Shown here: in pieces, positions 1 through 64,000 of the stretch
Numbering within the stretch: the stretch's first letter is position 1
Layout of the letters: each line of letters starts with the position of its first letter
NCBI GenBank assembly: GCA_020161775.1
Contig: JAIUOW010000006.1
Coordinates: 124,001-188,000, forward strand
From: Pseudomonadota bacterium
Lineage (GTDB): Bacteria; Pseudomonadota; Gammaproteobacteria; Burkholderiales; Burkholderiaceae_C
Direction of reading: 5' to 3'
DNA length: 64,000 bases
Notes under the pieces: model-generated
Database searches by the model: none
Told to the model about the DNA's origin: nothing
What the model saw: the letters and a program-made list of their open reading frames with translations, nothing else
Program-made: the position numbers and the translations under genes

Positions 1-79
1 CGTTGCCCGCGCGCAATTGCTGCACACCGCGCAGCAGCTCCTTGTAGAGCGCCTCCGCATCCAACATCAGCGTGCTCAC
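1..79 (-). CDS. pyrR: PyrR bifunctional regulator/uracil phosphoribosyltransferase, N-terminus only
   Basis: Only the first ~26 codons are inside the window. Read leftward from a GTG at 79 they give VSTLMLDAEALYKELLRGV and then QQLRAGN, which looks like the N-terminus of PyrR proteins of Comamonadaceae. The GTG overlaps the ruvX stop codon (GTGA), which suggests translational coupling; an ATG at 67 is the alternative start. PyrR is a pyrimidine-operon regulator with uracil phosphoribosyltransferase activity, and ruvX-pyrR-pyrB order is common in this family. The call rests on a very short stretch plus context. Confidence 0.5.
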   Translation of the reverse strand, partial: MSTLMLDAEALYKELLRGVQQLRAGN

Positions 80-495
80 TTCAAGCTCCTCAAAAACTGG
101 TCAAGAATGATGCAGGCCGCCGCGGCATCTGCATCGCGGGCGCCCTCCTGCAGGGCTTCGGTGGTGCTGTAACGCTCATCCACCTCGAACACCGGCAACC
201 TGAAGCGGCCATGCAACTGCCGGGCGAACCTGCGCGCGCGCTGCGTATTTTCGTGGCTGGCGCCATCCGGGTGAAAGGGCACGCCCACCACCAGCGCATC
301 GGGCTGGTATTGCGCAATGCTTTTCTGGATGAGTGGCCACCGGGCGTCGCCCTCGGCCTTGAGGGTGCCGCGCGGCTGCGCATGCCCCAGCAGCCGGTTG
401 CCGCTGGCCACGCCGGTGCGCTTCAGGCCGAAGTCAAAAGCAAGAAAGGTCTGGAGGTGAGGGGGGACGTCGGCCACGGCGGCTGCGTCCATCAC
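76..495 (-). CDS. ruvX: RuvX/YqgF putative pre-16S rRNA nuclease (Holliday junction resolvase-like)
   Basis: This 139-residue protein has the usual length for YqgF/RuvX, an RNase H-fold nuclease implicated in 16S rRNA 5'-end processing. The signature DFGLKRTGVA is at residues 21-30 (the Asp is a metal ligand), followed by VVGVPFHPDG near 69-78, DERYST near 106-111 (acidic catalytic pair) and a C-terminal Asp-rich DADAAAA block near 121-127. Its ATG overlaps the algH stop (ATGA), so algH, ruvX and pyrR form a tightly packed leftward operon. The family assignment is firm; the exact biochemical role is taken from homologues. Confidence 0.93.
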   Translation of the reverse strand: MMDAAAVADVPPHLQTFLAFDFGLKRTGVASGNRLLGHAQPRGTLKAEGDARWPLIQKSIAQYQPDALVVGVPFHPDGASHENTQRARRFARQLHGRFRLPVFEVDERYSTTEALQEGARDADAAAACIILDQFLRSLK

Positions 496-1091
496 GCGTG
501 CCCCGCATCGGGCGACAGCATCCAGGCTTCCAGCCCCAGCAGCTTGAGCGCGCGGGCATAGCGCTGCTCCACCGGCGTGTCGAAAATGACGGAGATGTCC
601 GCGCCCACGGTCAGCCAGCTGTTTTCAGCCAGCTCGGACTCCAGCTGGCCCTCGCCCCAGGCCGAATAGCCCAGCGACACCAGCACCTTGCGCGGGCCCG
701 CGCCGGTGGACAGGGCTTCCAGCACGTCCTTGGAGGTGGTCATTTCCAGCCCGCCGGGGATCGTCATGGTGGATGCGTAGACCGATTCATTGGAGGCCGC
801 GTCGCCCGCGAAGATCGGCTCGTGCAGCACAAAGCCGCGCTCGGTCTGCACCGGCCCGCCCTGGAACACGGGCGTCTGCGACAGGTCGTCGCGGCGCAGC
901 GGCAGCTCGACCTTGTCAAACAGGTTCTTGAGGTTGATGTCACTGGGCTTGTTGATCACCAGGCCCAGCGCGCCGCGTTCGCTGTGCTCGCACAGGTACA
1001 CCACGCTTTTGGCAAATGCCTCATCCTCCAGCCCCGGCATTGCAATCAGGAAGTGATGCGTGAGGTTGATGGGGGCAGAATCCGCAGACAT
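492..1091 (-). CDS. algH: YqgE/AlgH family (DUF179) protein
   Basis: The 199-residue protein matches the UPF0301/DUF179 family in length and in blocks: LTHHFLIAMPGLED near residue 10, ALGLVINKPS near 41-50, VFQGGPV near 74, and LVSLGYSAWGEGQLESEL near 138-155. The family has a known fold and a genetic link to alginate regulation in Pseudomonas, but no settled biochemical function. Its start codon overlaps the start of the divergent photolyase gene, so the two genes share an extremely short divergent promoter region. It is the first gene of the algH-ruvX-pyrR operon. Confidence 0.92.
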   Translation of the reverse strand: MSADSAPINLTHHFLIAMPGLEDEAFAKSVVYLCEHSERGALGLVINKPSDINLKNLFDKVELPLRRDDLSQTPVFQGGPVQTERGFVLHEPIFAGDAASNESVYASTMTIPGGLEMTTSKDVLEALSTGAGPRKVLVSLGYSAWGEGQLESELAENSWLTVGADISVIFDTPVEQRYARALKLLGLEAWMLSPDAGHA

Positions 1092-2610
1092 GGCGCCAAT
1101 TTTACCCCCGCACCCACCCGCCGCGCCCAGCGTACCCTACGCCACCGGCCTGATGTGGTTCCGCCGCGACCTGCGCGTGGACGACAACGCCGCGCTGTAC
1201 CACGCGCTGCGAAGTTGCCGGCAGGTGCATTGCGTGTTTGTGTTCGACACCGCCATCCTGGGCAGCCTGCCGCGCGAGGACCGGCGCGTGGAATTCATCC
1301 GCGAGTCTCTCGTGGTGCTGGACGAAGACCTGCGCCGGCGCTGTGCCGACCCGGCGGGCGGGCTGATCGTGCTGCACGCGGCGGCGGCCAGCGCCCTGCC
1401 GCACCTCGCACACGAGCTGGGTGTGCAGTCGGTGTTTGCCAATCACGACTACGAGCCCCAGGCCATCGCACGCGACGCACGGGTGCGCGGCGCGCTGGCT
1501 GACATGGGTATTGCGTTTCACACCGCCAAGGATCAGGCGGTTTTTGAACGGGACGAGCTGCTCACCCAGATGGGCAATCCCTACGCGGTGTTCACGCCCT
1601 ACAAGAACGCCTGGCTCAAGAAGGTCGATGCGTTCTACCTGCGGCCCTATCCGGTGGACAAGTACCAGCACGCGCTGGCGCCTCGCCCCGCAGCGTACCG
1701 CCAGCCCGTGCCACCGCTGGCCCGGATCGGCTTTGCGCCCACCAACCTGGCCGAGCTGAAAATCCCGGTGGGCAGCACAGGCGGCGAGGCACTGTTCCAG
1801 GAGTTCCTGCAACGCATGGACCGCTATGGCGAAACGCGCGACTTTCCCGCCATCAAGGGGCCCAGCTACCTGGGCGTGCACCTGCGCTTTGGCACGGTGT
1901 CCATCCGCGCGCTGGCCGGCCGCGCCCATGCGCTCACGCAGGCAGGCGACCCCGGCGCGGCCGTGTGGCTGAGCGAGCTGATCTGGCGTGATTTCTACTT
2001 CCAGATCCTGGCCAATTTCCCGCATGTGGCGGATGCACCCGACGGCCACACGCGCAGCTTCAAGCCCGAATACGACAAGATCCGCTGGGAACATGGCAAG
2101 CACGCCGACGCGCTGTTTGCCGCCTGGTGCGAGGGCCGCACCGGCTACCCGCTGGTGGACGCGGCCATGGCGCAGATCAACCAGACGGGCTACATGCACA
2201 ACCGCTTGCGCATGGTGGTGGCCAGCTTCCTGTGCAAGGACCTTGGCATCGACTGGCGCCGGGGCGAAGCCTACTTTGCACAGAAGCTCAACGACTTTGA
2301 CCTGTCGGCCAACAATGGCGGCTGGCAGTGGGCCAGCTCCAGCGGCTGCGATGCGCAGCCGTATTTCCGCATCTTCAACCCGGTGAGCCAGAGCGAAAAG
2401 TTCGACGCGCAGGGCAAGTTCATCCGCCGCTACCTGCCGCAGCTGGCCGGCCTGCCGGACGCCGCCATCCATGCGCCGTGGAAGGCCTCGCCCATGGAAC
2501 GGCTGGCCGCCGGCGTGACGCTGGGCAAGGACTACCCCCAACCGGTCGTGATGCACGACGAGGCGCGCGACAAGACCCTGCTGCGCTACGCCGTCGTCAA
2601 GAAGGCCTGA
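1090..2610 (+). CDS. phr: Deoxyribodipyrimidine photo-lyase (DNA photolyase)
   Basis: The product repairs UV-induced cyclobutane pyrimidine dimers using FAD and blue light. The N-terminal antenna-binding domain starts with LMWFRRDLRVDDN. The C-terminal FAD-binding helical domain carries YMHNRLRMVVASFL, GEAYFAQKLNDFDLSANNGG, WASSSGCDAQPYFRIFNP and KFDAQGKFIRRYLP, all hallmarks of class I CPD photolyases. From the ATG at 1090 it is about 506 residues. An in-frame ATG at 1060 would run 30 bp into the divergent algH gene and is less likely. The gene converges with the pilL operon 33 bp downstream. Confidence 0.95.
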   Translation: MAPILPPHPPAAPSVPYATGLMWFRRDLRVDDNAALYHALRSCRQVHCVFVFDTAILGSLPREDRRVEFIRESLVVLDEDLRRRCADPAGGLIVLHAAAASALPHLAHELGVQSVFANHDYEPQAIARDARVRGALADMGIAFHTAKDQAVFERDELLTQMGNPYAVFTPYKNAWLKKVDAFYLRPYPVDKYQHALAPRPAAYRQPVPPLARIGFAPTNLAELKIPVGSTGGEALFQEFLQRMDRYGETRDFPAIKGPSYLGVHLRFGTVSIRALAGRAHALTQAGDPGAAVWLSELIWRDFYFQILANFPHVADAPDGHTRSFKPEYDKIRWEHGKHADALFAAWCEGRTGYPLVDAAMAQINQTGYMHNRLRMVVASFLCKDLGIDWRRGEAYFAQKLNDFDLSANNGGWQWASSSGCDAQPYFRIFNPVSQSEKFDAQGKFIRRYLPQLAGLPDAAIHAPWKASPMERLAAGVTLGKDYPQPVVMHDEARDKTLLRYAVVKKA

Positions 2611-2643
2611 ACACGCCAGCAGGCCTGAAGCGCATGGCCCGCG

Positions 2644-5600
2644 TCAGGCCGTGGCTTCGGTGTTGCAGTAGTGACGCACCAGGCTCAGCAGCTCTTCTTC
2701 AGAGTACGGCTTGCCCAGGTAGTTGTTGACGCCCAGCTCCATTGCATGCTCGCGGTGCTTTTCAGCGATGCGCGACGTGATCATGATGATGGGCAGGTGC
2801 TTCAGGCGCTCGTCAGCCCGGATGTTGCGCGCCAGGTCGAAGCCGTCCATGCGCGGCATTTCGATGTCGGACAGCACCACGGTGGGCAATTCATCGGCCA
2901 GGCGTTCCAGCGCCTGCAGGCCGTCGGCCGCCATCGTGACGCGGTAGCCTTCGCGCGCCAGCAGGCGCTGCGTCACACGGCGCACGGTGATGGAGTCGTC
3001 CACGACCAGGACCATGGGGATCTGCGGCGGCGCCTGCAGGACCGGCGCCACCGGCATCGCGGGCAGGCCAGCACCGGTGTCGCTTGCCGCGCCCTGCTGC
3101 TCCATGACTTCAGGCTGGGCCTGGTCGGCGCTCAGGCGGCGGGCCTGTTCACCATACACCGCGCTCAACGCCACCGGGTTGTAGATCAGCACCACGGCAC
3201 CCGAAGCCAGCACGGTCATCCCGGCCAGGCCGGGCAGACGCGCCAGCTGCGGGCCCAGGTTCTTCACCACCACTTCCTGGTTGCCCAGCACTTCGTCCAC
3301 GTGCACGGCAATGCGCTGCGCGGCGCTTCGGAAAACCACGACCGGCAGCGTCTTGCCCTGCGGCTCGTTGCTGCGCGCGGACGCCTGCAGCAGCGCGCCC
3401 GACCAGTAGAACGGCAGCTGCTCGCCCGCCACCTCGAAGGTGCCGCTGTTGTAGGCCTGCTGCAGTTCCTTTGCGGTGGCACGGCGCACGATTTCCACCA
3501 CGTTGGCCGGCACGCCGATGGACAGCGCGCCGGTGCGCAGCATCACCACCTGCGTAACGGCCGTGGTCAGCGGCAGCACCAGCTTGAAGCTGGTGCCCTT
3601 GCCGGCTTCGGTCGACGTTTCGATACGGCCACCCAGGGCGTTCACTTCGGAGCGCACCACGTCCATGCCGATGCCGCGCCCGGCCAGCTCGGTCACCTGG
3701 GCGGCTGTCGAGAAGCCGGGCATGAAGATCAGGTTGGCGGCGTCGGCGTCGCTGACCGGCTGGTCGGCGCCGATCAGGCCCTGCTGCAGCGCCTTTTCAC
3801 GGATGCGCGCCAGGTTCAGGCCGGCGCCGTCGTCACGGAACTCCACCGACACGTCGTTGCCTTCCTGGTGCAGGCTGATCAGGATGGTGCCGGCGGCGTC
3901 CTTGCCCGCGGCGGCGCGCGTCTCGGGGCTTTCAATGCCGTGGGCCACGCAGTTGCGCAGCAGGTGCTCGAAGGCCGGGGTCATGCGGTCCAGCACGCCG
4001 CGGTCCATTTCGATGGAGCCGCCGGTGATGTCCAGCTTGACCTGCTTGCCGGTTTCCTTGGAGGCCAGGCGGATCACGCGGTACAGACGGTCGGAGATGC
4101 CCTCGAACTCCACCATGCGCGTGCGCAGCAGGTCGCGCTGCAGCTCACGGGTCTGGCGGGCCTGGGCGATCAGGTCGTCTTCGGTGGCTTCCACGGTGCG
4201 CTGCAGGTTGCGCTGCACGGTCGCCACGTCGTTCACCGACTCGGCCATCATGCGTGTGAGCTCCTGCACGCGCGTGAAGCGGTCGAACTCCAGCGGGTCG
4301 AAGCCCGCGGCTGTGTCCTTGGCCTGCGCCAGGCGCGACTGCATCTGCGATTCGGCCTGCAGCTCGATGTCGCGCAGCTGCGAGCGCAGCCTGTCCAGGT
4401 TGCCCGTCAGGTCGTTGAGCGAGCCGCGCAGCTGGTTCAGCTCGGCCTCCAGGCGCGAGCGCGTGATCATCACCTCGCCGGCCTGGTTGACCAGGCGGTC
4501 CAGCAGCTGCGAGCGCACCCGCACAGCCTGGTTGGACGCGGCGCGCAGCGGCGCCATCACATTGGTGGCGGGGCGCGCCAGCAGCGCGCGCTCCGGGGCC
4601 GCTCCGGTGTCCTGCGCGGGCAGGCCAGTGGCTTCGACGGGGCCGGCTTGCGCAGCCTCGGCAGGGGCTGGCGCCACAGCCGGCACGCCACCGGTGGCAC
4701 GCAGCGCATCAAAATTGGCCTGCAGGTTGTCAAAGCGGTGCAGCAGCGGCTCCAGATCGCTGGACTGCACGCTGGCATCAGAGCCGAACTGCTCGATCTC
4801 GGACTCCATGCGGTGGGCCAGTTCGCCCATGCGCAGGGCCCCCGCCAGCCGGGCACTGCCCTTGAGCGTGTGCAGCGCGCGCAGCACTTCGTCGCGGGCA
4901 CCGCGGTTGTCCGGGCGTGCCGACCACTGGCGCAAGGCACCGCCCAGCTGGGGCATGAGTTCGATGGCCTCTTCCTCGAAGATCGGGAACAGGTCGGGGT
5001 CGATGGCGTCGGCCAGGTCGATGTCGTCCTCGTCGTCGCCCAGCGACGGCGCAGCCAGGGGCTGGACAACCACGGGGGCAGGCTGTGCCAACGGCTGATC
5101 AGGCAGGCCAGACAGGTCGGGCAGCGGCCCAGCCGGCGGCATGGCATCGGCCAGGGGCGGCACCGGCTCCGGCGGCAGCGGCTTGTCAGTAACGGCGGCC
5201 CCCGCCAGCGCCGCGGTCAACGAGAAACCGGGGACGTCAAAGGCATCAGGCGGCACGTCCACCTCGGCGGGCGGCTCGGGCGACTCCAGCAGCTCAGCGG
5301 GGATGTCGAGGTCCTTGACCGTGTGCAGGGATTCGAGCACCTGGGCATCCGGCTCTTTCAGGAAGCCAGCCGCAAACTGGTGCAGCAGGCGGCGGATGTC
5401 TTCGGCTGCCGCCGTGAAAACGCGTGCCTGCTCCGGCAGGCCACGCGACTGCGGCTGGGCATGCATGAGCGCGCTTTCCAGCGCACGCGCCATGTCGGAC
5501 AGGGCGTGAAAACCCACGGTGGCAGAACTGCCCGCCAGGGCATGGGCCAGGCCCACGGTGGAATCGGCCACCGGCTGGTTCAGCTCCAGCGCCCATTCGG

Positions 5601-8600
5601 TGACTTCGGTGAGAAGGCGGCGCGACCACTCATCGGCTTCGTTCAGGTACACGTTGTACAGCGGGATGCCGATGCGCAGGGCACCAATGACCTTGACCTG
5701 CTCGTCCATGGCCTGCGCCGCCTCGGGCTCGGGCTCGGGCTCGGGCTGCGGTTCCGGCTGCGGCTCGGGCTGTGCCGGGGCTGCGGGGGTCAGCGCCAGG
5801 TCCGGCAACTCGAAGTCATCCAGCGACACCGTCATGGGCTCCAGCGGAGCGGGCGCAGCCACGGGTTCGGGCGCGAAGTCGGGCAGATCAAGGGACTGCA
5901 GGTCCACCGTGGGCAGCGCTGGGGCTGCCACGGCCTGGGCTGCTGCCTCGGCTGTCGCCGCTTCGGGCGGGCTCATGGCCAGCTCACCCAGCCCGGACAC
6001 GGCCGACAGGCTGGCAAAGTCAATGCCGTCAATCTCCATCGCCATGGACGCTGGCTGGCCTGCCGGGGGCACAGTGTCTGCGGGGGCAGCCGCTGCGGGG
6101 GCCGTCATGTCGAAGTCGAAGTCCGGGGCCAGCTCGTCGCCGGGCGCGGCCTGTGCGATCTCAATGTCGGCGGTACCCAGGTCAAAATCAAAAGCGTCCG
6201 ACAGCGCCTGGTCGGTCACGGGCGCCGGTGGTGCGGGCCCGGCCACCGGCTCAAGCGCGGGCGGTGCCTCGAATTCGAAAACAGGCTCGGCTGGCGCAAC
6301 CACAACGGGTTCAGAAACCGCGGGCTCGAAGACCACCGGCGCAGCGGCCGCCAGCGCCAGCGGGACAAAGCGCCCCTCGGTACGCAGGGCTTCCGCCGAG
6401 GTACGGAACACCGCGGCCTTCCAGTGCGCGTCGGCACCGGTGGCGATGTCTTCCACCCAGCGGCCAAAGCCCTGCATGGCATCGCCCGACAGGGTACGCA
6501 GGTCGTCGGTGGCGGGCTTCTGGTCGGCCAGCCAGGTGTTGAGCAACTGCTCCATGGCCCAGGCGGCTTCGCCAAATTCGCTCAGGCCCACCATGCGCGA
6601 GCTGCCCTTGAGCGTGTGGAAAGCGCGGCGCAAGGTCGTGAGTTCGCCAGTGCTGGAGGCGTCCGCCGCCAGCGCCGCCACGGCAGCCAGCCCGTTTTGC
6701 ACGACTTCGCGCGCTTCTTCCAGGAAGATGTCACGCAGGTCGTCTTCCTCGAAATCGGACTGTGCGCTGTCGGCGGCAGCGGGCTGGGTGGGCGCGGGCT
6801 GCACGGCAGCCGCCAGGTTGTGCAGGGCGGCTGTCGCGGCGCCCGCGTCATGGGCCGATACAGCGGCGGCGGCTTCGCGGGCCGAATGGGCCAGCGCGGG
6901 CTGCTCGGCCAGCACGGCCTGCGTGGCAATGGTGTCCAGCCGTACCGACAGGCCGGCATCCGCCGCGCCCCCGTCGGCTTCCTGCACCACCGACAGAACC
7001 TCCTGCGACAGCAGCAGGTCGGCGTCTGGCTCGTCGGGCTGCGCCTGTGCGTCCTGGGCGGCGCGGCCCATCAATGGCTTGAGCTCACCCTGTTCGTCGT
7101 CATAGACAAACAGCTTCTTGGCCAGCGCGGGCTGGTAGTTGAGCATGTCAATCAGGAACCCGAGGGCGCCGAGGTTGTTGCCCAGCTTGTCAAAGGTGCC
7201 GGCGGCGCGCGCGCGCGCTTCGTCGACCTCGGTCACCAGGATTTCCTCGACGCTTTCGCGCATGCGGGCAACCGCCTGCGAGGCCTGGTCCAGCCCCAGC
7301 ACGGACAGCACGCCACGCATCTGCGACAGGTGGCCCGGCGCGTCGCGCAGGGGACCTTTTTCCTTGGGGTCGCGGAAGAACTGGTCCAGCAGCTTTTCGA
7401 GTTCGGTCAGGGTCGAGCGCAGCTCGCCCACCACACTGCCCATGGTCTGGCGGTCGCTGACGCGGCGGTACAGCTCCTCCATCCAGGGTTCCAGCGCCTG
7501 TGCCTGGCCACCGCCCCCCACATGGTCCAGCCGCGCGGCCAGACGCTCGGTGCGCAATGCCAGCTCCGTATCGGACGGGTCCAGGTCTTCAAACGCGGCC
7601 TCCAGGTAGAGCAGCGCCGTGGCAACTTCCATGGCCAGCTCGGTGGACGGCGCCTGGCCCGAGCGCACGGTGCCCTCGATGGCGCGGTTCAGCGCCTGGG
7701 CCAGCGGGGCGCTGCCCGGGTGCAGCCGCGTGAGGGAGTCCGCCACCAGGTTGAACTGGTCAGCCACGCCCTTGAGCTTGTTGGTATCGCCTCCCGACAG
7801 CGCGGACCAGTTCTCCTTGGCGGCCGTGATGCGCTTGCGCGCTTGCGCCAGCAGCAGCGGATCAAAGCGGCCAAATTGCGGCGTCTGGTAATCCACCGGC
7901 GCAAACCGGCCCAGATTCCAGGCCGCGCGCACGGCAGTCAGCGCCGGCGCATCGGCGGGCTCCAGGGGAATCGCCTGCGCGCAGAAGAACAGCAGGTCCT
8001 GCGCCAGACGGTCCGACACGCCGAGCTCGCCCTTGGCCAGCGTGGCGTATTGCAGCAGGATGCGCGAGGCCGCGCGCTTGACGAATAGCTCGGGCGGCAG
8101 CAGGTTGAGGGACAGCGCCTCGAAATAGCCCGCGCAGATCTTCCAGAAGATGCGCGGCTGGCGCGCGGTCTGCGCCGCCGCCAGCCCCAGGCTGGTATTC
8201 AGCAGGATGTGGGCCGCCTTCGGGTCGGCTGACTTGACGATCTTGAGCACCGCCTGGTCCATGCGCGAACGCACGGCGGCGTCATAGGGCAGCGCCTCCT
8301 GGGTGAGGCCCACCTGCGGGTCCGTCCAGCGCCAGTCAAATGCCCAGAGATCGGCGGGATGGATGCGGTCAGCGCCTGCCAGCTCCTGCACGTCGCGGTA
8401 CTGCGGAAACAGCGCCACGGCGGAAACAGTCTTGCCCAGCAGCACGGCTTCCAGGTAATCGGTCAGCGCAAACCCGGCGCGCTCGATCTTGGCGGCAGAC
8501 GCTTCGCTGCACAGCTCGGGCCGCTCAACGAATTTCTGCGCGGCGGATTCCATGGCCCGCAGCATGTGGGCCGGGGCACCCAGGCCCACCATTTCCAGCG

Positions 8601-8811
8601 CGCCTACAGCCTGGTGCAGATGCTGGCGGGCAATGCGCAGCTGCCCGGCATCCACCGACGCCATGTCGGAACCGCGGGCGGCATCGGCGTCGCGCACGAA
8701 CCTGCGCAGCGCGCCAGAGGCCGTGTCAAGCGACTTGCGCAGTTCGTCCAGCACCCAGGCCAACGGGCCCAGGTCATTGACCGCCAGATCGATATCAGTT
8801 CCTGCTGCCAT
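2644..8811 (-). CDS. pilL: PilL/ChpA-type hybrid chemosensory histidine kinase (Hpt-CheA-CheW-REC)
   Basis: A 2055-residue CheA-like kinase of the type IV pilus chemosensory system. The order is: a long FimL-like N-terminal helical region (to about 600); an Hpt domain with HTLKGSSRM (near 725); proline/alanine-rich linkers; a degenerate Hpt with HALAGSSATVG; another Hpt with HTLKGSARLAG; the dimerisation helix (LLDRLVNQAGEVMITRSRLE); the HATPase (LLRNCVAHGIE, FRDDGAGL, GRGIGMDVV); a CheW domain; and a C-terminal receiver (VVDDS, phospho-acceptor in LSDIEMPRMDG, LGKPYSE). It is the last gene of a leftward pilG-pilH-pilI-pilJ-pilL operon and should phosphorylate PilG and PilH. The multi-Hpt build matches Pseudomonas ChpA. 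Confidence 0.93.
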   Translation of the reverse strand: MAAGTDIDLAVNDLGPLAWVLDELRKSLDTASGALRRFVRDADAARGSDMASVDAGQLRIARQHLHQAVGALEMVGLGAPAHMLRAMESAAQKFVERPELCSEASAAKIERAGFALTDYLEAVLLGKTVSAVALFPQYRDVQELAGADRIHPADLWAFDWRWTDPQVGLTQEALPYDAAVRSRMDQAVLKIVKSADPKAAHILLNTSLGLAAAQTARQPRIFWKICAGYFEALSLNLLPPELFVKRAASRILLQYATLAKGELGVSDRLAQDLLFFCAQAIPLEPADAPALTAVRAAWNLGRFAPVDYQTPQFGRFDPLLLAQARKRITAAKENWSALSGGDTNKLKGVADQFNLVADSLTRLHPGSAPLAQALNRAIEGTVRSGQAPSTELAMEVATALLYLEAAFEDLDPSDTELALRTERLAARLDHVGGGGQAQALEPWMEELYRRVSDRQTMGSVVGELRSTLTELEKLLDQFFRDPKEKGPLRDAPGHLSQMRGVLSVLGLDQASQAVARMRESVEEILVTEVDEARARAAGTFDKLGNNLGALGFLIDMLNYQPALAKKLFVYDDEQGELKPLMGRAAQDAQAQPDEPDADLLLSQEVLSVVQEADGGAADAGLSVRLDTIATQAVLAEQPALAHSAREAAAAVSAHDAGAATAALHNLAAAVQPAPTQPAAADSAQSDFEEDDLRDIFLEEAREVVQNGLAAVAALAADASSTGELTTLRRAFHTLKGSSRMVGLSEFGEAAWAMEQLLNTWLADQKPATDDLRTLSGDAMQGFGRWVEDIATGADAHWKAAVFRTSAEALRTEGRFVPLALAAAAPVVFEPAVSEPVVVAPAEPVFEFEAPPALEPVAGPAPPAPVTDQALSDAFDFDLGTADIEIAQAAPGDELAPDFDFDMTAPAAAAPADTVPPAGQPASMAMEIDGIDFASLSAVSGLGELAMSPPEAATAEAAAQAVAAPALPTVDLQSLDLPDFAPEPVAAPAPLEPMTVSLDDFELPDLALTPAAPAQPEPQPEPQPEPEPEPEAAQAMDEQVKVIGALRIGIPLYNVYLNEADEWSRRLLTEVTEWALELNQPVADSTVGLAHALAGSSATVGFHALSDMARALESALMHAQPQSRGLPEQARVFTAAAEDIRRLLHQFAAGFLKEPDAQVLESLHTVKDLDIPAELLESPEPPAEVDVPPDAFDVPGFSLTAALAGAAVTDKPLPPEPVPPLADAMPPAGPLPDLSGLPDQPLAQPAPVVVQPLAAPSLGDDEDDIDLADAIDPDLFPIFEEEAIELMPQLGGALRQWSARPDNRGARDEVLRALHTLKGSARLAGALRMGELAHRMESEIEQFGSDASVQSSDLEPLLHRFDNLQANFDALRATGGVPAVAPAPAEAAQAGPVEATGLPAQDTGAAPERALLARPATNVMAPLRAASNQAVRVRSQLLDRLVNQAGEVMITRSRLEAELNQLRGSLNDLTGNLDRLRSQLRDIELQAESQMQSRLAQAKDTAAGFDPLEFDRFTRVQELTRMMAESVNDVATVQRNLQRTVEATEDDLIAQARQTRELQRDLLRTRMVEFEGISDRLYRVIRLASKETGKQVKLDITGGSIEMDRGVLDRMTPAFEHLLRNCVAHGIESPETRAAAGKDAAGTILISLHQEGNDVSVEFRDDGAGLNLARIREKALQQGLIGADQPVSDADAANLIFMPGFSTAAQVTELAGRGIGMDVVRSEVNALGGRIETSTEAGKGTSFKLVLPLTTAVTQVVMLRTGALSIGVPANVVEIVRRATAKELQQAYNSGTFEVAGEQLPFYWSGALLQASARSNEPQGKTLPVVVFRSAAQRIAVHVDEVLGNQEVVVKNLGPQLARLPGLAGMTVLASGAVVLIYNPVALSAVYGEQARRLSADQAQPEVMEQQGAASDTGAGLPAMPVAPVLQAPPQIPMVLVVDDSITVRRVTQRLLAREGYRVTMAADGLQALERLADELPTVVLSDIEMPRMDGFDLARNIRADERLKHLPIIMITSRIAEKHREHAMELGVNNYLGKPYSEEELLSLVRHYCNTEATA

Positions 8812-8821
8812 GGAGCCCTAC

Positions 8822-8912
8822 CGTGTATTGACAGGGGCCACCGTGGACCCGGCTCCGCCGGGCCACTGGTGGCGCCCCCTTGAGGGGGAGGCGCCGAAGG
8901 CGCTTCGGGGGG
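8822..8912. repeat. GC-rich intergenic palindromic repeat (REP-like)
   Basis: Between pilJ and pilL lies a cluster of short inverted repeats: a stem around CCCGGCTCCGCCGGG, then CCCCCTTGAGGGGG, then a stem around GCGCCGAAGGCGC. Similar modules are scattered between genes in Comamonadaceae genomes. In the leftward operon it separates the receptor from the kinase and could act as an mRNA-stabilising or attenuating structure. Only the inverted repeats are directly visible; the family assignment is from memory. Confidence 0.55.
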
Positions 8913-8918
8913 GAGTCA

Positions 8919-11216
8919 TCATGCGATCTTGAATCGCGACACCGACTGGCGCAGTTCCTCGGCCATGCGGGACAGCTCACGCACCTGCTGCGCCGTGGAG
9001 CGCGTACCTTCTCCGGTCTGCTCCGTCACCGCGAAAATGTGCTGGATGTTGCCAGCCACCACGTTGGCGGATTCGGCTTCCTTGGACGCGGAGTTCGAGA
9101 TCTGCTCAATCAGGTCGGCCAGTTTGCGTGACACCTGGTCAATCTCGGTCAGCGCGGTACCGGCGTTGTCGGACAGCTTGGCCCCTTCCACCACACCCTG
9201 CGTGGAGCGCTCCATGGCGGCCACCGCGTCCTGCGTATCCGTCTGAATGGCCTTCACCAGCGCCGAGATCTGGCGCGTAGCGTCCGCGGAACGTTCAGCA
9301 AGACGCTGCACTTCTTCGGCCACCACCGAGAAGCCTCGGCCTGCTTCACCAGCGGAAGCCGCCTGGATGGCGGCGTTCAGTGCCAGCACGTTCGTCTGCT
9401 CGGTAATGTCCGAGATCAGCTCCGTAATTTCACCAATCTCCTGGGACGACTCACCCAGCCGCTTGATCCGCTTGGAGGTTTCCTGGATCTGGTCGCGGAT
9501 GGAGTTCATGCCGCCGATGGCGTTCTGCACGGCCTGCAGGCCGGACTCTGCGGCCACCAGCGATTGACGGGCCACCTGGGCTGATTCCTGCGCCTGACCG
9601 GACACCTGGTTGATTCGGCCTGCCATGTCGAGCACGGACTGGCCGGTTTCGCGAATTTCGCGCAGCTGCTCGGTGGACGCCGCCAGCAGCTCGGTGGACG
9701 TACTTTCCACCTGGGCGGTCGTCTGGGCCACCTTGGTTGCCGTGGACTGCACGCTGCCCACCAGCTGGCGCAACTCTTCCACCGTGTAGTTCACCGAGTC
9801 GGCGATGGCGCCCGTGATGTCCTCGGTCACCGTGGCTTCCTGCGTCAAATCGCCTTCAGCCACTGTCTGCAATTCGTTCATCAGCCGCAAAATGGCCGCC
9901 TGGTTCGCGTCGTTCACGCGCTTGGCTTCCTGCTCCTGGCCCTCGGCTTCCAGCCGCTGCTGTTCGGCCACCACCTGACGCTTGCGGCTGTCCTGCAGCT
10001 GCACATAGGCCAGGCCCACCGCGCAAAGAATGGCGAACACGGCGGAAATCGCCAACGCCGCCAAGGCACCCGCGCCCAGGCCGGTCTGGGCGGACAGCTT
10101 GCCCTGCAGGTCTTCCAGTGCCCGGCGCAGCGGCTCGCTGTCGGCAATGATCGCAGCCTGCGCTTCACGCGCGGACACCAGGCCCTGCAGGTTGCCCAGA
10201 ATGGCGCCAGCCTGGCTGCGGGTCTGCTCATACAGCTTCATCAGCGCATCAAGGCGTTCGCGGGTCTGCTCGTCCTTGGACCCGGCCAGGCGCAGCTCGG
10301 GGCTGCCGTCCAGCAGGCCCTGGGCGATTTCCTTGAAGGAGTTCAGGTCCTTGCCCAGCAGGAACACGGCCTCGGGCGACACGCCTTCCATCGTCAGGAA
10401 TTCGTTGGCGGATTTACCGATGCGCTGCGTCAACATCACCAGCTGGCCGGCGGCGGAGATCTCAGCCGGCGGCGCGTTCTGCTGCAGCTTGAGCGATGAC
10501 ACGGTTTCGGCGATTTCCAGCAGGTCGGAAGACTGGCGGTTGATGGTCCGCAGGGCGTTGCCCACCTGGGTCAGGATCTTCTGCTGGCCCATCACGGTGC
10601 CGGCGTTCTTTTCGGCGCGCTCCATCAGGGGCGTGATCTTGGTCACGTCTTCCTGCAGCTCGGTCGCCACGGGCTGCAGGCGCAGCTGGTCGTCACCACT
10701 GGCCAGGCCGCGCACCGTCTTGGCCAGCACGTCAGCGCTTTCCTTCACGTCGGGGAAGGCCTGGGCGGAACCCACCAGCGCCTGCGACACCGATTTGGCC
10801 AGGCGCTGCGACTGCATCAGCGACTGGCCGGTACCCGCCACCTGCTGGGCGACGCGGTCCGCCTGGTTCAGCGCGAACACCGTGACCGCGCCCAGCACCA
10901 CCAGCGCAAACGCCAGCAAGATGAACAGGATGCGCTGGTGCTGGACGATGGTGCGACGGCCCAGCAAGGGGACCGACACCAGTTCGGATTCGTCCACCGG
11001 CGGCGCCATCATTTCGTCTTCGGCCGCCATGCGGCTGGCCGGTGCTTCGTCAACGCGCTCCTCGACGGGTGCCATGGCCATCGTGCCCGGCGCCTCCATG
11101 GCGCCGGTGGCCATGGGGTCCATCGACCCGTCGGGCATGCCCAGACTCAGGTCGGCTTCGGACTCTGCCGGCCTTTTTTTGGAGAACAGTTTTTTGAGTT
11201 GGTCAACGACGGACAT
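8919..11216 (-). CDS. pilJ: PilJ-type methyl-accepting chemotaxis receptor
   Basis: A 765-residue inner-membrane chemoreceptor. A proline/acidic cytoplasmic N-terminus is followed by TM1 ([19 protein letters not shown], about 95-115), a periplasmic region with two PilJ-type four-helix modules, TM2 ([19 protein letters not shown], near 395), a HAMP-like segment ([21 protein letters not shown]) and a cytoplasmic signalling tip with [20 protein letters not shown] and [18 protein letters not shown]. Its position between pilI and pilL identifies it as the receptor that feeds the PilL kinase and controls pilus extension and retraction. Confidence 0.94.
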
Positions 11217-11248
11217 GGTGCGGCCTTCCGGGGAAAACTGGAGCGCTC

Positions 11249-11779
11249 TTACGCGCTGATGCTCAGGAATTGGGGTTGTTGCGAGAGCGCCTGGAGGTTG
11301 ATTTCCTGCCAGTACGCGCCATTGGCATCGGTGTAGCCGCTGCCGAAATACTCGGGTGAACCCGCCGGCGGCTCAGTGGAGGCCTTGAAAGCCTCCAGGT
11401 TGCGCAACCCGGCCAGGCGGTCGATCAGCAAGGCGCAGTTGATTTCAAGCAGCGCGTTCAGCGCAATGAGCCGCGACTCGGAGCGCGCCATGTCATTGCG
11501 CTGCACCGGGGCACCGCCCGAGACGAAGCTCGCCAGGTCCACCACGCCGTACAGGCCGCCGCGCAGGTTGGCCACGCCCAGAAACCACGCCTGGGTGTAA
11601 GGCACGGGCTGCGCCGTGGCCCAGGGAAAGATCTCGCCGGACTGGCTCAGCGGGAAGAGGTACTTGCCCCCTGCAGCCTCCACCGCCAGCCAGGACGCGG
11701 CGATGCCTTCGGTACGGGCGGCCTGCAGCCGGCTCGCCAGACGGCTTTGCAATTCACGGAGTGCTTCCCGGTTGGCCAT
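11249..11779 (-). CDS. pilI: PilI, CheW-like coupling protein
   Basis: A 176-residue CheW-fold adaptor that would link the PilJ receptor to the PilL kinase. CheW hallmarks are visible: [14 protein letters not shown] near 50-65, [21 protein letters not shown] near 85-105, and [27 protein letters not shown]. It sits 7 bp downstream of pilH and 32 bp upstream of pilJ in the same leftward operon. The length and position match PilI of Pseudomonas aeruginosa. Confidence 0.9.
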
Positions 11780-11786
11780 TCTTGGG

Positions 11787-12155
11787 TCAGCTCAAGGCCT
11801 TGATCTTGGCCATCAGCTCGGCGGCATCCACCGGCTTGGTGATGTAGTCGCGCGCGCCCTGGCGCATGCCCCAGACGCGGTCGGTTTCCTGGTTCTTGCT
11901 GGTGCACATGATGATCGGCACATCGGCGTACAGGGGGTCGCGCGTGATGGCACGCGTGAGCTGGAAGCCGTTCTGCCCCGGCATCACGACGTCCATCAGG
12001 ATCAGGTCGGGCTTTTCCTCGGCCAGGCGGCGAAAGGCATCGTCGGCGTTCTCGGCCGTCTTGACCGAAAAGCCGTTCTTCTGCAGCAGGTCGGTCATGA
12101 ACATCAGCTCGGTCTTGGAATCGTCCACGACCAGGACTTTTTGAATCGGCATCAC
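11787..12155 (-). CDS. pilH: PilH, single-domain response regulator of twitching motility
   Basis: This 122-residue protein is a bare CheY-type receiver: acidic pair VVDDSK at 11-12, phospho-acceptor Asp55 in LILMDVVMPG, a Thr/Ser switch with Lys in IIMCTSKNQ, and the conserved Lys in YITKPVD. It has no output domain, so it acts by protein contact or as a phosphate sink. In the Pil-Chp pathway PilH is linked to the retraction branch. Its start overlaps the pilG stop (ATGA). Assignment as PilH rather than PilG rests on gene order. Confidence 0.9.
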   Translation of the reverse strand: MMPIQKVLVVDDSKTELMFMTDLLQKNGFSVKTAENADDAFRRLAEEKPDLILMDVVMPGQNGFQLTRAITRDPLYADVPIIMCTSKNQETDRVWGMRQGARDYITKPVDAAELMAKIKALS

Positions 12156-12550
12156 GCTACTCCTTGTTGTGCGGCACCAAACTGCTGGACGGTCTGCAGC
12201 AGCTGGTCCTTGGTAAATGGTTTGGTCAGGTAGTCCTGCGAGCCGACCATGCGGCCACGGGCCTTGTCGAAAACGCCATCCTTGGACGACAGCATGACCA
12301 CCGGCACGCCCGCGAACTTGGCGTTGCGCTTGATGATCGCGCAGGTCTGGTAGCCATCCAGACGGGGCATCAGGATGTCGCAGAAAATCAGGTTGGGAAG
12401 ATAGTCGTTGACCTTGGCCAGCGCGTCAAACCCGTCCTCGGCGAGCATGACCTCATGCCCGCCCTGCTTGAGAAATATCTCGGCGCTGCGGCGGATGGTG
12501 TTGCTGTCGTCAATCACCAGGACCTTGAAGCCGGATCCATTCGTGCTCAC
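12152..12550 (-). CDS. pilG: PilG, CheY-like response regulator for pilus extension
   Basis: A 132-residue receiver-only regulator: VIDDSN at 13-17, phospho-acceptor Asp58 in FCDILMPRLDGY, a switch Ser-Lys in VVMLSSKDGVFDKARG, and Lys in YLTKPFTKDQL. Placed first in the pilGHIJL operon, it corresponds to PilG, a phosphotransfer target of the PilL/ChpA kinase that promotes pilus assembly. The stop overlaps the pilH start, so the two are probably translated together. A rubredoxin gene lies 55 bp upstream on the same strand. Confidence 0.9.
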   Translation of the reverse strand: MSTNGSGFKVLVIDDSNTIRRSAEIFLKQGGHEVMLAEDGFDALAKVNDYLPNLIFCDILMPRLDGYQTCAIIKRNAKFAGVPVVMLSSKDGVFDKARGRMVGSQDYLTKPFTKDQLLQTVQQFGAAQQGVA

Positions 12551-12605
12551 TTGACGCTGCTCCTCATTTTTTCAACGACGCCAGGGCAGGCAAGGCGCAC
12601 CACCC

Positions 12606-12779
12606 TCAAATCTGAACCATCTCGAAATCTTCCTTGCGCGCCCCGCATTCAGGGCAGGTCCAGTTCATCGGCACATCGGCCCAGGCGGTCCCGGGAGCAA
12701 TGCCGTGATCCGGCGCTCCGGTGGCCTCATCGTAGATCCACCCGCAGATCAGACACATCCAAGTTTTAGTTTCAGTCAC
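12606..12779 (-). CDS. rubA: Rubredoxin
   Basis: A 57-residue iron protein read from a GTG at 12779. It has two CxxC knuckles, C9-L-I-C12-G and C42-P-E-C45-G, with the conserved aromatic/loop segments GWIYDEATGAPDHGI, PGTAW, PMNW and DFEMVQI between and after them: the complete fingerprint of a one-iron rubredoxin. It is a soluble electron carrier. It heads the pilGHIJL operon in the same orientation, an arrangement seen in other Burkholderiales, although a functional link to pili is unproven. It is divergent from thiD, with about 90 bp between the starts. Confidence 0.93.
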   Translation of the reverse strand: MTETKTWMCLICGWIYDEATGAPDHGIAPGTAWADVPMNWTCPECGARKEDFEMVQI

Positions 12780-12867
12780 AGCTTAAAGGGCCTTCGCATA
12801 GAATGCAACGATTGTATCGAGGCACTGCGACCGAGCCGCGCGCAAGCCGCCGCCCACCGCTGGATTC

Positions 12868-13833
12868 ATGCCTATGACAAACCCCAATTCCCCATCCCAG
12901 CCCACGGTCACCGCTGACGAAGCCAGCGATGACGCGGGCGGGCCGGCCTGCGTCATGGTGTTCAATGCCAGCGACCCCAGCGGCGCGGGCGGCCTGTCCG
13001 CGGACGTGGGTGCCATCGCATCGGTGGGCGCCCATGCCTTGCCCGTGGTCACCGGCGCCTATGCGCGCGATACCGCGGAAATCTTCGAGCACTTCTCTTT
13101 CGATGAAGAGGCCGTGGCCGAGCAGGCCCGCACGATCCTGGAAGACGTGCCGGTGCAGGTGATCAAGGTTGGGTTTGCCGGCAACCCCGAAGTGCTGTCA
13201 GCCATTGCCGAGATCGCTACCGACTACGCCGACCTGCCGCTGATTGCCTACATGCCCAACCTGTCGTGGTGGGACGAAAGCCAGATTGATCTGTACCTGG
13301 ACGCCTTTCGCGAACTGGTGTTGCCGCAAACCACCGTGTTGGTAGGAAACCACAGCACGCTGTGGCGCTGGCTGTTGCCTGACTGGAGCAGCGACCGCAG
13401 CCCCGGCGCGCGCGACATCGCCAAGGCGGCCTCCAGCTTTGGCGTGCCCTACACACTTGTAACAGGCATCCCGCTGCCCGACCAGTTCATCGACAACGTG
13501 CTGGCCACGCCGCAGGCCGTCATCTGCAGCGAGAAATTCGAGCGCTTTGAAGCGGTGTTCTCCGGCGCGGGTGACACGCTGTCGGCCGCGCTGGCGGCGT
13601 TGATCGCCAGCGGCAGCGACCTGCCCGGCGCCGCAACTGAAGCGCTGAGTTACCTGGACCGTTGCCTGGACGGAGGCTTTCGCCCTGGCATGGGCAACGT
13701 GGTGCCTGACCGCCTGTTCTGGGCGCAGCCCGACACTGGCGACGACGAGGACGAGGACGAGGACGACGGCACAGATGACGGCCACCACGGCCTGCACGGA
13801 TTCGAGATGCCCCCGCACGACACCAAGCACTGA
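12868..13833 (+). CDS. thiD: Hydroxymethylpyrimidine/phosphomethylpyrimidine kinase family protein (ThiD-like)
   Basis: A 321-residue ribokinase-fold protein similar to ThiD, which phosphorylates HMP and HMP-P in thiamine synthesis. Visible blocks are [19 protein letters not shown] near 30-48 (substrate/N-terminal signature), [25 protein letters not shown], and [19 protein letters not shown] near 231-249 (anion hole and catalytic Asp of the GAGDT motif). The C-terminus has an unusual acidic then His-rich extension ([16 protein letters not shown]). It is longer and more divergent than enterobacterial ThiD (~266 residues), so the substrate is inferred. Start codons at 12868 and 12874 are both possible. 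hemL starts 4 bp downstream. Confidence 0.82.
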
Positions 13834-13837
13834 CACC

Positions 13838-15136
<1,299 letters not shown>

Positions 15137-15418
15137 ACACTTGTTGGTCCGCAGGTTGGCGGCGACGCTGCCCGGCTCCGCGGCTGTCCCCCGCCGGGCT
15201 GCGCCCGGCTCCTCCTTTATGCCGCTGCACCGGGCACCATCACCACCAACCCGCTACATCGTTGGAGTGCAAACGTCTGTGCGCTGCTGCGTTGGCAGGA
15301 TCAGGTGGGTGGGGCGCTCTGCGTAGCGAAATTAAGGAGGAGGGGCGGCGAAGCCGACCCGGGGGACATTCGCGGAGCAGAGTGCCCCGCACGCCTGATC
15401 CAGAAGAAGCGCAGGCGT
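15137..15418. other. Intergenic region between convergent hemL and purH
   Basis: This 282-bp stretch has no credible gene. It holds GC-rich inverted repeats near 15168-15215 (around CCGGCTCCGCGGCTG and GGGCTGCGCCCGGCTCC) and the larger palindromic element at 15311-15388. No clear hairpin plus T-run terminator is visible for either converging gene. Confidence 0.5.
15311..15388. repeat. 78-bp palindromic intergenic element
   Basis: The element begins GGGGCGCTCTGCGTAGCGAA and ends with an imperfect inverted copy (TTCGCGGAGCAGAGTGCCCC), enclosing AATTAAGGAGGAGGGGCGGCG and a GACCCGGGGGAC core. Roughly 16 of the terminal 20 bases pair. It resembles small non-autonomous palindromic repeats of Comamonadaceae genomes. 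No coding capacity. Confidence 0.5.
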
Positions 15419-16990
15419 TCAGTGACGGAAATGACGAACGCCAGAAAACACCATCGCAACACCGCGTTCATCCGCAGCATCGATGACTTCCTGATCGCGC
15501 ATCGAGCCGCCCGGCTGGATGACACACGCAGCCCCTGCATCAACAACAACATCAAGGCCATCGCGAAACGGAAAGAACGCATCGCTGGCAACGGCGGTGC
15601 CCGCCAACGTCAGCCCCGCATGGCCGGCCTTGATGCTGGCGATGCGCGCTGAATCCAGCCGGCTCATCTGGCCCGCGCCCACGCCCATGGTCATGCCGCC
15701 CTTGCAGAAGACGATGGCGTTGGACTTGACGTACTTGGCAACCTTCCAGGCAAACAGCAGGTCCTGCAATTCCTCTGCCGTCGGCGCTTTCTTCGTCACC
15801 ACCTTGAGGTCGGCCAGCGTCAGTTCCTTGTTGTCGGCCGTCTGCATGAGCAAGCCCGAGCCGACGCGCTTGACGTCCATGTGGTTGCGCCCGTTATCCC
15901 AGTCGGTCGCCCCCCCCTTGGGCAAATCAATCTGCAGGATGCGCACGTTCACCTTGGTCTTGAACACCTCCATTGCCTCGGCCGTGAAGGCCGGCGCCAT
16001 CAGCACTTCAACGAACTGCTTGCTGATGGCCTGCGCCGCCGCGCCATCCAGCGTGCGGTTCAGCGCGATGATGCCGCCGAAGGCGGAGGTCGGGTCGGTC
16101 TTGAAAGCCTTGCTGTAGGCCTCCAGCGCATCGGCGCCCACGGCCACGCCGCAGGGGTTGGCGTGCTTGACGATCACGCAGGCCGCGGCCTCAAAGCTCT
16201 TGACGCATTCCCAGGCCGCATCCGCGTCGGCGATGTTGTTGTAGCTCAGCTCCTTGCCCTGCAGTTGCTTCGCGGTCACCAGCGAGCCGGGCGCCGGGTA
16301 CAGGTCACGGTAGAACGCGGCCTGCTGGTGCGGGTTCTCGCCATAGCGCAGATCCTGCAGCTTCACGAAGCGGCCGTTGGACTGCGCCGGGAACAGCGCG
16401 TGGCTGCCGTCGTCCTGGATGCGCGAGAGGTAGTCGCTGATCGCGGCGTCGTAGTTGCTGATGCGGTTGAACGCCGCCACCGACAGCGCGAACTTCGTCT
16501 TGCTGCTGAGCGTGCCAGTCGACCTGAGCTCCTCCATCACACCCGCGTACTGCGACGCGTCGGTCAGCACGCCCACGTCCTTCCAGTTCTTGGCGGCGCT
16601 GCGCACCATGGCGGGGCCACCGATGTCGATGTTCTCGATCGCGTCTTCCAGCGTGCAGCCCGCCTTGGCCACGGTGGCTTCAAACGGATACAGGTTGACC
16701 ACCAGCAGATCAATGGTGTCGATGCCATGGTCCTGCAACGCCTTCATGTGCCCGGGCACATCGCGCCGCGCGAGCAGGCCGCCATGCACCTTGGGATGCA
16801 GGGTCTTGACGCGGCCGTCCAGCATCTCCGGAAAGCCGGTGACTTCAGCCACCTCCGTCACCGGCAGGCCCTGGTCGGCCAGCAGCCTGGCCGTGCCACC
16901 GGTCGAGATGAGCTTGATGCCCAGGCCGTGCAGCGCCTGCGCCAGCTCGACGATGCCGGTCTTGTCCGAGACAGAGATGAGTGCGTTCAT
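15419..16990 (-). CDS. purH: Bifunctional AICAR formyltransferase/IMP cyclohydrolase
   Basis: A 523-residue enzyme that catalyses the last two steps of de novo IMP synthesis. The N-terminal MGS-like cyclohydrolase domain starts [20 protein letters not shown] and includes [21 protein letters not shown] and [13 protein letters not shown]. The C-terminal formyltransferase domain has [56 protein letters not shown] and [13 protein letters not shown]. Length and motif order are standard. It lies 13 bp downstream of fis in a dusB-fis-purH leftward series. Confidence 0.97.
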
Positions 16991-17003
16991 GGAAAAGGTT
17001 CTC

Positions 17004-17240
17004 TTATTTCAGCAGTTTGTGTTCGAGCAGCTTCTTGCGCAGCGTATTGCGGTTCAGGCCCAGCCATTCGGCGGCCTTGGACTGGTTCTGGTCGGCCTTG
17101 GCCATCACTGTCTCCAGCAAGGGCTTCTCGACCACCTTGACCATCATTTCGTAAAGCCCGTCGGGCTCGGTTCCACGCAGGTCCTTGAAGTAGCCCTCCA
17201 GGCTCGCGCGCACGCATTCTTCGATCTGTTTTTTGCTCAT
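17004..17240 (-). CDS. fis: Fis-family nucleoid-associated DNA-binding protein
   Basis: A 78-residue protein with the Fis layout: N-terminal dimerisation helices ([16 protein letters not shown]) and a C-terminal helix-turn-helix ([28 protein letters not shown]). Fis bends DNA and modulates rRNA and growth-phase promoters. It is shorter than E. coli Fis (98 residues) because it lacks the N-terminal arm, as is typical in betaproteobacteria. The start overlaps the dusB stop (ATGA), reproducing the conserved dusB-fis operon. Confidence 0.95.
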
Positions 17241-18283
17241 GCGGTTGTTTCCACCGGTTCTTCGCAGTCCATCGCCGCCGGGGCGGCCACCGGCATGCGG
17301 TCCATGACCGCACCCAGCCCTTCCATGTAGTCAGACACCGCGCGCCACTGCGCCGCGCTGTCTTCCAGCAGGTTCATGTCGTCCCTGAACGCCAGGCCAC
17401 CCGGCAGCGCGCGCACATACCAGCCAATGTGCTTGCGCGCGCTGCGCACGCCGGTGAACTCACCGTACAGCGCATAGTGGTCCAGCAGGTGGTCCAGCAG
17501 CAGGCGGCGCACTTCGGCCACCAGCGGCGGCGCCAGCTGTTCGCCCGTGGCCAGGTAGTGCGCCACCTCGCGGAATATCCACGGACGCCCCTGGGCCGCG
17601 CGGCCAATCATGACGGCGTCAGCACGGGTATATGCCAGCACCTCGCGCGCCTTGTGCGGCGTGGTGATGTCGCCATTGGCCACCACGGGCACGCGCACCG
17701 CGGCCTTGACGGCGGCGATCGTGTCGTATTCGGCCTGGCCCTTGTAGCCCTGCTCGCGCGTGCGGCCATGCACCGTCAGCATCTGCACGCCCGCGGATTC
17801 AAAGGCGCGCGCCAGCGTCACCGCGTTGCGGTGGGCCTGGCACCAGCCGGTGCGCATTTTCAGGGTGACCGGCACGCCGCGCGGCGCGCAGGCCCCGACC
17901 ACCGCCTGCACGATCTGCAGCGCCAGCGCCTCGTCCTGCATGAGGGCGGAGCCGGCCCATTTGTTGCAGACCTTCTTGGCCGGACAGCCCATGTTGATGT
18001 CGATGATCTGCGCGCCACGGTCGATGTTGTAGGCCGCGGCCTCGGCCATCATGGCCGCGTCGGTGCCGGCGATCTGCACGGCAATGGGCCCCGGCTCGCC
18101 GGTGTGGTCCGCGCGACGCGAGGTCTTGAGGCTGTTCCACAGGTCGCGGCGCGAGGTCACCATCTCGCTGACCGCATAGCCCGCGCCCAGTGCCTTGCAC
18201 AGCTGGCGAAACGGCCGGTCCGTCACCCCGGCCATCGGCGCGGCGAACACATTGTTCGCAAGGGTGTAGGGGCCGATGTTCAT
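17237..18283 (-). CDS. dusB: tRNA-dihydrouridine synthase B
   Basis: A 348-residue FMN-dependent TIM-barrel enzyme that reduces uridines in the tRNA D-loop. Family motifs are APMAGVTDRPFRQLC near 15-29, VQIAGTDAAMMAEAA, IIDINMGCPAKKVCNKWAGSALM (active-site Cys in NMGCPAKK), LKMRTGW, LTVHGRTREQGYKG and VVANGDITTPHKA. It is the first gene of the leftward dusB-fis operon and is divergent from the membrane protein gene at 18379. Confidence 0.95.
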   Translation of the reverse strand: MNIGPYTLANNVFAAPMAGVTDRPFRQLCKALGAGYAVSEMVTSRRDLWNSLKTSRRADHTGEPGPIAVQIAGTDAAMMAEAAAYNIDRGAQIIDINMGCPAKKVCNKWAGSALMQDEALALQIVQAVVGACAPRGVPVTLKMRTGWCQAHRNAVTLARAFESAGVQMLTVHGRTREQGYKGQAEYDTIAAVKAAVRVPVVANGDITTPHKAREVLAYTRADAVMIGRAAQGRPWIFREVAHYLATGEQLAPPLVAEVRRLLLDHLLDHYALYGEFTGVRSARKHIGWYVRALPGGLAFRDDMNLLEDSAAQWRAVSDYMEGLGAVMDRMPVAAPAAMDCEEPVETTA

Positions 18284-18378
18284 GGGAGGGGCGGGAGGCT
18301 GCTGAAAAATGAGGCACGATTGTAGCTGCTGAAAATTTCAGCAAACGAAATGCGCAAGCGCTTTACACTGCCGCACTC

Positions 18379-18855
18379 ATGAACGCCTGGCTGGACCAAC
18401 TGCTGAACCTGCTCGCCCTGCCCGAATACGGCCTGAGCACGGTGTTTGTCGTGGCCTTCATCTCGGCCACGCTGCTGCCGCTGGGCTCGGAGCCGGCCGT
18501 GTTTGCCTTGATCACCCTCAACCCGCAGCTGTTCTGGCCGGCGATCCTGGTCGCCACGGCAGGCAACACGCTGGGCGGCGCGCTGAACTGGTGGCTGGGC
18601 TACGGCGCCCACAAGGTGGTGGACAAGTACCGGCATTCGCCCACGCATGTGCGTGCGCTGGGCTGGCTGGAACGCCTGGGCCCACCCGCATGCCTGCTGT
18701 CATGGCTGCCGGTGGTGGGCGACCCGCTGTGCGCGGTGGCCGGCTGGCTCAAGCTGCCGTTCTGGCCCTGCGTGGGCTACATGCTGGCCGGCAAGTTCCT
18801 GCGCTACCTGACAATGACCTGGGTACTGCTGTACGTCTGGCCGGTCACACGTTGA
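18379..18855 (+). CDS. YqaA-family inner-membrane protein (SNARE-associated/VTT type)
   Basis: A 158-residue polytopic membrane protein of the YqaA/DedA-like group. It has about four hydrophobic segments: [20 protein letters not shown] near 22-42, [19 protein letters not shown] near 57-75, a segment around [23 protein letters not shown], and a C-terminal helix ending [14 protein letters not shown]. The [12 protein letters not shown] and [13 protein letters not shown] blocks are typical. The transported or flipped substrate is unknown. Its end overlaps the 3' end of the convergent ychF gene by 11 bp. Confidence 0.85.
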
Positions 18856-19939
18856 ACAGGAAGTTCATCACGTCGCCATCCTTCACGACGTATTCCTTGC
18901 CTTCGCTGCGCATCTTGCCCGCATCCTTGGCGCCCTGCTCGCCCTTGTACTGGATGAAGTCTTCAAACGCGATGGTCTGCGCGCGGATGAAGCCGCGTTC
19001 GAAGTCGGTGTGGATCACGCCAGCCGCCTGTGGCGCGGTGTCGCCAATATGCATGGTCCAGGCGCGCACTTCCTTGACGCCGGCCGTGAAGTACGTCTGC
19101 AATCCCAGCAGCTTGAAGGCCGCGCGGATCAGGCGGTTCAGGCCCGGCTCGTCCTGCCCGATTTCAGCCAGGAACATCTTCTTGTCCTCGTCGCCCATAT
19201 CGGCCATTTCGGCTTCCATCTTGGCGCAGATGGCCACCACGGGTGCGTTCTGCTTGGCCGCGTACTCGCGCAGGCGGTCCAGATAGGGGTTGTTGTCAAA
19301 CCCGTCCTCGGACACGTTGCCCACGAACATCGCCGGCTTGGCCGTGATGAGGAACAGCGGCTTGATCAGCGCCTTTTCCTCGACCGTCAATTCCAGCGAG
19401 CGCACCGGTCTGCCCTCGTCCAGCACGGCCTGCACCTTGGTCAGCACCTGCACAAGCCGGGCCGCCTCCTTGTCGTTGCCGGATTTGGCGGCCTTGGTGT
19501 AGCGCTGCAGGCTTTTTTCCACCGTGGCCAGGTCCGCCAGGCACAGCTCGGTCTGGATGACCTCGATGTCCGAGATCGGGTCCACCTTGCCGGCCACGTG
19601 GATCACGTTGTCGTCGTCAAAGCAGCGCACCACATTCACGGTGGCGTCCGTTTCGCGGATGTGCGCCAGGAACTGGTTGCCCAGGCCTTCGCCCTTGCTG
19701 GCGCCGGCCACCAGGCCCGCAATGTCCACGAATTCCACGATCGCCGGCACGATGCGCTCGGGCTTGATGATGGCCGCCAGCTGGTCCAGCCGCGGATCGG
19801 GCAGTTCCACGATGCCCACATTGGGCTCGATGGTGCAAAAAGGGTAGTTTTCAGCGGCGATGCCAGCCTTGGTCAATGCGTTGAACAAGGTGGATTTCCC
19901 TACGTTGGGCAGGCCTACAATGCCGCACTTCAAGCTCAT
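18845..19939 (-). CDS. ychF: Redox-regulated ribosome-binding ATPase YchF (Obg family)
   Basis: A 364-residue P-loop protein that prefers ATP over GTP. It has the G1 motif [14 protein letters not shown] at 8-21, the [15 protein letters not shown] switch region, the G3-like [20 protein letters not shown], and a C-terminal TGS domain ending [19 protein letters not shown]. The start at 19939 ([11 protein letters not shown]) is set by the family N-terminus; longer in-frame upstream extensions look non-coding. It binds ribosomes and affects stress responses in E. coli. Its start codon overlaps the region where the divergent 7TM gene begins. Confidence 0.96.
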
Positions 19940-19970
19940 GACAGTTCCCGAAAAACAAGGCGGCAAGTGT

Positions 19971-21821
19971 ATGCGATGCGTTGCATGGCGGCCGGCAGCC
20001 CTGTGGCGGGTGCTGGTGGCCCTGCTGGCGGCAGCCTGGCTGGCCGGCGGCGCATGGGCCCAGCTGGCCAGGCCCCCCGTCATTGCGTTGAACGACAAGG
20101 CCAGCACCGTGGCCGCGGAACAGCAGGGCCTGTACTGGCTGGACATGACGGGCACCGCCACCGTCGAGCAGGTCGCCCAGACCGCCAGCGTGGCCCGCTT
20201 TCAACCCATGCGTGAAGGCCATATTTACCAGGCCCAGCCGGCAGGCGCGTTGTGGCTGCACTTTCGCGTGGACCTGGAGCGCAGCCAGTGGCAAGGCTGG
20301 CTGCTGGAATTCCCCATGCCCGTGCTGGACCTGGCGACGGTGTACCTGCAGGACACGCGCGGGCAATGGCAGGCGCAGTCCGCTGGCGACACGCTTCCCG
20401 TCAACAGCTGGCCCGAGGCTGGCCGCTATGCGACGTTCCGCCTGAACCTCGCGCCGGGACAGCCGCGCGATATTTACGTGCGCATCCGCCACACCACCCC
20501 CATCAGCCTGCCCGTGCGGTTTGCCAGCCAGGGCGCGCACGACCAGCGCATCCAGGTCGAATACATGGGGCTGGGCATGGCCTTTGGCGCCTTGCTGCTG
20601 CTGATTGCCGCGTGCGCCGCGCAGGCCTGGGTGTACCGCGACCGCATCTATGCGTGGTATTGCGTCTATGCCGGCGTCATGACGCTGGCTGTGGCCGCCT
20701 ACACCGGTGTTGCCGCCCATCTGCTGTGGCCAGGCTTGGGCTATTGGGCCGATGCCTCGCAGGGGGTGCTCGCCCTGCTGGCGGCGGCGGCTGCACTGCT
20801 GTTCGTGCGCCAGCTCACCGGTACGCCCGCGCGTTTTCGATGGGTGGACCGCGCGGTCTATGTGTCCGGCTGGGCGGGCGTGGGGCTGGCCGGGCTGTTC
20901 CTGTTCCTGAGCAAGCCGGTGGCATTGACCGTGGTAGGCGTGTATGTGGGCTATGCCGCCATCGCCAACACCTGGATCGCCTGGCTGGCGTGGCGCCGCG
21001 GGGACGTGGTGGGACTGTGGGTGCTGGGCGCCTACCTGCCGCTGTCGCTGGCCGTACTGATGGCGGTGCTGCGCATCTTTGGCCTGCTGCCAACCTCGTT
21101 CGGCACGCAGTACGCGGTGGTGCTGGGCATCGCGCTGGAGGTGCCCATGCTGCTGATGGCCCTGAGCATCCGTTCACGCGAACGCCATGGCGCGCAGATC
21201 CGCGAGCAGGCGCTGTCCAGCCAGGATGCGCTGACCGGCCTGCTGGCGGCACACCTGTTCCACGACCGGCTGCGCCAGGTGGTGGCACGCCACCGGCGTG
21301 ACCGCCACGCGGCCGCCGTGGTGTTCATCGACCTGGTGAACTACAACCGCATCAAGAACTTCCACGGCGCATCGATTGCCGAGCAGAGCCTGCTGCGCAG
21401 CGTGATCAAGCTGCGCCGCCTGCTGCGTGATGTGGACACGGCCAGCCGCGTGGGCGAAGCACGCTTTGGCCTGGTCCTGGAAGGCGTCACATCGCGCTCG
21501 TCCGTCACCGACCGGGCGGCACGGCTGATTGCCGCGGGCCTGATGCCGCTGAAGGGCCTGAAGCCTGAAGTGACGCTGCAATTCCACATTGCCGCCGTGC
21601 TCCTGGACGAGCGCAGCATGGATGCCACGGAACTCGCCGAGGCCCTGTCGGACCTGCTCAAGGGCATGTCGCCACGCACGCGGCGGCCCATCCGCTTCCT
21701 GGAGCCCGAGGCCACGCAGCGCATGCCGCTGGACGATGGCTCAGTGCTGGACGGCACCGACAGTGAACTGCCGCGCGGCAGCGACAGCGCTGCCGCCTCG
21801 CAGGTTCAGTCGAAGCTGTAG
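19971..21821 (+). CDS. 7TM-DISM sensor with degenerate GGDEF domain
   Basis: A 616-residue membrane signalling protein. A signal peptide ([21 protein letters not shown]) is followed by a periplasmic DISM-type beta domain ([33 protein letters not shown]), then seven hydrophobic segments between about residues 205 and 400, and a C-terminal diguanylate-cyclase-like domain starting [16 protein letters not shown]. The expected GG(D/E)EF signature reads GEARF in [14 protein letters not shown], so cyclase activity is doubtful and it may act as a c-di-GMP or protein-interaction sensor. The ATG at 19971 is chosen because the signal peptide begins there; 19938 is also in frame. Confidence 0.8.
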
Positions 21822-22672
21822 CTGGCCGTCACGGCCTGGCCGGTGCGCAGCACCAGCCCGTCGCCCGCCAGCACGATCGCATTCATGCCGAAGGTCACTG
21901 CGCCATTCAGGCGCGCATCCTGCCGGTAGCCCTGCAGGGTGTCGCCCACTTCGGGGCTGCTCACGGCGGTGGCCGGGTCCACGTTGGGGATGGGGCAGCG
22001 CGCGCAGGGCTTCACCGGCTTGAGCTGCGCTTCGCCCTGGCCGGTGGCAATGTGCATCACACCCAGCCGGTCCTCGTCATGGGCATCCACACCCGCCAAC
22101 ACCACGTTGGGCCGAAAGCGCTCCATGCCCACGGCGGCGTGGCCGCCCGCCGCCAGCCGTTCGTTGAGCAGTGAAAGCGATGCTTCGCTGGCCACCAGCA
22201 CAGGAAAGCCGTCGGCAAACTGGTTGGGCGCCTCCACCCCGCCGGTCCATTTCAGGCTGGACAGGCGCCGCACCTGCGGGTCAAAACGCACCAGGCGCAG
22301 CTTCTGCCCCAGGAAATCACTGAACCACTGCGCGGCGACGCCGCCCATGTCGTAGGCATCCACTTCGTCGTCCCACACGCGCACTTTCATGGGCTCTTCC
22401 GCCGCGTCCATGGCCAGGTGCAGGGCCAGCATGCCCGGCGCGCGCAGCACCACGTCGCTCAGGCGCAGCCTGGGCGTGATGAGCGCCATGCGCGGCAGCT
22501 CACGCTGGCTGACGAACTCGCCGTGCTCGTCCACCACCATCCACGCGCGGTCCCAGTCAAGCCCGGTTTCCGTCAGGATGGCCTCCTGCACCTCGACCCC
22601 CGCGCAGGACTTCACGGGGTACACAAACAGGCGGGCGATGCGGGCGGTGACGTCGGGCGGGCTGGCGCTCAC
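21806..22672 (-). CDS. MOSC domain protein (YcbX-like, predicted molybdenum-dependent)
   Basis: A protein of about 288 residues with an N-terminal MOSC beta-barrel (ARIARLFVYPVKSCAGVEVQ, LDWDRAWMVVDEHGEFVSQRE) and the C-terminal MOSC domain (FRPNVVLAGVDAHDEDRL, VKPCARCPIPNVDPATA). The Cys in KPCARC is the likely Moco ligand. YcbX-like proteins reduce N-hydroxylated compounds with a ferredoxin-like partner; no such domain is fused here. The GTG start at 22672 is preferred because GAAGGA lies 6 nt upstream; a TTG at 22717 is possible. The 3' end overlaps the convergent 7TM gene by 16 bp. Confidence 0.85.
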   Translation of the reverse strand: MSASPPDVTARIARLFVYPVKSCAGVEVQEAILTETGLDWDRAWMVVDEHGEFVSQRELPRMALITPRLRLSDVVLRAPGMLALHLAMDAAEEPMKVRVWDDEVDAYDMGGVAAQWFSDFLGQKLRLVRFDPQVRRLSSLKWTGGVEAPNQFADGFPVLVASEASLSLLNERLAAGGHAAVGMERFRPNVVLAGVDAHDEDRLGVMHIATGQGEAQLKPVKPCARCPIPNVDPATAVSSPEVGDTLQGYRQDARLNGAVTFGMNAIVLAGDGLVLRTGQAVTASYSFD

Positions 22673-22749
22673 GGAGGGTCCTTCGGTGCAATGGAGCCGA
22701 CATTGTGCCGCCGCCAACGGGGCCAGGCCCAGGCTCCTACAATTCCCGC

Positions 22750-23853
22750 ATGTCCTCCCCCTATGACGTCTGTATCCGCGGCGCCGGTATCACCGGCAGC
22801 GCCTTGGCCTTGCTGCTGGCGCGCGAGCGCCTGCGTGTGGGCCTGGTGCGCCACGGCACCGCTGATGCCTCCCATGCCGACGTGCGCGCCTACGCGCTGA
22901 ATGCGGCCTCGCGCCAACTGCTGGAGTCCGTGCGCGCCTGGCCTTCCGGGGAACATGCCACACCGGTACAGGCGATGCAGGTGCATGGCGACGACGGGGG
23001 CGAAGTCAACTTCACTGCCGCGCAGCAAGGCGTGGGCGCGCTGGCCTGGATCGTGGACGTGCCGGCGCTGGAGCGCGAGCTGGCCGAGGCCGTGCGCTAC
23101 CAGCCCCTGATTGAAACCCTGCAGGCGCCCGCGCCCGCCGCGCTCACGGTGGTGTGCGAGGGCCGCGCCAGCGCCACGCGCGCCGGGTTTGGCGTCTCCT
23201 TTGAGGTCACGCCCTATGGCCAGCATGGCATCGCCATCCGGCTGACCTGTGAAAAACCACACGGCGGCATCGCCCGGCAATGGTTTTGCGGCGGGGATAT
23301 CCTGGCTTTTCTGCCTTTGTCGGGCCCGGGCGGGAACTCGGTTGCCGTTGTCTGGTCAGTTCATGAGGCACGGGCGCCAGAGCTGATGGCCTTGCCGGAC
23401 GACGCGTTCGCCGCGCGGCTGCAAGAAGCCAGCCACGGCGCGCTGGGCCAGCTGACGCTGGCCAGCCAGCGGGCCTCGTGGCCTTTGCAGCTGGCCCGGG
23501 CCAACCGCTGGACGGGCCCTGGCTGGGCGCTGGCGGGCGACGCGGCGCACACGGTGCACCCGCTGTCCGGCCAGGGGCTGAACCTGGGCCTGGCCGATGC
23601 GGCGGCGCTGGCCAGGGTGCTGCATGGGCGCGAGTACTGGCGCGCCGTGGGGGATGAAAAGCTGTTGCGCCGCTATGAACGCGAACGCAAGGCGGGTGTG
23701 ATGCTGATGGGTGCCACCACCGACGGGCTGCAGCAGCTGTTTGCCCGCGACGGGAATGCGGGGCAGGCGCTGCGCAACTGGGGCATGCGCGGGTTTGAGC
23801 GCAGCGGGCCGCTGAAGCAGTGGGTCGCAAGGCAGGCGATGGGATTGAATTGA
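22750..23853 (+). CDS. UbiH/COQ6-like FAD-dependent monooxygenase
   Basis: A 367-residue flavoprotein. The N-terminal Rossmann dinucleotide motif GAGITG is at 11-16. The second FAD signature GDAAHTVHPLSGQGLNLGLADA lies near 263-284, as in ubiquinone-ring hydroxylases. The DG motif region is divergent, so the substrate is uncertain. It may be a ubiquinone-biosynthesis hydroxylase (UbiH/I/M type) or a relative with another aromatic substrate. The ATG at 22750 gives the standard N-terminus. dsbC starts 1 bp after its stop, suggesting co-transcription. Confidence 0.82.
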   Translation: MSSPYDVCIRGAGITGSALALLLARERLRVGLVRHGTADASHADVRAYALNAASRQLLESVRAWPSGEHATPVQAMQVHGDDGGEVNFTAAQQGVGALAWIVDVPALERELAEAVRYQPLIETLQAPAPAALTVVCEGRASATRAGFGVSFEVTPYGQHGIAIRLTCEKPHGGIARQWFCGGDILAFLPLSGPGGNSVAVVWSVHEARAPELMALPDDAFAARLQEASHGALGQLTLASQRASWPLQLARANRWTGPGWALAGDAAHTVHPLSGQGLNLGLADAAALARVLHGREYWRAVGDEKLLRRYERERKAGVMLMGATTDGLQQLFARDGNAGQALRNWGMRGFERSGPLKQWVARQAMGLN

Positions 23854-23854
23854 A

Positions 23855-24592
23855 ATGAACGGAAACACCATGAACATGATCAAGACCGGGCTGGTTGCGG
23901 CCCTGCTGGCAACCGGCCTGGGCTGGGGCTTTGGCGTGCAGGCCCAGGAAGCCACCATCCGCAAGAACCTGTCCGAGCGCGTGCCGCAGCTGCAGCAGAT
24001 CGACGAAATCACCAAAAGCGCCATGCCCGGCCTGTACGAGGTGCGCTACAACGGCACCGACATCCTGTACACCGACGCCGAGGGCAATTACCTGATCCAG
24101 GGCAGCCTGATCGACACCAAGCAAAAGCGCAACCTCACCGAAGAGCGCATCGACAAGCTGACGTCCGTGGCCTTTGACAGCCTGCCGCTCAAGGACGCCT
24201 TCACCATCGTGCGCGGCAACGGCAAGCGCAAGCTCGCCGTGTTTGAAGACCCCAACTGCGGTTACTGCAAGCGCTTCGAGCGCGACCTGCAGAAGGTGGA
24301 CAACGTCACCGTGTACATGTTCCTGTACCCGATCCTGAGCGCTGATTCCACAGCCAAGTCGCGCAACATCTGGTGCGCCAGGGACAAGGCCACCGCCTGG
24401 ATGGACTGGATGGTGCGCGACCAGGTGCCCGCCACGGCCACATGCGACACCAGCGCGCTGAACCGCAACATCGAGTTCGGCAAGAAGCACAAGATCACCG
24501 GCACGCCCACGCTGGTGTTCGCCGATGGCTCGCGCGTGCCCGGCGCCATCAACGCGCAGCAGGTCGAGAAATTCCTGGCCGAAGCCAAGTAA
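23855..24592 (+). CDS. dsbC: DsbC-type periplasmic thiol:disulfide isomerase
   Basis: A protein of about 245 residues with a signal peptide (KTGLVAALLATGLGWGFGVQA) and an N-terminal dimerisation domain (MPGLYEVRYNGTDILYTDAEG). The thioredoxin domain carries the CGYC active site near 135-138 (FEDPNCGYCKRFERDL) and the cis-proline loop GTPTLVFADGSRVPG. It isomerises wrong disulfides in the periplasm and is kept reduced by DsbD. In-frame ATGs at 23855, 23870 and 23876 precede the signal peptide, and none has a strong ribosome site; 23870 is a good alternative. Confidence 0.93.
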   Translation: MNGNTMNMIKTGLVAALLATGLGWGFGVQAQEATIRKNLSERVPQLQQIDEITKSAMPGLYEVRYNGTDILYTDAEGNYLIQGSLIDTKQKRNLTEERIDKLTSVAFDSLPLKDAFTIVRGNGKRKLAVFEDPNCGYCKRFERDLQKVDNVTVYMFLYPILSADSTAKSRNIWCARDKATAWMDWMVRDQVPATATCDTSALNRNIEFGKKHKITGTPTLVFADGSRVPGAINAQQVEKFLAEAK

Positions 24593-24644
24593 GCCTGTGT
24601 GATCCCTCGGGTGGCCAGCGCGCTAGCTTGCGTATAGTCGCCGC

Positions 24645-26426
24645 ATGGCCGCCAAAAAGTCTTCTGCTCTGCCTGCGGGCATTCACTACCGCGTTGAGCC
24701 CGCCGACCTGCATGCCCACCTGTTTCGCGTCACGCTGACGATTGCGCGGCCCGCCGCCTTGCAGCAGGTGTCGCTGCCGGTGTGGATACCGGGCAGCTAC
24801 CTGGTGCGCGAGTTTTCCAAAAACCTCCAAAAGCTGCATGCCCGCCAGGGCACGCGCGGCGTGGCAGTGCAGCAGCTGGATAAATGCAGCTGGCAAATCA
24901 GTACCGATGCCAGCGCCGCCCCGCTGGCCCCGCTGGTGCTGGACTATGAGGTCTATGCGCTGGACAACTCCGTGCGCACGGCCTGGCTGGATGCGCAGCG
25001 CGGCTTCTTCAACGGCACCAGCCTGTGCCTGCGCGTGCACGGCCAGGAAAACGCGCCACACGCGCTGGAGCTGGCCGGCACGCCCGCCACCGCGAAGTGG
25101 GAGGCGGCCACCGGCCTGGCCGCGCACAAAGTCAACCGCAAGGGCTTTGGTACCTATCTCGCGGCTGGCTACGACGAACTGGTGGACTGCCCGGTGGAGA
25201 TAGGCAACTTCTGGAGCGGTGAATTCCGCGCAGGCGGTGTGCCTCACCGCTTCGTGGTGGCCGGTGCGGCGGGCTCGTTCGACGGCGCGCGGCTGCTGGC
25301 CGACGCACAGAAAATCTGCGAGGAGTCCATCCGCTTCTGGCATGGCAGGCGCAAGCCGCCCCACAAGAGCTACCTGTTCATGCTCAATGCCGTGGACGAC
25401 GGCTACGGCGGACTGGAGCACCGCAACAGCACCGCGCTGATTGCCTCGCGCCGCGACCTGCCGCGCCTGGGCGAGACGCGCACCAGCGAGGGCTACACCA
25501 CGCTGCTGGGGCTGATCAGCCACGAGTACTTCCACACCTGGAACGTCAAGCGCCTGCGCCCGGCGGATTTCGCGCACTATGACTACACGCGCGAGAACTA
25601 CAGCGCGCTGCTGTGGTTCTTTGAAGGCTTTACCAGCTACTACGACGACCTGCTGCTGCGCCGCTGCGGCCTGCTGGACGACGCGGCCTACCTGAAGCTG
25701 CTGAACAAGACCATCAACCAGGTACTGCAGACACCGGGGCGCGAAGTGCAATCGGTCGCCCAGGCCAGCTTTGACGCCTGGGTCAAGTACTACCGCCAGG
25801 ACGAGAACACGCCCAACGCCACCGTGAGCTACTACACCAAGGGCGCGCTGGTGGCACTGTGCTTTGACCTGACCCTGCGCCGCGAAGGCACCAGCACGCT
25901 GGACGCGGTGATGCGCGCGCTGTGGGACCGCTGCAAGGCCGGCCCCATGAGCGAAGCCGACTTTGCCGCCGTGCTGCGCGAGCTGGGTGGCCGCGCCTAC
26001 AGCCGCGAGCTGCTGCACTGGGTGCATGGCGTGCGCGAGCTGCCCCTGCGCGAGCTGCTGCAGGCCTTTGGCGTCAGCGTGCACGACGACCCGCCGCAAC
26101 AGGCCCAGCGCCTGGGCCTGCGCGTGGCCGAAAGCGGCGGCGCCATCCAGGTCAAGGCGGTGCTGCGCGGCGGCGCAGCGGAACGCGCGGGCTTTGCCAG
26201 CAGCGACGAATGGCTGGGCGTGGAGGTGGCCGGCGACGGCTGGCGCCTGGCCAAGCTGGACGACCTGCCGTTTTATGCGGGCCAGCACAAGACCGTGACG
26301 GCCCTGGTCGCGCGCGACCGCCGCCTGTTGCGCCTGCCCCTGACCCTGCCTGCCGACGTCACGACCTGGCGGCTTGCCGTGCATGACGCTGCGCAGCTTC
26401 GCAAGTGGCTGGCCGCGCAGCCCTGA
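24645..26426 (+). CDS. M61 family (glycyl aminopeptidase-like) metallopeptidase with PDZ domain
   Basis: A 593-residue protein of the M61 family. It has an N-terminal beta-rich domain (FRVTLTIARPA, VWIPGSYLVREFSKNL), the zinc site HEYFHTWNVKRL (His293, Glu294, His297) with the downstream Glu in WFFEGFTSYYDDL, and a C-terminal PDZ-like region (GLRVAESGGAIQVKAVLRGGAAERAG). The family hydrolyses N-terminal glycine or alanine peptides in Sphingomonas. No signal peptide is visible, so it is probably cytoplasmic. A TATAGT-like -10 box lies at 24637-24643, just before the start. It overlaps the following DUF3108 gene. Confidence 0.92.
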   Translation: MAAKKSSALPAGIHYRVEPADLHAHLFRVTLTIARPAALQQVSLPVWIPGSYLVREFSKNLQKLHARQGTRGVAVQQLDKCSWQISTDASAAPLAPLVLDYEVYALDNSVRTAWLDAQRGFFNGTSLCLRVHGQENAPHALELAGTPATAKWEAATGLAAHKVNRKGFGTYLAAGYDELVDCPVEIGNFWSGEFRAGGVPHRFVVAGAAGSFDGARLLADAQKICEESIRFWHGRRKPPHKSYLFMLNAVDDGYGGLEHRNSTALIASRRDLPRLGETRTSEGYTTLLGLISHEYFHTWNVKRLRPADFAHYDYTRENYSALLWFFEGFTSYYDDLLLRRCGLLDDAAYLKLLNKTINQVLQTPGREVQSVAQASFDAWVKYYRQDENTPNATVSYYTKGALVALCFDLTLRREGTSTLDAVMRALWDRCKAGPMSEADFAAVLRELGGRAYSRELLHWVHGVRELPLRELLQAFGVSVHDDPPQQAQRLGLRVAESGGAIQVKAVLRGGAAERAGFASSDEWLGVEVAGDGWRLAKLDDLPFYAGQHKTVTALVARDRRLLRLPLTLPADVTTWRLAVHDAAQLRKWLAAQP

Positions 26427-27445
26427 TCGCCAGCGCGCTGCTGGTGGTGGGCGGCCACGCCCTGGTGCTGGACTGGCTGGCCGATCATTGGCGCGCACAG
26501 CCCCCAATGCGCCTGATGGCCGATCCGATGTTCACGCGCCTGATTGCGCCGGCCCCGCCGCCAGCGGCGCGCAAGGCAACGCCGCCGGCGGTGCCAGCGG
26601 CCCCTGTTCTGAGGGCCGCAACGCCGCTCGCCGCATCCCTGCCCGGCGCGGCAACGCCAACAGTGGCGTTGCCAGAGCCAGCGCAGGCCGAGGCTGCGCC
26701 CACCCCACAGATGACCCCGCCGGAGCCCGCGCCCGTTGAGGCGGCGACGGTGGCAGCCAGCGCGCCAACGCCCGGCCAGATGCCCGCGCCACCAGCCGAC
26801 CCGCTGGCCGGCTGGCCCGTGGACACCCGGCTGAGCTACGTGCTGACCGGCTGGTTTCGCGGCGAGCTGCAAGGCGACGCACGCGTGCAATGGCAACGCC
26901 AGGCCGACCGCTACCAGGTGCGCGTGGAGATCGACATCAACACCTTCATCAGCCTGACCATGACCAGCCAGGGCCAGGTCACGCCCCAGGGCCTGCGCCC
27001 GTCAGCGTACGAGGAAAGCCGCCGTGGCCGCACGCGGGCCATGCGCATGGACGACACCGACGTGACGCTGGAAGGCGGCCGGCGCCTGCCACGCCCCGAA
27101 GGCCTTCAGGACACCGCCAGCCAGTTCGTGGATCTGGCGTACCGTTTTGCCAACCAGCTGCAGCCGCTGCAAACCGGCACGCAGGTCAGCTTCTGGATGG
27201 CGCGGCCCGGCGCGGTGGACCTGTGGACCTATGACGTGGTGGAAGACGTGGTGCTGCAGACGCCGAAGCTTGGCGCCGTGCAGGCGTTTCACCTCAAGCC
27301 CCGCCCCATCGCCAACCCGCGCGGCAACATCACGGCCGAGATGTGGTTTGCGCCCGGCCTGCAGTACCTGCCGGTGCGCATCCGCATCAACCAGGGCAGT
27401 GACGTTCACCTCGATCTATTGGTAGAAAAAATCGAACAGCGATAG
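26405..27445 (+). CDS. DUF3108 domain protein, membrane-anchored
   Basis: A protein of about 346 residues starting at a GTG that overlaps the M61 gene by 22 bp. It has an N-terminal hydrophobic helix (AALIASALLVVGGHALVL), a long Pro/Ala/Glu-rich linker (about 45-135), and a C-terminal DUF3108 beta domain (LSYVLTGWFRGELQGDARVQW to LPVRIRINQGSDVHLDLLVEKIE). DUF3108 proteins are periplasmic or outer-membrane-associated and of unknown function; the linker suggests it spans part of the periplasm from an inner-membrane anchor. Its pairing with the M61 gene suggests co-expression. Confidence 0.82.
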   Translation: MAGRAALIASALLVVGGHALVLDWLADHWRAQPPMRLMADPMFTRLIAPAPPPAARKATPPAVPAAPVLRAATPLAASLPGAATPTVALPEPAQAEAAPTPQMTPPEPAPVEAATVAASAPTPGQMPAPPADPLAGWPVDTRLSYVLTGWFRGELQGDARVQWQRQADRYQVRVEIDINTFISLTMTSQGQVTPQGLRPSAYEESRRGRTRAMRMDDTDVTLEGGRRLPRPEGLQDTASQFVDLAYRFANQLQPLQTGTQVSFWMARPGAVDLWTYDVVEDVVLQTPKLGAVQAFHLKPRPIANPRGNITAEMWFAPGLQYLPVRIRINQGSDVHLDLLVEKIEQR

Positions 27446-27447
27446 CG

Positions 27448-28743
27448 CTACTTGGCGCGCTGGTCAAGCACGCGCTTGGCCTTGCCCAGGCTGCGCTCCA
27501 CACCGCCTTCAGCACGCAGCTCGATCCTTGCGCTGGTGCCGATGTAGGTCTTGATTTCGTGTGCCAGCGTCTGCGCGGCCATCTGCGCCGCAGCGGAATC
27601 CGGCACGGTACCGTGACGCGTCTCCACGGCAACGGTCAATGAATCAAGCGGCCCCTCGCGCGTCAGGATGCACAGGTAATGGGGCGCCAGTTCCGGGCGC
27701 TTCAGGATCAGCTCCTCGATCTGCGTGGGGAACACATTGACGCCGCGCACGATCATCATGTCGTCACTGCGACCGGTGATCTTTTCCATGCGGCGCATGG
27801 TGCGCGCCGTGCCGGGCAGCAATCGCGTGAGGTCGCGCGTGCGGTAGCGGATGATGGGCAGCGCCTCCTTGGTCAGGCTGGTGAACACCAGCTCGCCCAT
27901 TTCGCCGTCGGCCACCGGCTCGCCGGTATCGGGGTTGATGATCTCGGGGTAGAAATGATCTTCCCAGATCGTGGGGCCGTCCTTGGTCTCCACGCACTCA
28001 TTGGCCACGCCGGGGCCCATGACCTCGCTCAGGCCGTAAATGTCCACGGCGTCCATGCCCATGCGGTTTTCAATCGCCAGACGCATGTCGTTGGTCCAGG
28101 GCTCGGCGCCAAAGATGCCCAGGCGCAGGCTCGATTCGGCCGGGTTCATGCCCTGGCGCTCGAATTCATCGGCAATCGCCAGCATGTAGCTGGGCGTGAC
28201 CATGATGATGTCGGGCTTGAAATCGGCAATCAGCTGCACCTGCCGCTCGGTCTGTCCACCGCCGAACGGCACCACGGTCAGGCCCAGCTTTTCCGCGCCG
28301 TAGTGGGCCCCCAGGCCGCCGGTGAACAGACCGTAGCCATAGCTCACATGCACAAGGTCGCCGGGGCGCGCGCCGCTGGCGCGGATGCTGCGCGCCATCA
28401 CATGGGACCAGGTGTCGATGTCGTTTTGCGTGTAGCCCACCACCGTGGGCTTGCCCGTGGTGCCGCTGGATGCGTGCACGCGCGCGCACTGCTCGCGCGG
28501 CACGGCAAACATGCCAAACGGGTAGCTTTCGCGCAGGTCCTTCTTGGTGGTGAAGGGAAACTTTGCCAGGTCGGCCAGGCTGCGGCAGTCGTCCGGGTGC
28601 ACGCCCGCGGCATCGAACTTGGCGCGGTACACCGGCGAGTTGGCATAAGCATGGCGCAGCGTGGCACGCAACCGCTTGAGCTGCAGCGCGCGAAGTTCGT
28701 CAATGCTGGCCTTTTCGATGGCTTCAAGGGCAAAGTGCTTCAT
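27448..28743 (-). CDS. paaK: Phenylacetate-CoA ligase
   Basis: A 431-residue AMP-forming ligase that activates phenylacetate to phenylacetyl-CoA, the entry step of the aerobic paa pathway. The P-loop VHASSGTTGKPTVVGYT lies near 91-107, with YGYGLFTGGLGAHYGAEKLG, DIYGLSEVMGPGVANEC, YRTRDLTRLLPGTARTMRRMEKITGRSDDM and VNVFPTQIEE following, as in PaaK. It is the last gene of a leftward paaG-paaI-paaK set, and its start overlaps the paaI stop (ATGA). Confidence 0.96.
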   Translation of the reverse strand: MKHFALEAIEKASIDELRALQLKRLRATLRHAYANSPVYRAKFDAAGVHPDDCRSLADLAKFPFTTKKDLRESYPFGMFAVPREQCARVHASSGTTGKPTVVGYTQNDIDTWSHVMARSIRASGARPGDLVHVSYGYGLFTGGLGAHYGAEKLGLTVVPFGGGQTERQVQLIADFKPDIIMVTPSYMLAIADEFERQGMNPAESSLRLGIFGAEPWTNDMRLAIENRMGMDAVDIYGLSEVMGPGVANECVETKDGPTIWEDHFYPEIINPDTGEPVADGEMGELVFTSLTKEALPIIRYRTRDLTRLLPGTARTMRRMEKITGRSDDMMIVRGVNVFPTQIEELILKRPELAPHYLCILTREGPLDSLTVAVETRHGTVPDSAAAQMAAQTLAHEIKTYIGTSARIELRAEGGVERSLGKAKRVLDQRAK

Positions 28744-29177
28744 GCCGTCTCCTCGGGCACCACGGTGCCGGCGATGCTGGCGCTCTTGCCGCGGAACATC
28801 GCCACGACCTCGCCGCGCTGGTTGCTCACCTTCATGTCATAGATGCCGTGGCGGCCCGACAGCGTCTGCTCCACGCCCTCGCAGGTCAGCACATCGCCAA
28901 GCTGGCCGGGGCGCAGGAATTCAATGCTGCAACCCGCCGCCACCGTGACCTTGTTGTGGCTGTTGCAGGCGAATGCAAAGGTGGAGTCCGCCAGCGTGAA
29001 GATGAAACCGCCGTGGCAGATCCTGTGGCCGTTCAGGTGCCGTTCGGTCACGGCCATGCGCAGCACGGCGCGGCCGGGCTCGCAGGCAACCAGTTCCATG
29101 CCCATGGTGTCTTTGGAGGCCGTGTCATGGGCCCACATGGCTTCGCCAACGCGGCGAGCCAGATCGGTTGCAGTCAT
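28740..29177 (-). CDS. paaI: PaaI hydroxyphenylacetyl-CoA thioesterase
   Basis: A 145-residue hotdog-fold thioesterase that rescues CoA trapped in ring-hydroxylated phenylacetyl-CoA. Visible features are LNGHRICHGGFIFTLADSTFAFACN, with the conserved HGG(F/L)IFTLAD active-site helix, and CSIEFLRPGQLGDVLTCEG. The ATG at 29177 gives MTATDLARRVGEAMWAHD, the usual N-terminus. It lies 1 bp downstream of paaG and overlaps paaK by 4 bp. Confidence 0.94.
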   Translation of the reverse strand: MTATDLARRVGEAMWAHDTASKDTMGMELVACEPGRAVLRMAVTERHLNGHRICHGGFIFTLADSTFAFACNSHNKVTVAAGCSIEFLRPGQLGDVLTCEGVEQTLSGRHGIYDMKVSNQRGEVVAMFRGKSASIAGTVVPEETA

Positions 29178-29178
29178 C

Positions 29179-30006
29179 TCATTCGCCTTTGAATTGCGCG
29201 GGGCGCTTCTGCAAAAACGCTGTGACGCCTTCAATGTAGTCGTGCGTGCCGCCCAGCGCCGACTGGGTTTCGCGCTCCATGTCCAGCTGGCGGTCCAGGT
29301 CGTTGGATGCAGCGGCGCGCAGCAGCTTGCGCGTCTGCACCAGGGCCTGGGTGGGCATGACGGCCAGGCGATGGGCGAGCTTCATCGCGGCCTCCACGCA
29401 GTCCTGCCCCTCGGGCGCCACGTCCCAGATCATTCCCCACTCTTTCGCGTCTTTGGCCGACAGCTTGTCGCCAAGCATCGCGCAGCCCATGGCACGCGCC
29501 AGGCCCAGCTTCTTGATGAGGAACCAGGTGCCTCCGGCATCGGGCACCAGGCCAATCTTGCTGAAGGCCTGGATGAACGAAGCCGACGGCGCGGCAACGG
29601 CCAGATCGCAGGCCATGGCAATCGACACCCCCGCCCCGGCAGCCACGCCGTTGATGGCCGCCACCGTGGGCACCTTCAACGCCATCAGGCGGCGGGTGGT
29701 GGGGTTGAAGGCCTGCTCGATGATGGGGCCGGGGTCGGCGCGCCTGACCAGGTCGGGGCCGGGCGCAAAGTCAAACTCCGCCAGGTCAGCCCCCGCGCAA
29801 AAGCCGCGCCCGGCGCCGGTCAGCACCACGGCACGGATGGATTTGTCGGCCTCCACCCTGTCCAGCACGGCCCAGAGGTCATGGTGCATCTGGCGGGTAA
29901 AGCTGTTGAGCGCCTGCGGGCGGTTCAGCGTGACAAGGGCCACGACACCCTCGATGCGCAGCAAAACAGTGGAATCAGCCGGTACAGCGGCCATGGAAGC
30001 GGTCAT
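29179..30006 (-). CDS. paaG: PaaG 1,2-epoxyphenylacetyl-CoA isomerase (crotonase fold)
   Basis: A 275-residue crotonase-family enzyme of the phenylacetate pathway that converts ring-1,2-epoxyphenylacetyl-CoA to the oxepin. Oxyanion-hole blocks GAGRGFCAGADLAEF and AINGVAAGAGVSIAMACDLAVAAPSASFIQAFSKIGLVPDAGGTWFL are clear; the Asp in VPDAGGTW is the PaaG-type catalytic acid. The ATG at 30006 is chosen because AGGAG lies about 8 nt upstream. As first gene of paaG-paaI-paaK, its promoter probably overlaps the inverted repeat at 30035-30060. Confidence 0.92.
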   Translation of the reverse strand: MTASMAAVPADSTVLLRIEGVVALVTLNRPQALNSFTRQMHHDLWAVLDRVEADKSIRAVVLTGAGRGFCAGADLAEFDFAPGPDLVRRADPGPIIEQAFNPTTRRLMALKVPTVAAINGVAAGAGVSIAMACDLAVAAPSASFIQAFSKIGLVPDAGGTWFLIKKLGLARAMGCAMLGDKLSAKDAKEWGMIWDVAPEGQDCVEAAMKLAHRLAVMPTQALVQTRKLLRAAASNDLDRQLDMERETQSALGGTHDYIEGVTAFLQKRPAQFKGE

Positions 30007-30034
30007 TGAAATGTCTCCTGCGATGAAATCTACC

Positions 30035-30060
30035 ATTAACCAACCAATCGGTCGGTTAAT
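30035..30060. promoter_or_regulatory. TetR-type operator between paaG and enoyl-CoA hydratase
   Basis: A 26-bp imperfect palindrome: ATTAACC at one end, GGTTAAT at the other, and ACC/GGT inner half-sites around a central ATCG-like core; 22 of 26 bases are symmetric. It lies in the 107-bp gap between the divergent paaG and enoyl-CoA hydratase genes. TetR-family PaaR repressors of betaproteobacteria bind such sites and respond to phenylacetyl-CoA. The repressor gene itself is not in the window, so its identity is inferred. Confidence 0.65.
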
Positions 30061-30113
30061 GGTTTCCCTTGGTTATAGTCGCCCATTCCAACAGAGAACT
30101 CAGGAGCAAGTCC

Positions 30114-30893
30114 ATGGCCTACGAAATGATTGAAGTCCGCACCGAGGGCGGCAAGGTCGGCATCGTCACGCTGAACCGCCCCAAGCAGCTCAATGCGCTG
30201 AACAACCAGCTCATGGACGAACTGGGCGCGGCGCTGAAGGCCTTTGACGCCGACCCGGCCATCGGCTGCATGATCGTCACGGGCAGTGAAAAGGCCTTTG
30301 CCGCGGGCGCGGACATCGGCGCCATGGCGACCTACACCTTCGCCGACGTGTACAAGGGCGACTACATCACCCGCAACTGGGAAACCATCCGCGGCATCCG
30401 CAAGCCGGTGATTGCCGCCGTCAGCGGCTTCGCTTTGGGCGGCGGCTGCGAACTGGCCATGATGTGCGACTTCATCATCGCCGCCGACAACGCGAAGTTC
30501 GGCCAGCCGGAGATCAAGCTGGGCATCATCCCCGGCGCAGGCGGCACGCAGCGCCTGCCGCGCGCGGTGGGCAAGGCCAGGGCCATGGACCTGGCGCTCA
30601 CGGCGCGCATGATGGACGCGACGGAGGCCGAGCGCAGCGGCCTGGTCAGCCGGGTGGTGCCGCTGGACAAGCTGATGGACGAGGCGCTGGGCGCGGCGCT
30701 GGTGATCTGCGAGTTCTCCCAGATTGCGGTGATGGCGGCCAAGGAATCGGTCAACCGCGCGTTTGAGTCGGGATTGAGCGACGGCGTGATGTTCGAGCGG
30801 CGCATGTTCCACGCGCTGTTTGCCACCAGCGACCAGAAAGAGGGCATGGACGCCTTCGTGAACAAGCGCAAGGCCGCTTTCAGGCACGAATAG
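30114..30893 (+). CDS. Enoyl-CoA hydratase (PaaF-like)
   Basis: A 259-residue crotonase. Both catalytic glutamates are visible: Glu in [15 protein letters not shown] and Glu in [21 protein letters not shown]. It is therefore a true hydratase rather than an isomerase. The oxyanion motif [15 protein letters not shown] is also present. The ATG at 30114 follows AGGAGC by 6-7 nt. Its divergence from paaG across a shared operator suggests a role in phenylacetate ring-cleavage product oxidation (PaaF-like), though general beta-oxidation is possible. Confidence 0.9.
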
Positions 30894-30915
30894 GCAGGGA
30901 CCGGCGCAGTCGCGC

Positions 30916-30921
30916 TATAAT
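30916..30921 (+). promoter_or_regulatory. -10 box of the tRNA gene
   Basis: A consensus TATAAT lies 11 bp before the 5' end of the tRNA. The -35 region is poor (near GGCAGG). Consistent with a strong, short-leader stable-RNA promoter. Confidence 0.65.
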
Positions 30922-30931
30922 TTTGGGCTTT

Positions 30932-31008
30932 GGCGCTTTAGCTCAGTCGGTTAGAGCGATGGAATCATAATCCACAGGTCCGCGGTTCGAATCCGTGAAG
31001 CGCCACCA
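30932..31008 (+). tRNA. tRNA with CAT anticodon (elongator Met, or Ile2)
   Basis: A 77-nt cloverleaf with encoded CCA: acceptor GGCGCTT/AAGCGCC, D-arm GCTC-loop-GAGC, anticodon loop ATCATAA (CAT), T-arm with TTCGAAT, ending ACCA. The anticodon stem has one mismatch (A opposite C at its top). CAT can mean elongator Met or lysidine-modified Ile2. It is not initiator-like, as the first acceptor pair is a normal G-C. It is the last host gene before the prophage. Confidence 0.93.
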
Positions 31009-31015
31009 GACTCCC

Positions 31016-31048
31016 AAGCCTTGCAGGTCCTGCCTGCAAGGCTTTTTT
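31016..31048 (+). terminator. Intrinsic terminator after the tRNA
   Basis: A perfect 12-bp stem (AAGCCTTGCAGG / CCTGCAAGGCTT) with a 5-nt loop, followed by a T-run. It ends 2 bp before the proposed prophage boundary. Confidence 0.9.
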
Positions 31049-31072
31049 CATGCTCGGTCAATAGCGCGCCGC

Positions 31073-31193
31073 GCGCTTTGGCACCAATTTACGTCGCCTT
31101 TGGCACCTTTTAACGCGCCTTTGGCACCGCTTTAACTGCCCGGATTTACGCCCGCTTTGGCACTTTTACGCGGCTTTGGCACCAAAGTTACAG
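31073..31193. repeat. Five direct end repeats (transposase binding-site array)
   Basis: Five same-orientation copies of a core TTTGGCAC begin at 31077, 31099, 31120, 31156 and 31175. The fuller unit is roughly CGCNTTTGGCACCNNTTTAACG. Spacings are 22, 21, 36 and 19 bp, about two helical turns with one longer gap. Copies 2 and 3 are followed by TTTAAC, and copy 5 by GTTACAG. Multiple transposase sites at each end are a defining property of Mu-type elements. Confidence 0.8.
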
Positions 31194-31229
31194 CCTCACC
31201 CCTGATTTCAGCCGCCCCAGAAGCACAAA

Positions 31230-31249
31230 GGCCAGCCCCAAGGCTGGCC
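31230..31249 (-). terminator. Terminator at the end of the leftward late operon
   Basis: Read leftward, an 8-bp stem GGCCAGCC/GGCTGGCC with a 4-nt loop is followed by TTTGTGCTT. It lies 22 bp past the last late gene and would stop late transcription before the end repeats and the host tRNA. Confidence 0.75.
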
Positions 31250-31271
31250 CTCAAACCAGGGTGCGGGCTTG

Positions 31272-31502
31272 TCAGAGTTCGGGGTGCTGCTGGCGCTCCG
31301 CAGCCGTCAGGCCACCCAACATGCTGAGACCTAGCAGCAAGCCCTGCGCGACCGGCCCAAGGTCGCCGCTGTAGCCCCAGTTGAGCTGGTCCAGAGCCGC
31401 CCGCTCGGCGTGGCCGTCGAGCGCCCGCTCCAGGCGCTTCAGCAGCTCCCTGCAGGTTGCCTGGTTGGCTGCGTAGGCTTGGGCGGCTGTCTTGTTTGGC
31501 AT
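31272..31502 (-). CDS. Small phage protein of unknown function (76 aa)
   Basis: A 76-residue protein beginning MPNKTAAQAYAANQATCREL. It is mostly helical, with a basic amphipathic N-terminal half (LLKRLERALDGHAERAALDQL) and a hydrophobic stretch (GPVAQGLLLGLSMLGGLTAAE). I do not recognise the family. The ATG at 31502 is preferred over an upstream in-frame ATG (31586) because the preceding residues look non-coding. It is the last leftward gene of the prophage, next to the methyltransferase. Confidence 0.55.
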   Translation of the reverse strand: MPNKTAAQAYAANQATCRELLKRLERALDGHAERAALDQLNWGYSGDLGPVAQGLLLGLSMLGGLTAAERQQHPEL

Positions 31503-31593
31503 GGTCGGCTCCGTGTTTCGATGGCACCAGTACCGCTCTGTTCGGCCCCGCCAGCAAGCGCGCCGACAGGTGTCAGACCACGGCACTCGGGCA

Positions 31594-32433
31594 CTACCAG
31601 TTGCGGATCAGCAGCTCGCCCTTTTCGGACCGCCCGCGCCCTGATCCACCCACCGTGTATCGGATGGCCAGGCGGCGCGTCTTGAACCCCTTGAAGGCCT
31701 CGCGCATCTCAGGGATGTCGTTCACGCTGACGATTGCCTTGCCCTGGATCGACCGCATCAGCTCGGCCATGCGGTGGTACTGATCGAGCCCAAAACCCAC
31801 CCCGTAGCCCTCGGTCGCCCAGTAAGGCGGATCGCAGTAAAACAGCGTGTGTGGCCGGTCATAGCGCGTCATGCAGGCCGCCCAGTCCATGTGCTCGATC
31901 ACGACCCTGGACAGCCGAAGGTGGGCGGCACTCAAGTCCTCCTCAATGCGCAGCAGGTTCAGCGCCTGGCTGGACGTGGTGGCCACCCCGAAGGTCTGGC
32001 CGTCCACCTTGGCCCCGAAGGCCAGCTTTTGCAGGTAAAAGAAGCGTGCCGCCCGCTGGATATCCGTCAGGGTCTCAGGCGGCGTGGCCTGAGCCCACTC
32101 GAACAGCTTGCGGCTGGACAAGGCCCAGCGGAACTGCCGGACGAACTCCTCCAGATGGTGGCGCACCACGCGATACAGGTTCACCAGGTCGGCGTTGACA
32201 TCGTTCAACACCTCAACCTTTGAAGGCACTTTGTTAAAGAGCAAGGCCGCTGCACCAGCAAACGGCTCCACATAGCAAGTATGCGGATCGAACCACGGCA
32301 GTATCTCTGCCACCAGGCGACGCTTGCCGCCTATCCACGGGATGATCGGCTGGGCCTTGAGGCCCATTCCCATCACCGCATCGTCAAACAACATGCCGGC
32401 GTCGGCCGGCGTCCCACTACTGACAGTTTTCAT
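31594..32433 (-). CDS. Dam-type DNA adenine-N6 methyltransferase
   Basis: A 279-residue D12-class methyltransferase. The N-terminal SAM-binding motif PWIGGKRRLVAEI is at 32-44, with EPFAGAAALLFNK near 56-68, NDVNADLVNLYRVVR, and the catalytic DPPYWATEGYG at 201-211. It transfers a methyl group to adenine N6, the probable site being GATC-like by family. It sits at the distal end of the late operon, a position comparable to mom in phage Mu, so DNA protection from restriction is a likely role. Confidence 0.9.
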   Translation of the reverse strand: MKTVSSGTPADAGMLFDDAVMGMGLKAQPIIPWIGGKRRLVAEILPWFDPHTCYVEPFAGAAALLFNKVPSKVEVLNDVNADLVNLYRVVRHHLEEFVRQFRWALSSRKLFEWAQATPPETLTDIQRAARFFYLQKLAFGAKVDGQTFGVATTSSQALNLLRIEEDLSAAHLRLSRVVIEHMDWAACMTRYDRPHTLFYCDPPYWATEGYGVGFGLDQYHRMAELMRSIQGKAIVSVNDIPEMREAFKGFKTRRLAIRYTVGGSGRGRSEKGELLIRNW

Positions 32434-32567
32434 ACGATCCCGACTTTTCTTTAACTACACTCCCCTTCACCTGGTACCGGGTGGCGGGGCCTTAGGTCGA
32501 AACCGTGGATACACACGGCAGTAGGTGGACGGGGGAGCGCTGCAACGCCGACCCGTCCGCCCCGTCT

Positions 32568-33056
32568 TTATTGAGGTGCGGCACCTCCCGGCTCAGTGAC
32601 CACGGCACCAGGCAACGCAGCCAGATGCTCGAACAGTCGGTGCGGGTGCCACTCCCACGGGCGCTCAAGGCCACGTGCAGCGGCCAGAGCCTCGGTGCAG
32701 AAGATCCAGCGCGAGTAACTCACGCGCCACGGCAGCACGAAGCCAAACAAGCTGATCCAGTCGTATGGGCGGCCCATGTGGGCCATGAAATACTCCACCG
32801 ACCCACTGATCTCCTGACGCGTGGCCGGAACAGTCACCAGCACCCACCGGCCACTGTAAAAATCGATGTCCTTGGCACGCACACCACCGTCTCGGAAGCT
32901 GGATGACAAGCCCTTGCCGTTGGGCGCGATCTGCTCGCCGTGACTGAATCGGCCACGCGTACGTGGCCACCGGCATACCAGCTGATCAAACAGGCGGGCC
33001 TTGCTGTTCTCGGCCTTGCGGCCTTTGTAGAAGGCGTATGTGATCGTGTCGCTCAT
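32568..33056 (-). CDS. YiiX-like permuted papain-type hydrolase, phage-associated
   Basis: A 162-residue protein with the layout of permuted NlpC/P60 (YiiX/YaeF) enzymes: a His early in GRFSHGEQIA near 35-44, a beta-rich core (RWVLVTVPATRQ), the segment YFMAHMGRPYDWISLFGFVL, and a Cys late in WIFCTEALAAARGL (about 119-130), followed by PHRLFEHLA. The expected His-before-Cys order supports the call. It may be a tail-associated peptidoglycan or lipid hydrolase. Its start overlaps the fibre gene stop. Confidence 0.6.
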   Translation of the reverse strand: MSDTITYAFYKGRKAENSKARLFDQLVCRWPRTRGRFSHGEQIAPNGKGLSSSFRDGGVRAKDIDFYSGRWVLVTVPATRQEISGSVEYFMAHMGRPYDWISLFGFVLPWRVSYSRWIFCTEALAAARGLERPWEWHPHRLFEHLAALPGAVVTEPGGAAPQ

Positions 33057-34276
33057 GATTCGACCTCTTCAAGCATTTCGGCCGCGCTCAGCAGGCGCGG
33101 TGCTGTGGCGACCTGCTGCACGATGCCGTTGATGTGCCAAAACCCGTTGGCGCTGCCTACGCGCACAGTGCCCAAAGCGGGCAGCGTGGTCAGGTTGCCC
33201 GCCACAGCGTCCAACACAGCGGTGCCGCTGGCGGCGAACCGCATCAGGCCTGCCGCGCGGCTGTAGCCGATGGCGTACTTGCGGAACTCGCCAGGTGTGC
33301 CAGCGGCAACCTTGTTCGCGGTGTTGATCGCACCGTCGAAAATCTGGCCCTCGATCTGGCCGTCGGGCTGCTTGTTGATCGTGACAACAGCGCCATCGTC
33401 GCCCTCTATGCGCAACAGCATGGGATAGCCGGGTGTCGCGTCGGGGTACGGCTCCTGCGCCGTGACTATCAACGTCCATTCATCGCCGTCCAGGTCGAGG
33501 GCCGCTAGGTCGGTGCAGGTCAGCGAGTCGGCGGTGCGGGTAAGTGGACCACCAGGCGTCAATATGAGGGACGTTGATCGCGCGCCCACCTGGTAATCAA
33601 CGCAGCCGAAGTAATGCCCTGTGCCCGCTGCCGGCGTGCCGGCAATGATCATGCCGAAGTAGCCGGCGCTGGCCGTCGTCGTCGCGGGTGTGCCGTACTG
33701 GATGATCTCAGCCAGACCACCACCGTGATCAATCAGCTCAGCCGTGCCGACTGTCGTATTAATCGACATGGCGTCAAGATCGACAAAAGTGCGGGCAAAA
33801 AAGTTCGCGCCGCCAGACGACACTTCACAGACCAGACGTGGATCAGCGGCATCGCCCAGGCGGGCAAACCAGCGCAGCGTTTCCGGCACGCCAGCCGTGT
33901 GGGCAAAACCGTTTTGGTAGCAGTAGCTCCCGGTGCCGGCGGCCAGGAATCCCATCGGATCGCCAGACGGACCGAGCGCGCCGGGCGCGGCTGTGAGCGT
34001 CGTAACGCCGTCCGTTTGCCAGGCACCGCCCGGATGCACAGGCGTCACGCCATTCTGCGCGCGATTCTGACGGCCGCCCTCGATTACCACGCCCTGGCCC
34101 ACGTTGATGCGCGGCGCGCTAGCAGGCACGATCAGGCCGCTGCCGTCAATCCGTGAGCCATTGGCACCACCAGTGGCCACCCACGGCCACGGCGCCTTGG
34201 TGTCGCACGCATTGAAGCGCCACCGCTTGAGGCTACGCGACGTGCGCGCCTGGCCACCGAAGATGGTCGCGGTCAT
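33053..34276 (-). CDS. Phage tail fibre / spike-type structural protein
   Basis: A 407-residue protein starting MTATIFGGQARTSRSLKRWR. The middle contains the fibre-type motif VDYQVGARSTSLILTPGG followed by PLTRTADSL, which in many phage fibres precedes a LamG/concanavalin-like sugar-binding domain; here that domain would be WTLIVTAQEPYPDATPG to TLPALGTVRVGSANGFW. It probably contributes to host recognition. The ATG at 34276 overlaps the previous stop (ATGA); the longer upstream reading is the shadow of the neighbouring gene. Confidence 0.7.
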   Translation of the reverse strand: MTATIFGGQARTSRSLKRWRFNACDTKAPWPWVATGGANGSRIDGSGLIVPASAPRINVGQGVVIEGGRQNRAQNGVTPVHPGGAWQTDGVTTLTAAPGALGPSGDPMGFLAAGTGSYCYQNGFAHTAGVPETLRWFARLGDAADPRLVCEVSSGGANFFARTFVDLDAMSINTTVGTAELIDHGGGLAEIIQYGTPATTTASAGYFGMIIAGTPAAGTGHYFGCVDYQVGARSTSLILTPGGPLTRTADSLTCTDLAALDLDGDEWTLIVTAQEPYPDATPGYPMLLRIEGDDGAVVTINKQPDGQIEGQIFDGAINTANKVAAGTPGEFRKYAIGYSRAAGLMRFAASGTAVLDAVAGNLTTLPALGTVRVGSANGFWHINGIVQQVATAPRLLSAAEMLEEVES

Positions 34277-34740
34277 CAGGCGCCCCCGTACACCGCGGGC
34301 CAGTCGCCCGTCCAGTCGTAGGCCAGCGGCTCGGCGCTGGCCATGACGGCGCCGCGATGCATCTCCGCCGTGGCGAAGATCGCAGCCTCCTGCGCGGATG
34401 CGGCCGCGAAGATGGCCACCGCCCAAGCCTGCGACATGGTGACAAACGTGCCGTCCATCGTTTTCCAGGGCACCGCTGGCACGCCAGCACCAGCCACCAC
34501 CAGCGCGATCTGCTGGGTCTTGCTCTTGAGATCGCTGTGAAACCACTTCGTGACCTCGCCCACTGTGACCTGGTAGCCGCCCGTGTCGCTCAGACGCTCG
34601 CGGTGCGCCTTGATGCGCTCCCACACCGCAGCACGTGCGTTCGCCACGCTGTTGTCAATCTCCTGCTGCGCAATCCATGCCGCCTCTTCCTCAAGGGTCA
34701 TGTCGCGCTGCCCGGTCGGCGTCGCAATTTGCAAGGGCAT
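34276..34740 (-). CDS. DUF4376-like phage protein (tail-fibre associated)
   Basis: A 154-residue protein with AAVWERIKAHRERLSDTGGYQVTVGEVTKWFHSDLKSKTQQIAL in its middle, the typical DUF4376 core, followed by VPAVPWKTMDGTFVTMSQAWAVAIFAAA. Such proteins lie next to fibre genes and may chaperone fibres. AAGGAG sits 6 nt before the ATG at 34740. It lies between two fibre genes. Confidence 0.72.
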   Translation of the reverse strand: MPLQIATPTGQRDMTLEEEAAWIAQQEIDNSVANARAAVWERIKAHRERLSDTGGYQVTVGEVTKWFHSDLKSKTQQIALVVAGAGVPAVPWKTMDGTFVTMSQAWAVAIFAAASAQEAAIFATAEMHRGAVMASAEPLAYDWTGDWPAVYGGA

Positions 34741-34750
34741 GTCCGTCTCC

Positions 34751-36067
34751 TTATGCGTTGGGCACGGCGTACAAACGCATCGTGCAAGTGATGGTCCCGC
34801 TGTCCGCGAACAGCTGGATGCCGGTGAGCGCACCGGTTCCCTGGTTCATGGCGTTACCAAAACAGCCTGAAATTTCGGTACGCACCGACGCCCCGCGCCA
34901 TGTCACCAGCTTGGTGATCGCAGTGTTGGCAGGCCGGGTGATGCGCAGGGTGAGCGTGAAGCTGTTGGAGGCGCCATTGCCGCAGTTCAGGATTGGCACA
35001 TACGAAGACGGTGCGCCGCTGCCAGCAGTCGAACTCACCCCAAGCGTAGAAGCATCCGACGACTGGGTGTACTGATAAGTCGAGGTCGAGACAACCGAGC
35101 CGCCAAGCTCAAAACGCATACGCAATTCGGCGTTGTTCACCGAAGTGACGCCGGACACCACAAGGTCGTAGACATCGGCCGCACCGTCCAGCCCGGTGTT
35201 GAGCAGCGCAGCTGCAGCCGCTGTCGCAGTTACAGACGCGACTGGAGCACTGCTAACGCCGCCCAACAGCCGTAGCGTGACGGTGGTGCCATCGCTTTGC
35301 ACAAGGCCCAAGCCGCCCACGGGTACAGTGCCCACGCCATCGACGGTCACGGCATGGCCGGGCGCATCGACCAGCGTGGAGAACCCGTTACCGAGCGTTG
35401 CTGCCGGGTCGGGATCGAGCGTGATGGTGTCGGTGCAGCGCAGCGTGGCGCCCAGGTCGGCGGCGGTGATGGTGCCGTTGGCGCTGCGCGCTTGCACCAG
35501 GCTGCGCACCTCGGCATCCTCACCCTGCGGCCCTTCAATGCCCTGCGGCCCGCGAACGCCAGACACCGCGATCACCCAGTCGCTTTTCTCGGTGGCGGTG
35601 CCCGCGGCCGTACAGGCGATCGTCAAGCCGGTACCGGCGTAAGCACCCACGGTGCCGTAGATGAACACGTTGGCGTCCGACGCGCTCACCGCCACGATGT
35701 TGTGGTTCAGCGGGAACTGCTTGCCGGCCTGCGTCACAAACACCTTGTTCCCCAGGCCCGGTGTCAGGGCCGTCGCGCTGGTGCCCTGCAGACCTTGTGC
35801 GGCGCTCGTCGCTGCCACCGCTGCGGCCACCGCCTCGTCACGCGCTTCGTCGGCCTCGCCTGCGGCTGTCACCGCGATCTCGGTGGCCTCGTCCACGTCA
35901 GACTTGTTTGACGCAACCCCCGTGGCCAGCGCCACCAGGTCGATGGCCAGATTGCCCAGCGCGGGGATGTAGCCATAGCCGATGAATCGATACCCATCGG
36001 CCGCAGTGACGTTGGCCGGGTCACTTGTGTACTCGTGGCCGTTGAGGGTGAAGGTGAAGTAAGCCAT
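34751..36067 (-). CDS. Tail fibre protein with short collagen-like segment
   Basis: A 438-residue structural protein. The N-terminus (MAYFTFTLNGHEYTSDPAN) is likely a tail-attachment domain. It is followed by an Ala/Glu-rich heptad region (about 55-90), a collagen-like GPQGIEGPQGED near 175-186, a beta-rich stretch (DTITLDPDPAATLGNGFSTLVDAPGHAVTVDG), and a C-terminal Thr/Ser-rich beta domain. The build matches trimeric siphophage fibres. Function is assigned from composition and position. Confidence 0.7.
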   Translation of the reverse strand: MAYFTFTLNGHEYTSDPANVTAADGYRFIGYGYIPALGNLAIDLVALATGVASNKSDVDEATEIAVTAAGEADEARDEAVAAAVAATSAAQGLQGTSATALTPGLGNKVFVTQAGKQFPLNHNIVAVSASDANVFIYGTVGAYAGTGLTIACTAAGTATEKSDWVIAVSGVRGPQGIEGPQGEDAEVRSLVQARSANGTITAADLGATLRCTDTITLDPDPAATLGNGFSTLVDAPGHAVTVDGVGTVPVGGLGLVQSDGTTVTLRLLGGVSSAPVASVTATAAAAALLNTGLDGAADVYDLVVSGVTSVNNAELRMRFELGGSVVSTSTYQYTQSSDASTLGVSSTAGSGAPSSYVPILNCGNGASNSFTLTLRITRPANTAITKLVTWRGASVRTEISGCFGNAMNQGTGALTGIQLFADSGTITCTMRLYAVPNA

Positions 36068-36076
36068 AGATGCCTC

Positions 36077-36946
36077 TCAGAACTGCTCTGCAATCTCAAT
36101 CGCCATCGCGTACTCAAGCGGCAGCGGATGCACAGGTGGTGTGATGCTTTCCGCCACCGCCATGAAGCTCTGCTTGGGCAGAATCGCAGCCGGCGCGTCG
36201 GTGTCGTAGATGAAGAAGAAGGGGCGCGTCACGCCCAGCTCGCGCACCATCTCAAAGAATCCGCCGTAGGTCTCGGCGCGGTCCAGGTGCTCCAGCTGCA
36301 TGCGCGTGGTGCGGTAGCTCTTTCGCCGGTCGGCAAACATCGGGCCGCCGCGTGCCCTGGTCTTGGTGGATGGATCCACGTAGAACGGCACCTGGACGCC
36401 GCGCGAGACGTTGTACCGGGGCCGAAGGATGGGGGCAACCACCACATGGCCGATATCCACCCAGCCATCCGTGTTGTCTGTGAAGTCCAGCTCCACCTTG
36501 ACATAGCGGCCCAGCACGTCGGCCGAGCCCACATGCATCCAGGGCGGCATGCGGCCCACCGCCTGCTCCGGGTCAATGCGGCCGTCAATCCACGAAACGT
36601 GGCCCCAGGGCAGACTGCCCCACGGGTAAATCTCGCCCCAGAACTCTTTCCAGCCGCTGTCCATCACCACGTCCGTGAAGCCGGCGTCGCTGGCCACCCG
36701 CACGCGCGCCTTGTCGCCGATCTGGGCGTTGTGAAAGGGCAGCGCCAGCACCTGCAGGTTGCGCGTCTTGCCCAGGTCGATCACAAACTGCGAATCGGCC
36801 AGATCCAGACTCGGGCAGCGGGCCATCTCGCTGAGCACCTCGCCCTGCAGCTTGTTCAGGTCGATCCACTCCGCGCCCGTGAAAGTGGGCGTCACCACGC
36901 TGGTGGGTTGGGTCCAGTTGGGAAAGCAAAACGCTACAGCGGCCAT
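36077..36946 (-). CDS. Phage tail protein, distal tail or tip component (289 aa)
   Basis: A 289-residue soluble protein with no obvious catalytic motif, rich in Trp and Pro (SGWKEFWGEIYPWGSLPWGHVSW), with beta-type segments DSQFVIDLGKTRNLQVLALPF and YVKVELDFTDNTDGWVDIGHVV. Its position between the long hub-like gene and the fibre gene, downstream of the tape measure, fits a distal tail or tip protein of the B3-type module. I recognise the context, not a named family. Confidence 0.6.
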   Translation of the reverse strand: MAAVAFCFPNWTQPTSVVTPTFTGAEWIDLNKLQGEVLSEMARCPSLDLADSQFVIDLGKTRNLQVLALPFHNAQIGDKARVRVASDAGFTDVVMDSGWKEFWGEIYPWGSLPWGHVSWIDGRIDPEQAVGRMPPWMHVGSADVLGRYVKVELDFTDNTDGWVDIGHVVVAPILRPRYNVSRGVQVPFYVDPSTKTRARGGPMFADRRKSYRTTRMQLEHLDRAETYGGFFEMVRELGVTRPFFFIYDTDAPAAILPKQSFMAVAESITPPVHPLPLEYAMAIEIAEQF

Positions 36947-36947
36947 G

Positions 36948-38558
36948 TCATCCCCACACCAAGAGTTCAGTCTTGCCCGTATAGCGGTCGTTCTTGACGC
37001 CCGCCACTCGCATCAGGCGGCCGTCGTCATAGCCCCAGCGGTCCTCGCGCACAACCACCACGGTGGCCGGGCGCACCAGGTCGATCAATGCCGGCGTGAG
37101 CCACTGGGTTACAGCCGCTGAATGGCGGGCCACCTTGTACAAGGCCAGCTGCGCCGTGGCAAAGGCCTGCGCTGCGGCCTCTTCAGCGATCAGGCTGGTC
37201 AGCTTCAGCTCGATCGCGTTCAGGTGCGCGTCTTTAACTGTGTTGTCGCTGTCCTGCACGGTTCGCCATTCCGTGGCCAGCCACGCCCGCGCGGCCAGCG
37301 CCGCCCGTCCACCAGGTGCGCGCACGGTGTCGGTGCCGGGGTTGGCCTTGTCGCCGCCCAGCGCCTGATCGGGCTGCGCCGTCCAGTTGCGCCCGTACTG
37401 CAGCGTCACGCGGTAGGCCGGCGCCACGTCGCCCGTTCCCACCGGGTCGGTGATCTCGATCGAGTCGGTGCGCAGGGGCGTCAGCGTGGCCACAGGCGCC
37501 CCTGCAGGCGCCGCCCAGGGCGTCAGGCGGTACACCCCTGCCGGATCGCCCCACCAGGCCGCCCCGGCGCTTGTAGCCAGCTCGGTCAGCGCCGCATCTG
37601 CGGTGGTCTCGTTGAACCAGGCGCACTCGATCTCGGCCGGCAGCGCCACGTCCAGCGCGGCCACGTCGGCCGCCGAGATCGCGCCGCCGGCCACGCCCAT
37701 GTAACTCAGCACCCGCTTCCACACCTGGGCGTGGGTGCGGTCAGCCGCGTCGCCATAGGCCGCGTCACAGGTCACCCCGCCCACGGGTGATCCGCCCAGG
37801 CGGAAGTAGCAGCCATCCACCGTGTTGGACAGCACCTTGTACTGGCCAGGCACGGCGGCCAGGCCATCATCCTGCAGCTCGGCCAGGGTGGCGTAGGCGC
37901 TGGCAGCGGCCAGCGGCACGCCGCGATCGCGCACAGCGCCCACGGTCACCGCCTCGGCGCCGACCGGAATGGAGACGTGATAGATCAGCTTGGCCGCGTT
38001 CACCAGCACCGGCTGCATGTTGCTGGCCAGCCCCAGCACGATCGCCTTGACGCGGCCTTTCAGATCGTCCACGCCCTCCAGGCCATTGGGCAGCACATTG
38101 GTGCCCGCATAGCGCAGCTGCTGCAGCGGCTTGGTCATCGCTGCGGCCAGGTCGGCCGGGCGGAAAACGATGCGGTTGCGCTCAAAGCTCGGGGCGCCCT
38201 CCTGGGTGCCGTTGATGACCGTCACGTACCCGGCCGGGTACGCCGCGCTGCGATCACCGATGCGGATCACGATGCTGCGCCCGTCAAAGGCGTAGCCCAG
38301 CAGCTGCGCGCCCAGCTCGCCGGTGGAATCATCCAGGACCACCTCGCCAGGTGTCACATGGCCATACCGGCCCGGCGCGCTGAAAACGTCGATGCGGCTC
38401 CAGCCGGGGTCCAGCAGGAAAGGCCGGTACAGCGCGTTGGCAGGCACTTCCGAGGGACGCAGGCGGTAGGCCAGGCCATCGCAAAAGCGCAGCGTCTCGG
38501 CCACGCCCAAGGCCTTGTTCCAGGCGCCGATCTCCACCAGGCAGATCTGGTCGTTCAT
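36948..38558 (-). CDS. Large tail-tip/hub-like structural protein (536 aa)
   Basis: A 536-residue protein immediately downstream of the tape measure gene; its ATG overlaps that gene's stop (ATGA). It has beta-rich N-terminal regions (YGHVTPGEVVLDDSTGELGAQ, SIVIRIGDRSAAYPAGY), a helical middle and a C-terminal domain with TPALIDLVRPATVVVV and MRVAGVKNDRYTGKTELLVWG. The position suggests a baseplate hub or distal-tail role. No enzymatic motif was seen. Confidence 0.6.
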   Translation of the reverse strand: MNDQICLVEIGAWNKALGVAETLRFCDGLAYRLRPSEVPANALYRPFLLDPGWSRIDVFSAPGRYGHVTPGEVVLDDSTGELGAQLLGYAFDGRSIVIRIGDRSAAYPAGYVTVINGTQEGAPSFERNRIVFRPADLAAAMTKPLQQLRYAGTNVLPNGLEGVDDLKGRVKAIVLGLASNMQPVLVNAAKLIYHVSIPVGAEAVTVGAVRDRGVPLAAASAYATLAELQDDGLAAVPGQYKVLSNTVDGCYFRLGGSPVGGVTCDAAYGDAADRTHAQVWKRVLSYMGVAGGAISAADVAALDVALPAEIECAWFNETTADAALTELATSAGAAWWGDPAGVYRLTPWAAPAGAPVATLTPLRTDSIEITDPVGTGDVAPAYRVTLQYGRNWTAQPDQALGGDKANPGTDTVRAPGGRAALAARAWLATEWRTVQDSDNTVKDAHLNAIELKLTSLIAEEAAAQAFATAQLALYKVARHSAAVTQWLTPALIDLVRPATVVVVREDRWGYDDGRLMRVAGVKNDRYTGKTELLVWG

Positions 38559-41500
38559 GCCGGCACCTTCAGCCTGGCCAGGCCAAACGCGACCGCCTGG
38601 GCCACCTTGCGGGCATCCTCCCGGCCTGAGGCCGCAGAATCCTCCAGGGTGCCCAGCAGCCGCTCCATGAGGGCGTTCTGCCGCTCGACGGCCAGTGTGT
38701 GGCGCATGTCGGCCGCGCTGCCGGTGCGAGCGCCCGCGGGCTGGCCAGCACCGCCGATGATTTCGCGGGTCTGCTGGGCCGTCCAGTACATGGCTGGGCC
38801 GGTAGCCTCCAGCTCCTTGCCTTTTTCGCCAACGATGCGCAGGCCGCCCTTGTGATAGCCGCCCGACTCAAAGCCCGGCGTATTGGCCAACACCCACTCG
38901 CCCGACTTCCTCATCTCCCCCGTGACGTAGTCCAGGGATTTGCCCGAGGTCAGTTGGCCCGACCAATAAGCCAAGCCTTGAGCGTCCGGCGTGCGGCCAA
39001 ACAGGTCCGAATACAGCTGAGTTACAGCGGATTGCGCCGCGCCCGCCGAGGTACCGGTCTGCGCTCCCCTCACAGCGCCTTGGGCTGCTTGGGCAGCAGC
39101 CAGCTGCAGGATCGCGTCGCGCACGCTCAGCACGCCGGCATTCAGCTCGACGTTCAGGTCCACCAGCTGCGACACCTCGGCCGTCAGCGCGGTCAGCTTC
39201 ACGTCCTGGACACTGGCCATTGCCCGCGCCGACTGCTCGGCCTGCTCCACGATACGCAGCACCCAGTCACGGTCAGCCTGGTAGGCCTCGCTGGACGCGT
39301 TGACCGTGCTGCTCGCGGACAACACCGACTCACCAGCGCCGCGCAGCTGCTGCAGGGCCTGCTCATCACCAGCCTGGGCCAATGCGGCCAGGCGCTGAAG
39401 CTCCGTCCGGCTGGCCGCCAGCTTGGCGGTGGGCGACAGGCCAGCCAGGTCGCCGCTGATCAGCTCCTGGCGGAATCGCTTGAGGCCGTCCGCGAATTCC
39501 AGGAAGCGATCCTTCGTCGCCTGCAGCGCGTCGCGCTCGCGCTCATAGCTGCGCACCAGGGCGCTACGCGCCGAGTCCACACCCTGGGCAATCTGCGCTG
39601 AAGTCCTGGCCGCGCCTTCGGCGGCCGGCGTCACCTGGGCGAATGCGCTCTCCACGGCCAGCAGCGCCGCGATCATCTGCGCGCCGGCCTCGGTCAGCGG
39701 GTCTTGCTGTTCGACCAGCCGGCGGAACTCGTCGCGCGTGGCGGGCAGCGCCAGGCCGAGCCCGGAGAAGGTGCGCGTCAGGTCGTTCAGGACTTGCTGG
39801 TTGCGCTCAGCTTCGGAGTAGTAGTTGTTGCGAAAGCTGCTGTACTTGCTGGCCAGCGCGTCCACGCCGCCGGCCAGCTCCACCATGCGCTGGGTGGCCT
39901 CCACGCTGCCGGTTGCCAGCTTGCCCATGTTGTTGTTCAAGCCGCCGAACAGCACGGTGAGCTGGCGGGTCACCTGCAGGGCGTCCAGGCGGCGCTGCAG
40001 CTCGGCCGGGTCAGCGGTGATCTCTACCTGGCCCAGGTAGTCCCTCATGCGCTGTTCCAGCTCGGGGTTGTCCACGAACGCCTGGTACAGCGTGCGAGTC
40101 ACCTCGGCGGCCAGCTCTGCCTTCAGCGCCTCGTCACCGCGCGCCACGTTCTCGAACTCGCCGCCCAGGCGTGCCGCGCGGCTGTAACTGCCCCCACGGA
40201 CTTCGAGCTGCGTCTGCGCGTCACCCTCAGGATCTTGCGCCCAGAAGATGCCGGCGTTGCGCAAAGCCGTGTCTTTCAGGCCCAAGGCGCTGGCCCTGGA
40301 CTTGTACATGGCCACCATGTCATCCACGGCAGACTTGGCCGCGCCCACGTCGCCGCGCTCCATGCCAGCCACGCCATAGCCGCCTTCAGCCTTCGGCCCG
40401 CCCTTGCTGCCCGTGAACGACGCGATCGCGGCAATGCCCAGGCCGATAGGACCCAGAACACCAGCCAGCGTGCCCAGCCCGGCAGCAAATGAGCCGCTGG
40501 CCAGCGCCGAGAAGCCGCCAGAGATCGCTTCCATCATGGTCAGCGAACTCAGCTCGCCCATGCCCAGGAATACGCCCTGGGCCACGCTGCCGGCAGCGGA
40601 GCCAAAGCTGCCCAGGGCAGCATTCACACCGGACATCACAGCGCTGCCGCCGAACGAGCCTGCAGCCTGCCCAGCAGCACTTGCGGGCGGCGTGTGGCCA
40701 AACAAGGAGCCGATGGCGTTGGCCGCGGGCTGCAGCACGGGCTTGAGCACCAGGTTGTTGAACTCGCGCTGCACCCACGACTTCAAGCCCGAGAAGCCGT
40801 CCACCAGCGCATCCACGATCTCGCCGGTCTTGTTGCGCCAGATCTCCACCGCACGCTGCGCCGCCTGGGCATGCTGCTCCACCATGCGCTGGGTGGTCTC
40901 CTGGCCTTCACCCTTGGCAGTGGCATCGCGCAGCCGCTTCTGCGCCGCGATCTGCTTGTCCAGGGCCTCGATATAGCCGGGGATGACGTTGTTGGTCGCC
41001 TCAAGATCCGCCTTGGACTTCTCCAGCTGCGTGATCGTCAGATCCAGCAGCGCCACCTTGCTTTGGCCGAACACGGCGTTTTGCGCCTCCTGTGCGGCGG
41101 CCTGGTCGTGGATCGCCTGGGTGCCCTGTTCCACCTGGCGCAGCAGGTCCTGCTGCGGCTTGCTGTACAGCTCCTGCAGATCCCGCGCGGCCTTGTTGAC
41201 CGTGTTGATGCGCTGGCGGGCCAGCTCGGCGATCTGGCCCTCGATCTGGACCTGCTCCTTGCCTGAGTCGCGGGTGGTCTTAACGAGGGCGAGCTTCGCA
41301 GTCAGCGCCTTCTGTTCAGCGTCGATTTCCTGCAGGCGCAAGTCACGCTTGCGCTCCACGGCCGTCTGTTCGCTGATCAGCGCCTGCTTGCGCAAGCTGT
41401 CCACCGCGTCGAGGCCATCGGCAATCACCAACTGCTCAAGCCGATAAGACGCCTCCACCGACGCGATACGCCGCTCAACCTGTTGATCGCTGTCGCGCGT

Positions 41501-43102
41501 CTGCGCCTTGTCATAGGCGGCCAGCTGCTGGCGTGTGTCTTTGCTGAGCTGGATCAGGCGCGCGTCACGCTCTTTCTCCAGCGCCACGCGGGCGTCGTTG
41601 TCCGTGGTAACGGCGATGCGGTTGGCATAGGACTTGGCGATATCCACCGCCTGTTCATTGCCCTCACGCAGGATGTCATTGCGCAGCTTGACGTACTTGT
41701 TGACCTCTTCCAGAGGCTTGGCGCCAGGGAAAGGGGCAACCGTGGCCGCCCCGGAAAGGCGGCGGTCCTCCACTGCTTTGCTGCTGCCATCCATCGTAGC
41801 CAGCTCACCACGCAGCAGCGCGATCTGCTGGCGCCGCTCTGCAATGGTGCGGGCAATGTTGTCTTGCGCACCCTGGCGGCCAGCGGCGCGCTGCATGGCG
41901 GCTTCTGAGCGCCGGTTCGCCTCTTCCAGAGCGTTGATTGTCTGCTCGATGCCTTGGGCGGTCTTGTTGTACGCAGAGGCGGCCGAGCCCACCGCGCTTA
42001 CCCCGGCAGCAAGACCCAAGAGGATGGCGACGGCTGGATTGGCCGCCAACGCGGCGCCCACCGCCACCACAGCGCCTGCCACCTTGGCAATACCGGCAGC
42101 CAAACCCACAACCGCACCCACGGCCGCAGCACCGCCCACTGTCCCTGCGATGATGCTGACGGCAGTCTTGTTGGCTTCAACAACCCTGCCGACCGTGTCG
42201 ATCCCGTCCGCGATCTTGATGACGGCACCGGCCAGGCGTCCGCTGGCATCGGTGGCCTCGTCAACAGTGCCGATGAAGTTCTGTGTAGCGTTGGTCCACA
42301 CCTGGGCTGCGCTGCTGATCGTAGGCTTGACCCGAGCGAACTCCGCCTCCAGCTTCGGCGCGCTCTTCTCCAAGGCATCCAGAACCGCCAGCGCGCTGAT
42401 CTTGCCCTCCTGGCCATAGGCACGCAGCTGGCCCACCGTGATGCCCATGCCATCCGCGATCGCCTGCGCCAGACGCGGGGTCTGCTCCAGGATGGAATTC
42501 AGCTCTTCCCCGCGCAGGGTGCCGCTGGCCAGGCCTTGGCTCAACTGCACCAGCGCGGCAGACTGGCCTTGCGCCGCGCCGCCGCCGATCGCCAGCGCCT
42601 GACCCACGGCCTTGCTCACGTTCAGCAGCCTGTCCTGGCTGTAACCCAGCTGCTGACCGTTCTTGGCCAGCGTGGCGTAGGTGTTGCCCAGCTCGGTCAT
42701 GGACGTGCGCGTGTCCTGGGCAATGCCGTAGATCTCGCCGCGCAGCCGGCGCACGGCTGATTCCTGGGCCGTCACCAGCTTTAACCGGCTGTCCAGGGCC
42801 GACACCGCATCCATCGCCTGCACCACCTGGCCGGCCCAGCCCGCGAACAGGCCAACGCCGATCGCGCCGCTGGCGTAGTGCCCCACCTTTTTGACGGCGT
42901 CAGCCAGGCGGTCCACGCCGGTGGTGGCGTCACGGGCCTCGCGGCCAGCGCGGGCCGCCTTGGTGCCCATGCCCTCGATCTTGCGGCCGGTGTCCTCGAC
43001 CTGGCGGCCGAGTTTGGCCGCTGCGTCGGCGTTCGCGCCCTGATCCACCACGAACGCCTTACCGTCCGAGGTGATCTTGATGGATATGACGCGTTCTGCC
43101 AT
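38555..43102 (-). CDS. Tape measure protein
   Basis: A 1515-residue protein, the largest of the prophage, which sets tail length and helps DNA entry. The N-terminal tape-measure domain includes DAVSALDSRLKLVTAQES, LGNTYATLAKNGQQLGYSQD and LRGEELNSILEQTPRLAQAI. It is followed by hydrophobic helices (GTVGGAAAVGAVVGLAAGIA), long coiled-coil regions with KERDAR/RQRIN-type heptads, a second Gly/Ala-rich hydrophobic stretch, and near residues 1360-1410 a DUF4214-like module (LYSDLFGRTPDAQGLAYW). At about 1.5 angstrom per residue this implies a tail roughly 200 nm long; this is an inference from length only. Confidence 0.9.
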   Translation of the reverse strand: MAERVISIKITSDGKAFVVDQGANADAAAKLGRQVEDTGRKIEGMGTKAARAGREARDATTGVDRLADAVKKVGHYASGAIGVGLFAGWAGQVVQAMDAVSALDSRLKLVTAQESAVRRLRGEIYGIAQDTRTSMTELGNTYATLAKNGQQLGYSQDRLLNVSKAVGQALAIGGGAAQGQSAALVQLSQGLASGTLRGEELNSILEQTPRLAQAIADGMGITVGQLRAYGQEGKISALAVLDALEKSAPKLEAEFARVKPTISSAAQVWTNATQNFIGTVDEATDASGRLAGAVIKIADGIDTVGRVVEANKTAVSIIAGTVGGAAAVGAVVGLAAGIAKVAGAVVAVGAALAANPAVAILLGLAAGVSAVGSAASAYNKTAQGIEQTINALEEANRRSEAAMQRAAGRQGAQDNIARTIAERRQQIALLRGELATMDGSSKAVEDRRLSGAATVAPFPGAKPLEEVNKYVKLRNDILREGNEQAVDIAKSYANRIAVTTDNDARVALEKERDARLIQLSKDTRQQLAAYDKAQTRDSDQQVERRIASVEASYRLEQLVIADGLDAVDSLRKQALISEQTAVERKRDLRLQEIDAEQKALTAKLALVKTTRDSGKEQVQIEGQIAELARQRINTVNKAARDLQELYSKPQQDLLRQVEQGTQAIHDQAAAQEAQNAVFGQSKVALLDLTITQLEKSKADLEATNNVIPGYIEALDKQIAAQKRLRDATAKGEGQETTQRMVEQHAQAAQRAVEIWRNKTGEIVDALVDGFSGLKSWVQREFNNLVLKPVLQPAANAIGSLFGHTPPASAAGQAAGSFGGSAVMSGVNAALGSFGSAAGSVAQGVFLGMGELSSLTMMEAISGGFSALASGSFAAGLGTLAGVLGPIGLGIAAIASFTGSKGGPKAEGGYGVAGMERGDVGAAKSAVDDMVAMYKSRASALGLKDTALRNAGIFWAQDPEGDAQTQLEVRGGSYSRAARLGGEFENVARGDEALKAELAAEVTRTLYQAFVDNPELEQRMRDYLGQVEITADPAELQRRLDALQVTRQLTVLFGGLNNNMGKLATGSVEATQRMVELAGGVDALASKYSSFRNNYYSEAERNQQVLNDLTRTFSGLGLALPATRDEFRRLVEQQDPLTEAGAQMIAALLAVESAFAQVTPAAEGAARTSAQIAQGVDSARSALVRSYERERDALQATKDRFLEFADGLKRFRQELISGDLAGLSPTAKLAASRTELQRLAALAQAGDEQALQQLRGAGESVLSASSTVNASSEAYQADRDWVLRIVEQAEQSARAMASVQDVKLTALTAEVSQLVDLNVELNAGVLSVRDAILQLAAAQAAQGAVRGAQTGTSAGAAQSAVTQLYSDLFGRTPDAQGLAYWSGQLTSGKSLDYVTGEMRKSGEWVLANTPGFESGGYHKGGLRIVGEKGKELEATGPAMYWTAQQTREIIGGAGQPAGARTGSAADMRHTLAVERQNALMERLLGTLEDSAASGREDARKVAQAVAFGLARLKVPA

Positions 43103-43122
43103 TTCTAGTTAAACTGCCGTGT

Positions 43123-43290
43123 ATGGGTCTCTTGCTTCAACTCGCCTTCACCGTGATCTGCGCCTTGGTCGCCGCCGCGCTGTTGCCTGGGCCTCTGGGT
43201 GGGTGGCTTCTGATGGCCGTTGCTGCTCTGCTCCCCATCGCCTTGCTGGTGGCCGCTGTGCGCGGTGCACTGGGCCTGGCCAAGTCCTGA
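43123..43290 (+). CDS. Possible small two-TM membrane protein on the opposite strand
   Basis: A 55-codon ORF on the plus strand. Its product has two hydrophobic segments, LLLQLAFTVICALVAAALL and GWLLMAVAALLPIALLVAAV, split by PGPLGG, with a short basic tail. It exactly fills the 195-bp gap between the tape measure gene and the tail chaperone gene, where the minus strand has no convincing reading frame. Against it: no clear ribosome site, and the orientation opposes the whole late operon. It could be a real small inhibitor or holin-like protein, or a chance ORF. Confidence 0.35.
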   Translation: MGLLLQLAFTVICALVAAALLPGPLGGWLLMAVAALLPIALLVAAVRGALGLAKS

Positions 43291-43297
43291 CGTTGGG

Positions 43298-44031
43298 TCA
43301 GCGGTCGTTCAGGTAGGTCTTGGCCTCGGCCTCCATCACCTTCAGCTGCTCGAACAGCTCCCGCGTGCCATTCACCCCCAGCCAGCCCATCACCACTTCC
43401 ACCTTCTGGTAGTTCAGGCCCTGGTAAAACACCCCGCCTGAGCCCACCAGCACATCCCACTGCGTCTCCGCACCCCTGAACACCTCCAGCGCGTCCCAGT
43501 GCTGCGGCCACACTTCGCAAATCGCCTCGGCCTGGGCCTGCGCCACCGCATCGGGTGGCACCAGCTGGTCGATGTCGATGCCCAGCGCCTCGCATTGGGC
43601 TTGCAGGCTGTGGCTGCTCCGGTCGTTCGCCGCGTTGTCCGCGCCTAGGAAGTAGTGGCGGACTGCGGCCCGGAGTTTTTTGCGGGCTCCAGCGCCTCGG
43701 GTTCCTGCAGGTAGGTGTCCAGGAACTTGCGCACGATCGCCGCGCGCACGCCGTACACGTCACAGACTTTCTGGACGTTCTCGGGCGTGAAGGGCAGCTT
43801 CTGATCGTCGTCGCCAACGACTTCCGGCCCCCAGTCCAGCAGCACCAGGTCGATCACGCCCTGGTCGTTGATCTGCTTGGCGTTGATCTTGCCGATCAGC
43901 TGCTGGACCTCTTCCTGGCCGAGGCGTTTGAACTTGACCGTGAATTCGACGGCCGGGGCGGCGCCCAGATCGCCGATGACTCGGGTGGAGACTTTTGCCC
44001 AGAAGAAGGGCTGCTGTGCGACTTTGAACAT
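43298..44031 (-). CDS. Tail assembly chaperone, -1 frameshift fusion product (gpGT-like)
   Basis: Ribosomes that slip at the AAAAAAC heptamer (43681-43675) leave the 128-residue frame after its Asn119 and read LRAAVRHYFLGADNAANDRS, then CEALGIDIDQLVPPDAVAQ and a DUF1799-type domain (VWPQHWDALEVFRG, YQGLNYQKVEVVMGWLG) to the stop at 43298. The product would be about 244 residues. Every codon of the -1 frame between the heptamer and 43298 is open. The layout reproduces lambda G/GT, where the ratio of the two forms is needed to load the tape measure protein. The downstream segment could also be translated alone from an ATG at 43561 (MPPDAV...). Confidence 0.82.
43645..44031 (-). CDS. Tail assembly chaperone, unshifted form (gpG-like)
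   Basis: A 128-residue protein between the major tail protein and tape measure genes: FWAKVSTRVIGDLGAAPAVEFTVKFKRL, LIGKINAKQINDQGVIDLVLLDW and VQKVCDVYGVRAAIVRKFLDTYLQEPEAL. The short C-terminus (NSGPQSATTS) after the slippery site is probably unimportant. Small acidic-helical proteins at this spot bind the tape measure protein before tail tube polymerisation. A GTTAAAG site lies 16 bp upstream of its start. Confidence 0.8.
   Translation of the reverse strand: MFKVAQQPFFWAKVSTRVIGDLGAAPAVEFTVKFKRLGQEEVQQLIGKINAKQINDQGVIDLVLLDWGPEVVGDDDQKLPFTPENVQKVCDVYGVRAAIVRKFLDTYLQEPEALEPAKNSGPQSATTS
43675..43681 (-). promoter_or_regulatory. -1 ribosomal frameshift slippery heptamer
   Basis: Read leftward, the heptamer A AAA AAC is in the correct phase: the zero frame reads GCA AAA AAC and is followed 27 nt later by the zero-frame TAG. 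It is one of the most efficient X XXY YYZ slip sites in bacteria. A downstream stimulatory structure is plausible in the GC-rich sequence but was not computed. Confidence 0.85.
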
Positions 44032-44076
44032 GGTGCGTGCGAGTGAGTTAAAGATGGGCGGACGGTGCAGTGGCGA

Positions 44077-45012
44077 TCAGGTGAACACGATCGACCACTC
44101 ATCGTTGCCGGCCGAGGTGGGCACGTAGCGCGTGGGCACGTTGATCATCTGGATGCCGTCCTGGTTGGAATAGGTCGGCTTGCCCAGCTCCAGCGTGCCC
44201 GTGGCGTTGAAGGTGATGATGTTGCCGGCCGTCGTGCCATGCACGAGCGCCAGGTTGCCCAGCGTCTTGTCCTTCGCGGTACCCACCCAGTTTTTGGTGG
44301 CGATGGCCGTGTTCTCGAACACCAGGGAGCCCGCCGACTTGCGGTCCACGATCTCAACCGTGTCCACGCCCGTCAGGTCGCGCTTGACCACCTGGTTGCC
44401 GAAGTCCAGGTCATAGTGGCTCATGGCCACGGCCACACCGTGCACCGTGCACGTCGTGTTGGCCTTGTTCACTGCCACCGGCTTGACCCAGCCCGTCAGC
44501 GTCACCGCAGGCAGCGGGGTGTCAGTCAATGGCACGAACAGACCCATGAACTCGAACTGGAACACCGGCTTGCCCTTGGCGTCCAGCACGGGTTTGCAGT
44601 TGCCGCGCACGCCCGGCATGATGTGGTTGATTCCGTCAATGTTGCAGTACAGGCTGGCCGACTCCAGCGCTTCGGTGATCGGCAGCACGGTGACGCTGGT
44701 GTCAGCCACCACGGTCAACGAGGTTGCGCAGGCGCGCAGCAGGGGCGAGTACTTCGGCGCAACGCCGGCCGTTCCACTGCCCGCCATTTCCACATTGAAG
44801 CGCAGCCGTGCATAGCTGGTCGCTTCAATGGCGCCCATATTGCCGAAGTAGGGCTGCACGTTGTTGCGCTCGACTTCTTCGCCATCCAGCGGCGTCACTT
44901 CCACGTCATGCACCACCATCGCGTTGGCGGCACCAGTGGGTACAGAGTCAGTCGCGTAGACCGTCTCCATCTTGGCCAACAGGGCCAGTTTGCGGAACTT
45001 CTTCGATGCCAT
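44077..45012 (-). CDS. Major tail tube protein
   Basis: A 311-residue protein upstream of the chaperone and tape measure genes. It starts MASKKFRKLALLAKMETVYA and has two beta-rich halves: VTPLDGEEVERNNVQPYFG and ATSYARLRFNVEMAGSG in the first, GAGKG-free immunoglobulin-like strands such as LTGWVKPVAVNKANTTCTVHG and NIITFNATGTLELGKPTYSNQ in the second. Position, length and composition fit the tail tube subunit of long-tailed transposable phages of the B3 type. Confidence 0.75.
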   Translation of the reverse strand: MASKKFRKLALLAKMETVYATDSVPTGAANAMVVHDVEVTPLDGEEVERNNVQPYFGNMGAIEATSYARLRFNVEMAGSGTAGVAPKYSPLLRACATSLTVVADTSVTVLPITEALESASLYCNIDGINHIMPGVRGNCKPVLDAKGKPVFQFEFMGLFVPLTDTPLPAVTLTGWVKPVAVNKANTTCTVHGVAVAMSHYDLDFGNQVVKRDLTGVDTVEIVDRKSAGSLVFENTAIATKNWVGTAKDKTLGNLALVHGTTAGNIITFNATGTLELGKPTYSNQDGIQMINVPTRYVPTSAGNDEWSIVFT

Positions 45013-45038
45013 GCTGTGGCTCCTTTAGATGTGATGGC

Positions 45039-45290
45039 TCAGGTGGGCAGCGGCTTGCCGTCGTCGCCGATCGGCACCCGCTTGCCATTGACCAGGGCGA
45101 ACATGCCGCCGTGGCCGTGGAACTTGTCGCGCGGCACGGGCGGGTTCTTGGGCGGCGGCGTGAACGCGGGCTCGGGCTTTTTCTCAACGGCTGCGGGTGC
45201 AGCTGCAGGCGACGGTGCCGGGGCCTGGGCGGCTGCGGCATCGACAGCGCCAACGGTGGCTACGGCTTCAGTGGTGGGTGCGGGCTTCAT
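45039..45290 (-). CDS. Small Ala/Pro-rich phage protein (83 aa)
   Basis: An 83-residue protein with an Ala/Pro-rich disordered first half ([21 protein letters not shown]) and a short folded C-terminus (FHGHGGMFALVNGKRVPIGDDG). GGAG lies 6 nt before the ATG at 45290. It sits between the tail terminator-like gene and the tail tube gene. I do not recognise it; it may be a minor tail or completion component. Confidence 0.6.
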   Translation of the reverse strand: MKPAPTTEAVATVGAVDAAAAQAPAPSPAAAPAAVEKKPEPAFTPPPKNPPVPRDKFHGHGGMFALVNGKRVPIGDDGKPLPT

Positions 45291-45760
45291 AGGTAGCTCC
45301 ATGTCTTCAGTTGCAAAAGGGCGCTGTGGCAGAGCACACCGCAGAACATCACGGGCGCGGCGTCAATCACCTGGACGCCGTCTTCGCCGTCTTCGACGCT
45401 GTTGGCCTCGCAAACGCCGTCCAGGGTCGGATCAGCACGCACCACGGCGCGGTATGCCTCGATCAGCTCATCAAAGCGCAGCTCGCTCTCGTCCGCGTCG
45501 TTGAACGTCATGTAGCCGCGCCACTGCCAGGTGTGCACAACCATCACCGTGCCGGTGCTGACCGTGCTCTCTTGTGTGGCCGTGCGGCGCAGCCACCAGC
45601 CGCGTACCTGTTTGTCTTCCCCTTCGGGGGTACACACAAACAGCTCGCGGAACTTCCCTTCCTCGCGCGTGTAGCGCTCGCGGTCGTGCACGATGCCAAT
45701 GCCAGGGACGCCGGTCATTTGCGCCACCACGGCCGCGCGGATCTCCGCCAGGGTGCTCAT
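45287..45760 (-). CDS. Tail completion/terminator-like protein (157 aa)
   Basis: A 157-residue protein: MSTLAEIRAAVVAQMTGVPG, GWWLRRTATQESTVSTGTVM, HTWQWRGYMTFNDADESEL and FDELIEAYRAVVRADPTL. Proteins of this length between the gp10-like gene and the tail tube often terminate the tail or join it to the head. Its start overlaps the upstream stop (ATGA). Function is inferred from position. Confidence 0.55.
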   Translation of the reverse strand: MSTLAEIRAAVVAQMTGVPGIGIVHDRERYTREEGKFRELFVCTPEGEDKQVRGWWLRRTATQESTVSTGTVMVVHTWQWRGYMTFNDADESELRFDELIEAYRAVVRADPTLDGVCEANSVEDGEDGVQVIDAAPVMFCGVLCHSALLQLKTWSYL

Positions 45761-46251
45761 GCGCCACCTCCGGCCATGCGCGCCGTCAGGCGGTCTGCAG
45801 CAGCTTCAAAGATGCGGCCGATCGGCCCCTGCAAGCGGTCCAGCGTCTTGGCGAAGATGCGCTGGGCCGGCGTACCCTTGACCGCGATCTTTCGGGCGAT
45901 CAGGAAGGCAACGCCGGGCGCCCGCTTGGCATCCACGCCCAGCACCTCACGCACCCACGGCACCAGGGCGGCCACCGGCGGCATATGCGGCTTGGTGCCC
46001 AGCTCCACGAACAGGGCGGCTGGCTGGGTGCTGCCCGTCACGCCCAACACGCCGGCCGGGGTGCTGTACACGTCGCTGGTGACGCTTCCGGCAGTCAGGC
46101 CCGTGGCGCCGCGGGGCATGGCGTCTTTAACTTCGCGCTCATACAGCAGCGTCGCCTCAGTCATCGCAGCCGTCAGCTCGGCCTGAGCCATCGCGGGCGC
46201 CTCGCGCCAGGCGCGCGCCAGCGTATGCAGGGCTTGGGCGCTGATGCTCAC
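45757..46251 (-). CDS. HK97 gp10-like head-tail joining protein
   Basis: A 164-residue protein resembling gp10-type neck proteins: ELTAAMTEATLLYEREVKDAMPRGATGLTAGSVTSDV, ALFVELGTKPHMPP (the family signature VExGTxPHxxP), and a C-terminal helix KTLDRLQGPIGRIFEAAADRL. It completes the connector between capsid and tail. Both ends overlap neighbours by 4 bp. Confidence 0.75.
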   Translation of the reverse strand: MSISAQALHTLARAWREAPAMAQAELTAAMTEATLLYEREVKDAMPRGATGLTAGSVTSDVYSTPAGVLGVTGSTQPAALFVELGTKPHMPPVAALVPWVREVLGVDAKRAPGVAFLIARKIAVKGTPAQRIFAKTLDRLQGPIGRIFEAAADRLTARMAGGGA

Positions 46252-46949
46252 AGCACACCCCGCGTCAGGCTGTTGCGCGTGCGACCAGGCCAGGCTGACA
46301 CGCTGGCGGCTGCATCACCGCCGCTGCCACCAGCCGAGCCGCCAGACTTGTCCGCAAGCGGGTCCACCTTACCGATGCCGGCAAAGTAGGCGGCGCGGCA
46401 CTCCTTGGCCCGGTACGAGTAGTTGCGCGCACGGCTTTCGGTGTTCGATTGATCGGCGCTAATCGACGCGTCCCGCTCGCCGCTGTACTTCGCCGCCAGC
46501 TGCTTGAGCAGCACATGCGCCGCGTAACTGGCCACCGCCTCACGATGCACGGCCGGGATGGTGTCAGCAGGGGTTTCGCCGCCCACCAGAAGGTGCGGCG
46601 CGGCATAGGTAACCCGCACCACGGCGCCGATGCCCAGGGCGTAGGGCACAGCCAGGCGCTGGCCGAGGGCCGTGTCCACGTACAAGGCCATGTCGATCAG
46701 CTCCAGGGGCTGGCGGCCGATGGGGTATTCCGCCTGCCTGATCCACGCGCCATCCACCCAGCCCTCGGGCAGCGGGCCGTAGTAGCCCGTGGCCACCCAG
46801 GTCACATCCTCGGTCAGATCACGCTCCACGTCCTGGCTGTAGCGCAGACGTGCCAGCTCGATCGCGGTGTCGCGGTCGGTGGTGGCAATGGCGCCGCTTT
46901 CGTCGCGCACCATCTGGGTCACCAGGGTCTGATAGTCAGCCAGGGCCAT
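46248..46949 (-). CDS. Head-tail connector-type protein (233 aa)
   Basis: A 233-residue protein directly downstream of the capsid gene in the late operon. The N-terminus (LADYQTLVTQMVRDESGAIATTDRDTAIELARLRYSQDVERDL) is helical, followed by APHLLVGGETPADTIPAVHREAVASYAAHVLLKQLAAKYSGE. The C-terminus is Gly/Ser-rich. Position suggests a head completion or adaptor protein; I do not recognise a named family. Confidence 0.6.
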   Translation of the reverse strand: MALADYQTLVTQMVRDESGAIATTDRDTAIELARLRYSQDVERDLTEDVTWVATGYYGPLPEGWVDGAWIRQAEYPIGRQPLELIDMALYVDTALGQRLAVPYALGIGAVVRVTYAAPHLLVGGETPADTIPAVHREAVASYAAHVLLKQLAAKYSGERDASISADQSNTESRARNYSYRAKECRAAYFAGIGKVDPLADKSGGSAGGSGGDAAASVSAWPGRTRNSLTRGVL

Positions 46950-46974
46950 GATCGTGTGGGTCTTTAACTTGGGT

Positions 46975-47033
46975 GGGTTTCACAAGGGCACGGGGCAGTG
47001 GCCTTGTGAAACCCGCCCCGTTGCCGGGGCGGG
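46975..47033. other. Two overlapping hairpins between the capsid and connector genes
   Basis: A perfect 13-bp inverted repeat (GGGTTTCACAAGG at 46975-46987, CCTTGTGAAACCC at 47002-47014) is followed by a 9-bp stem (CCCGCCCCG at 47012-47020, CGGGGCGGG at 47025-47033). They share 47012-47014, so they partly exclude each other. In the plus direction TTTTTT follows 7 nt later; in the late-transcript direction no U-run follows. Likely an mRNA processing or attenuation structure below the highly expressed capsid gene. Confidence 0.55.
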
Positions 47034-47089
47034 AGTAGCTTTTTTGCGGGAGCCACCCGCGCCGCGCCAGGTGTGCGCTGTGAATCTGG

Positions 47090-49459
47090 TTACGCGACCA
47101 CCGCCTTGGTGGCGCAGCGCCAGTCGGCGACGGCGCCGCCATAGACGTGGCGGATCTTGTAGGTCAGCTTGTCGGCCGAGAACATGGAGCCCTGGTTGGG
47201 CGCGTCCTGCACGAACAGCTCGGGCTCTTCGCGGCCGTCCAGGAAGCCGATCTCGATGCCGGGGATGTCCATCGGGTCGGCAACCGTGCACCAGTCGTTC
47301 GCGTCGGTCCAGTACCACACCGGGATGATGTTCATCGTCATGGCCTGGATGAACGTCTTCTCGTTGTTGGTGGACAGCTTGAACAGGTTGACGGCCGTCT
47401 CCTGCAGGTCCACCGGCACCACCAGGTTCTTCGGCGCGATGCCGATGCGATCCGCGCTGGACAGCTCGGTCTGCTTCAGCATCAACAGCCGGTGGGCCGC
47501 CAGGGTGGTGGCGTCAAGCGCCGCCGTCAGCAGGTTGGCGTGGTCAGCGTGGAAGAACGCCTTGGTGTCGTAGATCGTCGGGTTGGACCGCAGGAAGTCA
47601 AACACGAACTTGGCCAGCGTGCGCTTGGCAGCGCGCGCCAGTTTGATCGGCACGCGACGAACGACGCCAGCGTCGTCGTTCTTGATCATTTCCAGCGTGA
47701 TGGTTTCCAGACCACCGCGCTTGGTCACACCGTAGGTGGCCTTTTCGTCGGTCGGACTGGTCAGGGCCGTGTAGTCAGCGGACTCGTTGACGGCCGGCAG
47801 GTCGCCATAGCCGCCAAAGCGCGTGCGCTCCTGCGTGCGGAAATCGGACACCGGAACCACACTGGCAATCTGGCGCCAGCCGTCAAAGTCCACCGCAGCA
47901 CGGTAGTCGGCCAACATGCGGCGCGTGATGCTGTTGCCCAGCACGTCGTCAAAGGTGCTGGAGCCCAGCGCCTCGCGCATGCGGCTTTGATCGCAGTCAC
48001 GCATGCGGCCAGTGACAAGGCGGTCGCCCGTGATTTCCACATAGGCTTCCTTGATCGACTGCACGCGGCCGTGGTCCTTGTGCGCCGGGTCAAAGAAAGC
48101 GTCCAGCATGTCCGCCACCACGAGGGTCTTGTCGCCCACGACGATGGAGCCCTCGCCGAACATGGGCACGCGCACGGTGCCGCTTTCGGTGAAGCGGCCC
48201 AGGTAATCACCCTCGGCCTTGATGGCGGCCGTCACGTCGGCTTCGACAAAACGCTCACGGCCGGCGAAATCAGCCTGCAGGCGGTCCTTGGCGGGCTGGG
48301 GCAGCTTGCTCGCTGCGATCGTGAGGCTGGCCGCCTGGCGCGTCTGGAACATGGCCAGGTCGGCACGCGTCAGCGGCGTGTTGTCGCCCGCGGCCTCGGC
48401 CACGCGCGTCTGACCGGTCGGCGGTACCAGCGGACCGCAGACCGATTCATGCAGGTTCACGACTTCGTCGTCGGTGATCGACGCCAGGTTGATGGCGGCG
48501 TGCTTGGCCGGGTCTTTGGCCTTGATGGCCTCCAGCATGCGTTGCTTCCACAGGGGCATAGTGGGTTCTCCTTGGGGGGTGATGTCTTCGGCGGCGGCTT
48601 CGGTCAGACGATCCAGGCCGCCACCAGCGCCCGGCTCGACAATCAGGTCAACGCTGGCCACCTTGATGAACTGCGTCGCTTCGCGCACGGCCTTGCCGCC
48701 GCGCGTGGTCTTCTTGGTCTTGGCACAGGCGTCGATCGACAGGCCCAGCAAATCCTGCATGCCGCGCTTGACGGCCTCGGTCATCTTCTTGACGACGGCG
48801 TCTTCGGGGTCCAGGGGCTTGAAGGTGCCGACCAGGCGGCCGGTGTCGGGCGTTGCGCCCTCCACGAACCGCACGCCGTAGATGCCGCCGATCAGGTTGC
48901 GCACGTCCTTGCCGCCGCCCTTGAGGTGCTCGGCGTCCGGCTTGACCAGCACGCGCACGCCCTCGAAAAGCTGTACGGCGCCCTTCAGCGCGGCATCCGG
49001 GTAATAGTTGCCGTTCAGGCTGGCGCCAGCGCGCACAACCGTCACCTGAATCGCGCCCGAGCCGTCCGCGGCCTCGACGAAGTTTTCCTCGGCGGCTTCC
49101 TTGACGCGTGTGGTGGACTTCACCGGCGCGAACGTCGTCACGACCTGGACGGGGTTGGCCAGCACCATCGTTTCGGTGCCGTTCACATCCTGCAGGTTGA
49201 AGCTGTACTGCCAGTGCTTGCCGTCCAGCTCGACCACGATGCGGTCGCTGTACATGGCCGTGAGGCTCACGTAGCGGCGTTCGCCCGGCAGCTTGCCGGC
49301 GTTCACGACGGCGTCCACGGCGCCACGCGCCATGTCGATCAGCGCGCGGAAGTCACGCTCGGGCGTGCTGGCGGCTTCGCGCATGGCCATCTCGACGGCA
49401 TCGCGCGTCTGCAGGCCACCACTGGCAACCAGCGCAGCAAGAAGTGCGGCGTACTTCAT
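47090..49459 (-). CDS. Prohead protease/major capsid protein fusion
   Basis: A single 789-codon frame. The N-terminal part (to about 280) looks like the protease/scaffold: ASLNGNYYPDAALKGAVQLFEG, VRVLVKPDAEHLKGG, LIGGIYGVRFVEGATPDTGRLVG. From about 300 a capsid-type region begins (MPLWKQRMLEAIKAKDPAKH), with a delta-like helical segment and the capsid core (FGGYGDLPAVNESADYTALT, NPTIYDTKAFFHADHANLL, IAPKNLVVPVDL, WYWTDANDWCTVADP). In Mu the protease/scaffold and capsid genes are separate. A strong internal start at 48559 lies at the junction, so both full-length and capsid-only products may form. Confidence 0.85.
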   Translation of the reverse strand: MKYAALLAALVASGGLQTRDAVEMAMREAASTPERDFRALIDMARGAVDAVVNAGKLPGERRYVSLTAMYSDRIVVELDGKHWQYSFNLQDVNGTETMVLANPVQVVTTFAPVKSTTRVKEAAEENFVEAADGSGAIQVTVVRAGASLNGNYYPDAALKGAVQLFEGVRVLVKPDAEHLKGGGKDVRNLIGGIYGVRFVEGATPDTGRLVGTFKPLDPEDAVVKKMTEAVKRGMQDLLGLSIDACAKTKKTTRGGKAVREATQFIKVASVDLIVEPGAGGGLDRLTEAAAEDITPQGEPTMPLWKQRMLEAIKAKDPAKHAAINLASITDDEVVNLHESVCGPLVPPTGQTRVAEAAGDNTPLTRADLAMFQTRQAASLTIAASKLPQPAKDRLQADFAGRERFVEADVTAAIKAEGDYLGRFTESGTVRVPMFGEGSIVVGDKTLVVADMLDAFFDPAHKDHGRVQSIKEAYVEITGDRLVTGRMRDCDQSRMREALGSSTFDDVLGNSITRRMLADYRAAVDFDGWRQIASVVPVSDFRTQERTRFGGYGDLPAVNESADYTALTSPTDEKATYGVTKRGGLETITLEMIKNDDAGVVRRVPIKLARAAKRTLAKFVFDFLRSNPTIYDTKAFFHADHANLLTAALDATTLAAHRLLMLKQTELSSADRIGIAPKNLVVPVDLQETAVNLFKLSTNNEKTFIQAMTMNIIPVWYWTDANDWCTVADPMDIPGIEIGFLDGREEPELFVQDAPNQGSMFSADKLTYKIRHVYGGAVADWRCATKAVVA
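48557..48573 (-). promoter_or_regulatory. Internal ribosome binding site and ATG inside the capsid fusion gene
   Basis: Read leftward: AAGGAGAA (48573-48566), six to seven spacer bases, then ATG at 48559, in frame at residue 301 of the fusion. This is the best Shine-Dalgarno sequence in the region and falls at the protease/capsid boundary. It would give a 489-residue capsid precursor. Confidence 0.7.
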
Positions 49460-49466
49460 GGGCCGA

Positions 49467-49748
49467 TCAGTCCGCCGAGCTGAATTTCTGACCGTCCTTG
49501 GTCACGACCACCACATGGGTGCCGTAGTCCTTGAACGACAGGACTTCATCAGCGCCGATGTCCACGCGCTTGTCGAACTCCTTGAACTGCGGCTTGCCGT
49601 CTTCATCGGCAACGGGGGCGCCGTTTTTCATCACGGGCTCGCGCATGCGGATCACGCGCTTGACGCGTTTGGCCGCGTCGGCGGCCGTCATGGCTTTGGT
49701 GGCCTGGGCGTTTTCGCCGGTGCCGGCGTTCGGGTTGGGGGCTGTCAT
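49467..49748 (-). CDS. Small phage head-region protein (93 aa)
   Basis: A 93-residue protein ahead of the capsid fusion gene. It has an Ala/Thr-rich N-terminus, a basic segment (AAKRVKRVIRMREPVMKNG) and a C-terminal beta-like part (DEVLSFKDYGTHVVVVTKDGQKF). CAGGAG lies 7 nt before the ATG. It is the first gene after the regulatory gap at 49749-50066, so it may head the capsid-tail transcription unit. No known family recognised. Confidence 0.65.
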   Translation of the reverse strand: MTAPNPNAGTGENAQATKAMTAADAAKRVKRVIRMREPVMKNGAPVADEDGKPQFKEFDKRVDIGADEVLSFKDYGTHVVVVTKDGQKFSSAD

Positions 49749-50066
49749 GGTTCGCTCCTGGTTGATCGGTCAACTTGAGGAACGAACTGTGCGGCGGGGC
49801 GCGCAAATAAATAAGGCCGACACGTGTCGGCCTCAGGGTTCGGGTGGGGCTTTTTTCAGGCTACCACAACCAGCCCGGCGCACAACCTTTAACTCGGCTG
49901 CGCGGCACGTAGGCACGCCAAAGTCGGCATGGCTACTGGCCTGGAGGGTCAAAAATATCGATCCGGCTTGAGTTAAAGCATGGTTAAAGGGGGTCTGGCG
50001 CAATCCCGGTACGGTTGTGGCGTGGAGGGGCGTTAAAGCGCCACAGGCCCGCAAACCCGAAACCCT
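49749..50066. promoter_or_regulatory. Regulatory gap with five GTTAAAG sites and a terminator
   Basis: A 318-bp gap splits the leftward late genes. It holds GTTAAAG/CTTTAAC at 49887, 49972, 49983 and 50032, with a fifth at 50065 on the border, and the 20-bp terminator palindrome at 49814-49833. This density suggests a control point, perhaps a promoter for the capsid-tail unit. No convincing sigma70 promoter was found. A short leftward ORF (49833-50054) runs through the terminator and is not credible. Confidence 0.55.
49814..49833 (-). terminator. Terminator palindrome, copy 1
   Basis: A perfect 20-bp palindrome AGGCCGACACGTGTCGGCCT. Read leftward it is followed by TATTTATTTG, so it should stop transcripts coming from the gpF-like gene. 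Flanking bases (CCTGAAAAAAG on one side) are shared with copy 2 at 56665. Confidence 0.75.
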
Positions 50067-50987
50067 TTAACTTTGCCGCATCCCCCGCCGTTTTGCGGCC
50101 TGGTCCAAGGCTGCTTTGCGGCCATCGCGCTGCAGCTCCAGCTGGCTGAACGGCTTGGCGCCCGGCGTCATGACCTGCCAGCTCTTCATGTACGGCAGCG
50201 ACAGGCACCCGCAGTTGATCACCTCCTCGATCGGCGCTGTGGGGTCGTGCGGATGCATCATCTTCACAGGCCCGCTGTCGGTGGGCACGATGAAGGGCTT
50301 GCCCACGTCCACCACCTGGCCGTCGATCGCGTCATGGTTCCAGCGGCTGTGGATCTTGCCGCTACGCCGCCATTGCTTCTGCAGGCCGGGTACCAGGGCC
50401 ACCGCCTGCTCCTGCCGCTGGTTGGTGGCCAGGGCGAATGCCCGCCCCACCTCGGTACGCACGATGGTGGCGGCCCGCTGGGGGCTTTCGGTACCTAGCA
50501 AGCGCTGCACGGCCTGCATCGCCGCGAACGGCGTGCTGGCGCCCACCGTTACCAGGCTGAGCTGGTTACCGATCTTGCGGGCCGCCTCGGTGCCCACGTC
50601 CTTCAGGCGCAGCTCGGTGAACCGGCGCAGGCTGGTCAACACCTGGGTGTCCAGCAGCGGCAGCTGCATCTCCACGTTCAGGCCGGCCGCGGCCAGGGGC
50701 TTGTCCACCACATCCTCGCCCTGCAGCCACAGCTCGCGCAAGGCGCCATCGGCCACGGTGGCCGCCCGACCCGTCGCACCGGCCAGGAGGGTGGTGACTT
50801 GATCCAGGATCTGCGTAAGCTGCCACTGCTGCCAGTCCGCGGGCTGGCTGGCCAACAAGGTCAAGATCTGCGCGCGCACCGCCACCAGCTCCGCCACCAC
50901 GCGCTGGTTGGCCGACAGCAGGGCACGGCCCCGTTCGGCCAGGCGCTCACGCAGCGCCGCCTCAAACGCCTTCTGCTGCGGCGTCAC
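50067..50987 (-). CDS. Phage Mu gpF-like minor head protein (SPP1 gp7 family)
   Basis: A 306-residue head morphogenesis protein. The C-terminal Mu-F domain is recognisable: RAATIVRTEVGRAFALATNQ, KQWRRSGKIHSRWNHDAIDGQVV, MMHPHDPTAPIEEVINCGC. The N-terminal half is helical (FEAALRERLAERGRALL). It is associated with the portal and early capsid assembly. Downstream of portal with a 1-bp gap. Confidence 0.88.
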   Translation of the reverse strand: MTPQQKAFEAALRERLAERGRALLSANQRVVAELVAVRAQILTLLASQPADWQQWQLTQILDQVTTLLAGATGRAATVADGALRELWLQGEDVVDKPLAAAGLNVEMQLPLLDTQVLTSLRRFTELRLKDVGTEAARKIGNQLSLVTVGASTPFAAMQAVQRLLGTESPQRAATIVRTEVGRAFALATNQRQEQAVALVPGLQKQWRRSGKIHSRWNHDAIDGQVVDVGKPFIVPTDSGPVKMMHPHDPTAPIEEVINCGCLSLPYMKSWQVMTPGAKPFSQLELQRDGRKAALDQAAKRRGMRQS

Positions 50988-50988
50988 G

Positions 50989-52515
50989 CTACCCCGCCTT
51001 GTTGCTCGTCTTGCCTTGGCCCGCCGGGTCGGCCTGACCCTTGGCCAGCGCGTCCCGTTCGTCGGCCGTCAGGTTGAAGGCGTCGTCGGTTGATCGCGCC
51101 TTCTTGCGCACGGCGTATTCGGCCTTGGCGGCAGTCAGCTCCTTCTCAGCGTCGATCTGTTGCCCAAAGCGCGCCGCCACGTCGGCCACCAGCTGCAGGC
51201 CACGTTCCTGGGTGAGCAGCTCGTTGTCGATCAGCATCACCACCGTGGTGGCCACTGTGCTCAGGGCCGATGCGAACTTGGTCAGATCCTTGTTGGCCAG
51301 CTCCGGGAATACGGCCGTCACCTTGCACCGATCATCATCCGCATCCAGCTCGGTGCGCGAGCCCTTGATGATGACGATGCGGCCGATCTCCTCCAGCATC
51401 AGCTTGAGCATGGACTGGCGGGCCGTGTAGATCTTCATGGTCGGGCCGTCCATCTCGCTCGCAGCGGCGCGGTTCACGTCGCCGCCGCCGCCAAACCAGT
51501 GTTCCGGCACAGTGGCGCCACCCAGCACGTGGTTACGCAGCAGCCTTGCGCTTTCGCTGGTGTCAGCCGACTGCAGCTCGGGGGAGACCGCCTTCAGCTC
51601 AATCTGGTCGTTGTGCACGAACTTGCTGTTCGGTGTGGGCGCTCGGAACTTCTTGTCGTACTCTTCCACAGCCTTGGTGTCGCTGCCCTTCATGGTCACA
51701 TCCCAGACGAAGCTGCGCAGATAGCCGATACGGTCCAGCTCGTTGAACAGGAACTCGTCATAGGCGTCCAGCCAGTCCATCTGCGCCAGCAGGTCACTGC
51801 GGCCCCTGCTGCCGTTGGGTAGCTTGTTCACCTGGTACAGCAGGCACTCGCCATCCTTGAAGTCCTCTTCGCGGATCTTCTGCGTTTGCTTGCTGAACAG
51901 CTCCTCGTCCTTGCCAGGCAGCGCCACGCGGTACTTATGGTTTCTGCCGCGCGTGTCTTTCTTGGTCACCACGCCGATCGGCTGCTCCGGGTTGCCGGGG
52001 TCCATCACCACGGTAGCGATCTGGCGCGGGTCCAGGTAGCCCAGGCGCACAAAGCCGCTGGCCTCGTTGGTGTTCAGGATGTAGCACTGCTCACCCAGCA
52101 GGCTCAGGCCGCGCACGCGGCTCGGCAGCTTCAGCGGCCAGTTGTTGATAGGGTCGTTCCAGAACTTGTCCAGCAGCTTCTGGTGCTCAGGGTCTTCGCA
52201 CTGCAGCGTGACGCCCTCGGCCAGCAGATAGGCCAAAGGCAGCTCCACCAGCCGGTTGGCCAGCAGGTTGCTCTGCCACAGGAATTCGGCCAGCTTGGCC
52301 ATGCGGTCCTGCGCCACGGGCGCCAGGTCCCGCTCGTTGTACTTACCCAGGCCATCACCTGTCAGGCGCCGATAACCCGGTTCGTCCTCGCTTTGCGAGC
52401 TGGCGGCTTCGACCATGCGGGCAGGCGCGGGCGCTGCGGCCGGCGTGGCCTGGGCCGGGCTGGGGGCTTCGGATTCACCCCAGCGAAACGAGAAGAGGCG
52501 GCTGGTAAACATCAT
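50989..52515 (-). CDS. Portal protein (DUF935/Mu gp29-like or SPP1-type)
   Basis: A 508-residue protein placed between terminase and gpF-like genes, where Mu-like phages encode the dodecameric portal. Supporting segments are AEFLWQSNLLANRLVELPLAYLL, LGYLDPRQIATVVMDPGNPEQ, DRIGYLRSFVWDVTMKGSD, NHVLGGATVPEHWFGGGGDVNRAAASEMDGP and a helical C-terminus. The N-terminal 50 residues are Pro/Ala-rich. The exact portal subfamily is uncertain. The start overlaps the terminase stop (ATGA). Confidence 0.85.
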   Translation of the reverse strand: MMFTSRLFSFRWGESEAPSPAQATPAAAPAPARMVEAASSQSEDEPGYRRLTGDGLGKYNERDLAPVAQDRMAKLAEFLWQSNLLANRLVELPLAYLLAEGVTLQCEDPEHQKLLDKFWNDPINNWPLKLPSRVRGLSLLGEQCYILNTNEASGFVRLGYLDPRQIATVVMDPGNPEQPIGVVTKKDTRGRNHKYRVALPGKDEELFSKQTQKIREEDFKDGECLLYQVNKLPNGSRGRSDLLAQMDWLDAYDEFLFNELDRIGYLRSFVWDVTMKGSDTKAVEEYDKKFRAPTPNSKFVHNDQIELKAVSPELQSADTSESARLLRNHVLGGATVPEHWFGGGGDVNRAAASEMDGPTMKIYTARQSMLKLMLEEIGRIVIIKGSRTELDADDDRCKVTAVFPELANKDLTKFASALSTVATTVVMLIDNELLTQERGLQLVADVAARFGQQIDAEKELTAAKAEYAVRKKARSTDDAFNLTADERDALAKGQADPAGQGKTSNKAG

Positions 52516-54182
52516 GATTGGCTTCCTCTAAACATGCGCGCGGCCTGGCGGCCGTAGCGTTCGCGCGCTGACTGTTGATCCGTGGTGGTGGACTGCGCTG
52601 CGGCAGCCACGCCGCCTGTAACTGCCAGCATCCAAAGCATGTGGACGGCATCCGGGCCGTCGTCGTGGTCTGCCTTCGGCCAGTGCTTGAACATGTTGAT
52701 CAGCGTGGTCTGGCTGCTGTGCAGGCGCAGCAGGCCGTTTGCCATGTGCGGCTGCAATGACTCAATGCGCAGATCCTTGTCAGTGATCGGGATCAACGGC
52801 CGTGCGGGCACGGGGACACCCAGCTGCGCACTGCGCTTGACCAGCTCGGTGCGCAGGAATTCCTGGAACTGCACGGATTCAAAGCCCCAGACGATGCAGT
52901 TGAACTCGCGCTGCGCCTCGATGATGTCGCTGATGATCAGGTCGGGCACGCGCTTTTTGATCTTGGCCTCAACCACATCCAACACGCCCGTCACCCGCTG
53001 ATAACCGCCCACCACGATGGCGCTGGGGTCGCGCTTGTTGCCGTGGCGGCCGAGCGACGGGTCACAAGCGCCGTACATCACCCATTCAGCAATCCGGTTG
53101 ACCCAGAAGTGGATGCAGTTGTTAAACGGTGCATCGGCGCCGCTGGTCGGGTCGTTCTGCTGCTCGGAGTCGAACGCGTCGTGGCCTTCTCGCGCGCGCT
53201 TGATCATCAGCTTGACCAGAGGCCGTACCGCTGGCCAGCTCACGATGGCACCGGCGTCCATGTCGGCTTTGTTCTGCTCGTACAGGGCCATCGCTGCCGC
53301 CATGCCGGTCTGCGGATCGTCGGCATTGAGCAGCAACCCCTCGAACTGCTCCCACAGAGGCATGTTGCTGGGCCACTGAATGATGGCCTTGAACACCTTG
53401 CGGTGCCACAGCGGGTTGCGCAGGAACCGCGCGAGCACGCTGTCATGGTGCAGCACGGTACCGATGATCACGGCGTCCATACTGTCGTCGGGCGGGCCGA
53501 GGTTCAGCACACCCTTGGTGACGAACTTCTCCAGCTTGTCCCGCTGGGCGGGCGTCTGTACGTTCTCGTCGTTCTCGATGTCATCGCAAACGGCGAAATC
53601 GGGGCGGTGCGGGCCGTGGCGCCGGCCGCGAATCTTCTTGTTGGAGCCGAAGGCCTCGACCTTGCGGCCGCTCTTTGTCACGATGACACCAACACGCCAG
53701 ACGCGGCCCTGCCCGGTCGCTTCTGGGAAGTCGCCCGCAAGCCGCGGATTCGCCTCCAGCTCGGCCTTGACCGCCTCCAGCATCTCGGCCGCCTGCTCGA
53801 ACGCGTCCATGACGATGATCGGGTACCACTTCGCCTCGGTGATCAGCATCCAGAGCACAGCGCTCATGCTGACCTTGGTGGACTTGGCCTCGCCGCGCGG
53901 CGCAGCGATCGCGTCACGCTGGCCGTCCTGGCTGTTGACGATCTGCGGGATGCGTTTGTACAGGTACTTGTGCAGCTCGCTGGGCTCAGCCGTGCCGTAG
54001 TGCGGGAAGTAGGTTCGGTCGAAGTACTCGAAGCCGGTTACAGGGTCGAACACCCTGCGGCGGCGCTCGGCCACGGCCTCGGCCGAGTTGTCCCAGCCGT
54101 CTAGATCCGCGTCGATCTGCTTGCGCAGCGACTCGGCCAGCTCAACTATGCCGTCGAGGAATTGTTTGCTTGCCCTGGCCAC
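52512..54182 (-). CDS. Terminase large subunit
   Basis: A 556-residue packaging motor. The ATPase domain has a Walker A variant APRGEAKST at 94-102, an ITEAKWYPIIVMDAFEQAAEM segment, a Walker B FAVCDDIEND at 196-205 and the coupling motif LGPPDDSMDAVIIGTVLHHDS. The C-terminal nuclease domain begins near VMYGACDPSLGRHGNKRDPSAIVVGG. Mu-type phages package by headful from inserted copies, so this enzyme would cut host DNA next to the prophage end. Confidence 0.93.
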   Translation of the reverse strand: MARASKQFLDGIVELAESLRKQIDADLDGWDNSAEAVAERRRRVFDPVTGFEYFDRTYFPHYGTAEPSELHKYLYKRIPQIVNSQDGQRDAIAAPRGEAKSTKVSMSAVLWMLITEAKWYPIIVMDAFEQAAEMLEAVKAELEANPRLAGDFPEATGQGRVWRVGVIVTKSGRKVEAFGSNKKIRGRRHGPHRPDFAVCDDIENDENVQTPAQRDKLEKFVTKGVLNLGPPDDSMDAVIIGTVLHHDSVLARFLRNPLWHRKVFKAIIQWPSNMPLWEQFEGLLLNADDPQTGMAAAMALYEQNKADMDAGAIVSWPAVRPLVKLMIKRAREGHDAFDSEQQNDPTSGADAPFNNCIHFWVNRIAEWVMYGACDPSLGRHGNKRDPSAIVVGGYQRVTGVLDVVEAKIKKRVPDLIISDIIEAQREFNCIVWGFESVQFQEFLRTELVKRSAQLGVPVPARPLIPITDKDLRIESLQPHMANGLLRLHSSQTTLINMFKHWPKADHDDGPDAVHMLWMLAVTGGVAAAAQSTTTDQQSARERYGRQAARMFRGSQS

Positions 54183-54185
54183 GGC

Positions 54186-54392
54186 TTACTCCGCGGCCGG
54201 CTTCAGCGCAGCGTTGATCTCGGCTACCAGCCGGGCTTTGGTGCTGTAACCGGACTTGCCATAGTCGCGGTTCACGTAGTGGCTGGCCCCATCTTTCATG
54301 TGGACGTGGATGTCGTCGCCTCGGTCGTTGAGCGTCACGTAGGCCACCTCGGAAGCGGCCACGTCCACATGGTCATTGATGCGAATCAGCAT
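54186..54392 (-). CDS. Small phage protein (68 aa)
   Basis: A 68-residue protein (MLIRINDHVDVAASEVAYVT, then DIHVHMKDGASHYVNRDYGK) between the terminase subunits. The composition suggests a small beta-rich fold; I do not recognise a family. Both gaps are short (3 and 8 bp), consistent with a translated gene in the operon. Confidence 0.6.
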   Translation of the reverse strand: MLIRINDHVDVAASEVAYVTLNDRGDDIHVHMKDGASHYVNRDYGKSGYSTKARLVAEINAALKPAAE

Positions 54393-54400
54393 GTGCGTCC

Positions 54401-54907
54401 TCAGGCGTATGCTTTCGCCAGCTCAGCGCCGAAAGGCTCCAGGATGGCCAGCAGCGCCGGCACATGCTTGGGATGCTTCGTCTGCGCAAACTGGGCCAGG
54501 CGCTGCAGCACGTCCAGACCGATGGCCTGCTTGTTCAGCTCAGGCGCCAGCCGCTTGAAGCTGTTCATGGTCTTGTTCAGGCTGTCGCCCATGCTGGCCA
54601 GAATCTCGGCGCGCTGCATGGCAGACAGCTCCTTGCTGTCACTGTTCTTGAGCAGGTCCATCGTGGCTTGGTGCTGCACCAGGTAGTCCTCCAGCAGGCG
54701 CTTGGCCAGGTTGCTGAAGGTCTCGTCGCCCATCGCCACGGCCGTGCGCGCGGTGTCCCAGTCGTCACCCTGGTCGGCCGCGTCTTGCTTCCAGCGGTTG
54801 GCGGTGCTGCGGGGCACGCCCAGCTTCTTGCAGGCGGCATCCATCGCCAGCCGCTGGTAAACGTAGAGGCTGCGAAGTTGGGTGCGCTTCTCGGTTGCGT
54901 GGGCCAT
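54401..54907 (-). CDS. DUF1804-type terminase small subunit
   Basis: A 168-residue protein matching the DUF1804 family of Mu-like phages. An N-terminal helix-turn-helix (AMDAACKKLGVPRSTANRWKQDA) recognises DNA, and helical segments follow (FSNLAKRLLEDYLVQHQATMDLL, LNKTMNSFKRLAPELNKQA). The ATG at 54907 (MAHATEKRTQLRSLYVYQ) is preferred because it follows the upstream stop by 4 bp. It works with the large terminase to start packaging. Confidence 0.85.
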   Translation of the reverse strand: MAHATEKRTQLRSLYVYQRLAMDAACKKLGVPRSTANRWKQDAADQGDDWDTARTAVAMGDETFSNLAKRLLEDYLVQHQATMDLLKNSDSKELSAMQRAEILASMGDSLNKTMNSFKRLAPELNKQAIGLDVLQRLAQFAQTKHPKHVPALLAILEPFGAELAKAYA

Positions 54908-54911
54908 CGAG

Positions 54912-55199
54912 TTACTGGCCGCCGAAGCGCGCGGACCACCAGGCTTTGCCACCCTCGACGATCAACGCAACGCCCAGGGCCATCGCCCCGCCCGACGCAG
55001 CGCCCAGCACGGCCGCCCGCTGCTCCAGATGGCGCACGCGGCTGTCCAGGGTGAGCAGCTGCTCGGCCTGGGTGTCCAGGCGCTCATTGACGCCGGCCAT
55101 CTGCAGGTTGAGCTGATCTTTCAGGCCGTCGAGCTTGCCGTCGATCTTGCCGAGCAGGATCAGCTCGTCGCGTTGGAAGCCATCATCATTGTTGGACAT
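54912..55199 (-). CDS. Coiled-coil plus C-terminal TM protein (XhlA-like)
   Basis: A 95-residue protein with an N-terminal coiled coil (LLGKIDGKLDGLKDQLNLQM, LDTQAEQLLTLDSRVRHLEQ) and one C-terminal hydrophobic segment (AVLGAASGGAMALGVALIVEG). The layout resembles XhlA-type hemolysin/holin accessory proteins. It overlaps the end of the Rz gene, so it belongs to the lysis cassette. A role as holin or lysis accessory is inferred. Confidence 0.6.
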   Translation of the reverse strand: MSNNDDGFQRDELILLGKIDGKLDGLKDQLNLQMAGVNERLDTQAEQLLTLDSRVRHLEQRAAVLGAASGGAMALGVALIVEGGKAWWSARFGGQ

Positions 55200-55827
55200 T
55201 GGTTTTCTTTCCCTGGAGAAACTCGATCAGATGGCGGTACCTGGTGCGGTCTTCCGCGCAGGACTTGGCGTTGGCGATGTGGTTGTCCCAGGCGTCGTCG
55301 GCGTTGAGGCCTGAGCTTTCGGCACAAGCAGGATCGGCTTCGCTGGCAGCTGCATCAGTGCCGCAGGCACCGGCGGGAGTGTTCCCCCCTGCGAGGGCGC
55401 TGTTCCACATCCAGATAGCGCCCAGGTTGAAAGGAGGAGGCTCAGCGTCCACCTCCAGCTGTACGACGACGCACCCCGGCGCCGGGGCCTCTTCTGTGGG
55501 GTCTGCTGCAGGGGCTGTGCCTGCAACTGCCACAGGTGGCGCCACGCGCGGCGCAGCATAGAGGCCGCTGCGCGCACGAAACTGTTTGAAGCTGTCATCA
55601 AGCTGGCCATAGCGTTCTTCCTGGTCGCGGTGTTCGTTGAGGTAGTTGGTGCTGGCCTTGTCGCCACGCGCGACTTCAGCCTCGTACTGTTGGCGCTGCT
55701 GCTCGCGCTCCTTTGCCTGTTTGGCTTCCCAGGCGTTGTCTGTAACGGTGTGGCCTGCCCAGCCACCTGCGCTCAGCAGGGCGGCTGCGGCGGCGACAAG
55801 CACAAGGGCGCGGGCGGCTGGCGTCAT
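55186..55827 (-). CDS. Rz-like i-spanin
   Basis: A 213-residue inner-membrane spanin: one N-terminal TM (ALVLVAAAAALLSAGGWAG), then a periplasmic helix rich in Gln/Glu/Arg (WEAKQAKEREQQRQQYEAEV) and a C-terminal segment containing CAEDRTRYRHLIEFLQ. The ATG at 55827 overlaps the endolysin stop (ATGA). With Rz1, nested in another frame, it fuses inner and outer membranes at lysis. It is longer than lambda Rz (153 residues) because of a Pro/Ala-rich insert that covers the Rz1 frame. Confidence 0.85.
   Translation of the reverse strand: MTPAARALVLVAAAAALLSAGGWAGHTVTDNAWEAKQAKEREQQRQQYEAEVARGDKASTNYLNEHRDQEERYGQLDDSFKQFRARSGLYAAPRVAPPVAVAGTAPAADPTEEAPAPGCVVVQLEVDAEPPPFNLGAIWMWNSALAGGNTPAGACGTDAAASEADPACAESSGLNADDAWDNHIANAKSCAEDRTRYRHLIEFLQGKKTNVQQ
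55227..55559 (-). CDS. Rz1-like o-spanin lipoprotein nested in Rz
   Basis: Read in another frame within Rz, with an ATG at 55559 as the nearest standard start. It has a hydrophobic signal segment (WRWTLSLLLSTWALSGC) ending in the lipobox LSGC, with the lipidated Cys at 55409-55407. The mature part of about 60 residues is proline-rich (PPVPAALMQLPAKPILLVP, PTPSPARK), the Rz1 hallmark. The N-terminal extension from the ATG is long and basic; a closer non-ATG start is possible. Confidence 0.75.
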   Translation of the reverse strand: MLRRAWRHLWQLQAQPLQQTPQKRPRRRGASSYSWRWTLSLLLSTWALSGCGTAPSQGGTLPPVPAALMQLPAKPILLVPKAQASTPTTPGTTTSPTPSPARKTAPGTAI

Positions 55828-56429
55828 CACTGCACCGCCATGCACTTCTGGTGCCGTTCGAGCTGGCGGGTCCAGACACCCATACACACTCGGTTGCCCG
55901 GCGTGCTGCAATCGAACTCCCAGCGCAGCACATTCCCCGCAGCGTCCTTGCGACTGGGCACCCACCCAGCCCCTTCCTTACGGGCGCTGGTCATCTTTCG
56001 GTACTGGAGCAGCGCGTCGCACGCGGCCACATACTCGCCGGCGCGGAGATGCCGCAGCATGTCAGACCCTTTCCACGCGCCGATTCCGAACTGGTAGCGC
56101 CAGTCGTAATACACCTCGTACTCAGCCGGGTGCAGCTCAACGCCCACAAGCGTGGCCTTCATCTCAGCGTCGGCCTTTTGCAGATACAGCAGCGTGCGCT
56201 GCAGCGCCTTGACCGGCGTTGTGGTGTCACCCAGTCGCACCGGTCTGCCGTCCGCGTGGGTGGTGTTGCCAAAGCCCAGCGTGGGCTTGTCGCCCTGGGC
56301 CGGGATGCAGGCGGGGTTGCAGTAGCCCTCATTCACAATCACTCCGACCAGGAGCGATGCCGGAATGGCAATTGATGCGACCAGGGTACGGCTGACCCGG
56401 CCCAGTTGGCGCCACCACCCCAAAGTCAT
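55827..56429 (-). CDS. Phage lysozyme (GH24 endolysin)
   Basis: A 200-residue muramidase with an N-terminal hydrophobic segment (LVASIAIPASLLVGVIV), probably a signal-anchor-release or signal sequence, followed by NEGYCNPACIPAQGDKPTLG and FGNTTHADGRPVRLGDTTTP. Glu34 is the likely catalytic acid. The GAWKGSDMLRHLRAGEYVAACDALLQY block is typical of the family. Several Cys (37, 41 and C-terminal ones) may form disulfides or control activation. It overlaps both the 67-residue protein and Rz by 4 bp. Confidence 0.9.
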   Translation of the reverse strand: MTLGWWRQLGRVSRTLVASIAIPASLLVGVIVNEGYCNPACIPAQGDKPTLGFGNTTHADGRPVRLGDTTTPVKALQRTLLYLQKADAEMKATLVGVELHPAEYEVYYDWRYQFGIGAWKGSDMLRHLRAGEYVAACDALLQYRKMTSARKEGAGWVPSRKDAAGNVLRWEFDCSTPGNRVCMGVWTRQLERHQKCMAVQ

Positions 56430-56629
56430 TTAGAACCTCCTTGAGCAGCCAGAGATTCTTCAAGCGCGGATGAAGTGGCGAGCCTCGCCGTCATGTAGGC
56501 AGCCTTGGCTCCAGCCCCAACAACCTCTGCGCTGGAAAGCGGGGCATTGGCCTCCGCCCATGCTTGCGCAGCCACCAGGCCGACTTCATGCGCCTGGTGC
56601 TCAACGAGTGCGGGGGTGATGTTTTCCAT
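56426..56629 (-). CDS. Small Ala-rich phage protein (67 aa) ahead of the endolysin
   Basis: A 67-residue soluble, Ala-rich helical protein (LVEHQAHEVGLVAAQAWAEA, AEVVGAGAKAAYMTARLATS). It is the first gene after terminator copy 2, and its stop overlaps the endolysin start. A small hairpin (CCCCG/CGGGG) lies just upstream of its ATG. No TM or family recognised. Confidence 0.55.
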   Translation of the reverse strand: MENITPALVEHQAHEVGLVAAQAWAEANAPLSSAEVVGAGAKAAYMTARLATSSALEESLAAQGGSK

Positions 56630-56664
56630 CCCCCGGACTTTGCGGGGATAGGCCCAAAAAACTA

Positions 56665-56684
56665 AGGCCGACGCGTGTCGGCCT
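56665..56684 (-). terminator. Terminator palindrome, copy 2
   Basis: A 20-bp near-perfect palindrome (AGGCCGACGCGTGTCGGCCT). Read leftward it is followed by TAGTTTTTTGGG, a good intrinsic terminator. It lies just past the HNH gene and separates the repressor-membrane protein-HNH unit from the lysis-head genes. Confidence 0.8.
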
Positions 56685-56706
56685 CAATGCAGGGTGTTTC
56701 CTTTTT

Positions 56707-57018
56707 TCAGGGTAGCACAGGCGTGTGGGCACGCCTCTTGAGCCGCCGGCATTCACGGATATCGACCGCTGTCTTGAATCGGTGATCGTCCTCGGACAGC
56801 CAGTGCATGTTGCTGCGTCGATCTTCACCGCCCAGGCATAAAGCCTTGATGTGGTCCACGTGCCAGCCAGGGCACGCGCCACGGCGCTGGCCCGTCGAGG
56901 GGCAGGGGTTCTCGCGCTTGAAGGCAGCGACCTCTGCAGCCGAGCGTTCGATGCGAGGGTGGGCGGGCAGGCAGAAGGCGAGCGCCAGGCAGAGGGCCAG
57001 CGTCCGCGCAAGCCTCAT
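56707..57018 (-). CDS. HNH endonuclease with signal peptide
   Basis: A 103-residue protein with an N-terminal signal sequence (RLARTLALCLALAFCLPAH) and a compact HNH domain: HVDHIKALCLGGED near 53-66, Asn70 in RRSNMHW and His79 in SEDDHRFK. The paired Cys39/Cys49 flank an NPCPSTGQRRGACPG loop common to this subgroup. Export would place the nuclease in the periplasm. Its ATG overlaps the stop of the two-TM gene, and terminator copy 2 follows immediately, so it seems to be transcribed with the repressor. Superinfection defence or a role in packaging are both possible. Confidence 0.82.
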   Translation of the reverse strand: MRLARTLALCLALAFCLPAHPRIERSAAEVAAFKRENPCPSTGQRRGACPGWHVDHIKALCLGGEDRRSNMHWLSEDDHRFKTAVDIRECRRLKRRAHTPVLP

Positions 57019-57251
57019 TGATCGAGAACTTGTCTAGCTACCTTGTCGCGAGCGGCGTCTTCAATGGCCCGACCACCGGCGAATAGAGCGCCGATCACGA
57101 TAGCGATGTACACCCACCACGGCGCCGCCGGGAAAAAGAACCAAACACCCGCACAAACGACCAAGCCCAGCAGGAAACTAGTCAAGGTGATGCGTTCTGA
57201 AGGCTTCATCTTTTTCTCCGGGGGATACAGATGGTCAAAGTTTTCTTTCAT
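57015..57251 (-). CDS. Two-TM membrane protein (holin-like or immunity-related)
   Basis: A 78-residue protein with a charged N-terminus (MKENFDHLYPPEKKMKPSER), two hydrophobic segments (LTSFLLGLVVCAGVWFFFP and WWVYIAIVIGALFAG) and an acidic/basic C-terminus. AGGAGG lies 4 nt before the ATG at 57251. It starts 8 bp after the repressor stop and overlaps the HNH start. Size and topology fit a class II holin; linkage to the repressor instead suggests expression in the lysogen. Confidence 0.7.
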   Translation of the reverse strand: MKENFDHLYPPEKKMKPSERITLTSFLLGLVVCAGVWFFFPAAPWWVYIAIVIGALFAGGRAIEDAARDKVARQVLDQ

Positions 57252-57259
57252 GCAACCTC

Positions 57260-58030
57260 CTACTTGATGTTGATGCCACCCCAACGTACCCGGCCGATGA
57301 TCGCAAAGTCTCGGTCTTCTTCTTCCGTCGCTCGAATCTCAAAAGACTCGTAATCGGAGTTCAGGCTCCGAATCTTGAACACCCGCCCCGGTAGCCGCTG
57401 CACCTGCTTGACGAGCAGCGCCTCGTCGAGACGAATCACATGGATGCCGTCGCTGAACATTTCACTGCCAGCCCTCAAGTCCACCAGAACCGTATCGCCC
57501 GAGCTTAGGCGCGGCTCCATTGAGTCACCCACTACCGAAATCAGCGCTATCGCGTCATGCGATATGCCCAAGTCGCCTCGTATGTAACTCTGATCAAAGG
57601 GCCTCATGGCCTTTACCAACTCGATCTGATTGAACAGCTCGCGCACGCCAGCTGACGCCTGGATATCGAAATGCGGCACGTACACAAAAGGGTGTTGAGA
57701 GACTGCAGTGATAGCCGGGGAAACTAACAGATCACCGCCAGCGTCCGAGGAAAAGGCGGAGAGCTGTCTGGGAGAGAGGCCTAGCCCACGCGCTAGAGCA
57801 ATCAAATGCTCGGAACTCGGGTCCATCTCACCGCGCTCTATGCGTCCGATCGTGTTTGGATGCAGCCCACTCTTCCTGTGAAGGTGGCCGATCGTCAGAC
57901 CTGACCTCTTACGCGCCGCCCGCACACGTTCACCCTGAGCAATGCGCAGCTCTTCTGCGAGCGCTTTGTCGTCAGAAGAGATTCCTTCAGTCGAAGAGGA
58001 ATCGTCGCCGATCCCCGTAGCTGTGTTCAC
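57260..58030 (-). CDS. S24-family phage repressor (CI/LexA-like)
   Basis: A 256-residue repressor read from a GTG. The XRE-type helix-turn-helix is SGLTIGHLHRKSGLHPNTIGRIERGE (43-68). The C-terminal LexA-type peptidase domain has Ser170 in VVGDSMEP and Lys208 in ALLVKQV, with an Ala127-Gly128 bond (QASAGV) as the likely self-cleavage site. RecA-stimulated cleavage would make the prophage SOS-inducible, unlike Mu itself, whose repressor is not of this family. It faces the early operon across the operators at 58031-58198. Confidence 0.93.
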   Translation of the reverse strand: MNTATGIGDDSSSTEGISSDDKALAEELRIAQGERVRAARKRSGLTIGHLHRKSGLHPNTIGRIERGEMDPSSEHLIALARGLGLSPRQLSAFSSDAGGDLLVSPAITAVSQHPFVYVPHFDIQASAGVRELFNQIELVKAMRPFDQSYIRGDLGISHDAIALISVVGDSMEPRLSSGDTVLVDLRAGSEMFSDGIHVIRLDEALLVKQVQRLPGRVFKIRSLNSDYESFEIRATEEEDRDFAIIGRVRWGGINIK

Positions 58031-58198
58031 TGCAAACCCAAATTGTGATGTTCATCGCAATTATCGCGCGGCACCGGGTTTGCGTGGCCTGTTATGCCAC
58101 CCCGCAATCAGGTCTTGGGTTAATAAATCACAAAAGGGGTTGCGAAAACCCAATTTGTGCGTATCATCGCGATGAATAACCCAAATACAGGTGATTTA
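58031..58198. promoter_or_regulatory. Operator region between repressor and early operon
   Basis: AACCCAA occurs at 58035, 58147 and 58178, and inverted (TTGGGTT) at 58115. Two longer direct repeats, 58036-58058 and 58148-58170, agree at 18 of 23 positions and both end TCATCGC. A perfect palindrome TCATCGCGATGA lies at 58164-58175. A GATAAT box on the minus strand (58065-58060) could be the repressor -10. This is the expected site for repressor and Ner binding. Confidence 0.75.
58140..58167 (+). promoter_or_regulatory. Early rightward promoter
   Basis: A -35 TTGCGA (58140-58145), 16-bp spacer and -10 TATCAT (58162-58167) lie 31 bp before the Ner-like start. The second operator repeat covers the spacer and -10, so repressor binding should block it. 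Confidence 0.55.
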
Positions 58199-58480
58199 AT
58201 GGATTGGCACCCCGCGCAAGTGAAGATGGCCCTCGAAATGGAGGGGACAAATCTCGCAAAACTGGCGAGAGACCACGGATACGCGCACATCAACGACGTT
58301 TTGTCGCGTCACTGGGTTGCCGCCGAACTGATCGTTGCCAAGGCGCTGGGAAAAAAGGCCGAGGAAATCTGGCCGAGCAGATACGCGCGGTCCAGAGAGC
58401 GGGCGAAAGCGCTGACGCGAAATGCGCAGGTTCGCAAGAAATTCGCCGGGGCACTGAAGCAGGCGAGGACGCAGTCATGA
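58199..58480 (+). CDS. Ner-like DNA-binding regulator
   Basis: A 93-residue protein of the Ner/Nlp (SfsB-like) type: MDWHPAQVKMALEMEGTNLAKLARDHG, then VLSRHWVAAELIVAKALGKKAEEIWPSRY, with the WPSRY end of the DNA-binding domain and a basic tail. In Mu, Ner turns down early transcription and the repressor promoter. AGGTGA lies 4 nt before the ATG at 58199. It is the first rightward gene; its stop overlaps the next start. Confidence 0.88.
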   Translation: MDWHPAQVKMALEMEGTNLAKLARDHGYAHINDVLSRHWVAAELIVAKALGKKAEEIWPSRYARSRERAKALTRNAQVRKKFAGALKQARTQS

Positions 58481-58584
58481 AGCCGCGCTTTGTCCTCATC
58501 GCCGAGACGCGGCTTAACGTCGTCGCCATCGGGCTGCACACGCATACCTTCCGCGAAGGTGAAATCGTGCGGGAGGGCGAATGA
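58477..58584 (+). CDS. Very small early protein (35 aa)
   Basis: A 35-codon ORF (MKPRFVLIAETRLNVVAIGL to EIVREGE). Its ATG overlaps the Ner-like stop and its stop overlaps the next start, so it fits exactly in the chain of coupled early genes. No family recognised. The beta-like sequence and perfect junctions favour a real gene. Confidence 0.55.
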   Translation: MKPRFVLIAETRLNVVAIGLHTHTFREGEIVREGE

Positions 58585-58916
58585 TCCACAAGACCATCCC
58601 CCTCAAGTCCGTGCGCGACGCGCTCATGTGCGCGATGGTGCGCAAGTGCAGTGGTCGCCAGTCGATGGACGGCAAGCCTCTGGGCCGCTGCGCCGCGTTT
58701 ACCCAGTACCCGCTGCTGAACATCGCCTGTCGCGAGGCCAAGCGCGGCCACCGGCCTTACCTGCACCAGCCGCATCACTTCGGCCCCATGTCCAAGGGCG
58801 ACATGGAGCGGGTACTGAAAAACGTGCGCTGCGCGGGCCTGGCCGAGGTGCGCCGCACCTGGGGCCAGGGCATGCGGGCAATGGCGGTTGAATTCGCCGA
58901 TGGGGTCATGCGATGA
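58581..58916 (+). CDS. Early phage protein of unknown function (111 aa)
   Basis: A 111-residue basic protein (MIHKTIPLKSVRDALMCAMVR, GKPLGRCAAFTQYPLLNIAC, KGDMERVLKNVRCAGLAEVR). It has four Cys but no clear zinc motif. It overlaps the genes on both sides by 4 bp, directly upstream of the transposase. Perhaps a DNA-binding or transposition accessory protein; no family recognised. Confidence 0.6.
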   Translation: MIHKTIPLKSVRDALMCAMVRKCSGRQSMDGKPLGRCAAFTQYPLLNIACREAKRGHRPYLHQPHHFGPMSKGDMERVLKNVRCAGLAEVRRTWGQGMRAMAVEFADGVMR

Positions 58917-61069
58917 CCTGGCTCACCGCCCGCGAACTCGCCGGTCTTCCCGGCATGCCCGGCTCCGAGCGCCGCACCCGCGACAAGCTGGCCCAGCTGC
59001 AGGTGCCTATGCGCTCCCGCGCTGGCCGGGGCGGTGGTCAGGAATACGACTGCACGGCGCTGCCCGCCGAGACGCGCACGGCCCTGATGATCGACAAGAT
59101 CGCCCAGGCCGCGCCTTTGGTGGCCGCGCATGCCGAGGCGACCGTCCCCGCACAGGTGGCCGCCAACCTTCCCGCCCCCATCACCGCACGCCGTCCGCCC
59201 AGCCAGGCAGACAAGGCCGTCGCCGACGCCCGCGTGATGCTGATCAACCGCCTGGAGGAACTGGCCGGCCTGCAGGGCACCAAGAAGGGCGCGGCCCTGC
59301 TGTCCCTGCAGCTGTCCAGCGGTCAGGCCAGCGCCGAGCTGCAGGCCACGGCCCGCACGGCCAACCAGCGCCCGCGTGATGCATCGGTCAGCCCGCGCAC
59401 CCTGCTGCGCTGGCTCAGCACCCACAGGGCCGAGGGCTGGTGGGGTCTGCTGCCCGCCCAGGCCGACGACACCGGCGCCGAAGTGGGCAACGACGTAGCG
59501 GCGGTGCTGGGCCGGTACCTGAACAAGGACGCCCGGTACCGCAACCTGAGCGCCGCCGCGATGGAGGTGAACGCCGAACTGGGCAACGACCCCGACGCCT
59601 GGCGCAACCTATATGCGCGCGCCCGAAGGGCACTGCCTAAGGTCAATCGCGTGGACCTGATCAAGGCACGCCACTCGGGCGCCGAGCGCGCAGCCAAGCT
59701 GCCCTTCAAGCGCCGCGATACCAGCGTGCTCAAGCCGCTGGACGTGTGGCTGATCGACGGCCACACCTTCAAGGCCAAGGTACGCCACCCCGATCACGGC
59801 GCCCCGTTCGCGCCTGAGGTGACTGTGGTTAAAGATGCCGCCACCCGCCTGATCTGCGGTTGGTCGGTGGCGTTGAGCGAGAACGTGATCGCGGTGGGCG
59901 ATGCCCTGCGGCACGCGGTTGGCCGCTGCGGTAGCCCGGCGATCGTCTACAGCGACAACGGCGCAGGCGAAACCGCCAAGCAGATGGACTGCCCTGTAAC
60001 CGGCATCATCGCGCGCCTGGGCGCCGATCACCGCACCGGCATCGCGGGCCATCCGCAGGGCCACGGCCTGATCGAGCGCGGCTGGCGCACCCACATGATC
60101 AACTGCGCGCGGCAGTTTGGCAGCTACCAGGGCAAGGACGTGGACAGCAACACGCTGCGCAAGGTCAGCGCCGAGCTGGCCAAGGAGCAACGCGCGCTCA
60201 AGCGGGCCGAGTCCACGGGCGAAGTCATCCAGCTCAGCCACAAGGCCCCCACCTGGAAGCAATTCATTGACGCCGTGCAGGTGGCTGTTGACAAGTACAA
60301 CAACGAGCACCGCCACCGCAGCCTGCCCAAGAACGCCCAAGGCAAGCACATGACGCCGGCCGAGGCATGGGCCGCCATGCTCGACACCAGCCTGCAGCAC
60401 AAGCTGGGCGAGTTGGAGCTGCGCATGCTCTTCATGCCGGCCGTGCTGCGCACCGCCAAGCGCGGCGAGGTGACGTTCCTCAATCAGACGTACTTCTCCA
60501 ACGACCTGATGGCCGTGGACGGCGAACAGGTCCGGGTGCATTACGACATCCACGACCCCAACTTCGTGATGGTGTTCAGCACAGACGGCGAGTTCGTCTG
60601 CGAGGCGAAGTGGAACGCCAACCGTATCGACTACTTCCCCAAGCCCGTGGTGCAGATGGCGCGCGAAAAGCGCGTCGATGCGGCCGTCAAGCGGCGCGAG
60701 GGTCAGATCGAACTCGCCAAGCGCGAGCTGCAGGGCACCTACGGCCCTGCCAATGTTTTTGCCCTGCCGGAACCGTCCGCCCCCGTGGTGGTGGTGCCCC
60801 CGCTGGAGGTGCATGTCTCCTCCTCCCCCTCCCTCTTGCTTCCAGAGGCGCAGCCGGTGCAAACCGCTGCGGGCAGGCCTTTCTTTGACACACAGAGCCA
60901 ACGCTACGAGTGGCTCATGTGCAACCGCACCGCCTGGGCTGACGCCGATCACGCATGGGTCAGCGATTACGTCCAGGGCGACGACTACGACGGCCTGCGC
61001 GACTACTTCGCCTCGCGCGGCATCGACTGGCAAGCCACCAACCAAACCACTACGAGGGGAACTGCATGA
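58913..61069 (+). CDS. MuA-like DDE transposase
   Basis: A 718-residue transposase. The N-terminal Mu-type DNA-binding domain (MTWLTARELAGLPGMPGSER) is followed by a helical HTH region with PRTLLRWLSTHRAEGWWGL near 161-179. The catalytic core has Asp282 (VWLIDGHTF), Asp348 (IVYSDNG) and Glu388 (GHGLIERGW), giving spacings of 66 and 40. A Mu-transposase C-terminal beta-barrel (LNQTYFSNDLMAVDGEQVRVHYD) and a Pro-rich then acidic tail follow. It binds the end repeats and performs integration and replicative transposition. Confidence 0.95.
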   Translation: MTWLTARELAGLPGMPGSERRTRDKLAQLQVPMRSRAGRGGGQEYDCTALPAETRTALMIDKIAQAAPLVAAHAEATVPAQVAANLPAPITARRPPSQADKAVADARVMLINRLEELAGLQGTKKGAALLSLQLSSGQASAELQATARTANQRPRDASVSPRTLLRWLSTHRAEGWWGLLPAQADDTGAEVGNDVAAVLGRYLNKDARYRNLSAAAMEVNAELGNDPDAWRNLYARARRALPKVNRVDLIKARHSGAERAAKLPFKRRDTSVLKPLDVWLIDGHTFKAKVRHPDHGAPFAPEVTVVKDAATRLICGWSVALSENVIAVGDALRHAVGRCGSPAIVYSDNGAGETAKQMDCPVTGIIARLGADHRTGIAGHPQGHGLIERGWRTHMINCARQFGSYQGKDVDSNTLRKVSAELAKEQRALKRAESTGEVIQLSHKAPTWKQFIDAVQVAVDKYNNEHRHRSLPKNAQGKHMTPAEAWAAMLDTSLQHKLGELELRMLFMPAVLRTAKRGEVTFLNQTYFSNDLMAVDGEQVRVHYDIHDPNFVMVFSTDGEFVCEAKWNANRIDYFPKPVVQMAREKRVDAAVKRREGQIELAKRELQGTYGPANVFALPEPSAPVVVVPPLEVHVSSSPSLLLPEAQPVQTAAGRPFFDTQSQRYEWLMCNRTAWADADHAWVSDYVQGDDYDGLRDYFASRGIDWQATNQTTTRGTA

Positions 61070-61833
61070 AGCCTGGGTTCGTTCAAACAGAAAACTTCCG
61101 CCGCCTGAAGGACGCCGAGAAGCTGGTCGCCCGCCGGGGCGCCAGCGAGGCCGGCCTGGTCATCGTGCGCGGTGTCTTCGGCGTCGGCAAGTCCAAGCTC
61201 ACCGAGCGCTGGGCGGCCGAGAGCGGCTACGTGTTCATCCGCGCCAAGGAGACTTACACCAAGCGCGCCCTGCTGGACGAGCTGGCCGACGCAATGGGCC
61301 TGGCCAAGGGCGGGCGCAACATCGAGGTGCAGGGGCGGATCATCGCCAAGGTCGGCGTTGACATGGTGCCGATCATCGTGGACGAAGCCGACCACCTGGT
61401 GCGCAGCACGGCCAGCCTGCTTGAAGTCTTGCGCGACATCACCGACGTGACGGGCTGCATGTGCTTCCTGGTCGGCATGGAGCACTTCCCCATGAAGGTC
61501 GCGCGTTATGGCCACATCGCCAGCCGCGTGGCCAAGGTGGTCGAGTTCGAGACGCTGTCGATCGGCGACATCCGCGCCACGGTGAACGCCAAGGCCTCGC
61601 TGGGCTCCGAACCGAATGCCCCCGCACTGCCGATGGACGAGGACGTGGTGGCCGAGATCCACAAGCAGTGCTCTGGCCGCATGCGCCTGGCGCTGAACGC
61701 GATCGCCAACATTGAGGGCTGGGCGCACGCCAACGGCTGGAAGAAGGTCACCCTGGCCGACATCAAGGGCAAGGCCCTGTGCACCGAGTTCAGCGGCAAG
61801 CCGCTGGGCGTCTCGGCCAACCGCGTCAAGTAA
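61066..61833 (+). CDS. MuB-like transposition ATPase (AAA)
   Basis: A 255-residue AAA ATPase with Walker A VFGVGKSKL near 38-45 (38-46), a Walker B VPIIVDEADHLVRS, and sensor-type VTGCMCFLVGMEHFP. It lacks the long N-terminal HTH extension of MuB, like the shorter B proteins of BcepMu-type phages. It captures target DNA, stimulates the transposase and gives target immunity. Its ATG overlaps the transposase stop. Confidence 0.92.
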   Translation: MKPGFVQTENFRRLKDAEKLVARRGASEAGLVIVRGVFGVGKSKLTERWAAESGYVFIRAKETYTKRALLDELADAMGLAKGGRNIEVQGRIIAKVGVDMVPIIVDEADHLVRSTASLLEVLRDITDVTGCMCFLVGMEHFPMKVARYGHIASRVAKVVEFETLSIGDIRATVNAKASLGSEPNAPALPMDEDVVAEIHKQCSGRMRLALNAIANIEGWAHANGWKKVTLADIKGKALCTEFSGKPLGVSANRVK

Positions 61834-62468
61834 TGAGCGCCGCCGCCATGACGCCCGCCCTCAAGCCCGTCGAAGAGCTGCGCTGGGTCGCCTCGGCCGT
61901 GCTGCAGGCGCTGGCCGAGCGCGGCAAGGGCAAGGGCGACACATTCACCGCCGCCGATCTGCTGGCATGGGTGCCCGCGTTGTCGGCGGGAGCCAAGCGA
62001 ACCAACGCCACGACGCGCCTGGTCGGGCTGGGCCTGCTCACGTACCGCCAGGGCTTCGACGCCGACACGGCTGATCTGCAAGGCACCTACACGGTTACAG
62101 CGGCCGGCGCCGAGGCGATCCAGGCAGCCAAGGCGGGCAAGGCCCACAAGAGCGGCCCCAAGCGACCGCACGGCAACCGCCCGCAGTCCGCCAGCGCCTT
62201 CAGCACGCAGCTGTGGCGCCTGGTGCGCGCACGGCGCCTGCTGGACGCCAAGGAAGCCGCCGAGACGCTGGTGGATGCCGGCGACGACGTGAAGAAGGCA
62301 GAACAGCACGCCTCCAAGCTGTTCCGCCGCTGGGAGCTGACCGGCCACCTGGCTGCGAGCAAGCAGCGCGTCCACAGGGTCGGCACCAGCAACGGTCACA
62401 AGCGCTACGTGCTGATCAACGACTGCGGCCCGATGCCGCCTCAATCTCCCTCCAAGAAGACCGCATGA
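61833..62468 (+). CDS. Early protein with two winged-helix-like regions (211 aa)
   Basis: A 211-residue protein starting at a TAATG junction with the B gene. The first half (VASAVLQALAERGKGKGDTF, RLVGLGLLTYRQGFDAD) and the second (QLWRLVRARRLLDAKEAAETL, LFRRWELTGHLAAS, GHKRYVLIND) each look like a winged helix, joined by a basic linker. A GTTACAG site lies inside. A DNA-binding role in replication or regulation is inferred. Family not recognised. Confidence 0.65.
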   Translation: MSAAAMTPALKPVEELRWVASAVLQALAERGKGKGDTFTAADLLAWVPALSAGAKRTNATTRLVGLGLLTYRQGFDADTADLQGTYTVTAAGAEAIQAAKAGKAHKSGPKRPHGNRPQSASAFSTQLWRLVRARRLLDAKEAAETLVDAGDDVKKAEQHASKLFRRWELTGHLAASKQRVHRVGTSNGHKRYVLINDCGPMPPQSPSKKTA

Positions 62469-62896
62469 GCTACAAGAAGGAACCCTGGTTTGCCCTGCTG
62501 CAAGCCACTGCGCAGACGCTCAACCGCGCCAAGGTGGCCGGCCTGCTGGGCGTCAGCGCACCCACCATCAGCCAGGTGCTCAACGGCTCCGGCAAATACG
62601 GTGACGGCACGGCCAGCACAGACAAGCTGGCCGAGAAGGTGATCCACACCTTTGGCCGCTACTCCTGCCCGCACCTGTCTGAGCAGACCGGCTTTGGCGA
62701 TAAGGCGGTGGAAATCACGGCCGATCAATGCCGGACCTATGCCCATCGGCCCGCACCAGCGGGCAGTCCCGGCGACATGCAGCACTGGCAGGCCTGCAAC
62801 CGCTGCCCCCACAAGGCGCACACCGCGCCACCCACCGCGCGTGAAGTCAAGCCGCGCAAACCCCGCAACCAGGAGACCTCTCATGAAGCTCTTTAA
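62465..62896 (+). CDS. HTH protein with a Cys-rich C-terminus (143 aa)
   Basis: A 143-residue protein with a LacI/XRE-like helix-turn-helix (LNRAKVAGLLGVSAPTISQVLNGSGKYGDG) near 19-48, then four Cys (SCPH, DQCR, WQACNRCPHK) that could bind a metal, and a basic tail. Similar regulators lie after the transposition genes in B3/BcepMu-type phages. Start and stop overlap the neighbours. It may control early-to-late switching. Confidence 0.75.
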   Translation: MSYKKEPWFALLQATAQTLNRAKVAGLLGVSAPTISQVLNGSGKYGDGTASTDKLAEKVIHTFGRYSCPHLSEQTGFGDKAVEITADQCRTYAHRPAPAGSPGDMQHWQACNRCPHKAHTAPPTAREVKPRKPRNQETSHEAL

Positions 62897-63161
62897 CTCA
62901 GCGCGGGCGCACGCCACGCAGCTGGCCCAGCACTTCCTGCTGGGCGGCCCTGTCGGCGTCTTCTACGCCGTCAAGCTGGCCTGGCTGCGCGCCCGCGCCG
63001 CGCGGATCAGTCTGCACATCCACCGGGAGCAGGAACTGCACCGCGCCAACCTCAAGGCCCTGAATCACGAGCTGAACGAGGTGATCAGCGCACAGCAGGG
63101 CACCAACATTGCCGCTGCGCAGTTCTGGAGCTGGTGCGACAAGAAGGCGGGGCAGTCATGA
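62883..63161 (+). CDS. Small early protein, basic amphipathic (92 aa)
   Basis: A 92-residue protein (MKLFNSARAHATQLAQHFLL, then GGPVGVFYAVKLAWLRARAA) with one weakly hydrophobic segment and a helical region (HREQELHRANLKALNHELNEV). It overlaps the preceding gene by 14 bp and the next by 4 bp. A CTTTAAC site sits at its fourth codon. No family recognised. Confidence 0.6.
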   Translation: MKLFNSARAHATQLAQHFLLGGPVGVFYAVKLAWLRARAARISLHIHREQELHRANLKALNHELNEVISAQQGTNIAAAQFWSWCDKKAGQS

Positions 63162-64000
63162 GCGTCGAACGCATCCTGCCGGTGGCGCGCGAGCTGGCCG
63201 CCCGCCCTGAGGGCATGAGCAATGGCGACTTGGCTATGGCCGCCAACCTGACAGCCAGCGCTGCGGGCGCCTACATCCAGGTGTACATGAACAATGGGCA
63301 CATCTTCAGGGGCCAGCCTGACGGAAAACGCGCCCGCTACTTCACCACCCAAACCGCCGCCGACGCCTTTCGGGACGGCAACCAGAAGCCACTGACCCTG
63401 CAGCGCGCCAGCCCCGACATGCTGGCCCGCGCGGCCGTGGCCCAAATGCGCAAGGACCAGATCCGCAGCAGCGCGAGCCTGGCAGAGACGCTGCACGTCA
63501 AGCCCGAGCAGATCGACGCGGCGCTCGCCCCGCTGGTCAACGCCCATTACCTTACCCGCGTGAACGTCCTGCGCGGTGGCGTGACGATGTTCGACTACAG
63601 GTTTTCGGCAGCGTGGACGCCCAAGTCTGAGGACTTCGATGGCCTGGTGTGGGACGGTGCCTCCCCCCAAGCCAACGTGAGCCCGGTGGCCGCGCCAAAG
63701 GCCACGCCCGCACCCAGCCCGCGGCCTGCGCCCGCCACGGCGCCTGTGGCCCCGCCAAAGCCCGCCAGGGACGCCTTGGCGGCTGGTGGAGACCTGGGCC
63801 GTCGGCCCCTGCACGCCGAGCCGGACCCGGTCGAGCGCAAGGCCGAGAAGGCAATCGAGGCCGCTGCGGAGTTAAAGCGGCCTACGGTGCTGAATGTCCT
63901 GCGTGCCGACGACATGGTCTGCGCCATGAACTCGCGCGGTGAACTTGCACTCGACCTGGCAAACGACACGGTGCTCAAGTTCACGCCGGCCAGCGCGCTG
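63158..64000 (+). CDS. Early protein with tandem winged-helix-like regions (partial, runs off the window)
   Basis: Open for 281 codons to the window edge. Two HTH-like regions are visible: SNGDLAMAANLTASAAGAYI near 21-40 and RSSASLAETLHVKPEQIDAAL near 107-127 with the wing LRGGVTMFDYRFS. A Pro/Ala-rich linker follows, and then a third segment (RPTVLNVLRADDMVCAMNSR). Its ATG overlaps the upstream stop. Together with the 211- and 143-residue proteins it suggests a set of DNA-binding early proteins. The end is unknown. Confidence 0.65.
   Translation, partial: MSVERILPVARELAARPEGMSNGDLAMAANLTASAAGAYIQVYMNNGHIFRGQPDGKRARYFTTQTAADAFRDGNQKPLTLQRASPDMLARAAVAQMRKDQIRSSASLAETLHVKPEQIDAALAPLVNAHYLTRVNVLRGGVTMFDYRFSAAWTPKSEDFDGLVWDGASPQANVSPVAAPKATPAPSPRPAPATAPVAPPKPARDALAAGGDLGRRPLHAEPDPVERKAEKAIEAAAELKRPTVLNVLRADDMVCAMNSRGELALDLANDTVLKFTPASAL

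Follow-up and report, generated by a model that had tools for sequence, protein, structure and literature searches.

Related systems

The closest described counterparts of the sites reported here are the stoperators of cluster A mycobacteriophages such as L5 and TipsytheTRex, more than 20 short, asymmetric and dispersed sites read by a phage-encoded helix-turn-helix (HTH) protein, for which we have a candidate in the present case. Several features appear to set the two systems apart, however. Stoperators are read by the immunity repressor, whereas here TTAAA-type words persist although the repressor varies (10 of 23 relatives have a homologue); they occupy promoters and the short gaps between genes, whereas 18 of the 35 sites of our prophage are inside listed genes; and they follow the direction of transcription, according to PMC9283540, whereas 11 of our genic sites are on the strand of the gene and 7 on the opposite one. 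The central tandem cluster of this phage is a further difference.

The strong gyrase site (SGS) of phage Mu resembles that cluster in being central in a Mu-type genome, in what is apparently the corresponding gene interval, and by analogy with the SGS, the Mu domain and Mu genome immunity a role in end pairing and self-recognition is conceivable. The SGS is, however, one site for host gyrase, whereas we find many short sites and a candidate phage HTH protein. With regard to Mu itself, most genome immunity is independent of MuB, and the authors of PMC7350765 state that there is more to learn.

Phages D3112 and DMS3 (Casadabanvirus) share with our prophage the gene order transposase, B protein, regulator and homologue of HTH143 (the candidate reader), as well as a central pair of GTTAGA sites 11 bp apart, but show no clear genome-wide word excess and differ in the loop and recognition helix of the protein. 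HTH143 itself is predicted to share its N-terminal HTH fold with XRE/LacI-like regulators, from which it differs by a C-terminal part with four invariant cysteines. Among the literature matches listed, no title or abstract described dispersed sites in transposable phages.

A Mu-type prophage carrying a dispersed word

The window, that is, the whole stretch of 64,000 nucleotides analysed, contains most of a transposable prophage (Table 1). A DDE transposase with Mu domains, a MuB-like ATPase, Mu-type head genes, Gam, GemA and Mor place it among the Mu-type elements, and both flanks carry the identical 7-bp target duplication GGTCAAT; in Mu the duplication is 5 bp.

Table 1. Features of the prophage and positions of GTTAMAG in the window
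Feature	Position	Strand	Remark
Left target-duplication copy, GGTCAAT	31056..31062		right copy 72388-72394, beyond window
Mu-type transposable prophage	31063..64000		continues to ~72387; from genes and target duplication
Left-end array, repeats of GGTGCCAAAG	31070..31190	-	CTTTGGCACC on +
D12-class adenine DNA methyltransferase	31594..32433	-	disfavoured as reader
Central element, five GTTAAAG, two in tandem 11 bp apart (49972, 49983)	49887..50071		just 3' of MuF-like gene
MuF-like head morphogenesis gene	50067..50987	-	landmark for central element
S24/HTH phage repressor	57260..58030	-	disfavoured as reader
Mu-type transposase	58913..61069	+	
MuB-like AAA protein	60955..61833 (ORF)	+	likely start, inner ATG at 61066
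reg211, putative regulator	61833..62468	+	phrog_2030; between MuB and HTH143
HTH143, 143 aa	62465..62896	+	candidate reader; ORF matches phrog_2119 (unknown function)
Mor	71367-71765		beyond window; rival candidate reader
GTTAAAG	31130..31136	-	
GTTACAG	31187..31193	+	
GTTAAAG	32233..32239	+	
GTTAAAG	32449..32455	-	
GTTACAG	35229..35235	+	
GTTACAG	37108..37114	+	
GTTAAAG	37232..37238	-	
GTTACAG	39021..39027	+	
GTTACAG	40182..40188	-	
GTTACAG	42639..42645	-	
GTTAAAG	42779..42785	-	
GTTAAAG	44047..44053	+	
GTTAAAG	46125..46131	-	
GTTAAAG	46962..46968	-	
GTTAAAG	49887..49893	-	central
GTTAAAG	49972..49978	+	central, tandem 1
GTTAAAG	49983..49989	+	central, tandem 2
GTTAAAG	50032..50038	+	central
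GTTAAAG	50065..50071	-	central
GTTACAG	52616..52622	-	
GTTACAG	54037..54043	+	
GTTACAG	54244..54250	-	
GTTACAG	55740..55746	-	
GTTAAAG	59828..59834	+	
GTTACAG	59994..60000	-	
GTTACAG	62094..62100	+	
GTTAAAG	62891..62897	-	
GTTAAAG	63871..63877	+	

Our results confirm that GTTAMAG is enriched in the prophage. The 16 GTTAAAG and 12 GTTACAG listed in an earlier note on this DNA were all exact on recount, and 7 further sites beyond the window bring the prophage (31063-72387) to 35 of the 118 found in the whole 4.36-Mb genome. The resulting density, 0.85 per kb against 0.019 per kb elsewhere, is 44-fold higher and bears out the strong enrichment that had been claimed; the 31 kb of host DNA in the window, described as free of the word, has one GTTACAG at 167. 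The rough expectation of about 3 sites in 33 kb was near the third-order Markov value of 3.9. Under that model, GTTAAAG (16 vs 2.0 expected) and GTTACAG (12 vs 1.9) rank 2 and 4 among the 6079 7-mers (strands merged) that occur in the prophage as far as the window covers it, so that the enrichment also holds in a Markov-corrected count. At second order the expectations are 0.5 and 1.4, respectively, and the 6-mer GTTAAA occurs 19 times vs 1.3. The excess disappears at fifth order (16 vs 15.2 and 12 vs 11.4; ranks 2741 and 2807), which we read as absorption of the signal, since the 6-mers of that model are themselves almost all motif.

Shuffling synonymous codons in the 39 listed ORFs left a mean of 2.2 sites and a maximum of 7 in 500 shuffles, compared with the 18 observed. 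In a 237-kb host sample, GTTAAAG was found twice (2.0 expected) and GTTACAG 10 times (5.3 expected), a sample that leans upward because eight of its stretches were picked around listed sites; its Markov rate, 7.3 per 237 kb, predicts about 130 sites for the genome outside the prophage, where 83 are found. On the strength of Markov models, codon shuffles and host control we reject an artefact of composition.

The spread over both strands, genes and gaps described in the earlier note was found as well. The 17 sites outside the 39 listed ORFs represent an excess (p 4e-5, the ORFs covering ~82% of the prophage), some of them maybe lying in unlisted ORFs. Spacing is slightly more regular than random, with 15 of 20 phages, which are not independent, below the simulated median; as a sign of coverage, even spacing was rejected, the effect being weak.

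Words of related phages

Among 23 relatives with a related transposase, a TTAAA-type 6-mer ranks first in 20; it ranks second in G200 and lower in G219 and G220. The flavour of the word differs from phage to phage: TTTAMAG in 12 relatives, GTTAMAG in G199 and G224, GTTAAAC in G209 and G215, and TTTAAAC in G212 and also in G229, one of eight further records. Those eight include distant phages with CGTTAAA (G226 and G227) or GTTAAAY (G228, with GTTAAA 35 times vs 1.3 expected), and other words also occur among them. A Pseudacidovorax prophage (L190) has 6 GTTAAAC and 0 TTTAAAG, and an Acidovorax facilis prophage (L188) 8 TTTAAAG and 0 GTTAAAC. What the relatives have in common is the habit of a dispersed word, not one word.

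The central element

The five-site cluster that the earlier note had pointed out is present, its tandem pair included, at 0.46 of the prophage, with the MuF-like gene on one side and, on the other, a 93-aa ORF and then the capsid gene; no G gene was identified in this phage. In relatives the MuF gene ends at 0.38-0.68 of the contig, with the exception of G206 (0.23 of the stretch read). In 12 records with a central cluster the geometry is kept and the DNA between the sites does not align. Of 32 phages, 16 have a same-strand pair 11 bp apart, each a single one and near mid-genome; the pair follows the MuF gene in all 13 of the 16 phages checked for MuF, and lies near mid-contig in G226-G228.

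D3112 and DMS3, which are closely related to each other, have their GTTAGA pair in the corresponding interval, annotated between genes G and I, where chance would give 0.0005-0.002. Genome-wide, GTTAGA shows no excess in D3112 (3 vs 2.6) and a weak one in DMS3 (8 vs 2.5), due in part to the central cluster itself.

A candidate reader and its rivals

These comparisons give good support to the word being recognised by a DNA-binding protein that the phage encodes, because the phages of related hosts differ in flavour and the cluster geometry is kept without alignable DNA in between. This much of the interpretation in the earlier note stands; of the readers it offered, the transposase is not supported, and a nucleoid-type protein comes nearest, although HTH143 was not named. 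We propose that the word represents dispersed sites of an early phage protein, most likely HTH143, with a denser central cluster, and that the protein folds or marks the genome, a reading to which we give a probability of about 0.45. In this model, HTH143 would nucleate on the central tandem sites and fill the scattered ones as well, and the genome of the phage would thereby be folded or marked as self, which might help to pair the two ends, keep the transposition machinery out of its own DNA, or both.

HTH143 combines an N-terminal HTH (recognition helix, residues 32-40), with a predicted fold of XRE-type regulators, and a C-terminal part that holds the four invariant cysteines; by sequence, no solved relative was found at E < 0.3. 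A homologue is present in all 23 transposase relatives, and D3112 orf11 and DMS3 gp9 are homologues at ~32% identity. Sixty of 85 homologues have a G-x-Y-G-x-G-x-A loop and 25 do not. None of the 27 loop-less homologues (these 25 plus DMS3 and D3112) reaches 3-fold GTTAAA with at least 5 copies, compared with 8 of 9 distant loop-bearing loci, several loci on both sides of this comparison being near copies. The correspondence has exceptions: L154 lacks the word (15.8 of 18.5 kb read) although its homologue bears the loop, and the word is weak or negative in G219, G220 and L192. Among loop-less loci, L201 has 4 GTTAAA vs 0.7 expected, and CGTTAGA is in excess in L162 and L181-L183, so that other GTTA words do not depend on the loop.

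Once terminase distance is accounted for, the word follows the distance between phages in HTH143 residues 21-50 (partial Mantel r of 0.47 in 28 phages, with a p of 0.0005, the lowest that 2000 permutations allow). This does not single HTH143 out: the values are higher for GemA (0.55-0.60) and Mor (0.56-0.62), and the word is tracked by the whole transposase (0.34-0.39) and the small terminase (0.28-0.33) as well; with full Mor controlled, the HTH143 signal is kept for position 7 only. In this regard, all 7 phages whose recognition helix is basic at residue 32, from about four lineages, have C above G at position 7, whereas among the remaining 22 G is ahead in 17, level with C in 2 and behind it in 3; in G227, C is ahead of G by only 36 to 26. 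A one-residue code (Gln37 for G at position 7, Lys44 for G at position 1) is contradicted by G233/G234, which have Gln37 yet C at position 7, and by the distant phages G226-G228, with G at position 1 without Lys44; G204, G205 and G207 are undecided under it. Taken together, HTH143 is the most likely reader as judged from sequence comparison.

The strongest rival, which we regard as unlikely, keeps HTH143 as reader but makes it a distributed transcription regulator, either a stoperator-like silencer or a regulator of operons and of the cargo locus beside the central cluster, and not a genome organiser. The excess of sites outside ORFs is in line with this notion, as are the predicted XRE-type fold and the location of the central cluster in the interval where DMS3 and D3112 have anti-CRISPR genes. 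Stoperators, however, follow transcription (PMC9283540), while about half of our sites are genic and in both orientations.

That Mor or another co-inherited early protein reads the word is less probable still. The word follows Mor distance more closely than HTH143 distance and the recognition helix of Mor varies between classes, but G228, with its strong GTTAAAY, has a DMS3-like Mor helix (23% identity to that of our phage, residues 93-118), and G226 and G227 share CGTTAAA although the best match of G227 Mor is the DMS3 type. An activator of few promoters, moreover, would not be expected to need ~35 sites. L154 has a Mor 41% identical and no word, which counts against Mor and HTH143 alike because this locus also has a loop-type HTH143.

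A transposase reading the sites through its end-binding or enhancer-binding domain appears very improbable. The Mu transposase has an N-terminal enhancer-binding domain, the Pfam domain for that region is present here, the word follows the distance of the whole protein (partial r 0.39 and 0.34), and 31130 and 31187 were indeed recounted within the left-end array, as the earlier note had observed. The end repeats CTTTGGCACC / TTTGTGCCAAAG nevertheless resemble one another among phages whose words differ (an array can be seen in 7 of 24 records, the remaining ends being cut or unlike), G199 and G217 combine the same repeat core with different words, and where arrays are visible the word is not a regular part of the repeat. 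The N-terminal recognition helices, in turn, differ among phages with the same TTTAMAG, and the N-terminal domain gives partial Mantel r values of -0.14 and -0.04.

Host nucleoid and replication proteins do read short asymmetric words in bacterial genomes, but the sites are fewer outside the prophage than the Markov rate gives and the Pseudacidovorax and Acidovorax facilis prophages use different words, which leaves a host reader equally improbable. That the sites are targets of the adenine methyltransferase of the phage, an enzyme that 23 of 33 records have (some others are cut), is the least credible reading, dropped because G245 and G246 carry the enzyme at 64-65% identity but are without an excess of TTAAA-type words over the 16.2 and 15.0 kb read (L171, L173), and G226-G228 have it at 60-63% although the word differs. 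Further candidates were rejected: the S24 repressor and Ner each have homologues in 10 of 23 relatives, some records being cut, and reg211 was not found in the eight distant word-bearing loci.

Significance and observations on the central interval

A broader proposal, which we consider doubtful, is that HTH143 may be the genome-marking protein of a large group of transposable phages, with a word evolved across the whole genome, central nucleation in place of the Mu gyrase site and phage DNA told apart from host DNA on behalf of the transposition machinery. If true, it would give genome immunity of Mu-type elements a phage-encoded basis, with the protein and its dispersed sites changing jointly, and would bear on how a transposing phage of 37-40 kb avoids inserting into itself. 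The word, the recurring central cluster and a named candidate with homologues in the laboratory phages D3112 and DMS3 make a concrete, testable element, and the relatives offer a natural record of a dispersed site set shifting its specificity in concert.

Two observations concern the central interval, the first counting against our main reading and the second for it. In phage Ab30, 37 bp are free of insertions (PMC5977238); they do not correspond to the central pair, but by record coordinates lie more than 500 bp from it, close to the anti-CRISPR promoter, the lengths in paper and record differing by 33 bp. The nu mutations of Mu, in turn, were mapped near genes G and I and later traced to the central gyrase site (PMC10052514), and the G-I interval is also the one that holds the GTTAGA pair in D3112 and DMS3.

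Enrichment of GTTAMAG in the prophage

The 7-mer GTTAMAG (GTTAAAG and GTTACAG taken together) is dispersed through a Mu-type transposable prophage which encodes a transposase, a MuB-like ATPase, an S24 repressor, Gam, GemA, Mor and Mu-type head proteins, and which is cut by the end of the window. All 28 site coordinates listed in the earlier note are correct, but it overlooked one copy in host DNA, at position 167. Seven further sites follow past 64000 in the remainder of the prophage, which accounts for 35 of the 118 copies in the 4.36-Mb genome, a 44-fold density.

The excess claimed from base composition withstands third-order Markov correction: in such a model of the prophage part of the window, GTTAAAG is found 16 times against 2.0 expected and GTTACAG 12 times against 1.9, holding ranks 2 and 4 of 6079 7-mers. 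With a fifth-order model of the same part the excess is absent, since nearly every copy of the 6-mers inside the word already belongs to the motif. Coding constraints were addressed by shuffling synonymous codons in the 39 listed ORFs, which left a mean of 2.2 sites and a maximum of 7 in 500 shuffles, against 18 in the real sequence. The share of sites outside these ORFs (17/35, some possibly in unlisted ORFs) is above the proportional one (p 4e-5); 14 of the 20 GTTAAAG sites lie outside and 12 of the 15 GTTACAG sites inside. Separately, CCTGCAG is likewise over-represented in the window prophage (42 vs 13.8, third order), and the same is seen in several relatives.

Coordinates of the features (window positions unless stated otherwise)
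Feature	Position	Remark
Prophage	31063-72387	flanked by GGTCAAT copies
D12 methyltransferase gene	31594-32433	
Central interval	49749-50066	counterpart of the anti-CRISPR gene place in DMS3 and D3112; longer in some relatives
GTTAAAG cluster (central element)	49887-50071	just 3' of the MuF-like gene; tandem pair 11 bp apart
HTH143 gene	62465-62896 (+)	early HTH protein
GTCGGAC repeats	71904-72074 (extended coordinates, past the window; L001:11904-12074)	inverted and direct, downstream of mor
GTTAGA pair, phage D3112	19658 of 37611	exactly 11 bp apart
GTTAGA pair, phage DMS3	18901 of 36415	exactly 11 bp apart
Triple GTTAAAG elsewhere in the source genome	C3:196961-198587 (L002, G000:C3:188000-207000)	within 1.6 kb

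Flavours of the word in related phages

A related transposase was found in 41 viral loci, and 23 of these records, read wholly or nearly so (40 of 76 kb for G206), were surveyed for words. In a second-order model a TTAAA-type 6-mer is top-ranked in 20 of these 23 relatives, which are mutually non-independent and in several cases incomplete; it is second in G200 and not top-ranked in G219 and G220. The word itself varies in its outer letters, both in this survey and in a second set of eight additional records. Exceptions to the pattern among the loci examined are L154, G219, G220 and L192.

Words of the relatives, inferred from counts (observed vs expected where given)
Word	Survey of 23	Second set
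GTTAMAG	G199, G224	
TTTAMAG	12 of 23	
TTTAAAC	G212	G229
GTTAAAC	G209, G215	
KTTAAAC		G233, G234
TTTAAAM		G231
CGTTAAA		G226 (37 vs 2.5), G227 (38 vs 5.0)
GTTAAAY		G228 (GTTAAA 35 vs 1.3)
Mixed	G200	G235
Undecided between flavours	G204, G205, G207	

Prophages whose hosts are related carry different words (L188, L190), and therefore the protein that reads the word should, by inference, be encoded by the phage. Other transposable phages have repeated words of their own, namely ACTTGACA in L202 (7 vs 0.3) and CGTTAGA in L182 (12 vs 1.1) and L050 (10 vs 1.2). As to the D12 methyltransferase, its identity to the G199 and G224 counterparts is 85-88%, above the 68-69% of the transposase, and to those of G226-G228 it is 60-63%, where the transposase reaches merely 33-38%.

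A recurrent pair of sites at the phage centre

Clustered sites 3' of the MuF-like gene recur in 12 records with the same order and spacing, and the DNA that separates them does not align. Among 668 sites of 32 phages, with palindromic ones scored for either strand, 16 same-strand pairs stand 11 bp apart, each in a different phage. In the 13 of these 16 phages covered by a comparison with MuF, the pair follows that gene; counted from a position that precedes the end of the MuF match by about 60 nt, it lies at 141-303 nt, or at 761-772 nt for G234. In G226, G227 and G228 it falls at 0.51, 0.53 and 0.55 of the contig. G211 and G223 have the third site on the opposite strand instead. D3112 and DMS3 carry their GTTAGA pairs in the corresponding interval, despite the lack of a clear genome-wide dispersal of GTTAGA in either phage.

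In Mu, the nu mutations, which were later traced to the strong gyrase site, map to the middle of the genome, close to genes G and I (PMC10052514); the strong gyrase site is required for end synapsis and for the Mu domain (PMC3820752).

Possible function

Taken together with the central element and the spread of sites over the whole phage genome, the neighbourhood of the HTH143 gene suggests that HTH143, the candidate reader of the word, may serve to fold or mark phage DNA: bound at both dispersed and central sites, it would bring the phage genome into a folded or marked state. The main alternative is that HTH143 acts as a regulator and does not fold or mark the DNA. Mu genome immunity is described as mostly MuB-independent and its mechanism as unexplained (PMC7350765), and a D3112-group phage shows 0.4% self-insertion with a structured pattern (PMC5977238).

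Phage ends and other repeats

Within the GTCGGAC repeat region, two GTTAMAG copies are contained in a 13 bp perfect inverted repeat. G202 and G217 have comparable repeats, made of other letters, close to their ends. In the contigs of G213, G223 and G225 the right end runs directly into a left-end array, which probably reflects circularised assembly. Repeated words abound in the region around the triple GTTAAAG of L002, which probably encodes one long repeat protein.
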